NCBI GenBank assembly: GCA_964019135.1
Contig: OZ025252.1
Coordinates: 48,520,959-48,584,958 of the forward strand
Source: Arenicola marina
Lineage: Eukaryota; Annelida; Polychaeta; Arenicolidae
Direction: 5' to 3'
Length of the DNA: 64,000 bases
Position numbers and translations under genes: made by a program. Position 1 is the first letter of the stretch. Every line of letters starts with the position of its first letter. A model generated the notes under the pieces. It ran no database searches, was not told where the DNA came from, and saw only the letters and a program-made list of their open reading frames with translations. Positions 1-64,000 of the stretch are shown piece by piece.

Positions 1-39
1 GGCGATGTATGTACGTAACCCGGGGTCTCTAGGGTAGTA
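1..39 (+). repeat. Reference 39 bp monomer (T class)
   Basis: This is a clean example of the commonest unit, beginning GGCGATG and ending AGGGTAGTA. Base 28 is T here (tctct); the other very common class has C (tccct), as in the monomer at 379-417. The unit holds three CpG sites (bases 3-4, 14-15, 21-22) and the palindromes TACGTA, CCCGGG and CTAG. 39 is divisible by three, which is why long stop-free frames arise on the minus strand. Confidence 0.97.
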
Positions 40-74
40 GGCGATGTACGTAACCCGGGGTCCCTAGAGTAGTA
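40..74 (+). repeat. 35 bp monomer, type I (one ATGT lost)
   Basis: This monomer reads gATGTACGTAA where the 39-mer reads gATGTATGTACGTAA, so one of two adjacent ATGT units is missing. The simplest explanation is slippage by one tetranucleotide. This is the most frequent 35 bp form and recurs at fixed places in every higher-order unit; another clean example is 344-378. This copy also carries the rarer ctagagtag ending, a useful landmark. Confidence 0.95.
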
Positions 75-230
75 GGCGATGTATGTACGTAACCCGGGGT
101 CCCTAGGATAGTAGGCGATGTATGTACGTAACCCTGGGTCTCTAGGGTAGTAGGCGATGTATGTACGTAACCCGGGGTCTCTAGGGTAGTAGGCGATGTA
201 TGTACGCAACCCGGGGTCCCTAGGGTAGTA

Positions 231-269
231 GGCGATGTATGTAATTAACCCGGGGTCCCTAGGGTAGTA
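231..269 (+). repeat. Marker monomer with gtaattaaccc
   Basis: This 39-mer has AATTA in place of ACGTA, which removes the central CpG and the TACGTA palindrome. It occurs in two sub-lineages: one followed by ggggtccctag (as here) and one followed by ggggtccccag (for example near 1,271, 6,455 and 11,366). The two have different neighbours, so they mark two different segments of the higher-order units. Confidence 0.93.
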
Positions 270-308
270 GGCGATGTATGTACGTAACCCGGGGTCTCTA
301 GGGTAGTA

Positions 309-343
309 GGCGATGTATGTAACCCGGGGTCCCTAGGGTAGTA
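309..343 (+). repeat. 35 bp monomer, type II (ACGT lost)
   Basis: This monomer reads gATGTATGTAACCC, so the ACGT tetranucleotide is missing instead of an ATGT. It is usually followed immediately by a type I 35-mer (344-378 here) and then by the cgagg marker monomer, a fixed trio seen repeatedly through the window. Confidence 0.94.
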
Positions 344-378
344 GGCGATGTACGTAACCCGGGGTCCCTAGGGTAGTA

Positions 379-417
379 GGCGATGTATGTACGTAACGAG
401 GAGTCCCTAGGGTAGTA
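379..417 (+). repeat. Marker monomer with cgaggag or cgagggg
   Basis: Here the CCCGGGG block is replaced by CGAGGAG. I count about 25 such monomers. The cgaggag form is near 397, 3053, 5580, 9571, 20592, 44688, 52742, 55289, 59788 and 62992. The cgagggg form is near 5047, 13053, 16897, 24333, 26243, 28153, 30397, 34243, 37030, 40993, 48388, 50298, 52208, 58915 and 59254. In nearly all cases the next monomer carries cccgagg. The lineages are partly segregated: cgagggg only from 24.3 to 43 kb, interleaved elsewhere. Confidence 0.9.
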
Positions 418-1372
418 GGCGATGTATGTACGTAACCCGAGGTCCCTAGGGTAGTAGGCGATGTATGTACGTAACCCGGGGTCCCTAGGGTAGTAGGCGA
501 TGTATGTACGTAACCCGGGGTCCCTAGGTTAGTAGGCGATGTATGTACGTAACCCGGGGTCTCTAGGGTAGTAGGCGATGTATGTACGTAACCCGGGGTC
601 CCTAGGGTAGTAGGCGATGTACGTAACCCGGGGTCCCTAGGGTAGTAGGCGATGTATGTACGTAACCCGGGGTTCCTAGGGTAGTAGGCGATGTATGTAC
701 GTGACCCGGGGTCCCTAGGGTAGTAGGCGATGTATGTACGTAACCCGGGGTCTCTAGGGTAGTAAGCGATGTATGTACGTAACCCGGGGTCCCTAGGGTA
801 GTAGACGATGTATGTACGTAACCCGGGGTCTCTAGGGTAGTAGGCGATGTACGTAACCCGGGGTCTCTAGGGTAGTAGGCGATGTATGTACGTAACCCGG
901 GGTCTCTAGGGTAGTAGGCGATGTATGTACGTAACCCGGGGTCCCTAGGGTAGTAGGCGATGTATCTACCTAACCCGGGGTCTCTAGGGTAGTAAGCGAT
1001 GTGTGTGCGTAACCCAGGGTCCCTAGGGTAGTAGGCGATGTACGTAACCCGGGGTCCCTAGGGTAGTAGGCGATGTATGTACTTAACCCGGGATCTCTAG
1101 GGTAGTAGGCGATGTACGTAACCCGGGGTCTATAGGGTAGTAGGCGATGTGTGTACGTCACCCGGGGTCTCTAGGGTAGTAGGCGATGTATGTACGTAAC
1201 CCGGGGTCCCTAGGGTAGTAGGCGATGTATGTACGTAACCCGGGGTCCCTAGGGTAGTAGGCGATGTATGTAATTAACCCGGGGTCCCCAGGGTAGTAGG
1301 CGATGTATGTACGTAACCCGGGGTCTCTAGGATGGTACGCGATGTATGTAACCCGGGGTCCCTAGGGTAGTA

Positions 1373-1407
1373 GGCGATGTAAGTAACCCGGGGTCCCTAG
1401 GGTGGTA
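1373..1407 (+). repeat. 35 bp monomer, type III (gtaagtaaccc)
   Basis: This short monomer reads gatgtaagtaaccc. It almost always follows a type II 35-mer that starts CGCG rather than GGCG (1338-1372 here), which itself follows a gatggtacgc or gatagtacgc ending. The pair is a landmark found in most units (for example about 6,546-6,580, 12,303, 14,213 and 16,149). Two consecutive 35-mers shift the minus-strand reading frame by two steps. Confidence 0.93.
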
Positions 1408-2404
1408 GGCGATGTATGTACGTAATCCGGGGTCTCTAGGGTAGTAGGCGATGTATGTACGTAACCCGGGGTCCCTAGGGTAGTAGGCGATGTATGTACG
1501 TGACCCGGGGTCCCTAGGGTAGTAGGCGATGTATGTACGTAACCCGGGGTCTCTAGGGTAGTAAGCGATGTATGTACGTAACCCGGGGTCCCTAGGGTAG
1601 TAGACGATGTATGTACGTAACCCGGGGTCTCTAGGGTAGTAGGCGATGTACGTAACCCGGGGTCTCTAGGGTAGTAGGCCATGTATGTACGTAACCCGGG
1701 GTCCCTAAGGTAGTAGACGATGTATGTACGTAACCCGGGGTCTCTAGGGTAGTAGGCGATGCATGTACGTAACCCGGGGTCTCTACTGTAGTAGGCGATG
1801 TATGTACGTAACCCGGGGTCTCTAGGGTAGTAGGCGATGTATGTACGTAACCCTGGGTCCCTAGGGTAGTAGGCGATGTACGTAACCCGGGGTCCCTAGG
1901 GTAGTAGGCGATGTATGTACTTAACCCGGGATCTCTAGGGTAGTAGGCGATGTACGTAACCCGGGGTCTATAGGGTAGTAGGCGATGTGTGTACGTCACC
2001 CGGGGTCTCTAGGGTAGTAGGCGATGTATGTACGTAACCCGGGGTCCCTAGGGTAGTAGGCGATGTATGTACGTAACCCGGGGTCCCTAGGGTAGTAGGC
2101 GATGTATGTACTTAACCCGGGATCTCTAGGGTAGTAGGCGATGTACGTAACCCGGGGTCTATAGGGTAGTAGGCGATGTGTGTACGTCACCCGGGGTCTC
2201 TAGGGTAGTAGGCGATGTATGTACGTAACCCGGGGTCCCTAGGGTAGTAGGCGATGTATGTACGTAACCCGGGGTCCCTAGGGTAGTAGGCGATGTATGT
2301 AATTAACCCGGGGTCCCCAGGGTAGTACGCGATGTATGTACGTAACCCGGGGTCTCTAGGATGGTACGCGATGTATGTAACCCGGGGTCCCTAGGGTAGT
2401 AGGC

Positions 2405-3555
2405 GATGTAAGTAACCCGGGGTCCCTAGGGTAGTAGGCGATGTACGTAACCCGGGGTCCCTAGGGTAGTAGGCGATGTATGTACTTAACCCGGGATCTC
2501 TAGGGTAGTAGGCGATGTACGTAACCCGGGGTCTATAGGGTAGTAGGCGATGTATGTACGTAACCCGGGGTCTCTAGGATGGTACGCGATGTACGTAACC
2601 CGGGGTCTCTAGGGTAGTAGGCCATGTATGTACGTAACCCGGGGTCCCTAAGGTAGTAGACGATGTATGTACGTAACCCGGGGTCTCTAGGGTAGTAGGC
2701 GATGTATGTACGTAACCCGGGGTCTCTAGGGTAGTAGGCGATGTATGTACGTAACCCGGGGTCTCTAGGGTAGTAGGCGATGTATGTACGTAACCCTGGG
2801 TCCCTAGGGTAGTAGGCGATGTACGTAACCCGGGGTCTCTAGGGTAGTAGGCGATGTATGTACGCAACCCGGGGTCCCTAGGGTAGTAGGCGATGTATGT
2901 AATTTACCCGGGGTCCCTAGGGTAGTAGGCGATGTATGTACGTAACCCGGGGTCTCTAGGGTAGTAGGCGATGTATGTAACCCGGGGTCCCTAGGGTAGT
3001 AGGCGATGTACGTAACCCGGGGTCCCTAGGGTAGTAGGCGATGTATGTACGTAACGAGGAGTCCCTAGGGTAGTAGGCGATGTATGTACGTAACCCGAGG
3101 TCCCTAGGGTAGTAGGCGATGTATGTACGTAACCCGGGGTCCCTAGGGTAGTAGGCGATGTATGTACGTAAGCCGGGGTCCCTAGGTTAGTAGGCGATGT
3201 ATGTACGTAACCCGGGGTCTCTAGGGTAGTAGGCGATGTATGTACGTAACCCGGGGTCCCTAGGGTAGTAGGCGATGTACGTAACCCGGGGTCCCTAGGG
3301 TAGTAGGCGATGTATGTACGTAACCCGGGGTTCCTAGGGTAGTAGGCGATGTATGTACGTGACCCGGGGTCCCTAGGGTAGTAGGCGATGTATGTACGTA
3401 ACCCGGGGTCTCTAGGGTAGTAAGCGATGTATGTACGTAACCCGGGGTCCCTAGGGTAGTAGACGATGTATGTACGTAACCCGGGGTCTCTAGGGTAGTA
3501 GGCGATGTACGTAACCCGGGGTCTCTAGGGTAGTAGGCGATGTATGTACGTAACC
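2405..3555 (+). repeat. Higher-order block B, first copy
   Basis: This block repeats at 8,922-10,072 with the 6,517 bp offset. A diagnostic shared mutation is gtaatttaccc near 2,911 and 9,418, where all other copies read gtaattaaccc; another is gtaagccgggg near 3,170 and 9,687. The copies separate near 3,555/10,072, where the second acquires ggggactata. Confidence 0.88.
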
Positions 3556-4980
3556 CGGGGTCTCTAGGGTAGTAGGCCATGTATGTACGTAACCCGGGGT
3601 CCCTTAGGTAGTAGACGATGTATGTACGTAACCCGGGGTCTCTAGGGTAGTAGGCGATGTATGTACGTAACCCGGGGTCTCTAGGGTAGTAGGCGATGTA
3701 TGTACGTAACCCGGGGTCTCTAGGGTAGTAGGCGATGTATGTACGTAACCCGGGGTCTCTAGGGTAGTAGGCGATGTATGTACGTAACCCGGGGTCTCTA
3801 GGGTAGTAGGCGATGTATGTACGTAACCCTGGGTCCCTAGGGTAGTAGGCGATGTACGTAACCCGGGGTCTCTAGGGTAGTAGGCGATGTATGCACGCAA
3901 CCCGGGGTCCCTAGGGTAGTAGGCGATGTATGTAATTAACCCGGGGTCCCTAGGGTATTAGGCGATGTATGTACGTAACCCGGGGTCTCTAGGGTAGTAG
4001 GCGATGTATGTACGTAACCCGGGGTCTCTAGGGTAGTAGGCGATGTATGTACGTAACCCGGGGTCTCTAGGGTAGTAGGCGATGTATGTACGTAACCCTG
4101 GGTCCCTAGGGTAGTAGGCGATGTACGTAACCCGGGGTCTCTAGGGTAGTAGGCGATGTATGCACGCAACCCGGGGTCTCTAGGGTAGTAGGCGATGTAT
4201 GTACGTAACCCGGGGTCTCTAGGGTAGTAGGCGATGTATGTACGTAACCCTGGGTCCCTAGGGTAGTAGGCGATGTACGTAACCCGGGGTCTCTAGGGTA
4301 GTAGGCGATGTATGCACGCAACCCGGGGTCCCTAGGGTAGTAGGCGATGTATGTAATTAACCCGGGGTCCCTAGGGTATTAGGCGATGTATGTACGTAAC
4401 CCGGGGTCTCTAGGGTAGTAGGCGATGTATGTACGTAACCCGGGGTCTCTAGGGTAGTAGGCGATGTATGTACGTAACCCGGGGTCTCTAGGGTAGTAGG
4501 CGATGTATGTACGTAACCCGGGGTCTCTAGGGTAGTAGGCGATGTAAGTACGTAACCCGGGGTCTCTAGGGTAGTAGGCGATGTATGTACGTAACCCTGG
4601 GTCCCTAGGGTAGTAGGCGATGTACGTAACCCGGGGTCTCTAGGGTAGTAGGCGATGTATGCACGCAACCCGGGGTCCCTAGGGTAGTAGGCGATGTATG
4701 TACGTAACCCGGGGTCTCTAGGGTAGTAGGCGATGTATGTACGTAACCCGGGGTCTCTAGGGTAGTAGGCGATGTATGTACGTAACCCTGGGTCCCTAGG
4801 GTAGTAGGCGATGTACGTAACCCGGGGTCTCTAGGGTAGTAGGCGATGTATGCACGCAACCCGGGGTCCCTAGGGTAGTAGGCGATGTATGTAATTAACC
4901 CGGGGTCCCTAGGGTATTAGGCGATGTATGTACGTAACCCGGGGTCTCTAGGGTAGTAGGCGATGTATGTAACCCGGGGT
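3556..4980 (+). repeat. Locally reshuffled sub-array with atgcacgcaac markers
   Basis: The atgcacgcaac monomer occurs five times here (about 3,892, 4,161, 4,313, 4,660 and 4,851). The spacings are 269, 152, 347 and 191 bp, all sums of 39 and 35 bp units. The attaggcg ending (ctagggtattagg) occurs only here, near 3,957, 4,377 and 4,916. The stretch is therefore built from repeated copying of one small segment with varying numbers of ordinary T-class 39-mers. It looks like a site of recent local expansion or contraction; no other part has this pattern. Confidence 0.85.
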
Positions 4981-5184
4981 CCCTAGGGTAGTAGGCGATG
5001 TACGTAACCCGGGGTCCCTAGGGTAGTAGGCGATGTATGTACGTAACGAGGGGTCCCTAGGGTAGTAGGCGATGTATGTACGTAACCCGAGGTCCCTAGG
5101 GTAGTAGGCGATGTATGTACGTAACCCGGGGTCCCTAGGGTAGTAGGCGATGTATGTACGTAACCCGGGGTCCCTAGCTTAGTA
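4800..5184 (+). repeat. Segment shared with the 52 kb and 59 kb regions
   Basis: From the atgcacgcaac monomer at 4,851 through the 35-mer pair, the cgagggg monomer near 5,047 and the cccgagg monomer, the order matches about 51,960-52,350 (offset 47,162) and the region before 59,600. It continues into block A at 5,185. This links the left end of the window to its right end. A private ctagcttag near 5,176 replaces ctaggttag. Confidence 0.82.
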
Positions 5185-7584
5185 GGCGATGTATGTACGT
5201 AACCCGGGGTCTCTAGGGTAGTAGGCGATGTACGTAACCCGGGGTCCCTAGAGTAGTAGGCGATGTATGTACGTAACCCGGGGTCCCTAGGATAGTAGGC
5301 GATGTATGTACGTAACCCTGGGTCTCTAGGGTAGTAGGCGATGTATGTACGTAACCCGGGGTCTCTAGGGTAGTAGGCGATGTATGTACGCAACCCGGGG
5401 TCCCTAGGGTAGTAGGCGATGTATGTAATTAACCCGGGGTCCCTAGGGTAGTAGGCGATGTATGTACGTAACCCGGGGTCTCTAGGGTAGTAGGCGATGT
5501 ATGTAACCCGGGGTCCCTAGGGTAGTAGGCGATGTACGTAACCCGGGGTCCCTAGGGTAGTAGGCGATGTATGTACGTAACGAGGAGTCCCTAGGGTAGT
5601 AGGCGATGTATGTACGTAACCCGAGGTCCCTAGGGTAGTAGGCGATGTATGTACGTAACCCGGGGTCCCTAGGGTAGTAGGCGATGTATGTACGTAACCC
5701 GGGGTCCCTAGGTTAGTAGGCGATGTATGTACGTAACCCGGGGTCTCTAGGGTAGTAGGCGATGTATGTACGTAACCCGGGGTCCCTAGGGTAGTAGGCG
5801 ATGTACGTAACCCGGGGTCCCTAGGGTAGTAGGCGATGTATGTACGTAACCCGGGGTTCCTAGGGTAGTAGGCGATGTATGTACGTGACCCGGGGTCCCT
5901 AGGGTAGTAGGCGATGTATGTACGTAACCCGGGGTCTCTAGGGTAGTAAGCGATGTATGTACGTAACCCGGGGTCCCTAGGGTAGTAGACGATGTATGTA
6001 CGTAACCCGGGGTCTCTAGGGTAGTAGGCGATGTACGTAACCCGGGGTCTCTAGGGTAGTAGGCGATGTATGTACGTAACCCGGGGTCTCTAGGGTAGTA
6101 GGCGATGTATGTACGTAACCCGGGGTCCCTAGGGTAGTAGGCGATGTATCTACCTAACCCGGGGTCTCTAGGGTAGTAAGCGATGTGTGTGCGTAACCCA
6201 GGGTCCCTAGGGTAGTAGGCGATGTACGTAACCCGGGGTCCCTAGGGTAGTAGGCGATGTATGTACTTAACCCGGGATCTCTAGGGTAGTAGGCGATGTA
6301 CGTAACCCGGGGTCTATAGGGTAGTAGGCGATGTGTGTACGTCACCCGGGGTCTCTAGGGTAGTAGGCGATGTATGTACGTAACCCGGGGTCCCTAGGGT
6401 AGTAGGCGATGTATGTACGTAACCCGGGGTCCCTAGGGTAGTAGGCGATGTATGTAATTAACCCGGGGTCCCCAGGGTAGTAGGCGATGTATGTACGTAA
6501 CCCGGGGTCTCTAGGATGGTACGCGATGTATGTAACCCGGGGTCCCTAGGGTAGTAGGCGATGTAAGTAACCCGGGGTCCCTAGGGTGGTAGGCGATGTA
6601 TGTACGTAATCCGGGGTCTCTAGGGTAGTGGGCGATGTATGTACGTGACCCGGGGTCCCTAGGGTAGTAGGCGATGTATGTACGTGACCCGGGGTCCCTA
6701 GGGTAGTAGGCGATGTATGTACGTAACCCGGGGTCTCTAGGGTAGTAAGCGATGTATGTACGTAACCCGGGGTCCCTAGGGTAGTAGACGATGTATGTAC
6801 GTAACCCGGGGTCTCTAGGGTAGTAGGCGATGTACGTAACCCGGGGTCTCTAGGGTAGTAGGCCATGTATGTACGTAACCCGGGGTCCCTAAGGTAGTAG
6901 ACGATGTATGTACGTAACCCGGGGTCTCTAGGGTAGTAGGCGATGCATGTACGTAACCCGGGGTCTCTACTGTAGTAGGCGATGTATGTACGTAACCCGG
7001 GGTCTCTAGGGTAGTAGGCGATGTATGTACGTAACCCTGGGTCCCTAGGGTAGTAGGCGATGTACGTAACCCGGGGTCCCTAGGGTAGTAGGCGATGTAT
7101 GTACTTAACCCGGGATCTCTAGGGTAGTAGGCGATGTACGTAACCCGGGGTCTATAGGGTAGTAGGCGATGTGTGTACGTCACCCGGGGTCTCTAGGGTA
7201 GTAGGCGATGTATGTACGTAACCCGGGGTCCCTAGGGTAGTAGGCGATGTATGTACGTAACCCGGGGTCCCTAGGGTAGTAGGCGATGTATGTACTTAAC
7301 CCGGGATCTCTAGGGTAGTAGGCGATGTACGTAACCCGGGGTCTATAGGGTAGTAGGCGATGTGTGTACGTCACCCGGGGTCTCTAGGGTAGTAGGCGAT
7401 GTATGTACGTAACCCGGGGTCCCTAGGGTAGTAGGCGATGTATGTACGTAACCCGGGGTCCCTAGGGTAGTAGGCGATGTATGTAATTAACCCGGGGTCC
7501 CCAGGGTAGTACGCGATGTATGTACGTAACCCGGGGTCTCTAGGATGGTACGCGATGTATGTAACCCGGGGTCCCTAGGGTAGT
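5185..7584 (+). repeat. Higher-order block A, second copy (offset 5,184 bp)
   Basis: Monomer order and rare variants follow positions 1-2400 base for base over most of the length. Small differences occur, such as the gtgggcg monomer near 6,629 where the first copy has the ordinary form near 1,445. With 39 and 35 bp units, 5,184 bp corresponds to 106 long plus 30 short monomers. Confidence 0.88.
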
Positions 7585-7585
7585 A
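6253..7585 (+). repeat. 1,333 bp tandem duplication, unit 1
   Basis: The segment from the cttaacccgggatc monomer at 6,253 to the gatggtacgc/35-mer group at 7,585 is repeated directly at 7,586-8,918. All landmarks (gtgggcg, ggccatg, actgtag, tctatagg, gtgtgtacgtcac) recur exactly 1,333 bp later. The length fits 27 long plus 8 short monomers. Block A at 1-2,400 lacks this duplication, so it arose after the 5,184 bp copy was made or was lost from the first copy. Confidence 0.92.
7091..7472 (+). repeat. 191 bp five-monomer unit, two tandem copies (representative)
   Basis: The unit is a 39-mer with cttaacccgggatc, a 35-mer with tctatagg, a 39-mer with gtgtgtacgtcac and two ordinary C-class 39-mers (4 x 39 + 35 = 191). 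Copies lie at 7,091-7,281 and 7,282-7,472. The same pair occurs near 8.4, 11.0, 19.5, 22.0, 28.3, 43.6, 46.1, 54.2 and 61.3 kb. Single copies occur near 6.3, 23.3, 29.4, 33.2, 40.0, 47.4 and 57.9 kb. Confidence 0.92.
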
Positions 7586-8918
7586 GGCGATGTATGTACT
7601 TAACCCGGGATCTCTAGGGTAGTAGGCGATGTACGTAACCCGGGGTCTATAGGGTAGTAGGCGATGTGTGTACGTCACCCGGGGTCTCTAGGGTAGTAGG
7701 CGATGTATGTACGTAACCCGGGGTCCCTAGGGTAGTAGGCGATGTATGTACGTAACCCGGGGTCCCTAGGGTAGTAGGCGATGTATGTAATTAACCCGGG
7801 GTCCCCAGGGTAGTAGGCGATGTATGTACGTAACCCGGGGTCTCTAGGATGGTACGCGATGTATGTAACCCGGGGTCCCTAGGGTAGTAGGCGATGTAAG
7901 TAACCCGGGGTCCCTAGGGTGGTAGGCGATGTATGTACGTAATCCGGGGTCTCTAGGGTAGTGGGCGATGTATGTACGTGACCCGGGGTCCCTAGGGTAG
8001 TAGGCGATGTATGTACGTGACCCGGGGTCCCTAGGGTAGTAGGCGATGTATGTACGTAACCCGGGGTCTCTAGGGTAGTAAGCGATGTATGTACGTAACC
8101 CGGGGTCCCTAGGGTAGTAGACGATGTATGTACGTAACCCGGGGTCTCTAGGGTAGTAGGCGATGTACGTAACCCGGGGTCTCTAGGGTAGTAGGCCATG
8201 TATGTACGTAACCCGGGGTCCCTAAGGTAGTAGACGATGTATGTACGTAACCCGGGGTCTCTAGGGTAGTAGGCGATGCATGTACGTAACCCGGGGTCTC
8301 TACTGTAGTAGGCGATGTATGTACGTAACCCGGGGTCTCTAGGGTAGTAGGCGATGTATGTACGTAACCCTGGGTCCCTAGGGTAGTAGGCGATGTACGT
8401 AACCCGGGGTCCCTAGGGTAGTAGGCGATGTATGTACTTAACCCGGGATCTCTAGGGTAGTAGGCGATGTACGTAACCCGGGGTCTATAGGGTAGTAGGC
8501 GATGTGTGTACGTCACCCGGGGTCTCTAGGGTAGTAGGCGATGTATGTACGTAACCCGGGGTCCCTAGGGTAGTAGGCGATGTATGTACGTAACCCGGGG
8601 TCCCTAGGGTAGTAGGCGATGTATGTACTTAACCCGGGATCTCTAGGGTAGTAGGCGATGTACGTAACCCGGGGTCTATAGGGTAGTAGGCGATGTGTGT
8701 ACGTCACCCGGGGTCTCTAGGGTAGTAGGCGATGTATGTACGTAACCCGGGGTCCCTAGGGTAGTAGGCGATGTATGTACGTAACCCGGGGTCCCTAGGG
8801 TAGTAGGCGATGTATGTAATTAACCCGGGGTCCCCAGGGTAGTACGCGATGTATGTACGTAACCCGGGGTCTCTAGGATGGTACGCGATGTATGTAACCC
8901 GGGGTCCCTAGGGTAGTA
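7586..8918 (+). repeat. 1,333 bp tandem duplication, unit 2
   Basis: Direct repeat of 6,253-7,585. It also aligns with 1,069-2,401 at an offset of 6,517 bp, which is 5,184 plus 1,333, as expected for a tandem duplication inside the second copy of block A. Confidence 0.92.
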
Positions 8919-8921
8919 GGC

Positions 8922-10072
8922 GATGTAAGTAACCCGGGGTCCCTAGGGTAGTAGGCGATGTACGTAACCCGGGGTCCCTAGGGTAGTAGGCGATGTATGT
9001 ACTTAACCCGGGATCTCTAGGGTAGTAGGCGATGTACGTAACCCGGGGTCTATAGGGTAGTAGGCGATGTATGTACGTAACCCGGGGTCTCTAGGATGGT
9101 ACGCGATGTACGTAACCCGGGGTCTCTAGGGTAGTAGGCCATGTATGTACGTAACCCGGGGTCCCTAAGGTAGTAGACGATGTATGTACGTAACCCGGGG
9201 TCTCTAGGGTAGTAGGCGATGTATGTACGTAACCCGGGGTCTCTAGGGTAGTAGGCGATGTATGTACGTAACCCGGGGTCTCTAGGGTAGTAGGCGATGT
9301 ATGTACGTAACCCTGGGTCCCTAGGGTAGTAGGCGATGTACGTAACCCGGGGTCTCTAGGGTAGTAGGCGATGTATGTACGCAACCCGGGGTCCCTAGGG
9401 TAGTAGGCGATGTATGTAATTTACCCGGGGTCCCTAGGGTAGTAGGCGATGTATGTACGTAACCCGGGGTCTCTAGGGTAGTAGGCGATGTATGTAACCC
9501 GGGGTCCCTAGGGTAGTAGGCGATGTACGTAACCCGGGGTCCCTAGGGTAGTAGGCGATGTATGTACGTAACGAGGAGTCCCTAGGGTAGTAGGCGATGT
9601 ATGTACGTAACCCGAGGTCCCTAGGGTAGTAGGCGATGTATGTACGTAACCCGGGGTCCCTAGGGTAGTAGGCGATGTATGTACGTAAGCCGGGGTCCCT
9701 AGGTTAGTAGGCGATGTATGTACGTAACCCGGGGTCTCTAGGGTAGTAGGCGATGTATGTACGTAACCCGGGGTCCCTAGGGTAGTAGGCGATGTACGTA
9801 ACCCGGGGTCCCTAGGGTAGTAGGCGATGTATGTACGTAACCCGGGGTTCCTAGGGTAGTAGGCGATGTATGTTCTTGACCCGGGGTCCCTAGGGTAGTA
9901 GGCGATGTATGTACGTAACCCGGGGTCTCTAGGGTAGTAAGCGATGTATGTACGTAACCCGGGGTCCCTAGGGTAGTAGACGATGTATGTACGTAACCCG
10001 GGGTCTCTAGGGTAGTAGGCGATGTACGTAACCCGGGGTCTCTAGGGTAGTAGGCGATGTATGTACGTAACC
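8922..10072 (+). repeat. Higher-order block B, second copy
   Basis: Same monomer order as 2,405-3,555, including the gtaatttaccc mutation. A private change gttcttgaccc near 9,872 distinguishes it from the first copy, which has gtacgtgaccc near 3,355. Confidence 0.87.
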
Positions 10073-12159
10073 CGGGGACTATAGGGTAGTAGGCGATGTA
10101 TGTACGTAACCCGGGGTCCCTAGGGTAGTAGGCGATGTATCTACGTAACCCGGGGTCTCTAGGGTAGTAAGCGATGTGTGTGCGTAACCCAAGGTCCCTA
10201 GGGTAGTAGGCGATGTACGTAACCCGGGGTCCCTAGGGTAGTAGGCGATGTATGTACTTAACCCGGGATCTCTAGGGTAGTAGGCGATGTACGTAACCCG
10301 GGGTCTATAGGGTAGTAGGCGATGTGTGTACGTCACCCGGGGTCTCTAGGGTAGTAGGCGATGTATGTACGTAACCCGGGGTCCCTAGGGTAGTAGGCGA
10401 TGTATGTACGTAACCCGGGTTCCCTAGGGTAGTAGGCGATGTATGTAATTAACCCGGGGTCCCTAGGGTAGTAGGCGATGTATGTACGTAATCCGGGGTC
10501 TCTAGGGTAGTGGGCGATGTATGTACGTGACCAGGGGTCCCTAGGGTAGTAGGCGATGTATGTACGTGACCCGGGGTCCCTAGGGTAGTAGGCGATGTAT
10601 GTACGTAACCCGGGGTCTCTAGGGTAGTAAGCGATGTATGTACGTAACCCGGGGTCCCTAGGGTAGTAGACGATGTATGTACGTAACCCGGGGTCTCTAG
10701 GGTAGTAGGCGATGTACGTAACCCGGGGTCTCTAGGGTAGTAGGCCATGTATGTACGTAACCCGGGGTCCCTAAGGTAGTAGACGATGTATGTACGTAAC
10801 CCGGGGTCTCTAGGGTAGTAGGCGATGCATGTACGTAACCCGGGGTCTCTACTGTAGTAGGCGATGTATGTACGTAACCCGGGGTCTCTAGGGTAGCAGG
10901 CGATGTATGTACGTAACCCTGGGTCCCTAGGGTAGTAGGCGATGTACGTAACCCGGGGTCCCTAGGGTAGTAGGCGATGTATGTACTTAACCCGGGATCT
11001 CTAGGGTAGTAGGCGATGTACGTAACCCGGGGTCTATAGGGTAGTAGGCGATGTGTGTACGTCACCCGGGGTCTCTAGGGTAGTAGGCGATGTATGTACG
11101 TAACCCGGGGTCCCTAGGGTAGTAGGCGATGTATGTACGTAACCCGGGGTCCCTAGGGTAGTAGGCGATGTATGTACTTAACCCGGGATCTCTAGGGTAG
11201 TAGGCGATGTACGTAACCCGGGGTCTATAGGGTAGTAGGCGATGTGTGTACGTCACCCGGGGTCTCTAGGGTAGTAGGCGATGTATGTACGTAACCCGGG
11301 GTCCCTAGGGTAGTAGGCGATGTATGTACGTAACCCGGGGTCCCTAGGGTAGTAGGCGATGTATGTAATTAACCCGGGGTCCCCAGGGTAGTAGGCGATG
11401 TATGTACGTAACCCGGGGTCTCTAGGATGGTACGCGATGTATGTAACCCGGGGTCCCTAGGGTAGTAGGCGATGTAAGTAACCCGGGGTCCCTAGGGTAG
11501 TAGGCGATGTATGTACGTAATCCGGGGTCTCTAGGGTAGTGGGCGATGTATGTACGTGACCCGGGGTCCCTAGGGTAGTAGGCGATGTATGTACGTGACC
11601 CGGGGTCCCTAGGGTAGTAGGCGATGTATGTACGTAACCCGGGGTCTCTAGGGTAGTAAGCGATGTATGTACGTAACCCGGGGTCCCTAGGGTAGTAGAC
11701 GATGTATGTACGTAACCCGGGGTCTCTAGGGTAGTAGGCGATGTATGTACGTGACCCGGGGTCCCTAGGGTAGTAGGCGATGTATGTACGTAACCCGGGG
11801 TCTCTAGGGTAGTAAGCGATGTATGTACGTAACCCGGGGTCCCTAGGGTAGTAGACGATGTATGTACGTAACCCGGGGTCTCTAGGGTAGTAGGCGATGT
11901 ACGTAACCCGGGGTCTCTAGGGTAGTAGGCGATGTATGTACGTAACCCGGGGACTATAGGGTAGTAGGCGATGTATGTACGTAACCCGGGGTCCCTAGGG
12001 TAGTAGGCGATGTATCTACGTAACCCGGGGTCTCTAGGGTAGTAAGCGATGTATGTACGTAACCCGGGGTCCCTAGGGTAGTAGGCGATGTATGTAATTA
12101 ACCCGGGGTCCCCAGGGTAGTAGGCGATGTATGTACGTAACCCGGGGACTATAGGGTAG
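10073..12159 (+). repeat. Mosaic stretch with ggggactata variant and a 156 bp duplication
   Basis: This region begins with a private ggggactata monomer (A near 10,078), which recurs only near 11,953 and 12,148. It contains an A-like run (actgtag near 10,851, paired cttaacccgggatc units). Two adjacent 156 bp copies (four 39-mers) lie at about 11,580-11,736 and 11,737-11,892, defined by the taagcg and tagacg landmarks. The gtagcaggcg mutation near 10,896 is shared only with about 28,248. I see nothing here other than satellite. Confidence 0.82.
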
Positions 12160-15100
12160 TAGGCGATGTATGTACGTAACCCGGGGTCCCTAGGGTAGTA
12201 GGCGATGTATGTAATTAACCCGGGGTCCCCAGGGTAGTAGGCGATGTATGTACGTAACCCGGGGTCTCTAGGATGGTACGCGATGTATGTAAACCGGGGT
12301 CCCTAGGGTAGTAGGCGATGTAAGTAACCCGGGGTCCCTAGGGTAGTAGGCGATGTATGTACGTAACCCGGGGTCTCTAGGGTAGTAGGCGATGTATGTA
12401 CGTGACCCGGGGTCCCTAGGGTAGTAGGCGATGTATGTACGTGACCCGGGGTCCCTAGGGTAGTAGGCGATGTATGTACGTAACCCGGGGTCTCTAGGGT
12501 AGTAAGCGATGTATGTACGTAACCCGGGGTCCCTAGGGTAGTAGACGATGTATGTACGTAACCCGGGGTCTCTAGGGTAGTAGGCGATGTACGTAACCCG
12601 GGGTCTCTAGGGTAGTAGGCCATGTATGTACGTAACCCGGGGTCCCTTAGGTAGTAGACGATGTATGTACGTAACCCGGGGTCTCTAGGGTAGTAGGCGA
12701 TGTATGTACGTAACCCGGGGTCTCTAGGGTAGTAGGCGATGTATGTACGTAACCCGGGGTCTCTAGGGTAGTAGGCGATGTATGTACGTAACCCTGGGTC
12801 CCTAGGGTAGTAGGCGATGTACGTAACCCGGGGTCTCTAGGGTAGTAGGCGATGTATGCACGCAACCCGGGGTCCCTAGGGTAGTAGGCGATGTATGTAA
12901 TTAACCCGGGGTCCCTAGGGTAGTAGGCGATGTATGTACGTAACCCGGGGTCTCTAGGGTAGTAGGCGATGTATGTAACCCGGGGTCCCTAAGGTAGTAG
13001 GCGATGTACGTAACCCGGGGTCCCTAGGGTAGTAGGCGATGTATGTACGTAACGAGGGGTCCCTAGGGTAGTAGGCGATGTATGTACGTAACCCGAGGTC
13101 CCTAAGGTAGTAGGCGATGTATGTACGTAACCCGGGGTCCCTAGGGTAGTAGGCGATGTATGTACGTAACCCGGGGTCCCTAGGTTAGTAGGCGATGTAT
13201 GTACGTAACCCGGGGTCTCTAGGGTAGTAGGCGATGTACGTAACCCGGGGTCCCTAGAGTAGTAGGCGATGTATGTACGTAACCCGGGGTCCCTAGGATA
13301 GTAGGCGATGTATGTACGTAACCCGGGGTCCCTAGGGTAGTAGGCGATGTATGTACGTAACCCGGGGTCCCTAGGTTAGTAGGCGATGTATGTACGTAAC
13401 CCGGGGTCTCTAGGGTAGTAGGCGATGTACGTAACCCGGGGTCCCTAGAGTAGTAGGCGATGTATGTACGTAACCCGGGGTCCCTAGGATAGTAGGCGAT
13501 GTATGTACGTAACCCTGGGTCTCTAGGGTAGTAGGCGATGTATGTACGTAACCCGGGGTCCTGAGGGTAGTAGGCGATGTATGTACGTAATCCGGGGTCC
13601 CTAGGGTAGTAGGCGATGTATGTAATTAACCCGGGGTCCCTAGGGTAGTAGGCGATGTATGTACGTAACCCGGGGTCTCTAGGATATTACGCGATGTATG
13701 TAACCCGGGGTCCCTAGGGTAGTAGGCGATGTAAGTAACCCGGGGTCCCTAGGGTAGTAGGCGATGTATGTACGTAACCCGGGGTCTCTAGGGTAGTAGG
13801 CGATGTATGTACGTAACCCGGGGTTCCTAGGGTAGTAGGCGATGTATGTATGTAAGCCGGGGTCTCTAGGGTAGTAGGCGATGTATGTACGTAACCCGGG
13901 GTCTCTAGGGTAGTAGGCGATGTATGTACGTAACCCGGGGTCCCTAGGGTAGTAGACGATGTATGTACGTAACCCGGGGTCCCTAGGATAGTAGGCGATG
14001 TATGTACGTAACCCTGGGTCTCTAGGGTAGTAGGCGATGTATGTACGTAACCCGGGGTCCTGAGGGTAGTAGGCGATGTATGTACGTAATCCGGGGTCCC
14101 TAGGGTAGTAGGCGATGTATGTAATTAACCCGGGGTCCCTAGGGTAGTAGGCGATGTATGTACGTAACCCGGGGTCTCTAGGATAGTACGCGATGTATGT
14201 AACCCGGGGTCCCTAGGGTAGTAGGCGATGTAAGTAACCCGGGGTCCCTAGGGTAGTAGGCGATGTATGTACGTAACCCGGGGTCTCTAGGGTAGTAGGC
14301 GATGTATGTACGTAACCCGGGGTTCCTAGGGTAGTAGGCGATGTATGTATGTAAGCCGGGGTCTCTAGGGTAGTAGGCGATGTATGTACGTAACCCGGGG
14401 TCTCTAGGGTAGTAAGCGATGTATGTACGTAACCCGGGGTCCCTAGGGTAGTAGACGATGTATGTACGTAACCCGGGGTCTCTAGGGTAGTAGGCGATGT
14501 ACGTAACCCGGGGTCTCTAGGGTAGTAGGCCATGTATGTACGTAACCCGGGGTCCCTTAGGTAGTAGACGATGTATGTACGTAACCCGGGGTCTCTAGGG
14601 TAGTAGGCGATGTATGTACGTAACCCGGGGTCTCTAGGGTAGTAGGCGATGTATGTACGTAACCCGGGGTCTCTAGGGTAGTAGGCGATGTATGTACGTA
14701 ACCCTGGGTCCCTAGGGTAGTAGGCGATGTACGTAACCCGGGGTCTCTAGGGTAGTAGGCGATGTACGTAACCCGGGGTCCCTAGGGTAGTAGGCGATGT
14801 ATGTACGTAACCCGGGGTTCCTAGGGTAGTAGGCGATGTATGTACGTGACCCGGGGTCCCTAGGGTAGTAGGCGATGTATGTACGTAACCCGGGGTCCCT
14901 AGGGTAGTAGACGATGTATGTACGTAACCCGGGGTCTCTAGGGTAGTAGGCGATGTACGTAACCCGGGGTCTCTAGGGTAGTAGGCGATGTATGTACGTA
15001 ACCCGGGGTCTCTAGGGTAGTAGGCGATGTATGTACGTAACCCGGGGTCCCTAGGGTAGTAGGCGATGTATCTACCTAACCCGGGGTCTCTAGGGTAGTA

Positions 15101-16005
15101 AGCGATGTGTGTGCGTAACCCAGGGTTCCTAGGGTAGTAGGCGATGTACGTAACCCGGGGTCCCTAGGGTAGTAGGCGATGTATGTACTTAACCCGGGAT
15201 CTCTAGGGTAGTAGGCGATGTACGTAACCCGGGGTCTATAGGGTAGTAGGCGATGTGTGTACGTCACCCGGGGTCTCTAGGGTAGTAGGCGATGTATGTA
15301 CGTAACCCGGGGTCCCTAGGGTAGTAGGCGATGTATGTACGTAACCCGGGGTCCCTAGGGTAGTAGGCGATGTATGTAATTAACCCGGGGTCCCCAGGGT
15401 AGTAGGCGATGTATGTACGTAACCCGGGGTCTCTAGGATGGTACGCGATGTATGTAACCCGGGGTCCCTAGGGTAGTAGGCGATGTAAGTAACCCGGGGT
15501 CCCTAGGGTGGTAGGCGATGTATGTACGTAATCCGGGGTCTCTAGGGTAGTGGGCGATGTATGTACGTGACCCGGGGTCCCTAGGGTAGTAGGCGATGTA
15601 CGTAACCCGGGGTCTCTAGGGTAGTAGGCCATGTATGTACGTAACCCGGGGTCCCTAAGGTAGTAGACGATGTATGTACGTAACCCGGGGTCTCTAGGGT
15701 AGTAGGCGATGCATGTACGTAACCCGGGGTCTCTACTGTAGTAGGCGATGTATGTACGTAACCCGGGGTCTCTAGGGTAGTAGGCGATGTATGTACGTAA
15801 CCCTGGGCCCTAGGGTAGTAGGCGATGTACGTAACCCGGGGTCCCTAGGGTAGTAGGCGATGTATGTACTTAACCCGGGATCTCTAGGGTAGTAGGCGAT
15901 GTACGTAACCCGGGGTCTATAGGGTAGTAGGCGATGTGTGTACGTCACCCGGGGTCTCTAGGGTAGTAGGCGATGTATGTACGTAACCCGGGGTCCCTAG
16001 GGTAG
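12160..16005 (+). repeat. About 3,846 bp higher-order unit, copy 1
   Basis: Landmarks from about 12,160 to 15,590 recur 3,846 bp later (for example the gtaaaccgggg mutation near 12,290 and 16,136, and the type III 35-mer at 12,316 and 16,162). The same arrangement at 29.5-33.4 kb has an offset of 3,847 bp. The 1 bp difference is explained by a private single-base deletion near 15,808 (ccctgggccctag instead of ccctgggtccctag). 3,847 bp fits 78 long plus 23 short monomers. Confidence 0.87.
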
Positions 16006-19000
16006 TAGGCGATGTATGTACGTAACCCGGGGTCCCTAGGGTAGTAGGCGATGTATGTAATTAACCCGGGGTCCCCAGGGTAGTAGGCGATGTATGTACG
16101 TAACCCGGGGTCTCTAGGATGGTACGCGATGTATGTAAACCGGGGTCCCTAGGGTAGTAGGCGATGTAAGTAACCCGGGGTCCCTAGGGTAGTAGGCGAT
16201 GTATGTACGTAACCCGGGGTCTCTAGGGTAGTAGGCGATGTATGTACGTGACCCGGGGTCCCTAGGGTAGTAGGCGATGTATGTACGTGACCCGGGGTCC
16301 CTAGGGTAGTAGGCGATGTATGTACGTAACCCGGGGTCTCTAGGGTAGTAAGCGATGTATGTACGTAACCCGGGGTCCCTAGGGTAGTAGACGATGTATG
16401 TACGTAACCCGGGGTCTCTAGGGTAGTAGGCGATGTACGTAACCCGGGGTCTCTAGGGTAGTAGGCCATGTATGTACGTAACCCGGGGTCCCTTAGGTAG
16501 TAGACGATGTATGTACGTAACCCGGGGTCTCTAGGGTAGTAGGCGATGTATGTACGTAACCCGGGGTCTCTAGGGTAGTAGGCGATGTATGTACGTAACC
16601 CGGGGTCTCTAGGGTAGTAGGCGATGTATGTACGTAACCCTGGGTCCCTAGGGTAGTAGGCGATGTACGTAACATGGGGTCTCTAGGGTAGTAGGCGATG
16701 TATGCACGCAACCCGGGGTCCCTAGGGTAGTAGGCGATGTATGTAATTAACCCGGGGTCCCTAGGGTAGTAGGCGATGTATGTACGTAACCCGGGGTCTC
16801 TAGGGTAGTAGGCGATGTATGTAACCCGGGGTCCCTAGGGTAGTAGGCGATGTACGTAACCCGGGGTCCCTAGGGTAGTAGGCGATGTATGTACGTAACG
16901 AGGGGTCCCTAGGGTAGTAGGCGATGTATGTACGTAACCCGAGGTCCCTAGGGTAGTAGGCGATGTATGTACGTAACCCGGGGTCCCTAGGGTAGTAGGC
17001 GATGTATGTACGTAACCCGGGGTCCCTAGGTTAGTAGGCGATGTATGTACGTAACCCGGGGTCTCTAGGGTAGTAGGCGATGTACGTAACCCGGGGTCCC
17101 TAGAGTAGTAGGCGATGTATGTACGTAACCCGGGGTCCCTAGGATAGTAGGCGATGTATGTACGTAACCCGGGGTCCCTAGGGTAGTAGGCGATGTATGT
17201 ACGTAACCCGGGGTCCCTAGGTTAGTAGGCGATGTATGTACGTAACCCGGGGTCTCTAGGGTAGTAGGCGATGTACGTAACCCGGGGTCCCTAGAGTAGT
17301 AGGCGATGTATGTACGTAACCCGGGGTTCCTAGGATAGTAGGCGATGTATGTACGTAACCCTGGGTCTCTAGGGTAGTAGGCGATGTATGTACGTAACCC
17401 GGGGTCCTGAGGGTAGTAGGCGATGTATGTACGTAATCCGGGGTCCCTAGGGTAGTAGGCGATGTATGTAATTAACCCGGGGTCCCTAGGGTAGTAGGCG
17501 ATGTATGTACGTAACCCGGGGTCTCTAGGATAGTACGCGATGTATGTAACCCGGGGTCCCTAGGGTAGTAGGCGATGTAAGTAACCCGGGGTCCCTAGGG
17601 TAGTAGGCGATGTATGTACGTAACCCGGGGTCTCTAGGGTAGTAGGCGATGTATGTACGTAACCCGGGGTTCCTAGGGTAGTAGGCGATGTATGTATGTA
17701 AGCCGGGGTCTCTAGGGTAGTAGGCGATGTATGTACGTAACCCGGGGTCTCTAGGGTAGTAGGCGATGTATGTACGTAACCCGGGGTCCCTAGGGTAGTA
17801 GACGATGTATGTACGTAACCCGGGGTCCCTAGGATAGTAGGCGATGTATGTACGTAACCCTGGGTCTCTAGGGTAGTAGGCGATGTATGTACGTAACCCG
17901 GGGTCCTGAGGGTAGTAGGCGATGTATGTACGTAATCCGGGGTCCCTAGGGTAGTAGGCGATGTATGTAATTAACCCGGGGTCCCTAGGGTAGTAGGCGA
18001 TGTATGTACGTAACCCGGGGTCTCTAGGATAGTACGCGATGTATGTAACCCGGGGTCCCTAGGGTAGTAGGCGATGTAAGTAACCCGGGGTCCCTAGGGT
18101 AGTAGGCGATGTATGTACGTAACCCGGGGTCTCTAGGGTAGTAGGCGATGTATGTACGTAACCCGGGGTTCCTAGGGTAGTAGGCGATGTATGTATGTAA
18201 GCCGGGGTCTCTAGGGTAGTAGGCGATGTATGTACGTAACCCGGGGTCTCTAGGGTAGTAAGCGATGTATGTACGTAACCCGGGGTCCCTAGGGTAGTAG
18301 ACGATGTATGTACGTAACCCGGGGTCTCTAGGGTAGTAGGCGATGTACGTAACCCGGGGTCTCTAGGGTAGTAGGCCATGTATGTACGTAACCCGGGGTC
18401 CCTTAGGTAGTAGACGATGTATGTACGTAACCCGGGGTCTCTAGGGTAGTAGGCGATGTATGTACGTAACCCGGGGTCTCTAGGGTAGTAGGCGATGTAT
18501 GTACGTAACCCGGGGTCTCTAGGGTAGTAGGCGATGTATGTACGTAACCCTGGGTCCCTAGGGTAGTAGGCGATGTACGTAACCCGGGGTCTCTAGGGTA
18601 GTAGGCGATGTACGTAACCCGGGGTCCCTAGGGTAGTAGGCGATGTATGTACGTAACCCGGGGTTCCTAGGGTAGTAGGCGATGTATGTACGTGACCCGG
18701 GGTCCCTAGGGTAGTAGGCGATGTATGTACGTAACCCGGGGTCCCTAGGGTAGTAGACGATGTATGTACGTAACCCGGGGTCTCTAGGGTAGTAGGCGAT
18801 GTACGTAACCCGGGGTCTCTAGGGTAGTAGGCGATGTATGTACGTAACCCGGGGTCTCTAGGGTAGTAGGCGATGTATGTACGTAACCCGGGGTCCCTAG
18901 GATAGTAGGCGATGTATCTACCTAACCCGGGGTCTCTAGGGTAGTAAGCGATGTGTGTGCGTAACCCAGGGTCCCTAGGGTAGTAGGCGATGTACGTAAC

Positions 19001-19436
19001 CCGGGGTCCCTAGGGTAGTAGGCGATGTATGTACTTAACCCGGGATCTCTAGGGTAGTAGGCGATGTACGTAACCCGGGGTCTATAGGGTAGTAGGCGAT
19101 GTGTGTACGTCACCCGGGGTCTCTAGGGTAGTAGGCGATGTATGTACGTAACCCGGGGTCCCTAGGGTAGTAGGCGATGTATGTACGTAACCCGGGGTCC
19201 CTAGGGTAGTAGGCGATGTATGTAATTAACCCGGGGTCCCCAGGGTAGTAGGCGATGTATGTACGTAACCCGGGGTCTCTAGGATGGTACGCGATGTATG
19301 TAACCCGGGGTCCCTAGGGTAGTAGGCGATGTAAGTAACCCGGGGTCCCTAGGGTGGTAGGCGATGTATGTACGTAATCCGGGGTCTCTAGGGTAGTGGG
19401 CGATGTATGTACGTGACCCGGGGTCCCTAGGGTAGT
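16006..19436 (+). repeat. About 3,846 bp higher-order unit, copy 2 (partial)
   Basis: Follows copy 1 directly and matches it until about 19,436 / 15,590, where copy 1 passes into a ggccatg/actgtag segment and copy 2 keeps a second gtacgtgaccc monomer. A private gtaacatgggg mutation near 16,673 is absent from copy 1 and is shared with about 34,017, 36,805 and 40,768. Confidence 0.86.
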
Positions 19437-22376
19437 AGGCGATGTATGTACGTGACCCGGGGTCCCTAGGGTAGTAGGCGATGTATGTACGTAACCCGGG
19501 GTCCCTAGGGTAGTAGGCGATGTATGTACTTAACCCGGGATCTCTAGGGTAGTAGGCGATGTACGTAACCCGGGGTCTATAGGGTAGTAGGCGATGTGTG
19601 TACGTCACCCGGGGTCTCTAGGGTAGTAGGCGATGTATGTACGTAACCCGGGGTCCCTAGGGTAGTAGGCGATGTATGTACGTAACCCGGGGTCCCTAGG
19701 GTAGTAGGCGATGTATGTACTTAACCCGGGATCTCTAGGGTAGTAGGCGATGTACGTAACCCGGGGTCTATAGGGTAGTAGGCGATGTGTGTACGTCACC
19801 CGGGGTCTCTAGGGTAGTAGGCGATGTATGTACGTAACCCGGGGTCCCTAGGGTAGTAGGCGATGTATGTACGTAACCCGGGGTCCCTAGGGTAGTAGGC
19901 GATGTATGTAATTAACCCGGGGTCCCCAGGGTAGTACGCGATGTATGTACGTAACCCGGGGTCTCTAGGATGGTACGCGATGTATGTAACCCGGGGTCCC
20001 TAGGGTAGTAGGCGATGTAAGTAACCCGGGGTCCCTAGGGTAGTAGGCGATGTATGTACGTAATCCGGGGTCTCTAGGGTAGTAGGCGATGTATGTACGT
20101 AACCCGAGGTCTCTAGGGTAGTAGGCGATGTACGTAACCCGGGGTCTCTAGGGTAGTAGGCCATGTATGTACGTAACCCGGGGTCCCAAAGGTAGTAGAC
20201 GATGTATGTACGTAACCCGGGGTCTCTAGGGTAGTAGGCGATGTATGTACGTAACCCGGGGTCTCTAGGGTAGTAGGCGATGTATGTACGTAACCCGGGG
20301 TCTCTAGGGTAGTAGGCGATGTATGTACGTAACCCTGGGTCCCTAGGGTAGTAGGCGATGTACGTAACCCGGGGTCTCTAGGGTAGTAGGCGATGTATGT
20401 ACGCAACCCGGGGTCCCTAGGGTAGTAGGCGATGTATGTAATTAACCCGGGGTCCCTAGGGTAGTAGGCGATGTATGTACGTAACCCGGGGTCTCTAGGG
20501 TAGTAGGCGATGTATGTAACCCGGGGTCCCTAGGGTAGTAGGCGATGTACGTAACCCGGGGTCCCTAGGGTAGTAGGCGATGTATGTACGTAACGAGGAG
20601 TCCCTAGGGTAGTAGGCGATGTATGTACGTAACCCGAGGTCCCTAGGGTAGTAGGCGATGTATGTACGTAACCCGGGGTCCCTAGGGTAGTAGGCGATGT
20701 ATGTACGTAAGCCGGGGTCCCTAGGTTAGTAGGCGATGTATGTACGTAACCCGGGGTCTCTAGGGTAGTAGGCGATGTATGTACGTAACCCGGGGTCCCT
20801 AGGGTAGTAGGCGATGTACGTAACCCGGGGTCCCTAGGGTAGTAGGCGATGTATGTACGTAACCCGGGGTTCCTAGGGTAGTAGGCGATGTATGTACGCG
20901 ACCCGGGGTCCCTAGGGTAGTAGGCGATGTATGTACGTAACCCGGGGTCTCTAGGGTAGTAAGCGATGTATGTACGTAACCCGGGGTCCCTAGGGTAGTA
21001 GACGATGTATGTACGTAACCCGGGGTCTCTAGGGTAGTAGGCGATGTACGTAACCCGGGGTCTCTAGGGTAGTAGGCGATGTATGTACGTAACCCGGGGT
21101 CTCTAGGGTAGTAGGCGATGTATGTACGTAACCCGGGGTCCCTAGGGTAGTAGGCGATGTATCTACGTAACCCGGGGTCTCTAGGGTAGTAAGCGATGTG
21201 TGTGCGTAACCCAGGGTCCCTAGGGTAGTAGGCGATGTACGTAACCCGGGGTCCCTAGGGTAGTAGGCGATGTATGTACTTAACCCGGGATCTCTAGGGT
21301 AGTAGGCGATGTACGCAACCCGGGGTCTATAGGGTAGTAGGCGATGTGTGTACGTCACCCGGGGTCTCTAGGGTAGTAGGCGATGTATGTACGTAACCCG
21401 GGGTCCCTAGGGTAGTAGGCGATGTATGTACGTAACCCGGGTTCCCTAGGGTAGTAGGCGATGTATGTAATTAACCCGGGGTCCCCAGGGTAGTAGGCGA
21501 TGTATGTACGTAATCCGGGGTCTCTAGGGTAGTGGGCGATGTATGTACGTGACCCGGGGTCCCTAGGGTAGTAGGCGATGTATGTACGTGACCCGGGGTC
21601 CCTAGGGTAGTAGGCGATGTATGTACGTAACCCGGGGTCTCTAGGGTAGTAAGCGATGTATGTACGTAACCCGGGGTCCCTAGGGTAGTAGACGATGTAT
21701 GTACGTAACCCGGGGTCTCTAGGGTAGTAGGCGATGTACGTAACCCGGGGTCTCTAGGGTAGTAGGCCATGTATGTACGTAACCCGGGGTCCCTAAGGTA
21801 GTAGACGATGTATGTACGTAACCCGGGGTCTCTAGGGTAGTAGGCGATGCATGTACGTAACCCGGGGTCTCTACTGTAGTAGGCGATGTATGTACGTAAC
21901 CCGGGGTCTCTAGGGTAGTAGGCGATGTATGTACGTAACCCTGGGTCCCTAGGGTAGTAGGCGATGTACGTAACCCGGGGTCCCTAGGGTAGTAGGCGAT
22001 GTATGTACTTAACCCGGGATCTCTAGGGTAGTAGGCGATGTACGTAACCCGGGGTCTATAGGGTAGTAGGCGATGTGTGTACGTCACCCGGGGTCTCTAG
22101 GGTAGTAGGCGATGTATGTACGTAACCCGGGGTCCCTAGGGTAGTAGGCGATGTATGTACGTAACCCGGGGTCCCTAGGGTAGTAGGCGATGTATGTACT
22201 TAACCCGGGATCTCTAGGGTAGTAGGCGATGTACGTAACCCGGGGTCTATAGGGTAGTAGGCGATGTGTGTACGTCACCCGGGGTCTCTAGGGTAGTAGG
22301 CGATGTATGTACGTAACCCGGGGTCCCTAGGGTAGTAGGCGATGTATGTACGTAACCCGGGGTCCCTAGGGTAGTA
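19437..22376 (+). repeat. A-like and B-like mixed segment
   Basis: From about 19,490 onward the order matches 54,187-57,073 at an offset of 34,697 bp, and all of it matches the later copy at offset 24,096. It contains paired 191 bp units near 19,511-19,892, the cccaaaggtag mutation near 20,187, the cgaggag marker near 20,592 and the actgtag marker near 21,873. The cccaaagg and gtacgcgaccc mutations recur only in the 24,096 bp copy (near 44,283 and 44,994). Confidence 0.85.
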
Positions 22377-22641
22377 GGCGATGTATGTAATTAACCCGGG
22401 GTCCCCAGGGTAGTAGGCGATGTATGTACGTAACCCGGGGTCTCTAGGATGGTACGCGATGTATGTAACCCGGGGTCCCTAGGGTAGTAGGCGATGTAAG
22501 TAACCCGGGGTCCCTAGGGTAGTAGGCGATGTATGTACGTAATCCGGGGTCTCTAGGGTAGTGGGCGATGTATGTACGTGACCCGGGGTCCCTAGGGTAG
22601 TAGGCGATGTATGTACGTGACCCGGGGTCCCTAGGGTAGTA
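22377..22641 (+). repeat. 265 bp tandem duplication, unit 1
   Basis: Seven monomers from the gtaattaaccc/ggggtccccag monomer through gatggtacgc, types II and III 35-mers, gtaatccgggg, gtgggcg and gtacgtgaccc are repeated at 22,642-22,906. The length fits 5 long plus 2 short monomers. The duplication also exists at 46,473-46,737 and 46,738-47,002, so it predates the 24 kb duplication. Confidence 0.92.
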
Positions 22642-22906
22642 GGCGATGTATGTAATTAACCCGGGGTCCCCAGGGTAGTAGGCGATGTATGTACGTAACC
22701 CGGGGTCTCTAGGATGGTACGCGATGTATGTAACCCGGGGTCCCTAGGGTAGTAGGCGATGTAAGTAACCCGGGGTCCCTAGGGTAGTAGGCGATGTATG
22801 TACGTAATCCGGGGTCTCTAGGGTAGTGGGCGATGTATGTACGTGACCCGGGGTCCCTAGGGTAGTAGGCGATGTATGTACGTGACCCGGGGTCCCTAGG
22901 GTAGTA
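22642..22906 (+). repeat. 265 bp tandem duplication, unit 2
   Basis: Direct repeat of 22,377-22,641. The related segments at 28.7 kb and 57.2 kb carry only one copy. This changes the offset to the 28.2-32 kb region from 6,330 to 6,065 bp, exactly 265 bp. Confidence 0.92.
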
Positions 22907-23925
22907 GGCGATGTATGTACGTAACCCGGGGTCTCTAGGGTAGTAAGCGATGTATGTACGTAACCCGGGGTCCCTAGGGTAGTAGACGATGTATGTACGT
23001 AACCCGGGGTCTCTAGGGTAGTAGGCGATGTACGTAACCCGGGGTCTCTAGGGTAGTAGGCCATGTATGTACGTAACCCGGGGTCCCTAAGGTAGTAGAC
23101 GATGTATGTACGTAACCCGGGGTCTCTAGGGTAGTAGGCGATGCATGTACGTAACCCGGGGTCTCTACTGTAGTAGGCGATGTATGTACGTAACCCGGGG
23201 TCTCTAGGGTAGTAGGCGATGTATGTACGTAACCCTGGGTCCCTAGGGTAGTAGGCGATGTACGTAACCCGGGGTCCCTAGGGTAGTAGGCGATGTATGT
23301 ACTTAACCCGGGATCTCTAGGGTAGTAGGCGATGTACGTAACCCGGGGTCTATAGGGTAGTAGGCGATGTGTGTACGTCACCCGGGGTCTCTAGGGTAGT
23401 AGGCGATGTATGTACGTAACCCGGGGTCCCTAGGGTAGTAGGCGATGTATGTACGTAACCCGGGGTCCCTAGGGTAGTAGGCGATGTATGTAATTAACCC
23501 GGGGTCCCCAGGGTAGTAGGCGATGTATGTACGTAACCCGGGGTCTCTAGGATGGTACGCGATGTATGTAAACCGGGGTCCCTAGGGTAGTAGGCGATGT
23601 AAGTAACCCGGGGTCCCTAGGGTAGTAGGCGATGTATGTACGTAACCCGGGGTCTCTAGGGTAGTAGGCGATGTATGTACGTGACCCGGGGTCCCTAGGG
23701 TAGTAGGCGATGTATGTACGTGACCCGGGGTCCCTAGGGTAGTAGGCGATGTATGTACGTAACCCGGGGTCTCTAGGGTAGTAGGCGATGTATGTACGTA
23801 ACCCGGGGTCCCTAGGGTAGTAGACGATGTATGTACGTAACCCGGGGTCTCTAGGGTAGTAGGCGATGTACGTAACCCGGGGTCTCTAGGGTAGTAGGCC
23901 ATGTATGTACGTAACCCGGGGTCCC
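22907..23925 (+). repeat. A-like segment before the 1,910 bp array
   Basis: Contains the ggccatg, ctaaggtag, gcatgtacg and actgtag landmarks in the usual order, then a single (unpaired) cttaacccgggatc group near 23,300 and the gtaaaccgggg mutation near 23,571. It matches 57,452-58,470 (offset 34,545) and 28,972-29,990 (offset 6,065). Nothing but satellite is visible. Confidence 0.84.
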
Positions 23926-25835
23926 TTAGGTAGTAGACGATGTATGTACGTAACCCGGGGTCTCTAGGGTAGTAGGCGATGTATGTACGTAACCCGGGGT
24001 CTCTAGGGTAGTAGGCGATGTATGTACGTAACCCGGGGTCTCTAGGGTAGTAGGCGATGTATGTACGTAACCCTGGGTCCCTAGGGTAGTAGGCGATGTA
24101 CGTAACCCGGGGTCTCTAGGGTAGTAGGCGATGTATGCACGCAACCCGGGGTCCCTAGGGTAGTAGGCGATGTATGTAATTAACCCGGGGTCCCTAGGGT
24201 AGTAGGCGATGTATGTACGTAACCCGGGGTCTCTAGGGTAGTAGGCGATGTATGTAACCCGGGGTCCCTAGGGTAGTAGGCGATGTACGTAACCCGGGGT
24301 CCCTAGGGTAGTAGGCGATGTATGTACGTAACGAGGGGTCCCTAGGGTAGTAGGCGATGTATGTACGTAACCCGAGGTCCCTAGGGTAGTAGGCGATGTA
24401 TGTACGTAACCCGGGGTCCCTAGGGTAGTAGGCGATGTATGTACGTAACCCGGGGTCCCTAGGTTAGTAGGCGATGTATGTACGTAACCCGGGGTCTCTA
24501 GGGTAGTAGGCGATGTACGTAACCCGGGGTCCCTAGAGTAGTAGGCGATGTATGTACGTAACCCGGGGTCCCTAGGATAGTAGGCGATGTATGTACGTAA
24601 CCCGGGGTCCCTAGGGTAGTAGGCGATGTATGTACGTAACCCGGGGTCCCTAGGTTAGTAGGCGATGTATGTACGTAACCCGGGGTCTCTAGGGTAGTAG
24701 GCGATGTACGTAACCCGGGGTCCCTAGAGTAGTAGGCGATGTATGTACGTAACCCGGGGTCCCTAGGATAGTAGGCGATGTATGTACGTAACCCTGGGTC
24801 TCTAGGGTAGTAGGCGATGTATGTACGTAACCCGGGGTCCTGAGGGTAGTAGGCGATGTATGTACGTAATCCGGGGTCCCTAGGGTAGTAGGCGATGTAT
24901 GTAATTAACCCGGGGTCCCTAGGGTAGTAGGCGATGTATGTACGTAACCCGGGGTCTCTAGGATAGTACGCGATGTATGTAACCCGGGGTCCCTAGGGTA
25001 GTAGGCGATGTAAGTAACCCGGGGTCCCTAGGGTAGTAGGCGATGTATGTACGTAACCCGGGGTCTCTAGGGTAGTAGGCGATGTATGTACGTAACCCGG
25101 GGTTCCTAGGGTAGTAGGCGATGTATGTATGTAAGCCGGGGTCTCTAGGGTAGTAGGCGATGTATGTACGTAACCCGGGGTCTCTAGGGTAGTAGGCGAT
25201 GTATGTACGTAACCCGGGGTCCCTAGGGTAGTAGACGATGTATGTACGTAACCCGGGGTCCCTAGGATAGTAGGCGATGTATGTACGTAACCCTGGGTCT
25301 CTAGGGTAGTAGGCGATGTATGTACGTAACCCGGGGTCCTGAGGGTAGTAGGCGATGTATGTACGTAATCCGGGGTCCCTAGGGTAGTAGGCGATGTATG
25401 TAATTAACCCGGGGTCCCTAGGGTAGTAGGCGATGTATGTACGTAACCCGGGGTCTCTAGGATAGTACGCGATGTATGTAACCCGGGGTCCCTAGGGTAG
25501 TAGGCGATGTAAGTAACCCGGGGTCCCTAGGGTAGTAGGCGATGTATGGACGTAACCCGGGGTCTCTAGGGTAGTAGGCGATGTATGTACGTAACCCGGG
25601 GTTCCTAGGGTAGTAGGCGATGTATGTATGTAAGCCGGGGTCTCTAGGGTAGTAGGCGATGTATGTACGTAACCCGGGGTCTCTAGGGTAGTAAGCGATG
25701 TATGTACGTAACCCGGGGTCCCTAGGGTAGTAGACGATGTATGTACGTAACCCGGGGTCTCTAGGGTAGTAGGCGATGTACGTAACCCGGGGTCTCTAGG
25801 GTAGTAGGCCATGTATGTACGTAACCCGGGGTCCC
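23926..25835 (+). repeat. 1,910 bp tandem higher-order unit, copy 1
   Basis: The segment recurs at 25,836-27,745 and partly at 27,746-28,192. 1,910 bp fits 40 long plus 10 short monomers. Inside it are a 191 bp direct repeat (ctaggttag landmarks at 24,460 and 24,651) and a 499 bp direct repeat (ctaggatag at about 24,761 and 25,260, each followed by tcctgaggg and gtaatccgggg). Copy 1 lacks the gtatcccgggg and ctagtgtag mutations of the later copies. Confidence 0.9.
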
Positions 25836-27745
25836 TTAGGTAGTAGACGATGTATGTACGTATCCCGGGGTCTCTAGGGTAGTAGGCGATGTATGTACGT
25901 AACCCGGGGTCTCTAGGGTAGTAGGCGATGTATGTACGTAACCCGGGGTCTCTAGGGTAGTAGGCGATGTATGTACGTAACCCTGGGTCCCTAGGGTAGT
26001 AGGCGATGTACGTAACCCGGGGTCTCTAGGGTAGTAGGCGATGTATGCACGCAACCCGGGGTCCCTAGGGTAGTAGGCGATGTATGTAATTAACCCGGGG
26101 TCCCTAGGTTAGTAGGCGATGTATGTACGTAACCCGGGGTCTCTAGGGTAGTAGGCGATGTATGTAACCCGGGGTCCCTAGGGTAGTAGGCGATGTACGT
26201 AACCCGGGGTCCCTAGTGTAGTAGGCGATGTATGTACGTAACGAGGGGTCCCTAGGGTAGTAGGCGATGTATGTACGTAACCCGAGGTCCCTAGGGTAGT
26301 AGGCGATGTATGTACGTAACCCGGGGTCCCTAGGGTAGTAGGCGATGTATGTACGTAACCCGGGGTCCCTAGGTTAGTAGGCGATGTATGTACGTAACCC
26401 GGGGTCTCTAGGGTAGTAGGCGATGTACGTAACCCGGGGTCCCTAGAGTAGTAGGCGATGTATGTACGTAACCCGGGGTCCCTAGGATAGTAGGCGATGT
26501 ATGTACGTAACCCGGGGTCCCTAGGGTAGTAGGCGATGTATGTACGTAACCCGGGGTCCCTAGGTTAGTAGGCGATGTATGTACGTAACCCGGGGTCTCT
26601 AGGGTAGTAGGCGATGTACGTAACCCGGGGTCCCTAGAGTAGTAGGCGATGTATGTACGTAACCCGGGGTCCCTAGGATAGTAGGCGATGTATGTACGTA
26701 ACCCTGGGTCTCTAGGGTAGTAGGCGATGTATGTACGTAACCCGGGGTCCTGAGGGTAGTAGGCGATGTATGTACGTAATCCGGGGTCCCTAGGGTAGTA
26801 GGCGATGTATGTAATTAACCCGGGGTCCCTAGGGTAGTAGGCGATGTATGTACGTAACCCGGGGTCTCTAGGATAGTACGCGATGTATGTAACCCGGGGT
26901 CCCTAGGGTAGTAGGCGATGTAAGTAACCCGGGGTCCCTAGGGTAGTAGGCGATGTATGTACGTAACCCGGGGTCTCTAGGGTAGTAGGCGATGTATGTA
27001 CGTAACCCGGGGTTCCTAGGGTAGTAGGCGATGTATGTATGTAAGCCGGGGTCTCTAGGGTAGTAGGCGATGTATGTACGTAACCCGGGGTCTCTAGGGT
27101 AGTAGGCGATGTATGTACGTAACCCGGGGTCCCTAGGGTAGTAGACGATGTATGTACGTAACCCGGGGTCCCTAGGATAGTAGGCGATGTATGTACGTAA
27201 CCCTGGGTCTCTAGGGTAGTAGGCGATGTATGTACGTAACCCGGGGTCCTGAGGGTAGTAGGCGATGTATGTACGTAATCCGGGGTCCCTAGGGTAGTAG
27301 GCGATGTATGTAATTAACCCGGGGTCCCTAGGGTAGTAGGCGATGTATGTACGTAACCCGGGGTCTCTAGGATAGTACGCGATGTATGTAACCCGGGGTC
27401 CCTAGGGTAGTAGGCGATGTAAGTAACCCGGGGTCCCTAGGGTAGTAGGCGATGTATGTACGTAACCCGGGGTCTCTAGGGTAGTAGGCGATGTATGTAC
27501 GTAACCCGGGGTTCCTAGGGTAGTAGGCGATGTATGTATGTAAGCCGGGGTCTCTAGGGTAGTAGGCGATGTATGTACGTAACCCGGGGTCTCTAGGGTA
27601 GTAAGCGATGTATGTACGTAACCCGGGGTCCCTAGGGTAGTAGACGATGTATGTACGTAACCCGGGGTCTCTAGGGTAGTAGGCGATGTACGTAACCCGG
27701 GGTCTCTAGGGTAGTAGGCCATGTATGTACGTAACCCGGGGTCCC
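25836..27745 (+). repeat. 1,910 bp tandem higher-order unit, copy 2
   Basis: Same monomer order as copy 1. It carries gtatcccgggg near 25,861, ctaggttag after the gtaattaaccc monomer near 26,107 and ctagtgtag near 26,217; all three are shared with copy 3 (about 27,771, 28,017 and 28,127). Copies 2 and 3 are thus closer to each other than to copy 1. Confidence 0.9.
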
Positions 27746-28192
27746 TTAGGTAGTAGACGATGTATGTACGTATCCCGGGGTCTCTAGGGTAGTAGGCGAT
27801 GTATGTACGTAACCCGGGGTCTCTAGGGTAGTAGGCGATGTATGTACGTAACCCGGGGTCTCTAGGGTAGTAGGCGATGTATGTACGTAACCCTGGGTCC
27901 CTAGGGTAGTAGGCGATGTACGTAACCCGGGGTCTCTAGGGTAGTAGGCGATGTATGCACGCAACCCGGGGTCCCTAGGGTAGTAGGCGATGTATGTAAT
28001 TAACCCGGGGTCCCTAGGTTAGTAGGCGATGTATGTACGTAACCCGGGGTCTCTAGGGTAGTAGGCGATGTATGTAACCCGGGGTCCCTAGGGTAGTAGG
28101 CGATGTACGTAACCCGGGGTCCCTAGTGTAGTAGGCGATGTATGTACGTAACGAGGGGTCCCTAGGGTAGTAGGCGATGTATGTACGTAACC
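27746..28192 (+). repeat. 1,910 bp unit, copy 3 (truncated)
   Basis: Matches the first 447 bp of copy 2 and then stops abruptly inside the monomer after the cgagggg marker, where the array switches to a segment with the actgtag marker. In the 24 kb duplicate the corresponding copy continues into cccgagg as expected (52,250 onward), so the truncation is specific to this locus. Confidence 0.88.
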
Positions 28193-29503
28193 CGGGGTCT
28201 CTACTGTAGTAGGCGATGTATGTACGTAACCCGGGGTCTCTAGGGTAGCAGGCGATGTATGTACGTAACCCTGGGTCCCTAGGGTAGTAGGCGATGTACG
28301 TAACCCGGGGTCCCTAGGGTAGTAGGCGATGTATGTACTTAACCCGGGATCTCTAGGGTAGTAGGCGATGTACGTAACCCGGGGTCTATAGGGTAGTAGG
28401 CGATGTGTGTACGTCACCCGGGGTCTCTAGGGTAGTAGGCGATGTATGTACGTAACCCGGGGTCCCTAGGGTAGTAGGCGATGTATGTACGTAACCCGGG
28501 GTCCCTAGGGTAGTAGGCGATGTATGTACTTAACCCGGGATCTCTAGGGTAGTAGGCGATGTACGTAACCCGGGGTCTATAGGGTAGTAGGCGATGTGTG
28601 TACGTCACCCGGGGTCTCTAGGGTAGTAGGCGATGTATGTACGTAACCCGGGGTCCCTAGGGTAGTAGGCGATGTATGTACGTAACCCGGGGTCCCTAGG
28701 GTAGTAGGCGATGTATGTAATTAACCCGGGGTCCCCAGGGTAGTAGGCGATGTATGTACGTAACCCGGGGTCTCTAGGATGGTACGCGATGTATGTAACC
28801 CGGGGTCCCAGGGGTAGTAGGCGATGTAAGTAACCCGGGGTCCCTAGGGTAGTAGGCGATGTATGTACGTAATCCGGGGTCTCTAGGGTAGTGGGCGATG
28901 TATGTACGTGACCCGGGGTCCCTAGGGTAGTAGGCGATGTATGTACGTGACCCGGGGTCCCTAGGGTAGTAGGCGATGTATGTACGTAACCCGGGGTCTC
29001 TAGGGTAGTAAGCGATGTATGTTCGTAACCCGGGGTCCCTAGGGTAGTAGACGATGTATGTACGTAACCCGGGGTCTCTAGGGTAGTAGGCGATGTACGT
29101 AACCCGGGGTCTCTAGGGTAGTAGGCCATGTATGTACGTAACCCGGGGTCCCTAAGGTAGTAGACGATGTATGTACGTAACCCGGGGTCTCTAGGGTAGT
29201 AGGCGATGCATGTACGTAACCCGGGGTCTCTACTGTAGTAGGCGATGTATGTACGTAACCCGGGGTCTCTAGGGTAGTAGGCGATGTATGTACGTAACCC
29301 TGGGTCCCTAGGGTAGTAGGCGATGTACGTAACCCGGGGTCCCTAGGGTAGTAGGCGATGTATGTACTTAACCCGGGATCTCTAGGGTAGTAGGCGATGT
29401 ACGTAACCCGGGGTCTATAGGGTAGTAGGCGATGTGTGTACGTCACCCGGGGTCTCTAGGGTAGTAGGCGATGTATGTACGTAACCCGGGGTCCCTAGGG
29501 TAG
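28193..29503 (+). repeat. Junction segment resuming A-like order
   Basis: Starts at the actgtag monomer (about 28,203) and runs like 21,863 onward (offset 6,330, then 6,065). It shares the gtagcaggcg mutation with 10,896 at an offset of 17,352. It includes paired cttaacccgggatc groups near 28,340 and 28,530 and private changes gtcccaggggtag near 28,806 and gtatgttcgtaac near 29,031. No gene is visible. Confidence 0.84.
28605..29129 (-). other. Longest open frame (174 codons), judged a non-coding by-product of the repeat
   Basis: The translation is made only of two 13-residue repeats, TSPTTLETPGYVH-like and YIAYYPRDPGLRT-like, which are the two stop-free minus-strand frames of the same 39 bp monomer. 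It begins at an ATG made by the ggccatg monomer variant. There is no signal peptide, no domain and no unique terminus. About a hundred shorter frames of the same kind lie along the minus strand; many begin at GTG or TTG, and many end in HRLLP where a 35-mer moves the frame into the register with TAG. The Thr/Ser/Pro-rich repeat resembles mucin-type low complexity by composition only. I do not consider it a gene. Confidence 0.8.
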
Positions 29504-32500
29504 TAGGCGATGTATGTACGTAACCCGGGGTCCCTAGGGTAGTAGGCGATGTATGTAATTAACCCGGGGTCCCCAGGGTAGTAGGCGATGTATGTACGTA
29601 ACCCGGGGTCTCTAGGATGGTACGCGATGTATGTAAACCGGGGTCCCTAGGGTAGTAGGCGATGTAAGTAACCCGGGGTCCCTAGGGTAGTAGGCGATGT
29701 ATGTACGTAACCCGGGGTCTCTAGGGTAGTAGGCGATGTATGTACGTGACCCGGGGTCCCTAGGGTAGTAGGCGATGTATGTACGTGACCCGGGGTCCCT
29801 AGGGTAGTAGGCGATGTATGTACGTAACCCGGGGTCTCTAGGGTAGTAAGCGATGTATGTACGTAACCCGGGGTCCCTAGGGTAGTAGACGATGTATGTA
29901 CGTAACCCGGGGTCTCTAGGGTAGTAGGCGATGTACGTAACCCGGGGTCTCTAGGGTAGTAGGCCATGTATGTACGTAACCCGGGGTCCCTTAGGTAGTA
30001 GACGATGTATGTACGTAACCCGGGGTCTCTAGGGTAGTAGGCGATGTATGTACGTAACCCGGGGTCTCTAGGGTAGTAGGCGATGTATGTACGTAACCCG
30101 GGGTCTCTAGGGTAGTAGGCGATGTATGTACGTAACCCTGGGTCCCTAGGGTAGTAGGCGATGTACGTAACCCGGGGTCTCTAGGGTAGTAGGCGATGTA
30201 TGCACGCAACCCGGGGTCCCTAGGGTAGTAGGCGATGTATGTAATTAACCCGGGGTCCCTAGGGTAGTAGGCGATGTATGTACGTAACCCGGGGTCTCTA
30301 GGGTAGTAGGCGATGTATGTAACCCGGGGTCCCTAAGGTAGTAGGCGATGTACGTAACCCGGGGTCCCTAGGGTAGTAGGCGATGTATGTACGTAACGAG
30401 GGGTCCCTAGGGTAGTAGGCGATGTATGTACGTAACCCGAGGTCCCTAAGGTAGTAGGCGATGTATGTACGTAACCCGGGGTCCCTAGGGTAGTAGGCGA
30501 TGTATGTACGTAACCCGGGGTCCCTAGGTTAGTAGGCGATGTATGTACGTAACCCGGGGTCTCTAGGGTAGTAGGCGATGTACGTAACCCGGGGTCCCTA
30601 GAGTAGTAGGCGATGTATGTACGTAACCCGGGGTCCCTAGGATAGTAGGCGATGTATGTACGTAACCCGGGGTCCCTAGGGTAGTAGGCGATGTATGTAC
30701 GTAACCCGGGGTCCCTAGGTTAGTAGGCGATGTATGTACGTAACCCGGGGTCTCTAGGGTAGTAGGCGATGTACGTAACCCGGGGTCCCTAGAGTAGTAG
30801 GCGATGTATGTACGTAACCCGGGGTCCCTAGGATAGTAGGCGATGTATGTACGTAACCCTGGGTCTCTAGGGTAGTAGGCGATGTATGTACGTAACCCGG
30901 GGTCCTGAGGGTAGTAGGCGATGTATGTACGTAATCCGGGGTCCCTAGGGTAGTAGGCGATGTATGTAATTAACCCGGGGTCCCTAGGGTAGTAGGCGAT
31001 GTATGTACGTAACCCGGGGTCTCTAGGATAGTACGCGATGTATGTAACCCGGGGTCCCTAGGGTAGTAGGCGATGTAAGTAACCCGGGGTCCCTAGGGTA
31101 GTAGGCGATGTATGTACGTAACCCGGGGTCTCTAGGGTAGTAGGCGATGTATGTACGTAACCCGGGGTTCCTAGGGTAGTAGGCGATGTATGTATGTAAG
31201 CCGGGGTCTCTAGGGTAGTAGGCGATGTATGTACGTAACCCGGGGTCTCTAGGGTAGTAGGCGATGTATGTACGTAACCCGGGGTCCCTAGGGTAGTAGA
31301 CGATGTATGTACGTAACCCGGGGTCCCTAGGATAGTAGGCGATGTATGTACGTAACCCTGGGTCTCTAGGGTAGTAGGCGATGTATGTACGTAACCCGGG
31401 GTCCTGAGGGTAGTAGGCGATGTATGTACGTAATCCGGGGTCCCTAGGGTAGTAGGCGATGTATGTAATTAACCCGGGGTCCCTAGGGTAGTAGGCGATG
31501 TATGTACGTAACCCGGGGTCTCTAGGATAGTACGCGATGTATGTAACCCGGGGTCCCTAGGGTAGTAGGCGATGTAAGTAACCCGGGGTCCCTAGGGTAG
31601 TAGGCGATGTATGTACGTAACCCGGGGTCTCTAGGGTAGTAGGCGATGTATGTACGTAACCCGGGGTTCCTAGGGTAGTAGGCGATGTATGTATGTAAGC
31701 CGGGGTCTCTAGGGTAGTAGGCGATGTATGTACGTAACCCGGGGTCTCTAGGGTAGTAAGCGATGTATGTACGTAACCCGGGGTCCCTAGGGTAGTAGAC
31801 GATGTATGTACGTAACCCGGGGTCTCTAGGGTAGTAGGCGATGTACGTAACCCGGGGTCTCTAGGGTAGTAGGCCATGTATGTACGTAACCCGGGGTCCC
31901 TTAGGTAGTAGACGATGTATGTACGTAACCCGGGGTCTCTAGGGTAGTAGGCGATGTATGTACGTAACCCGGGGTCTCTAGGGTAGTAGGCGATGTATGT
32001 ACGTAACCCGGGGTCTCTAGGGTAGTAGGCGATGTATGTACGTAACCCTGGGTCCCTAGGGTAGTAGGCGATGTACGTAACCCGGGGTCTCTAGGGTAGT
32101 AGGCGATGTACGTAACCCGGGGTCCCTAGGGTAGTAGGCGATGTATGTACGTAACCCGGGGTTCCTAGGGTAGTAGGCGATGTATGTACGTGACCCGGGG
32201 TCCCTAGGGTAGTAGGCGATGTATGTACGTAACCCGGGGTCCCTAGGGTAGTAGACGATGTATGTACGTAACCCGGGGTCTCTAGGGTAGTAGGCGATGT
32301 ACGTAACCCGGGGTCTCTAGGGTAGTAGGCGATGTATGTACGTAACCCGGGGTCTCTAGGGTAGTAGGCGATGTATGTACGTAACCCGGGGTCCCTAGGG
32401 TAGTAGGCGATGTATCTACCTAACCCGGGGTCTCTAGGGTAGTAAGCGATGTGTGTGCGTAACCCAGGGTTCCTAGGGTAGTAGGCGATGTACGTAACCC

Positions 32501-33879
32501 GGGGTCCCTAGGGTAGTAGGCGATGTATGTACTTAACCCGGGATCTCTAGGGTAGTAGGCGATGTACGTAACCCGGGGTCTATAGGGTAGTAGGCGATGT
32601 GTGTACGTCACCCGGGGTCTCTAGGGTAGTAGGCGATGTATGTACGTAACCCGGGGTCCCTAGGGTAGTAGGCGATGTATGTACGTAACCCGGGGTTCCT
32701 AGGGTAGTAGGCGATGTATGTAATTAACCCGGGGTCCCCAGGGTAGTAGGCGATGTATGTACGTAACCCGGGGTCTCTAGGATGGTACGCGATGTATGTA
32801 ACCCGGGGTCCCTAGGGTAGTAGGCGATGTAAGTAACCCGGGGTCCCTAGGGTGGTAGGCGATGTATGTACGTAATCCGGGGTCTCTAGGGTAGTGGGCG
32901 ATGTATGTACGTGACCCGGGGTCCCTAGGGTAGTAGGCGATGTACGTAACCCGGGGTCTCTAGGGTAGTAGGCCATGTATGTACGTAACCCGGGGTCCCT
33001 AAGGTAGTAGACGATGTATGTACGTAACCCGGGGTCTCTAGGGTAGTAGGCGATGCATGTACGTAACCCGGGGTCTCTACTGTAGTAGGCGATGTATGTA
33101 CGTAACCCGGGGTCTCTAGGGTAGTAGGCGATGTATGTACGTAACCCTGGGTCCCTAGGGTAGTAGGCGATGTACGTAACCCGGGGTCCCTAGGGTAGTA
33201 GGCGATGTATGTACTTAACCCGGGATCTCTAGGGTAGTAGGCGATGTACGTAACCCGGGGTCTATAGGGTAGTAGGCGATGTGTGTACGTCACCCGGGGT
33301 CTCTAGGGTAGTAGGCGATGTATGTACGTAACCCGGGGTCCCTAGGGTAGTAGGCGATGTATGTACGTAACCCGGGGTCCCTAGGGTAGTAGGCGATGTA
33401 TGTAATTAACCCGGGGTCCCCAGGGTAGTAGGCGATGTATGTACGTAACCCGGGGTCTCTAGGATGGTACGCGATGTATGTAAACCGGGGTCCCTAGGGT
33501 AGTAGGCGATGTAAGTAACCCGGGGTCCCTAGGGTAGTAGGCGATGTATGTACGTAACCCGGGGTCTCTAGGGTAGTAGGCGATGTATGTACGTGACCCG
33601 GGGTCCCTAGGGTAGTAGGCGATGTATGTACGTGACCCGGGGTCCCTAGGGTAGTAGGCGATGTATGTACGTAACCCGGGGTCTCTAGGGTAGTAAGCGA
33701 TGTATGTACGTAACCCGGGGTCCCTAGGGTAGTAGACGATGTATGTACGTAACCCGGGGTCTCTAGGGTAGTAGGCGATGTACGTAACCCGGGGTCTCTA
33801 GGGTAGTAGGCCATGTATGTACGTAACCCGGGGTCCCTTAGGTAGTAGACGATGTATGTACGTAACCCGGGGTCTCTAG

Positions 33880-36666
33880 GGTAGTAGGCGATGTATGTAC
33901 GTAACCCGGGGTCTCTAGGGTAGTAGGCGATGTATGTACGTAACCCGGGGTCTCTAGGGTAGTAGGCGATGTATGTACGTAACCCTGGGTCCCTAGGGTA
34001 GTAGGCGATGTACGTAACATGGGGTCTCTAGGGTAGTAGGCGATGTATGCACGCAACCCGGGGTCCCTAGGGTAGTAGGCGATGTATGTAATTAACCCGG
34101 GGTCCCTAGGGTAGTAGGCGATGTATGTACGTAACCCGGGGTCTCTAGGGTAGTAGGCGATGTATGTAACCCGGGGTCCCTAGGGTAGTAGGCGATGTAC
34201 GTAACCCGGGGTCCCTAGGGTAGTAGGCGATGTATGTACGTAACGAGGGGTCCCTAGGGTAGTAGGCGATGTATGTACGTAACCCGAGGTCCCTAGGGTA
34301 GTAGGCGATGTATGTACGTAACCCGGGGTCCCTAGGGTAGTAGGCGATGTATGTACGTAACCCGGGGTCCCTAGGTTAGTAGGCGATGTATGTACGTAAC
34401 CCGGGGTCTCTAGGGTAGTAGGCGATGTACGTAACCCGGGGTCCCTAGAGTAGTAGGCGATGTATGTACGTAACCCGGGGTCCCTAGGATAGTAGGCGAT
34501 GTATGTACGTAACCCGGGGTCCCTAGGGTAGTAGGCGATGTATGTACGTAACCCGGGGTCCCTAGGTTAGTAGGCGATGTATGTACGTAACCCGGGGTCT
34601 CTAGGGTAGTAGGCCATGTACGTAACCCGGGGTCCCTAGAGTAGTAGGCGATGTATGTACGTAACCCGGGGTTCCTAGGATAGTAGGCGATGTATGTACG
34701 TAACCCTGGGTCTCTAGGGTAGTAGGCGATGTATGTACGTAACCCGGGGTCCTGAGGGTAGTAGGCGATGTATGTACGTAATCCGGGGTCCCTAGGGTAG
34801 TAGGCGATGTATGTAATTAACCCGGGGTCCCTAGGGTAGTAGGCGATGTATGTACGTAACCCGGGGTCTCTAGGATAGTACGCGATGTATGTAACCCGGG
34901 GTCCCTAGGGTAGTAGGCGATGTAAGTAACCCGGGGTCCCTAGGGTAGTAGGCGATGTATGTACGTAACCCGGGGTCTCTAGGGTAGTAGGCGATGTATG
35001 TACGTAACCCGGGGTTCCTAGGGTAGTAGGCGATGTATGTATGTAAGCCGGGGTCTCTAGGGTAGTAGGCGATGTATGTACGTAACCCGGGGTCTCTAGG
35101 GTAGTAGGCGATGTATGTACGTAACCCGGGGTCCCTAGGGTAGTAGACGATGTATGTACGTAACCCGGGGTCCCTAGGATAGTAGGCGATGTATGTACGT
35201 AACCCTGGGTCTCTAGGGTAGTAGGCGATGTATGTACGTAACCCGGGGTCCTGAGGGTAGTAGGCGATGTATGTACGTAATCCGGGGTCCCTAGGGTAGT
35301 AGGCGATGTATGTAATTAACCCGGGGTCCCTAGGGTAGTAGGCGATGTATGTACGTAACCCGGGGTCTCTAGGATAGTACGCGATGTATGTAACCCGGGG
35401 TCCCTAGGGTAGTAGGCGATGTAAGTAACCCGGGGTCCCTAGGGTAGTAGGCGATGTATGTACGTAACCCGGGGTCTCTAGGGTAGTAGGCGATGTATGT
35501 ACGTAACCCGGGGTTCCTAGGGTAGTAGGCGATGTATGTATGTAAGCCGGGGTCTCTAGGGTAGTAGGCGATGTATGTACGTAACCCGGGGTCTCTAGGG
35601 TAGTAAGCGATGTATGTACGTAACCCGGGGTCCCTAGGGTAGTAGACGATGTATGTACGTAACCCGGGGTCTCTAGGGTAGTAGGCGATGTACGTAACCC
35701 GGGGTCTCTAGGGTAGTAGGCCATGTATGTACGTAACCCGGGGTCCCTTAGGTAGTAGACGATGTATGTACGTAACCCGGGGTCTCTAGGGTAGTAGGCG
35801 ATGTATGTACGTAACCCGGGGTCTCTAGGGTAGTAGGCCATGTATGTACGTAACCCGGGGTCCCTTAGGTAGTAGACGATGTATGTACGTAACCCGGGGT
35901 CTCTAGGGTAGTAGGCGATGTATGTACGTAACCCGGGGTCTCTAGGGTAGTAGGCGATGTATGTACGTAACCCGGGGTCTCTAGGGTAGTAGGCGATGTA
36001 TGTACGTAACCCTGGGTCCCTAGGGTAGTAGGCGATGTACGTAACCCGGGGTCTCTAGGGTAGTAGGCGATGTACGTAACCCGGGGTCCCTAGGGTAGTA
36101 GGCGATGTATGTACGTAACCCGGGGTTCCTAGGGTAGTAGGCGATGTATGTACGTGACCCGGGGTCCCTAGGGTAGTAGGCGATGTATGTACGTAACCCG
36201 GGGTCCCTAGGGTAGTAGACGATGTATGTACGTAACCCGGGGTCTCTAGGGTAGTAGGCGATGTACGTAACCCGGGGTCTCTAGGGTAGTAGGCGATGTA
36301 TGTACGTAACCCGGGGTCTCTAGGGTAGTAGGCGATGTATGTACGTAACCCGGGGTCCCTAGGGTAGTAGGCGATGTATCTACCTAACCCGGGGTCTCTA
36401 GGGTAGTAAGCGATGTGTGTGCGTAACCCAGGGTTCCTAGGGTAGTAGGCGATGTACGTAACCCGGGGTCCCTAGGGTAGTAGGCGATGTATGTACTTAA
36501 CCCGGGATCTCTAGGGTAGTAGGCGATGTACGTAACCCGGGGTCTATAGGGTAGTAGGCGATGTGTGTACGTCACCCGGGGTCTCTAGGGTAGTAGGCGA
36601 TGTATGTACGTAACCCGGGGTCCCTAGGGTAGTAGGCGATGTATGTACGTAACCCGGGGTCCCTAG
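33880..36666 (+). repeat. 2,787 bp tandem duplication, unit 1
   Basis: The gtaacatgggg mutation (about 34,017), the ggccatgtacg short monomer (about 34,612) and the ggccatg repeats recur 2,787 bp later. The length fits 58 long plus 15 short monomers. The left border lies within about one monomer of 33,880. Confidence 0.88.
35719..35952 (+). repeat. 117 bp (three-monomer) tandem duplication
   Basis: Three 39-mers starting with ggccatg at 35,719 and including cccttaggtag and tagacg are repeated at 35,836. The related loci at 14,522 and 18,368 have one copy. The second 2,787 bp unit carries the same duplication at 38,506-38,739, so it predates that tandem duplication. Confidence 0.9.
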
Positions 36667-39453
36667 GGTAGTAGGCGATGTATGTACGTAACCCGGGGTC
36701 TCTAGGGTAGTAGGCGATGTATGTACGTAACCCGGGGTCTCTAGGGTAGTAGGCGATGTATGTACGTAACCCTGGGTCCCTAGGGTAGTAGGCGATGTAC
36801 GTAACATGGGGTCTCTAGGGTAGTAGGCGATGTATGCACGCAACCCGGGGTCCCTAGGGTAGTAGGCGATGTATGTAATTAACCCGGGGTCCCTAGGGTA
36901 GTAGGCGATGTATGTACGTAACCCGGGGTCTCTAGGGTAGTAGGCGATGTATGTAACCCGGGGTCCCTAGGGTAGTAGGCGATGTACGTAACCCGGGGTC
37001 CCTAGGGTAGTAGGCGATGTATGTACGTAACGAGGGGTCCCTAGGGTAGTAGGCGATGTATGTACGTAACCCGAGGTCCCTAGGGTAGTAGGCGATGTAT
37101 GTACGTAACCCGGGGTCCCTAGGGTAGTAGGCGATGTATGTACGTAACCCGGGGTCCCTAGGTTAGTAGGCGATGTATGTACGTAACCCGGGGTCTCTAG
37201 GGTAGTAGGCGATGTACGTAACCCGGGGTCCCTAGAGTAGTAGGCGATGTATGTACGTAACCCGGGGTCCCTAGGATAGTAGGCGATGTATGTACGTAAC
37301 CCGGGGTCCCTAGGGTAGTAGGCGATGTATGTACGTAACCCGGGGTCCCTAGGTTAGTAGGCGATGTATGTACGTAACCCGGGGTCTCTAGGGTAGTAGG
37401 CCATGTACGTAACCCGGGGTCCCTAGAGTAGTAGGCGATGTATGTACGTAACCCGGGGTTCCTAGGATAGTAGGCGATGTATGTACGTAACCCTGGGTCT
37501 CTAGGGTAGTAGGCGATGTATGTACGTAACCCGGGGTCCTGAGGGTAGTAGGCGATGTATGTACGTAATCCGGGGTCCCTAGGGTAGTAGGCGATGTATG
37601 TAATTAACCCGGGGTCCCTAGGGTAGTAGGCGATGTATGTACGTAACCCGGGGTCTCTAGGATAGTACGCGATGTATGTAACCCGGGGTCCCTAGGGTAG
37701 TAGGCGATGTAAGTAACCCGGGGTCCCTAGGGTAGTAGGCGATGTATGTACGTAACCCGGGGTCTCTAGGGTAGTAGGCGATGTATGTACGTAACCCGGG
37801 GTTCCTAGGGTAGTAGGCGATGTATGTATGTAAGCCGGGGTCTCTAGGGTAGTAGGCGATGTATGTACGTAACCCGGGGTCTCTAGGGTAGTAGGCGATG
37901 TATGTACGTAACCCGGGGTCCCTAGGGTAGTAGACGATGTATGTACGTAACCCGGGGTCCCTAGGATAGTAGGCGATGTATGTACGTAACCCTGGGTCTC
38001 TAGGGTAGTAGGCGATGTATGTACGTAACCCGGGGTCCTGAGGGTAGTAGGCGATGTATGTACGTAATCCGGGGTCCCTAGGGTAGTAGGCGATGTATGT
38101 AATTAACCCGGGGTCCCTAGGGTAGTAGGCGATGTATGTACGTAACCCGGGGTCTCTAGGATAGTACGCGATGTATGTAACCCGGGGTCCCTAGGGTAGT
38201 AGGCGATGTAAGTAACCCGGGGTCCCTAGGGTAGTAGGCGATGTATGTACGTAACCCGGGGTCTCTAGGGTAGTAGGCGATGTATGTACGTAACCCGGGG
38301 TTCCTAGGGTAGTAGGCGATGTATGTATGTAAGCCGGGGTCTCTAGGGTAGTAGGCGATGTATGTACGTAACCCGGGGTCTCTAGGGTAGTAAGCGATGT
38401 ATGTACGTAACCCGGGGTCCCTAGGGTAGTAGACGATGTATGTACGTAACCCGGGGTCTCTAGGGTAGTAGGCGATGTACGTAACCCGGGGTCTCTAGGG
38501 TAGTAGGCCATGTATGTACGTAACCCGGGGTCCCTTAGGTAGTAGACGATGTATGTACGTAACCCGGGGTCTCTAGGGTAGTAGGCGATGTATGTACGTA
38601 ACCCGGGGTCTCTAGGGTAGTAGGCCATGTATGTACGTAACCCGGGGTCCCTTAGGTAGTAGACGATGTATGTACGTAACCCGGGGTCTCTAGGGTAGTA
38701 GGCGATGTATGTACGTAACCCGGGGTCTCTAGGGTAGTAGGCGATGTATGTACGTAACCCGGGGTCTCTAGGGTAGTAGGCGATGTATGTACGTAACCCT
38801 GGGTCCCTAGGGTAGTAGGCGATGTACGTAACCCGGGGTCTCTAGGGTAGTAGGCGATGTACGTAACCCGGGGTCCCTAGGGTAGTAGGCGATGTATGTA
38901 CGTAACCCGGGGTTCCTAGGGTAGTAGGCGATGTATGTACGTGACCCGGGGTCCCTAGGGTAGTAGGCGATGTATGTACGTAACCCGGGGTCCCTAGGGT
39001 AGTAGACGATGTATGTACGTAACCCGGGGTCTCTAGGGTAGTAGGCGATGTACGTAACCCGGGGTCTCTAGGGTAGTAGGCGATGTATGTACGTAACCCG
39101 GGGTCTCTAGGGTAGTAGGCGATGTATGTACGTAACCCGGGGTCCCTAGGGTAGTAGGCGATGTATCTACCTAACCCGGGGTCTCTAGGGTAGTAAGCGA
39201 TGTGTGTGCGTAACCCAGGGTTCCTAGGGTAGTAGGCGATGTACGTAACCCGGGGTCCCTAGGGTAGTAGGCGATGTATGTACTTAACCCGGGATCTCTA
39301 GGGTAGTAGGCGATGTACGTAACCCGGGGTCTATAGGGTAGTAGGCGATGTGTGTACGTCACCCGGGGTCTCTAGGGTAGTAGGCGATGTATGTACGTAA
39401 CCCGGGGTCCCTAGGGTAGTAGGCGATGTATGTACGTAACCCGGGGTCCCTAG
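36667..39453 (+). repeat. 2,787 bp tandem duplication, unit 2
   Basis: Direct repeat of 33,880-36,666 with all its private variants, including the 117 bp insertion near 38,506-38,622. It is also the beginning of the roughly 15.5 kb block that matches 12,690 onward. Confidence 0.88.
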
Positions 39454-42400
39454 GGTAGTAGGCGATGTATGTAATTAACCCGGGGTCCCCAGGGTAGTAG
39501 GCGATGTATGTACGTAACCCGGGGTCTCTAGGATGGTACGCGATGTATGTAACCCGGGGTCCCTAGGGTAGTAGGCGATGTAAGTAACCCGGGGTCCCTA
39601 GGGTGGTAGGCGATGTATGTACGTAATCCGGGGTCTCTAGGGTAGTGGGCGATGTATGTACGTGACCCGGGGTCCCTAGGGTAGTAGGCGATGTACGTAA
39701 CCCGGGGTCTCTAGGGTAGTAGGCCATGTATGTACGTAACCCGGGGTCCCTAAGGTAGTAGACGATGTATGTACGTAACCCGGGGTCTCTAGGGTAGTAG
39801 GCGATGCATGTACGTAACCCGGGGTCTCTACTGTAGTAGGCGATGTATGTACGTAACCCGGGGTCTCTAGGGTAGTAGGCGATGTATGTACGTAACCCTG
39901 GGTCCCTAGGGTAGTAGGCGATGTACGTAACCCGGGGTCCCTAGGGTAGTAGGCGATGTATGTACTTAACCCGGGATCTCTAGGGTAGTAGGCGATGTAC
40001 GTAACCCGGGGTCTATAGGGTAGTAGGCGATGTGTGTACGTCACCCGGGGTCTCTAGGGTAGTAGGCGATGTATGTACGTAACCCGGGGTCCCTAGGGTA
40101 GTAGGCGATGTATGTACGTAACCCGGGGTCCCTAGGGTAGTAGGCGATGTATGTAATTAACCCGGGGTCCCCAGGGTAGTAGGCGATGTATGTACGTAAC
40201 CCGGGGTCTCTAGGATGGTACGCGATGTATGTAAACCGGGGTCCCTAGGGTAGTAGGCGATGTAAGTAACCCGGGGTCCCTAGGGTAGTAGGCGATGTAT
40301 GTACGTAACCCGGGGTCTCTAGGGTAGTAGGCGATGTATGTACGTGACCCGGGGTCCCTAGGGTAGTAGGCGATGTATGTACGTGACCCGGGGTCCCTAG
40401 GGTAGTAGGCGATGTATGTACGTAACCCGGGGTCTCTAGGGTAGTAAGCGATGTATGTACGTAACCCGGGGTCCCTAGGGTAGTAGACGATGTATGTACG
40501 TAACCCGGGGTCTCTAGGGTAGTAGGCGATGTACGTAACCCGGGGTCTCTAGGGTAGTAGGCCATGTATGTACGTAACCCGGGGTCCCTTAGGTAGTAGA
40601 CGATGTATGTACGTAACCCGGGGTCTCTAGGGTAGTAGGCGATGTATGTACGTAACCCGGGGTCTCTAGGGTAGTAGGCGATGTATGTACGTAACCCGGG
40701 GTCTCTAGGGTAGTAGGCGATGTATGTACGTAACCCTGGGTCCCTAGGGTAGTAGGCGATGTACGTAACATGGGGTCTCTAGGGTAGTAGGCGATGTATG
40801 CACGCAACCCGGGGTCCCTAGGGTAGTAGGCGATGTATGTAATTAACCCGGGGTCCCTAGGGTAGTAGGCGATGTATGTACGTAACCCGGGGTCTCTAGG
40901 GTAGTAGGCGATGTATGTAACCCGGGGTCCCTAGGGTAGTAGGCGATGTACGTAACCCGGGGTCCCTAGGGTAGTAGGCGATGTATGTACGTAACGAGGG
41001 GTCCCTAGGGTAGTAGGCGATGTATGTACGTAACCCGAGGTCCCTAGGGTAGTAGGCGATGTATGTACGTAACCCGGGGTCCCTAGGGTAGTAGGCGATG
41101 TATGTACGTAACCCGGGGTCCCTAGGTTAGTAGGCGATGTATGTACGTAACCCGGGGTCTCTAGGGTAGTAGGCGATGTACGTAACCCGGGGTCCCTAGA
41201 GTAGTAGGCGATGTATGTACGTAACCCGGGGTCCCTAGGATAGTAGGCGATGTATGTACGTAACCCGGGGTCCCTAGGGTAGTAGGCGATGTATGTACGT
41301 AACCCGGGGTCCCTAGGTTAGTAGGCGATGTATGTACGTAACCCGGGGTCTCTAGGGTAGTAGGCCATGTACGTAACCCGGGGTCCCTAGAGTAGTAGGC
41401 GATGTATGTACGTAACCCGGGGTTCCTAGGATAGTAGGCGATGTATGTACGTAACCCTGGGTCTCTAGGGTAGTAGGCGATGTATGTACGTAACCCGGGG
41501 TCCTGAGGGTAGTAGGCGATGTATGTACGTAATCCGGGGTCCCTAGGGTAGTAGGCGATGTATGTAATTAACCCGGGGTCCCTAGGGTAGTAGGCGATGT
41601 ATGTACGTAACCCGGGGTCTCTAGGATAGTACGCGATGTATGTAACCCGGGGTCCCTAGGGTAGTAGGCGATGTAAGTAACCCGGGGTCCCTAGGGTAGT
41701 AGGCGATGTATGTACGTAACCCGGGGTCTCTAGGGTAGTAGGCGATGTATGTACGTAACCCGGGGTTCCTAGGGTAGTAGGCGATGTATGTATGTAAGCC
41801 GGGGTCTCTAGGGTAGTAGGCGATGTATGTACGTAACCCGGGGTCTCTAGGGTAGTAGGCGATGTATGTACGTAACCCGGGGTCCCTAGGGTAGTAGACG
41901 ATGTATGTACGTAACCCGGGGTCCCTAGGATAGTAGGCGATGTATGTACGTAACCCTGGGTCTCTAGGGTAGTAGGCGATGTATGTACGTAACCCGGGGT
42001 CCTGAGGGTAGTAGGCGATGTATGTACGTAATCCGGGGTCCCTAGGGTAGTAGGCGATGTATGTAATTAACCCGGGGTCCCTAGGGTAGTAGGCGATGTA
42101 TGTACGTAACCCGGGGTCTCTAGGATAGTACGCGATGTATGTAACCCGGGGTCCCTAGGGTAGTAGGCGATGTAAGTAACCCGGGGTCCCTAGGGTAGTA
42201 GGCGATGTATGTACGTAACCCGGGGTCTCTAGGGTAGTAGGCGATGTATGTACGTAACCCGGGGTTCCTAGGGTAGTAGGCGATGTATGTATGTAAGCCG
42301 GGGTCTCTAGGGTAGTAGGCGATGTATGTACGTAACCCGGGGTCTCTAGGGTAGTAAGCGATGTATGTACGTAACCCGGGGTCCCTAGGGTAGTAGACGA

Positions 42401-45400
42401 TGTATGTACGTAACCCGGGGTCTCTAGGGTAGTAGGCGATGTACGTAACCCGGGGTCTCTAGGGTAGTAGGCCATGTATGTACGTAACCCGGGGTCCCTT
42501 AGGTAGTAGACGATGTATGTACGTAACCCGGGGTCTCTAGGGTAGTAGGCGATGTATGTACGTAACCCGGGGTCTCTAGGGTAGTAGGCGATGTATGTAC
42601 GTAACCCGGGGTCTCTAGGGTAGTAGGCGATGTATGTACGTAACCCTGGGTCCCTAGGGTAGTAGGCGATGTACGTAACCCGGGGTCTCTAGGGTAGTAG
42701 GCGATGTACGTAGCCCGGGGTCCCTAGGGTAGTAGGCGATGTATGTACGTAACCCGGGGTTCCTAGGGTAGTAGGCGATGTATGTACGTGACCCGGGGTC
42801 CCTAGGGTAGTAGGCGATGTATGTACGTAACCCGGGGTCCCTAGGGTAGTAGACGATGTATGTACGTAACCCGGGGTCTCTAGGGTAGTAGGCGATGTAC
42901 GTAACCCGGGGTCTCTAGGGTAGTAGGCGATGTATGTACGTAACCCGGGGTCTCTAGGGTAGTAGGCGATGTATGTACGTAACCCGGGGTCCCTAGGATA
43001 GTAGGCGATGTATCTACCTAACCCGGGGTCTCTAGGGTAGTAAGCGATGTGTGTGCGTAACCCAGGGTCCCTAGGGTAGTAGGCGATGTACGTAACCCGG
43101 GGTCCCTAGGGTAGTAGGCGATGTATGTACTTAACCCGGGATCTCTAGGGTAGTAGGCGATGTACGTAACCCGGGGTCTATAGGGTAGTAGGCGATGTGT
43201 GTACGTCACCCGGGGTCTCTAGGGTAGTAGGCGATGTATGTACGTAACCCGGGGTCCCTAGGGTAGTAGGCGATGTATGTACGTAACCCGGGGTCCCTAG
43301 GGTAGTAGGCGATGTATGTAATTAACCCGGGGTCCCCAGGGTAGTAGGCGATGTATGTACGTAACCCGGGGTCTCTAGGATGGTACGCGATGTATGTAAC
43401 CCGGGGTCCCTAGGGTAGTAGGCGATGTAAGTAACCCGGGGTCCCTAGGGTGGTAGGCGATGTATGTACGTAATCCGGGGTCTCTAGGGTAGTGGGCGAT
43501 GTATGTACGTGACCCGGGGTCCCTAGGGTAGTAGGCGATGTATGTACGTGACCCGGGGTCCCTAGGGTAGTAGGCGATGTATGTACGTAACCCGGGGTCC
43601 CTAGGGTAGTAGGCGATGTATGTACTTAACCCGGGATCTCTAGGGTAGTAGGCGATGTACGTAACCCGGGGTCTATAGGGTAGTAGGCGATGTGTGTACG
43701 TCACCCGGGGTCTCTAGGGTAGTAGGCGATGTATGTACGTAACCCGGGGTCCCTAGGGTAGTAGGCGATGTATGTACGTAACCCGGGGTCCCTAGGGTAG
43801 TAGGCGATGTATGTACTTAACCCAGGATCTCTAGGGTAGTAGGCGATGTACGTAACCCGGGGTCTATAGGGTAGTAGGCGATGTGTGTACGTCACCCGGG
43901 GTCTCTAGGGTAGTAGGCGATGTATGTACGTAACCCGGGGTCCCTAGGGTAGTAGGCGATGTATGTACGTAACCCGGGGTCCCTAGGGTAGTAGGCGATG
44001 TATGTAATTAACCCGGGGTCCCCAGGGTAGTACGCGATGTATGTACGTAACCCGGGGTCTCTAGGATGGTACGCGATGTATGTAACCCGGGGTCCCTAGG
44101 GTAGTAGGCGATGTAAGTAACCCGGGGTCCCTAGGGTAGTAGGCGATGTATGTACGTAATCCGGGGTCTCTAGGGTAGTAGGCGATGTATGTACGTAACC
44201 CGAGGTCTCTAGGGTAGTAGGCGATGTACGTAACCCGGGGTCTCTAGGGTAGTAGGCCATGTATGTACGTAACCCGGGGTCCCAAAGGTAGTAGACGATG
44301 TATGTACGTAACCCGGGGTCTCTAGGGTAGTAGGCGATGTATGTACGTAACCCGGGGTCTCTAGGGTAGTAGGCGATGTATGTACGTAACCCGGGGTCTC
44401 TAGGGTAGTAGGCGATGTATGTACGTAACCCTGGGTCCCTAGGGTAGTAGGCGATGTACGTAACCCGGGGTCTCTAGGGTAGTAGGCGATGTATGTACGC
44501 AACCCGGGGTCCCTAGGGTAGTAGGCGATGTATGTAATTAACCCGGGGTCCCTAGGGTAGTAGGCGATGTATGTACGTAACCCGGGGTCTCTAGGGTAGT
44601 AGGCGATGTATGTAACCCGGGGTCCCTAGGGTAGTAGGCGATGTACGTAACCCGGGGTCCCTAGGGTAGTAGGCGATGTATGTACGTAACGAGGAGTCCC
44701 TAGGGTAGTAGGCGATGTATGTACGTAACCCGAGGTCCCTAGGGTAGTAGGCGATGTATGTACGTAACCCGGGGTCCCTAGGGTAGTAGGCGATGTATGT
44801 ACGTAAGCCGGGGTCCCTAGGTTAGTAGGCGATGTATGTACGTAACCCGGGGTCTCTAGGGTAGTAGGCGATGTATGTACGTAACCCGGGGTCCCTAGGG
44901 TAGTAGGCGATGTACGTAACCCGGGGTCCCTAGGGTAGTAGGCGATGTATGTACGTAACCCGGGGTTCCTAGGGTAGTAGGCGATGTATGTACGCGACCC
45001 GGGGTCCCTAGGGTAGTAGGCGATGTATGTACGTAACCCGGGGTCTCTAGGGTAGTAAGCGATGTATGTACGTAACCCGGGGTCCCTAGGGTAGTAGACG
45101 ATGTATGTACGTAACCCGGGGTCTCTAGGGTAGTAGGCGATGTACGTAACCCGGGGTCTCTAGGGTAGTAGGCGATGTATGTACGTAACCCGGGGTCTCT
45201 AGGGTAGTAGGCGATGTATGTACGTAACCCGGGGTCCCTAGGGTAGTAGGCGATGTATCTACGTAACCCGGGGTCTCTAGGGTAGTAAGCGATGTGTGTG
45301 CGTAACCCAGGGTCCCTAGGGTAGTAGGCGATGTACGTAACCCGGGGTCCCTAGGGTAGTAGGCGATGTATGTACTTAACCCGGGATCTCTAGGGTAGTA

Positions 45401-47982
45401 GGCGATGTACGCAACCCGGGGTCTATAGGGTAGTAGGCGATGTGTGTACGTCACCCGGGGTCTCTAGGGTAGTAGGCGATGTATGTACGTAACCCGGGGT
45501 CCCTAGGGTAGTAGGCGATGTATGTACGTAACCCGGGTTCCCTAGGGTAGTAGGCGATGTATGTAATTAACCCGGGGTCCCCAGGGTAGTAGGCGATGTA
45601 TGTACGTAATCCGGGGTCTCTAGGGTAGTGGGCGATGTATGTACGTGACCCGGGGTCCCTAGGGTAGTAGGCGATGTATGTACGTGACCCGGGGTCCCTA
45701 GGGTAGTAGGCGATGTATGTACGTAACCCGGGGTCTCTAGGGTAGTAAGCGATGTATGTACGTAACCCGGGGTCCCTAGGGTAGTAGACGATGTATGTAC
45801 GTAACCCGGGGTCTCTAGGGTAGTAGGCGATGTACGTAACCCGGGGTCTCTAGGGTAGTAGGCCATGTATGTACGTAACCCGGGGTCCCTAAGGTAGTAG
45901 ACGATGTATGTACGTAACCCGGGGTCTCTAGGGTAGTAGGCGATGCATGTACGTAACCCGGGGTCTCTACTGTAGTAGGCGATGTATGTACGTAACCCGG
46001 GGTCTCTAGGGTAGTAGGCGATGTATGTACGTAACCCTGGGTCCCTAGGGTAGTAGGCGATGTACGTAACCCGGGGTCCCTAGGGTAGTAGGCGATGTAT
46101 GTACTTAACCCGGGATCTCTAGGGTAGTAGGCGATGTACGTAACCCGGGGTCTATAGGGTAGTAGGCGATGTGTGTACGTCACCCGGGGTCTCTAGGGTA
46201 GTAGGCGATGTATGTACGTAACCCGGGGTCCCTAGGGTAGTAGGCGATGTATGTACGTAACCCGGGGTCCCTAGGGTAGTAGGCGATGTATGTACTTAAC
46301 CCGGGATCTCTAGGGTAGTAGGCGATGTACGTAACCCGGGGTCTATAGGGTAGTAGGCGATGTGTGCACGTCACCCGGGGTCTCTAGGGTAGTAGGCGAT
46401 GTATGTACGTAACCCGGGGTCCCTAGGGTAGTAGGCGATGTATGTACGTAACCCGGGGTCCCTAGGGTAGTAGGCGATGTATGTAATTAACCCGGGGTCC
46501 CCAGGGTAGTAGGCGATGTATGTACGTAACCCGGGGTCTCTAGGATGGTACGCGATGTATGTAACCCGGGGTCCCTAGGGTAGTAGGCGATGTAAGTAAC
46601 CCGGGGTCCCTAGGGTAGTAGGCGATGTATGTACGTAATCCGGGGTCTCTAGGGTAGTGGGCGATGTATGTACGTGACCCGGGGTCCCTAGGGTAGTAGG
46701 CGATGTATGTACGTGACCCGGGGTCCCTAGGGTAGTAGGCGATGTATGTAATTAACCCGGGGTCCCCAGGGTAGTAGGCGATGTATGTACGTAACCCGGG
46801 GTCTCTAGGATGGTACGCGATGTATGTAACCCGGGGTCCCTAGGGTAGTAGGCGATGTAAGTAACCCGGGGTCCCTAGGGTAGTAGGCGATGTATGTACG
46901 TAATCCGGGGTCTCTAGGGTAGTGGGCGATGTATGTACGTGACCCGGGGTCCCTAGGGTAGTAGGCGATGTATGTACGTGACCCGGGGTCCCTAGGGTAG
47001 TAGGCGATGTATGTACGTAACCCGGGGTCTCTAGGGTAGTAAGCGATGTATGTACGTAACCCGGGGTCCCTAGGGTAGTAGACGATGTATGTACGTAACC
47101 CGGGGTCTCTAGGGTAGTAGGCGATGTACGTAACCCGGGGTCTCTAGGGTAGTAGGCCATGTATGTACGTAACCCGGGGTCCCTAAGGTAGTAGACGATG
47201 TATGTACGTAACCCGGGGTCTCTAGGGTAGTAGGCGATGCATGTACGTAACCCGGGGTCTCTACTGTAGTAGGCGATGTATGTACGTAACCCGGGGTCTC
47301 TAGGGTAGTAGGCGATGTATGTACGTAACCCTGGGTCCCTAGGGTAGTAGGCGATGTACGTAACCCGGGGTCCCTAGGGTAGTAGGCGATGTATGTACTT
47401 AACCCGGGATCTCTAGGGTAGTAGGCGATGTACGTAACCCGGGGTCTATAGGGTAGTAGGCGATGTGTGTACGTCACCCGGGGTCTCTAGGGTAGTAGGC
47501 GATGTATGTACGTAACCCGGGGTCCCTAGGGTAGTAGGCGATGTATGTACGTAACCCGGGGTCCCTAGGGTAGTAGGCGATGTATGTAATTAACCCGGGG
47601 TCCCCAGGGTAGTAGGCGATGTATGTACGTAACCCGGGGTCTCTAGGATGGTACGCGATGTATGTAAACCGGGGTCCCTAGGGTAGTAGGCGATGTAAGT
47701 AACCCGGGGTCCCTAGGGTAGTAGGCGATGTATGTACGTAACCCGGGGTCTCTAGGGTAGTAGGCGATGTATGTACGTGACCCGGGGTCCCTAGGGTAGT
47801 AGGCGATGTATGTACGTGACCCGGGGTCCCTAGGGTAGTAGGCGATGTATGTACGTAACCCGGGGTCCCTAGGGTAGTAGACGATGTATGTACGTAACCC
47901 GGGGTCTCTAGGGTAGTAGGCGATGTACGTAACCCGGGGTCTCTAGGGTAGTAGGCCATGTATGTACGTAACCCGGGGTCCC

Positions 47983-50900
47983 TTAGGTAGTAGACGATGT
48001 ATGTACGTAACCCGGGGTCTCTAGGGTAGTAGGCGATGTATGTACGTAACCCGGGGTCTCTAGGGTAGTAGGCGATGTATGTACGTAACCCGGGGTCTCT
48101 AGGGTAGTAGGCGATGTATGTACGTAACCCTGGGTCCCTAGGGTAGTAGGCGATGTACGTAACCCGGGGTCTCTAGGGTAGTAGGCGATGTATGCACGCA
48201 ACCCGGGGTCCCTAGGGTAGTAGGCGATGTATGTAATTAACCCGGGGTCCCTAGGGTAGTAGGCGATGTATGTACGTAACCCGGGGTCTCTAGGGTAGTA
48301 GGCGATGTATGTAACCCGGGGTCCCTAGGGTAGTAGGCGATGTACGTAACCCGGGGTCCCTAGGGTAGTAGGCGATGTATGTACGTAACGAGGGGTCCCT
48401 AGGGTAGTAGGCGATGTATGTACGTAACCCGAGGTCCCTAGGGTAGTAGGCGATGTATGTACGTAACCCGGGGTCCCTAGGGTAGTAGGCGATGTATGTA
48501 CGTAACCCGGGGTCCCTAGGTTAGTAGGCGATGTATGTACGTAACCCGGGGTCTCTAGGGTAGTAGGCGATGTACGTAACCCGGGGTCCCTAGAGTAGTA
48601 GGCGATGTATGTACGTAACCCGGGGTCCCTAGGATAGTAGGCGATGTATGTACGTAACCCGGGGTCCCTAGGGTAGTAGGCGATGTATGTACGTAACCCG
48701 GGGTCCCTAGGTTAGTAGGCGATGTATGTACGTAACCCGGGGTCTCTAGGGTAGTAGGCGATGTACGTAACCCGGGGTCCCTAGAGTAGTAGGCGATGTA
48801 TGTACGTAACCCGGGGTCCCTAGGATAGTAGGCGATGTATGTACGTAACCCTGGGTCTCTAGGGTAGTAGGCGATGTATGTACGTAACCCGGGGTCCTGA
48901 GGGTAGTAGGCGATGTATGTACGTAATCCGGGGTCCCTAGGGTAGTAGGCGATGTATGTAATTAACCCGGGGTCCCTAGGGTAGTAGGCGATGTATGTAC
49001 GTAACCCGGGGTCTCTAGGATAGTACGCGATGTATGTAACCCGGGGTCCCTAGGGTAGTAGGCGATGTAAGTAACCCGGGGTCCCTAGGGTAGTAGGCGA
49101 TGTATGTACGTAACCCGGGGTCTCTAGGGTAGTAGGCGATGTATGTACGTAACCCGGGGTTCCTAGGGTAGTAGGCGATGTATGTATGTAAGCCGGGGTC
49201 TCTAGGGTAGTAGGCGATGTATGTACGTAACCCGGGGTCTCTAGGGTAGTAGGCGATGTATGTACGTAACCCGGGGTCCCTAGGGTAGTAGACGATGTAT
49301 GTACGTAACCCGGGGTCCCTAGGATAGTAGGCGATGTATGTACGTAACCCTGGGTCTCTAGGGTAGTAGGCGATGTATGTACGTAACCCGGGGTCCTGAG
49401 GGTAGTAGGCGATGTATGTACGTAATCCGGGGTCCCTAGGGTAGTAGGCGATGTATGTAATTAACCCGGGGTCCCTAGGGTAGTAGGCGATGTATGTACG
49501 TAACCCGGGGTCTCTAGGATAGTACGCGATGTATGTAACCCGGGGTCCCTAGGGTAGTAGGCGATGTAAGTAACCCGGGGTCCCTAGGGTAGTAGGCGAT
49601 GTATGTACGTAACCCGGGGTCTCTAGGGTAGTAGGCGATGTATGTACGTAACCCGGGGTTCCTAGGGTAGTAGGCGATGTATGTATGTAAGCCGGGGTCT
49701 CTAGGGTAGTAGGCGATGTATGTACGTAACCCGGGGTCTCTAGGGTAGTAAGCGATGTATGTACGTAACCCGGGGTCCCTAGGGTAGTAGACGATGTATG
49801 TACGTAACCCGGGGTCTCTAGGGTAGTAGGCGATGTACGTAACCCGGGGTCTCTAGGGTAGTAGGCCATGTATGTACGTAACCCGGGGTCCCTTAGGTAG
49901 TAGACGATGTATGTACGTATCCCGGGGTCTCTAGGGTAGTAGGCGATGTATGTACGTAACCCGGGGTCTCTAGGGTAGTAGGCGATGTATGTACGTAACC
50001 CGGGGTCTCTAGGGTAGTAGGCGATGTATGTACGTAACCCTGGGTCCCTAGGGTAGTAGGCGATGTACGTAACCCGGGGTCTCTAGGGTAGTAGGCGATG
50101 TATGCACGCAACCCGGGGTCCCTAGGGTAGTAGGCGATGTATGTAATTAACCCGGGGTCCCTAGGTTAGTAGGCGATGTATGTACGTAACCCGGGGTCTC
50201 TAGGGTAGTAGGCGATGTATGTAACCCGGGGTCCCTAGGGTAGTAGGCGATGTACGTAACCCGGGGTCCCTAGTGTAGTAGGCGATGTATGTACGTAACG
50301 AGGGGTCCCTAGGGTAGTAGGCGATGTATGTACGTAACCCGAGGTCCCTAGGGTAGTAGGCGATGTATGTACGTAACCCGGGGTCCCTAGGGTAGTAGGC
50401 GATGTATGTACGTAACCCGGGGTCCCTAGGTTAGTAGGCGATGTATGTACGTAACCCGGGGTCTCTAGGGTAGTAGGCGATGTACGTAACCCGGGGTCCC
50501 TAGAGTAGTAGGCGATGTATGTACGTAACCCGGGGTCCCTAGGATAGTAGGCGATGTATGTACGTAACCCGGGGTCCCTAGGGTAGTAGGCGATGTATGT
50601 ACGTAACCCGGGGTCCCTAGGTTAGTAGGCGATGTATGTACGTAACCCGGGGTCTCTAGGGTAGTAGGCGATGTACGTAACCCGGGGTCCCTAGAGTAGT
50701 AGGCGATGTATGTACGTAACCCGGGGTCCCTAGGATAGTAGGCGATGTATGTACGTAACCCTGGGTCTCTAGGGTAGTAGGCGATGTATGTACGTAACCC
50801 GGGGTCCTGAGGGTAGTAGGCGATGTATGTACGTAATCCGGGGTCCCTAGGGTAGTAGGCGATGTATGTAATTAACCCGGGGTCCCTAGGGTAGTAGGCG

Positions 50901-52249
50901 ATGTATGTACGTAACCCGGGGTCTCTAGGATAGTACGCGATGTATGTAACCCGGGGTCCCTAGGGTAGTAGGCGATGTAAGTAACCCGGGGTCCCTAGGG
51001 TAGTAGGCGATGTATGTACGTAACCCGGGGTCTCTAGGGTAGTAGGCGATGTATGTACGTAACCCGGGGTTCCTAGGGTAGTAGGCGATGTATGTATGTA
51101 AGCCGGGGTCTCTAGGGTAGTAGGCGATGTATGTACGTAACCCGGGGTCTCTAGGGTAGTAGGCGATGTATGTACGTAACCCGGGGTCCCTAGGGTAGTA
51201 GACGATGTATGTACGTAACCCGGGGTCCCTAGGATAGTAGGCGATGTATGTACGTAACCCTGGGTCTCTAGGGTAGTAGGCGATGTATGTACGTAACCCG
51301 GGGTCCTGAGGGTAGTAGGCGATGTATGTACGTAATCCGGGGTCCCTAGGGTAGTAGGCGATGTATGTAATTAACCCGGGGTCCCTAGGGTAGTAGGCGA
51401 TGTATGTACGTAATCCGGGGTCTCTAGGATAGTACGCGATGTATGTAACCCGGGGTCCCTAGGGTAGTAGGCGATGTAAGTAACCCGGGGTCCCTAGGGT
51501 AGTAGGCGATGTATGTACGTAACCCGGGGTCTCTAGGGTAGTAGGCGATGTATGTACGTAACCCGGGGTTCCTAGGGTAGTAGGCGATGTATGTATGTAA
51601 GCCGGGGTCTCTAGGGTAGTAGGCGATGTATGTACGTAACCCGGGGTCTCTAGGGTAGTAAGCGATGTATGTACGTAACCCGGGGTCCCTAGGGTAGTAG
51701 ACGATGTATGTACGTAACCCGGGGTCTCTAGGGTAGTAGGCGATGTACGTAACCCGGGGTCTCTAGGGTAGTAGGCCATGTATGTACGTAACCCGGGGTC
51801 CCTTAGGTAGTAGACGATGTATGTACGTATCCCGGGGTCTCTAGGGTAGTAGGCGATGTATGTACGTAACCCGGGGTCTCTAGGGTAGTAGGCGATGTAT
51901 GTACGTAACCCGGGGTCTCTAGGGTAGTAGGCGATGTATGTACGTAACCCTGGGTCCCTAGGGTAGTAGGCGATGTACGTAACCCGGGGTCTCTAGGGTA
52001 GTAGGCGATGTATGCACGCAACCCGGGGTCCCTAGGGTAGTAGGTGATGTATGTAATTAACCCGGGGTCCCTAGGTTAGTAGGCGATGTATGTACGTAAC
52101 CCGGGGTCTCTAGGGTAGTAGGCGATGTATGTAACCCGGGGTCCCTAGGGTAGTAGGCGATGTACGTAACCCGGGGTCCCTAGTGTAGTAGGCGATGTAT
52201 GTACGTAACGAGGGGTCCCTAGGGTAGTAGGCGATGTATGTACGTAACC
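47983..52249 (+). repeat. 1,910 bp tandem units of the right large block
   Basis: Counterparts of 23,926-28,192 at offset 24,057, with the same split: the first unit lacks gtatcccgggg and ctagtgtag, and the second and third have them (about 49,918, 50,274, 51,828 and 52,184). The third unit continues past 52,249 into cccgagg without the break seen at 28,192. Confidence 0.88.
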
Positions 52250-55200
52250 CGAGGTCCCTAGGGTAGTAGGCGATGTATGTACGTAACCCGGGGTCCCTAG
52301 GGTAGTAGGCGATGTATGTACGTAACCCGGGGTCCCTAGGTTAGTAGGCGATGTATGTACGTAACCCGGGGTCTCTAGGGTAGTAGGCGATGTAGGTAAC
52401 CCGGGGTCCCTAGAGTAGTAGGCGATGTATGTACGTAACCCGGGGTCCCTAGGATAGTAGGCGATGTATGTACGTAACCCTGGGTCTCTAGGGTAGTAGG
52501 CGATGTATGTACGTAACCCGGGGTCTCTAGGGTAGTAGGCGATGTATGTACGCAACCCGGGGTCCCTAGGGTAGTAGGCGATGTATGTAATTAACCCGGG
52601 GTCCCTAGGGTAGTAGGCGATGTATGTACGTAACCCGGGGTCTCTAGGGTAGTAGGCGATGTATGTAACCCGGGGTCCCTAGGGTAGTAGGCGATGTACG
52701 TAACCCGGGGTCCCTAGGGTAGTAGGCGATGTATGTACGTAACGAGGAGTCCCTAGGGTAGTAGGCGATGTATGTACGTAACCCGAGGTCCCTAGGGTAG
52801 TAGGCGATGTATGTACGTAACCCGGGGTCCCTAGGTTAGTAGGCGATGTATGTACGTAACCCGGGGTCCTAGGGTAGTAGGCGATGTATGTACGTAACCC
52901 GGGGTCCCTAGGGTAGTAGGCGATGTACGTAACCCGGGGTCCCTAGGGTAGTAGGCGATGTATGTACGTAACCCGGGGTTCCTAGGGTAGTAGGCGATGA
53001 ATGTACGTGACCCGGGGTCCCTAGGGTAGTAGGCGATGTATGTACGTAACCCGGGGTCTCTAGGGTAGTAAGCGATGTATGTACGTAACCCGGGGTCCCT
53101 AGGGTAGTAGACGATGTATGTACGTAACCCGGGGTCTCTAGGGTAGTAGGCGATGTACGTAACCCGGGGTCTCTAGGGTAGTAGGCGATGTATGTACGTA
53201 ACCCGGGGTCTCTAGGGTAGTAGGCGATGTATGTACGTAACCCGGGGTCCCTAGGGTAGTAGGCGATGTATCTACCTAACCCGGGGTCTCTAGGGTAGTA
53301 AGCGATGTGTGTGCGTAACCCAGGGTCCCTAGGGTAGTAGGCGATGTACGTAACCCGGGGTCCCTAGGGTAGTAGGCGATGTATGTACTTAACCCGGGAT
53401 CTCTAGGGTAGTAGGCGATGTACGTAACCCGGGGTCTATAGGGTAGTAGGCGATGTGTGTACGTCACCCGGGGTCTCTAGGGTAGTAGGCGATGTATGTA
53501 CGTAACCCGGGGTCCCTAGGGTAGTAGGCGATGTATGTACGTAACCCGGGGTCCCTAGGGTAGTAGGCGATGTATGTAATTAACCCGGGGTCCCCAGGGT
53601 AGTAGGCGATGTATGTACGTAACCCGGGGTCTCTAGGATGGTACGCGATGTATGTAACCCGGGGTCCCTAGGGTAGTAGGCGATGTAAGTAACCCGGGGT
53701 CCCTAGGGTGGTAGGCGATGTATGTACGTAATCCGGGGTCTCTAGGGTAGTGGGCGATGTATGTACGTGACCCGGGGTCCCTAGGGTAGTAGGCGATGTA
53801 TGTACGTGACCCGGGGTCCCTAGGGTAGTAGGCGATGTATGTACGTAACCCGGGGTCTCTAGGGTAGTAAGCGATGTATGTACGTAACCCGGGGTCCCTA
53901 GGGTAGTAGACGATGTATGTACGTAACCCGGGGTCTCTAGGGTAGTAGGCGATGTACGTAACCCGGGGTCTCTAGGGTAGTAGGCCATGTATGTACGTAA
54001 CCCGGGGTCCCTAAGGTAGTAGACGATGTATGTACGTAACCCGGGGTCTCTAGGGTAGTAGGCGATGCATGTACGTAACCCGGGGTCTCTACTGTAGTAG
54101 GCGATGTATGTACGTAACCCGGGGTCTCTAGGGTAGTAGGCGATGTATGTACGTAACCCTGGGTCCCTAGGGTAGTAGGCGATGTACGTAACCCGGGGTC
54201 CCTAGGGTAGTAGGCGATGTATGTACTTAACCCGGGATCTCTAGGGTAGTAGGCGATGTACGTAACCCGGGGTCTATAGGGTAGTAGGCGATGTGTGTAC
54301 GTCACCCGGGGTCTCTAGGGTAGTAGGCGATGTATGTACGTAACCCGGGGTCCCTAGGGTAGTAGGCGATGTATGTACGTAACCCGGGGTCCCTAGGGTA
54401 GTAGGCGATGTATGTACTTAACCCGGGATCTCTAGGGTAGTAGGCGATGTACGTAACCCGGGGTCTATAGGGTAGTAGGCGATGTGTGTACGTCACCCGG
54501 GGTCTCTAGGGTAGTAGGCGATGTATGTACGTAACCCGGGGTCCCTAGGGTAGTAGGCGATGTATGTACGTAACCCGGGGTCCCTAGGGTAGTAGGCGAT
54601 GTATGTAATTAACCCGGGGTCCCCAGGGTAGTACGCGATGTATGTACGTAACCCGGGGTCTCTAGGATGGTACGCGATGTATGTAACCCGGGGTCCCTAG
54701 GGTAGTAGGCGATGTAAGTAACCCGGGGTCCCTAGGGTAGTAGGCGATGTATGTACGTAATCCGGGGTCTCTAGGGTAGTAGGCGATGTATGTACGTAAC
54801 CCGAGGTGTCTAGGGTAGTAGGCGATGTACGTAACCCGGGGTCTCTAGGGTAGTAGGCCATGTATGTACGTAACCCGGGGTCCCTAAGGTAGTAGACGAT
54901 GTATGTACGTAACCCGGGGTCTCTAGGGTAGTAGGCGATGTATGTACGTAACCCGGGGTCTCTAGGGTAGTAGGCGATGTATGTACGTAACTCGGGGTCT
55001 CTAGGGTAGTAGGCGATGTATGTACGTAACCCTGGGTCCCTAGGGTAGTAGGCGATGTACGTAACCCGGGGTCTCTAGGGTAGTAGGCGATGTATGTACG
55101 CAACCCGGGGTCCCTAGGGTAGTAGGCGATGTATGTAATTAACCCGGGGTCCCTAGGGTAGTAGGCGATGTATGTACGTAACCCGGGGTCTCTAGGGTAG

Positions 55201-58200
55201 TAGGCGATGTATGTAACCCGGGGTCCCTAGGGTAGTAGGCGATGTACGTAACCCGGGGTCCCTAGGGTAGTAGGCGATGTATGTACGTAACGAGGAGTCC
55301 CTAGGGTAGTAGGCGATGTATGTACGTAACCCGAGGTCCCTAGGGTAGTAGGCGATGTATGTACGTAACCCGGGGTCCCTAGGGTAGTAGGCGATGTATG
55401 TACGTAAGCCGGGGTCCCTAGGTTAGTAGGCGATGTATGTACGTAACCCGGGGTCTCTAGGGTAGTAGGCGATGTATGTACGTAACCCGGGGTCCCTAGG
55501 GTAGTAGGCGATGTACGTAACCCGGGGTCCCTAGGGTAGTAGGCGATGTATGTACGTAACCCGGGGTTCCTAGGGTAGTAGGCGATGTATGTACGTGACC
55601 CGGGGTCCCTAGGGTAGTAGGCGATGTATGTACGTAACCCGGGGTCTCTAGGGTAGTAAGCGATGTATGTACGTAACCCGGGGTCCCTAGGGTAGTAGAC
55701 GATGTATGTACGTAACCCGGGTTCTCTAGGGTAGTAGGCGATGTACGTAACCCGGGGTCTCTAGGGTAGTAGGCGATGTATGTACGTAACCCGGGGTCTC
55801 TAGGGTAGTAGGCGATGTATGTACGTAACCCGGGGTCCCTAGGGTAGTAGGCGATGTATCTACGTAACCCGGGGTCTCTAGGGTAGTAAGCGATGTGTGT
55901 GCGTAACCCAGGGTCCCTAGGGTAGTAGGCGATGTACGTAACCCGGGGTCCCTAGGGTAGTAGGCGATGTATGTACTTAACCCGGGATCTCTAGGGTAGT
56001 AGGCGATGTACGTAACCCGGGGTCTATAGGGTAGTAGGCGATGTGTGTACGTCACCCGGGGTCTCTAGGGTAGTAGGCGATGTATGTACGTAACCCGGGG
56101 TCCCTAGGGTAGTAGGCGATGTATGTACGTAACCCGGGTTCCCTAGGGTAGTAGGCGATGTATGTAATTAACCCGGGGTCCCCAGGGTAGTAGGCGATGT
56201 ATGTACGTAATCCGGGGTCTCTAGGGTAGTGGGCGATGTATGTACGTGACCCGGGGTCCCTAGGGTAGTAGGCGATGTATGTACGTGACCCGGGGTCCCT
56301 AGGGTAGTAGGCGATGTATGTACGTAACCCGGGGTCTCTAGGGTAGTAAGCGATGTATGTACGTAACCCGGGGTCCCTAGGGTAGTAGACGATGTATGTA
56401 CGTAACCCGGGGTCTCTAGGGTAGTAGGCGATGTACGTAACCCGGGGTCTCTAGGGTAGTAGGCCATGTATGTACGTAACCCGGGCTCCCTAAGGTAGTA
56501 GACGATGTATGTACGTAACCCGGGGTCTCTAGGGTAGTAGGCGATGCATGTACGTAACCCGGGGTCTCTACTGTAGTAGGCGATGTATGTACGTAACCCG
56601 GGGTCTCTAGGGTAGTAGGCGATGTATGTACGTAACCCTGGGTCCCTAGGGTAGTAGGCGATGTACGTAACCCGGGGTCCCTAGGGTAGTAGGCGATGTA
56701 TGTACTTAACCCGGGATCTCTAGGGTAGTAGGCGATGTACGTAACCCGGGGTCTATAGGGTAGTAGGCGATGTGTGTACGTCACCCGGGGTCTCTAGGGT
56801 AGTAGGCGATGTATGTACGTAACCCGGGGTCCCTAGGGTAGTAGGCGATGTATGTACGTAACCCGGGGTCCCTAGGGTAGTAGGCGATGTATGTACTTAA
56901 CCCGGGATCTCTAGGGTAGTAGGCGATGTACGTAACCCGGGGTCTATAGGGTAGTAGGCGATGTGTGTACGTCACCCGGGGTCTCTAGGGTAGTAGGCGA
57001 TGTATGTACGTAACCCGGGGTCCCTAGGGTAGTAGGCGATGTATGTACGTAACCCGGGGTCCCTAGGGTAGTAGGCGATGTATGTACTTAACCCGGGATC
57101 TCTAGGGTAGTAGGCGATGTACGTAACCCGGGGTCTATAGGGTAGTAGGCGATGTGTGTACGTCACCCGGGGTCCCTAGGGTAGTAGGCGATGTATGTAA
57201 TTAACCCGGGGTCCCCAGGGTAGTAGGCGATGTATGTACGTAACCCGGGGTCTCTAGGATGGTACGCGATGTATGTAACCCGGGGTCCCTAGGGTAGTAG
57301 GCGATGTAAGTAACCCGGGGTCCCTAGGGTAGTAGGCGATGTATGTACGTAATCCGGGGTCTCTAGGGTAGTGGGCGATGTATGTACGTGACCCGGGGTC
57401 CCTAGGGTAGTAGGCGATGTATGTACGTGACCCGGGGTCCCTAGGGTAGTAGGCGATGTATGTACGTAACCCGGGGTCTCTAGGGTAGTAAGCGATGTAT
57501 GTACGTAACCCGGGGTCCCTAGGGTAGTAGACGATGTATGTACGTAACCCGGGGTCTCTAGGGTAGTAGGCGATGTACGTAACCCGGGGTCTCTAGGGTA
57601 GTAGGCCATGTATGTACGTAACCCGGGGTCCCTAAGGTAGTAGACGATGTATGTACGTAACCCGGGGTCTCTAGGGTAGTAGGCGATGCATGTACGTAAC
57701 CCGGGGTCTCTACTGTAGTAGGCGATGTATGTACGTAACCCGGGGTCTCTAGGGTAGTAGGCGATGTATGTACGTAACCCTGGGTCCCTAGGGTAGTAGG
57801 CGATGTACGTAACCCGGGGTCCCTAGGGTAGTAGGCGATGTATGTACTTAACCCGGGATCTCTAGGGTAGTAGGCGATGTACGTAACCCGGGGTCTATAG
57901 GGTAGTAGGCGATGTGTGTACGTCACCCGGGGTCTCTAGGGTAGTAGGCGATGTATGTACGTAACCCGGGGTCCCTAGGGTAGTAGGCGATGTATGTACG
58001 TAACCCGGGGTCCCTAGGGTAGTAGGCGATGTATGTAATTAACCCGGGGTCCCCAGGGTAGTAGGCGATGTATGTACGTAACCCGGGGTCTCTAGGATGG
58101 TACGCGATGTATGTAAACCGGGGTCCCTAGGGTAGTAGGCGATGTAAGTAACCCGGGGTCCCTACGGTAGTAGGCGATGTATGTACGTAACCCGGGGTCT

Positions 58201-58965
58201 CTAGGGTAGTAGGCGATGTATGTACGTGACCCGGGGTCCCTAGGGTAGTAGGCGATGTATGTACGTGACCCGGGGTCCCTAGGGTAGTAGGCGATGTATG
58301 TACGTAACCCGGGGTCTCTAGGGTAGTAAGCGATGTATGTACGTAACCCGGGGTCCCTAGGGTAGTAGACGATGTATGTACGTAACCCGGGGTCTCTAGG
58401 GTAGTAGGCGATGTACGTAACCCGGGGTCTCTAGGGTAGTAGGCCATGTATGTACGTAACCCGGGGTCCCTTAGGTAGTAGACGATGTATGTACGTAACC
58501 CGGGGTCTCTAGGGTAGTAGGCGATGTATGTACGTAACCCGGGGTCTCTAGGGTAGTAGGCGATGTATGTACGTAACCCGGGGTCTCTAGGGTAGTAGGC
58601 GATGTATGTACGTAACCCGGGGTCTCTAGGGTAGTAGGCGATGTATGTACGTAACCCTGGGTTCCTAGGGTAGTAGGCGATGTACGTAACCCGGGGTCTC
58701 TAGGGTAGTAGGCGATGTATGCACGCAACCCGGGGTCCCTAGGGTAGTAGGCGATGTATGTAATTAACCCGGGGTCCCTAGGGTAGTAGGCGATGTATGT
58801 ACGTAACCCGGGGTCTCTAGGGTAGTAGGCGATGTATGTAACCCGGGGTCCCTAGGGTAGTAGGCGATGTACGTAACCCGGGGTCCCTAGGGTAGTAGGC
58901 GATGTATGTACGTAACGAGGGGTCCCTAGGGTAGTAGGCGATGTATGTACGTAACCCGAGGTCTC
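51920..58965 (+). repeat. 7,046 bp higher-order unit, copy 1
   Basis: Landmarks at 52,145, 53,668, 53,937, 54,302 and 54,810 recur exactly 7,046 bp later. Within it, about 54,187-58,954 matches about 19,490-24,370, and about 51,960-54,300 matches the 4.8-7.2 kb region. It therefore combines left-end and middle-type material. It carries gtaactcgggg near 54,990, cccgaggtgtc near 54,806 and a private 1 bp deletion (ggggtcctagg) near 52,866. Confidence 0.88.
56692..57186 (+). repeat. 191 bp unit in three copies, third shortened
   Basis: Full units lie at 56,692-56,882 and 56,883-57,073. A third keeps only its first three monomers (57,074-57,186) before the gtaattaaccc monomer at 57,187. This is the only triple I saw. 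The extra 113 bp here, set against the 265 bp duplication at 22.4 kb, exactly explains the offset change from 34,697 to 34,545 bp between the two regions. Confidence 0.92.
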
Positions 58966-61601
58966 TAGGGTAGTAGGCGATGTATGTACGTAACCCTGGG
59001 TCCCTAGGGTAGTAGGCGATGTACGTAACCCGGGGTCTCTAGGGTAGTAGGCGATGTATGCACGCAACCCGGGGTCCCTAGGGTAGTAGGCGATGTATGT
59101 AATTAACCCGGGGTCCCTAGGTTAGTAGGCGATGTATGTACGTAACCCGGGGTCTCTAGGGTAGTAGGCGATGTATGTAACCCGGGGTCTCTAGGGTAGT
59201 AGGCGATGTACGTAACCCGGGGTCCCTAGTGTAGTAGGCGATGTATGTACGTAACGAGGGGTCCCTAGGGTAGTAGGCGATGTATGTACGTAACCCGAGG
59301 TCCCTAGGGTAGTAGGCGATGTATGTACGTAACCCGGGGTCCCTAGGGTAGTAGGCGATGTATGTACGTAACCCGGGGTCCCTAGGTTAGTAGGCGATGT
59401 ATGTACGTAACCCGGGGTCTCTAGGGTAGTAGGCGATGTACGTAACCCGGGGTCCCTAGAGTAGTAGGCGATGTATGTACGTAACCCGGGGTCCCTAGGA
59501 TAGTAGGCGATGTGTGTACGTAACCCTGGGTCTCTAGGGTAGTAGGCGATGTATGTACGTAACCCGGGGTCTCTAGGGTAGTAGGCGATGTATGTACGCA
59601 ACCCGGGGTCCCTAGGGTAGTAGGCGATGTATGTAATTAACCCGGGGTCCCTAGGGTAGTAGGCGATGTATGTACGTAACCCGGGGTCTCTAGGGTAGTA
59701 GGCGATGTATGTAACCCGGGGTCCCTAGGGTAGTAGGCGATGTACGTAACCCGGGGTCCCTAGGGTAGTAGGCGATGTATGTACGTAACGAGGAGTCCCT
59801 AGGGTAGTAGGCGATGTATGTACGTAACCCGAGGTCCCTAGGGTAGTAGGCGATGTATGTACGTAACCCGGGGTCCCTAGGGTAGTAGGCGATGTATGTA
59901 CGTAACCCGGGGTCCCTAGGTTAGTAGGCGATGTATGTACGTAACCCGGGGTCCTAGGGTAGTAGGCGATGTATGTACGTAACCCGGGGTCCCTAGGGTA
60001 GTAGGCGATGTACGTAACCCGGGGTCCCTAGGGTAGTAGGCGATGTATGTACGTAACCCGGGGTTCCTAGGGTAGTAGGCGATGTATGTACGTGACCCGG
60101 GGTCCCTAGGGTAGTAGGCGATGTATGTACGTAACCCGGGGTCTCTAGGGTAGTAAGCGATGTATGTACGTAACCCGGGGTCCCTAGGGTAGTAGACGAT
60201 GTATGTACGTAACCCGGGGTCTCTAGGGTAGTAGGCGATGTACGTAACCCGGGGTCTCTAGGGTAGTAGGCGATGTATGTACGTAACCCGGGGTCTCTAG
60301 GGTAGTAGGCGATGTATGTACGTAACCCGGGGTCCCTAGGGTAGTAGGCGATGTATCTACCTAACCCGGGGTCTCTAGGGTAGTAAGCGATGTGTGTGCG
60401 TAACCCAGGGTCCCTAGGGTAGTAGGCGATGTACTTAACCCGGGATCTCTAGGGTAGTAGGCGATGTACGTAACCCGGGGTCTATAGGGTAGTAGGCGAT
60501 GTGTGTACGTCACCCGGGGTCTCTAGGGTAGTAGGCGATGTATGTACGTAACCCGGGGTCCCTAGGGTAGTAGGCGATGTATGTACGTAACCCGGGGTCC
60601 CTAGGGTAGTAGGCGATGTATGTAATTAACCCGGGGTCCCCAGGGTAGTAGGCGATGTATGTACGTAACCCGGGGTCTCTAGGATGGTACGCGATGTATG
60701 TAACCCGGGGTCCCTAGGGTAGTAGGCGATGTAAGTAACCCGGGGTCCCTAGGGTGGTAGGCGATGTATGTACGTAATCCGGGGTCTCTAGGGTAGTGGG
60801 CGATGTATGTACGTGACCCGGGGTCCCTAGGGTAGTAGGCGATGTATGTACGTGACCCGGGGTCCCTAGGGTAGTAGGCAATGTATGTACGTAACCCGGG
60901 GTCTCTAGGGTAGTAAGCGATGTATGTACGTAACCCGGGGTCCCTAGGGTAGTAGACGATGTATGTACGTAACCCGGGGTCTCTAGGGTAGTAGGCGATG
61001 TACGTAACCCGGGGTCTCTAGGGTAGTAGGCCATGTATGTACGTAACCCGGGGTCCCTAAGGTAGTAGACGATGTATGTACGTAACCCGGGGTCTCTAGG
61101 GTAGTAGGCGATGCATGTACGTAACCCGGGGTCTCTACTGTAGTAGGCGATGTATGTACGTAACCCGGGGTCTCTAGGGTAGTAGGCGATGTATGTACGT
61201 AACCCTGGGTCCCTAGGGTAGTAGGCGATGTACGTAACCCGGGGTCCCTAGGGTAGTAGGCGATGTATGTACTTAACCCGGGATCTCTAGGGTAGTAGGC
61301 GATGTACGTAACCCGGGGTCTATAGGGTAGTAGGCGATGTGTGTACGTCACCCGGGGTCTCTAGGGTAGTAGGCGATGTATGTACGTAACCCGGGGTCCC
61401 TAGGGTAGTAGGCGATGTATGTACGTAACCCGGGGTCCCTAGGGTAGTAGGCGATGTATGTACTTAACCCGGAATCTCTAGGGTAGTAGGCGATGTACGT
61501 AACCCGGGGTCTATAGGGTAGTAGGCGATGTGTGTACGTCACCCGGGGTCTCTAGGGTAGTAGGCGATGTATGTACGTAACCCGGGGTCCCTAGGGTAGT
61601 A

Positions 61602-62248
61602 GGCGATGTATGTACGTAACCCGGGGTCCCTAGGGTAGTAGGCGATGTATGTAATTAACCCGGGGTCCCCAGGGTAGTACGCGATGTATGTACGTAACCC
61701 GGGGTCTCTAGGATGGTACGCGATGTATGTAACCCGGGGTCCCTAGGGTAGTAGGCGATGTAAGTAACCCGGGGTCCCTAGGGTAGTAGGCGATGTATGT
61801 ACGTAATCCGGGGTCTCTAGGGTAGTAGGCGATGTATGTACGTAACCCGAGGTGTCTAGGGTAGTAGGCGATGTACGTAACCCGGGGTCTCTAGGGTAGT
61901 AGGCCATGTATGTACGTAACCCGGGGTCCCTAAGGTAGTAGACGATGTATGTACGTAACCCGGGGTCTCTAGGGTAGTAGGCGATGTATGTACGTAACCC
62001 GGGGTCTCTAGGGTAGTAGGCGATGTATGTACGTAACTCGGGGTCTCTAGGGTAGTAGGCGATGTATGTACGTAACCCTGGGTCCCTAGGGTAGTAGGCG
62101 ATGTACGTAACCCGGGGTCTCTAGGGTAGTAGGCGATGTATGTACGCAACCCGGGGTCCCTAGGGTAGTAGGCGATGTATGTAATTAACCCGGGGTCCCT
62201 AGGGTAGTAGGCGATGTATGTACGTAACCCGGGGTCTCTAGGGTAGTA
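61602..62248 (+). repeat. 647 bp tandem duplication, unit 1
   Basis: From an ordinary C-class 39-mer through the ggggtccccag/gtacgcg, gatggtacgc, cccgaggtgtc, ggccatg and gtaactcgggg landmarks, repeated at 62,249-62,895. The length fits 13 long plus 4 short monomers. Copy 1 of the 7,046 bp unit has only one such segment, so this is younger than the 7,046 bp duplication or was lost there. Confidence 0.92.
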
Positions 62249-62895
62249 GGCGATGTATGTACGTAACCCGGGGTCCCTAGGGTAGTAGGCGATGTATGTA
62301 ATTAACCCGGGGTCCCCAGGGTAGTACGCGATGTATGTACGTAACCCGGGGTCTCTAGGATGGTACGCGATGTATGTAACCCGGGGTCCCTAGGGTAGTA
62401 GGCGATGTAAGTAACCCGGGGTCCCTAGGGTAGTAGGCGATGTATGTACGTAATCCGGGGTCTCTAGGGTAGTAGGCGATGTATGTACGTAACCCGAGGT
62501 GTCTAGGGTAGTAGGCGATGTACGTAACCCGGGGTCTCTAGGGTAGTAGGCCATGTATGTACGTAACCCGGGGTCCCTAAGGTAGTAGACGATGTATGTA
62601 CGTAACCCGGGGTCTCTAGGGTAGTAGGCGATGTATGTACGTAACCCGGGGTCTCTAGGGTAGTAGGCGATGTATGTACGTAACTCGGGGTCTCTAGGGT
62701 AGTAGGCGATGTATGTACGTAACCCTGGGTCCCTAGGGTAGTAGGCGATGTACGTAACCCGGGGTCTCTAGGGTAGTAGGCGATGTATGTACGCAACCCG
62801 GGGTCCCTAGGGTAGTAGGCGATGTATGTAATTAACCCGGGGTCCCTAGGGTAGTAGGCGATGTATGTACGTAACCCGGGGTCTCTAGGGTAGTA
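62249..62895 (+). repeat. 647 bp tandem duplication, unit 2
   Basis: Direct repeat of 61,602-62,248; the two copies look identical over the landmarks I compared, which suggests a recent event. Confidence 0.92.
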
Positions 62896-64000
62896 GGCGA
62901 TGTATGTAACCCGGGGTCCCTAGGGTAGTAGGCGATGTACGTAACCCGGGGTCCCTAGGGTAGTAGGCGATGTATGTACGTAACGAGGAGTCCCTAGGGT
63001 AGTAGGCGATGTATGTACGTAACCCGAGGTCCCTAGGGTAGTAGGCGATGTATGTACGTAACCCGGGGTCCCTAGGGTAGTAGGCGATGTATGTACGTAA
63101 GCCGGGGTCCCTAGGTTAGTAGGCGATGTATGTACGTAACCCGGGGTCTCTAGGGTAGTAGGCGATGTATGTACGTAACCCGGGGTCCCTAGGGTAGTAG
63201 GCGATGTACGTAACCCGGGGTCCCTAGGGTAGTAGGCGATGTATGTACGTAACCCGGGGTTCCTAGGGTAGTAGGCGATGTATGTACGTGACCCGGGGTC
63301 CCTAGGGTAGTAGGCGATGTATGTACGTAACCCGGGGTCTCTAGGGTAGTAAGCGATGTATGTACGTAACCCGGGGTCCCTAGGGTAGTAGACGATGTAT
63401 GTACGTAACCCGGGTTCTCTAGGGTAGTAGGCGATGTACGTAACCCGGGGTCTCTAGGGTAGTAGGCGATGTATGTACGTAACCCGGGGTCTCTAGGGTA
63501 GTAGGCGATGTATGTACGTAACCCGGGGTCCCTAGGGTAGTAGGCGATGTATCTACGTAACCCGGGGTCTCTAGGGTAGTAAGCGATGTGTGTGCGTAAC
63601 CCAGGGTCCCTAGGGTAGTAGGCGATGTACATAACCCGGGGTCCCTAGGGTAGTAGGCGATGTATGTACTTAACCCGGGATCTCTAGGGTAGTAGGCGAT
63701 GTACGTAACCCGGGGTCTATAGGGTAGTAGGCGATGTGTGTACGTCACCCGGGGTCTCTAGGGTAGTAGGCGATGTATGTACGTAACCCGGGGTCCCTAG
63801 GGTAGTAGGCGATGTATGTACGTAACCCGGGTTCCCTAGGGTAGTAGGCGATGTATGTAATTAACCCGGGGTCCCCAGGGTAGTAGGCGATGTATGTACG
63901 TAATCCGGGGTCTCTAGGGTAGTGGGCGATGTATGTACGTGACCCGGGGTCCCTAGGGTAGTAGGCGATGTATGTACGTGACCCGGGGTCCCTAGGGTAG

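Follow-up and report, generated by a model that had tools for sequence, protein, structure and literature searches.

Minisatellites, or VNTRs, have units of about 10–100 bp; among satellites, mouse major satellite is a nested short-monomer case, and satellite I is centromeric in position. A mean minisatellite length of 0.5–30 kb is quoted in PMC8122249, which also treats Smith's unequal-crossover model. Human GC-rich VNTRs with units >15 bp are described as 21-fold enriched within 5 Mb of chromosome ends in PMC7608644, which suggests that VNTR variability stems from unequal crossover and faulty recombination in meiosis. Human DYZ1 is a 3.6-kb HSat3 unit made of pentanucleotides (PMC4022460), and cervid satellite I packs 31-bp subrepeats into a unit of ~0.9 kb, with 19 subrepeats in one Neotropical deer (PMC7835801). 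A survey of candidate centromere repeats reports higher-order structure as prevalent over a broad phylogenetic range; its main text does not mention annelid, Helobdella, or Capitella (PMC4053949). The original prediction contrasted the present locus with satellites built from monomers of about 170 bp, a comparison that passes over the short-unit cases DYZ1 and cervid satellite I.

The window analyzed here, 64,000 bp of Arenicola marina DNA, belongs to one assembled haplotype, on which the whole analysis is based. The genome also looks annelid by its own content: mitochondrial frames run in the order nad3-nad2-cox1-cox2-cox3-nad6-cob-atp6, an annelid pattern in which cox1 is confirmed by a family search and the other gene names are putative, and a globin exon has its PDB matches among extracellular or giant hemoglobin chains, which are annelid proteins. 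The window forms the interior of a minisatellite array (1..64000, + strand, as are all features below): a single head-to-tail array of period 39 (TRF: 1678.9 copies, 89% matches), as had been predicted for the full 64 kb, with the 39-bp monomer GGCGATGTATGTACGTAACCCGGGGTCCCTAGGGTAGTA. It contains 1678 monomers of 96 distinct sequences—1306 of 39 bp, 369 of 35 bp, and 3 of 38 bp. The 35-bp monomers are one 4-bp unit short in the TGTA/TGTA/CGTA stretch and come in three forms, which account for 356, 116, and 83 of the 568 found in the main array (other, 13). Although the window is array throughout, it is only a cut-out: the complete array occupies approximately C5:48,499,430–48,601,735 plus 48,605,874–48,609,268 (about −21,528 to 88,310 in window coordinates), a span of ~110 kb of which ~106 kb is repeat, split by one 4.13-kb LTR retrotransposon into a main part and a right remnant. 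Across 2769 monomers there are 211 distinct sequences. The array lies ~1.3 Mb from a telomere and has a GC content of 55%. Genome-wide, all 2154 matches to a 35-bp monomer pattern (up to 3 mismatches allowed) fall inside this array and on the same strand, so that the single-locus claim holds at this sensitivity.

These properties are those of a minisatellite: units of 39/35 bp head to tail on a single strand, confinement of every pattern match to one array where one or a few loci are expected, and variant monomers scattered through an array that has blocks duplicated inside it. The ~106 kb of repeat lies above the 0.5–30 kb quoted as mean length, a size that is descriptive rather than strictly defining (PMC8122249). 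Like human subtelomeric GC-rich VNTRs, the array has a unit of tens of bp, arranged head to tail and placed towards a chromosome end, but its GC content falls under the 60% class of PMC7608644. The best reading is a giant noncoding single-locus minisatellite, subterminal and shaped by unequal recombination, known here from one haplotype. The original prediction did not recognize the family; three 15–17-bp pieces of the monomer have no occurrence in the papers of the literature library searched, and neither this 39-bp family nor any annelid satellite is named in the titles that the literature searches listed. The monomer is absent from the papers searched, but the kind of repeat is already known.

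Sequence variation is spread along the monomer. Among rare types, 85 of 93 are one step from a commoner type, and these changes hit 36 of the 39 columns, with no motif clearly protected; the TAGTA end (columns 35–39) varies little across types and carries 6 of the 85 changes, vs. 10.9 for an even spread. Singleton monomers make up 19 of 119 in the first 5-kb bin and 11 of 82 in the right-remnant bin, vs. 0–6 of about 131 in most core bins (15 of 132 in one); the last, right-end bin of the main part shows no excess (0 of 70). CpG observed/expected is 1.06 in the array vs. 0.59 in the left flank, and monomer variants show no excess of CpG transitions; together these values suggest that in the germ line the array may lack methylation. 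Coding function was rejected, since only mid-length stop-to-stop frames occur (largest listed, 281 aa) and the 35-bp monomers shift the reading frame. Special DNA folding of the monomer was likewise rejected, with energies not better than those of shuffles (z +1.3 to +1.6), and telomere-like content amounts to one 6-mer within the monomer, TAGGGT, put down to chance by eye.

Repetition above the monomer occurs at many scales. Perfect tandems of 4, 5, 7, 8, 15, 17, and 18 monomers are present, and none of 100 shuffles had any (a control that covered the 4–18-monomer units named, with the 35- and 73-monomer units outside it). The commonest small unit, of 5 monomers (191 bp; for example 1907..2288), forms perfect tandems at 17 places along the array, of which the window holds 15, and TRF also gives a period of 191 over the window. 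As a periodic higher-order structure this unit was rejected: the lag-5 difference (3.66 columns vs. 3.88 random; shuffle SD 0.03) is real but small. Seven-monomer perfect tandems occur at 3 places, 2 of them in the window, and a 17-monomer perfect tandem duplication (2 × 647 bp) lies at 61602..62895. Within the originally proposed size range of small units (117–647 bp), those of 5, 7, and 17 monomers are real, whereas the 3-monomer unit (117 bp) is weak, with perfect tandems at 2 places vs. a shuffle mean of 0.18 and maximum of 2. Two-monomer (78 bp) perfect tandems are likewise weak, found at 2 places vs. a shuffle mean of 4.7 and maximum of 11.

The predicted kilobase units are borne out by perfect tandems of 35 monomers (2 × 1333 bp; 6253..8918) and of 73 monomers (2787 bp; identical copies at 33887..36673 and 36674..39460), and by near-perfect units of 50 monomers (1910 bp; tandem at 24314..28133) and 104 monomers (3964 bp; copies at 31872..35835 and 38623..42586, 1 monomer different). 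The largest copy pairs block A (12162..28172; 420 monomers, 16.0 kb), the source or sister, with block B (29506..52229), a copy that grew through the 104- and 73-monomer duplications; a spacer of 35 monomers (1333 bp; 28173..29505) separates them. The 50-monomer tandem inside A is also present in B, at 48371, and is therefore most likely older than the A/B copy. At a lag of 24.1 kb, runs of 9.2 and 4.2 kb differ by 3 and 2 substitutions (0.03–0.05%); copies in the 20 longest run pairs are 0–0.3% different. Once the perfect 73-monomer tandem is undone, the 104-monomer copies become exactly adjacent (1 mismatch), and once that duplication is then undone, the 24.1-kb pair falls on a 17,344-bp diagonal (455 monomers), in agreement with 24095 = 17344 + 3964 + 2787. 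After both steps A and B share 409 identical monomers, with 10 different and 1 gap. The 104- and 73-monomer duplications are later than the A/B block copy, and their order is readable. A block of about 15.5 kb copied 24.1 kb away had been predicted; the copy is real, but it measures 16.0 kb and was offset by 17,344 bp before the two later duplications.

Off-diagonal structure in the array goes well beyond chance, and the random monomer order that would speak against the original prediction is therefore not what we see. The best single lag, 632 monomers, gives 14.9% monomer identity, where 4.6% is expected by chance and none of 50 shuffles went above 6.8%. Every lag up to 1199 monomers stays within 15%, and over this range the array as a whole has no higher-order period. 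The copied 420-monomer block coexists with tandem units of 5, 7, 17, 35, 50, 73, and 104 monomers, the sizes are spread, and no multimeric unit itself repeats along the array as in a higher-order-repeat satellite. Like DYZ1 (human satellite 3), the locus shows big-scale repetition grown from a short base repeat, but DYZ1 has one described unit over 7–98 Mb, whereas here a single ~106-kb locus has no regular unit (PMC4022460). It shares with bovid and cervid satellite I a short subrepeat organized into longer stretches, which in those satellites form one regular longer unit and here form irregular blocks at one locus (PMC7835801). As in alpha-satellite higher-order repeats, blocks of several monomers were amplified together (PMC8122249); unlike alpha satellite, the array has a 39-bp monomer and no repeating higher-order unit, and it is unlikely to be centromeric. 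Of the five nested levels proposed, the multiscale repetition is real, but it is neither five fixed levels nor an ordered hierarchy. The layers look like a record of ordinary repeated block duplications, not a new ordered satellite.

We compared these observations with simulations in which tandem duplications and deletions took random block sizes from a log-uniform distribution and the number of mutations per event (u) was varied (15 runs). At u = 0.5–1 (6 of the 15 runs), max-lag identity was 0.08–0.17 (observed, 0.149), the longest run 104–353 (observed, 249), and coverage 0.70–0.90 (observed, 0.83). No simulated setting reproduces 199 distinct types and a homozygosity of 0.046 jointly: u = 0.5 gave 125–148 types, u = 1 gave a homozygosity of 0.021–0.025, and u = 0.2, 2, and 4 (9 runs) missed the number of types. 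Random duplication and deletion thus brackets the main statistics singly, though not all jointly.

The surroundings hold a DEG/ENaC-channel-like frame, a LINE-like reverse transcriptase, and many other minisatellites. Tandem arrays with differing units of about 11–80 bp stand side by side in the flanks, and tandem repeats make up 55% of one ~70-kb flank and 89% of the other. In 14 of 16 neighboring minisatellites examined, the longest exact repeat is longer than in any of five chunk shuffles, and in 12 of 16 the margin is at least two-fold; fixed-period chunk shuffling loses phase after indels, and the control is therefore understated. With no array-wide period, neighbors alike, and the main statistics bracketed singly by simulation, the claim that the higher-order structure is unusually deeply nested is not well supported.

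The array, single-locus at the sensitivity used, contains block duplications of many sizes, and it probably grew to ~106 kb as a minisatellite through many block duplications and losses, likely via unequal recombination. Blocks of anything from a few to several hundred monomers would be duplicated in tandem or lost as the array grew, with exchange between sister chromatids or between homologues, or else break-induced repair, as the likely form of that recombination; later events would land inside or across earlier ones, giving the picture of nested levels. We infer that recombination rather than slippage was at work, that gains are offset by losses, and that the array requires no function. Slippage of one or a few monomers during replication would fit the 4-bp length variants, which resemble slippage within the monomer, and the 132 adjacent identical monomers; lag-1 identity, 1.14 of chance, lies inside the range of 12 simulations with one-monomer blocks (0.45–2.55). 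However, those 132 places are near chance (shuffle mean 113, maximum 134), the lag-2 identity ratio of 0.12 is far under chance and just under the 0.21–2.11 of the same 12 runs, and duplication limited to 1–5 monomers (6 runs) gives a max-lag identity of 0.41–0.70 vs. 0.149 observed. Short-only duplication at low mutation yields long runs too (130–222 monomers), and lag-1/lag-2 identities set against simulated minimum blocks of 1, 3, 5, and 10 (12 runs each) gave mixed answers. Slippage is already disfavored, and as the builder of the array we regard it as very improbable. Conversion-like or break-induced copying to nonadjacent places as the main mechanism, in place of unequal crossing-over, is a more serious contender, if a doubtful one. 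The A/B pair is not strictly tandem, its 35-monomer spacer remaining after later events are undone; 21 of the 35 spacer monomers equal the 35 directly upstream of A and 4 equal those directly downstream of B, a partial match that leaves room for such a copy or for later replacement. At its strictest setting, greedy undoing recovered 9 tandem events and brought the array from 2681 down to 2215 monomers, and it recovered 10, 30, and 31 under looser settings and another order; with 10 undone, all 24 remaining run pairs listed are spaced by 11–1128 monomers. The clearest recent events (73, 104, 50, 35, 18, 17, and 15 monomers) are nevertheless exactly tandem, and later losses or insertions can space tandem pairs, as in the 24.1-kb pair.

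Part of the large-scale repetition could also be a block joined twice in assembly, 13 kb of copies only 0.03–0.05% different being hard for assemblers; this is improbable, as the copies can be told apart by specific monomers and by a one-monomer difference in length, B has two further duplications that A does not, and many smaller blocks behave alike. Alpha satellite, too, typically has a homogeneous core between diverged edges. The large homogeneous core of this array, whose left edge and right remnant are more diverged, together with the CpG values that suggest an unmethylated state, would suit a true multilevel higher-order satellite with a functional role, such as the chromosome's centromere or a chromatin boundary. 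Against it stand the lack of a repeating higher-order unit, the one genomic locus at the sensitivity used, the setting among a channel-like frame, a LINE-like reverse transcriptase, and many minisatellites, and one-step variants across nearly every column, and we hold this reading to be highly unlikely; a centromere in particular is unlikely at a single locus so close to a telomere. The array gives no sign of new function.

Growth by block duplication and loss may extend beyond this locus. Tentatively, the subterminal stretch could be a domain that continually makes and enlarges minisatellites, most of those examined having block duplications and one of them >100 kb with its CpGs kept. If so, the cause would be regional, such as open, unmethylated chromatin in which breaks are frequent and repair goes out of register, and the order of duplications in the 39-bp array would be a relative-time record of the region. 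The locus provides an assembled and coded very long minisatellite in which nested duplication order is readable by plain arithmetic. It shows that apparent nested levels are possible without an ordered hierarchy, and it is a useful test case for models of satellite growth.

The window (C5:48,520,959–48,584,958) is filled by a single tandem array (period 39, 1678.9 copies, 89% matches), which decomposes into 1678 monomers with 96 different sequences; 1306 are 39 bp long, 369 are 35 bp and lack one 4-bp unit, and three are 38 bp. The array's main part, 2681 monomers, runs from C5 ~48,499,42x to 48,601,73x, where a 4.13-kb LTR retrotransposon (C5:48,601,741–48,605,873; 80,783–84,915 in window coordinates, outside the window) splits off a right remnant of 88 monomers ending at ~48,609,27x; both parts together hold 211 distinct monomer sequences. 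The element, which we take to be Ty3/gypsy-like (classed by eye), has two identical LTRs of 274 bp and a 5-bp target-site duplication, CAGGG, features that indicate a recent insertion. Across the 867-Mb genome (762 contigs, one haplotype), the 35-bp monomer pattern at ≤3 mismatches yields 2154 matches, with 0 on the reverse strand. Because the in-array count is also 2154, the family is restricted to one locus at this pattern sensitivity. The contig ends 1.3 Mb beyond the array, in a TTAGGG tract of 5 kb or more. Mitochondrial gene order and an exon resembling extracellular globins point to an annelid source.

Repetition in this array is layered beyond chance, without fixed levels. Near-identical long runs—stretches of matching monomers at one lag, the distance between the monomers compared—hold 83% of main-part monomers, and a single shuffle of monomer order gave zero, so the order is not random; exact repeats at least 8 units long account for 91% of that part. 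At the best lag, 632 monomers, 14.9% of monomers are identical (random pairs, 4.6%; maximum over 50 shuffles, 6.8%), and no lag is prominent array-wide, which sets the array apart from alpha-satellite-type higher-order arrays on their defining test. Perfect tandem duplications come in sizes of 5, 7, 8, 15, 17, 18, 35, and 73 monomers, and near-perfect ones in sizes of 50 and 104. The most frequent multi-monomer perfect tandem, five monomers or 191 bp (4 × 39 + 35), occurs at 17 array places, many of them probably copies of one event; its length is near nucleosome spacing, which may be coincidence. The original prediction of five nested levels holds for layering above shuffles, whereas the levels themselves are a few picked out of a wide range of unit sizes.

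The largest repeat retains a readable history. Runs at lags of 24,095 and 24,057 bp span 9.2 kb with three substitutions and 4.2 kb with two, respectively, and a perfect 73-monomer (2787 bp) tandem duplication sits about where the second copy begins. Once one 73-monomer copy is removed, a 104-monomer pair (3964 bp) becomes exactly adjacent, with one monomer differing; removal of one 104-monomer copy as well leaves a 420-monomer block (A, window 12,162–28,172) and its copy (B, window 29,506–52,229) at an offset of 455 monomers, or 17,344 bp. Blocks A and B then share 409 identical monomers, with 10 different and one gap. The 24,095-bp lag is thus the sum of 17,344, 3,964, and 2,787 bp, the two duplications having lengthened the offset. 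A 15.5-kb block copied 24.1 kb away had been proposed: the copy is real, but it comprises 420 monomers (16 kb), and the offset shrinks to 17,344 bp once these duplications are undone. A 50-monomer tandem found in both blocks most simply predates their duplication. The simplest order of events would be the 50-monomer duplication, the 16-kb block copy, and then the 104- and 73-monomer duplications. Of the 35 monomers between A and B, only 21 equal the stretch upstream of A, so simple tandem exchange is not proved for the block copy.

The simplest account of the array is block duplication and loss by unequal recombination, in which blocks of many sizes would have been repeatedly duplicated in tandem and lost, much as in Smith's unequal-crossover model (PMC8122249). 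We ran 15 forward simulations with log-uniform block sizes of 1–500 monomers. The six runs with 0.5 or 1 mutations per event bracket the longest run, coverage, best-lag identity, and singleton number; distinct-type number and homozygosity each fall inside the range of these six runs, and no single simulation setting reproduces the two jointly. The other nine log-uniform runs missed the distinct-type number. Construction by single-monomer slippage is disfavoured, since adjacent identical monomers are near chance (132; shuffle mean 113, maximum 134). Blocks of only 1–5 monomers (six runs) give a best-lag identity of 0.41–0.70, unlike the 0.149 observed, although at low mutation they also produce long runs (130–222 monomers). 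Singleton frequency is raised towards the left edge and within the right remnant, which recombination homogenising the core would predict; where the main part ends on the right, however, it is not raised.

Reading frames, folding, and variant columns in the array gave no sign of function: no frame is long, the monomer folds no better than shuffles, and 85 one-step rare variants are spread over 36 of 39 columns. Among distinct types, TAGTA (columns 35–39) is less variable than other columns; it carries 6 of the 85 one-step rare mutations vs. 10.9 under even spread. The CpG observed/expected ratio is 1.06 in the array vs. 0.59 in the left flank, and monomer variants show no excess of CpG-site transitions, which together suggest that the array may be under low germ-line methylation or young. 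Variant types per site number 3.5 at CpG vs. 10.4 at other C/G sites, the latter inflated by column 28 (about 6.9 without it), and one-step rare variants are about equal (7 at 6 CpG sites vs. 16 at 16 others).

The flanks, analysed over about 70 kb per side, are mosaics of numerous minisatellites with differing units of ~11–80 bp, side by side. Tandem repeats make up 55% of the left flank (C5:48,430,001–48,499,430) and 89% of the right (C5:48,609,280–48,680,000), vs. 0–16% at four gene loci on other chromosomes taken from a globin search, which total 13 kb and are a weak control. Among the larger arrays are those with units of 54 bp (22 kb), 18 bp (13.7 kb), 16 bp (7.9 kb), and 35 bp (5.6 kb); two 27-bp units in the right flank look alike by eye. 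Two flank minisatellites counted genome-wide had all their matches at this locus (374/374 and 127/127) at the sensitivity used. When 16 of the longer neighbouring arrays were each compared with five shuffles of period-length chunks, the longest exact repeat exceeded all five in 14, the exceptions being a 54-bp array on the left and a 71-bp array on the right. Between arrays lie LINE-like reverse transcriptase and endonuclease frames and, ~23 kb left of the array, one open frame that matches DEG/ENaC channels in full (C5:48,475,131–48,476,804, minus strand; Pfam ASC, E 2.5e-58); four of seven inter-array frames scanned had no Pfam match.

Three 15–17 bp monomer pieces were not found in the literature searched. 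Short base repeats built into larger units are already known from DYZ1 (PMC4022460) and deer satellite I (PMC7835801). Human GC-rich VNTRs are concentrated in the outermost 5 Mb of chromosomes (PMC7608644), and the present array is likewise end-proximal. The array is of the minisatellite/VNTR kind, sharing the structural features tested, and is unusual mainly in size.
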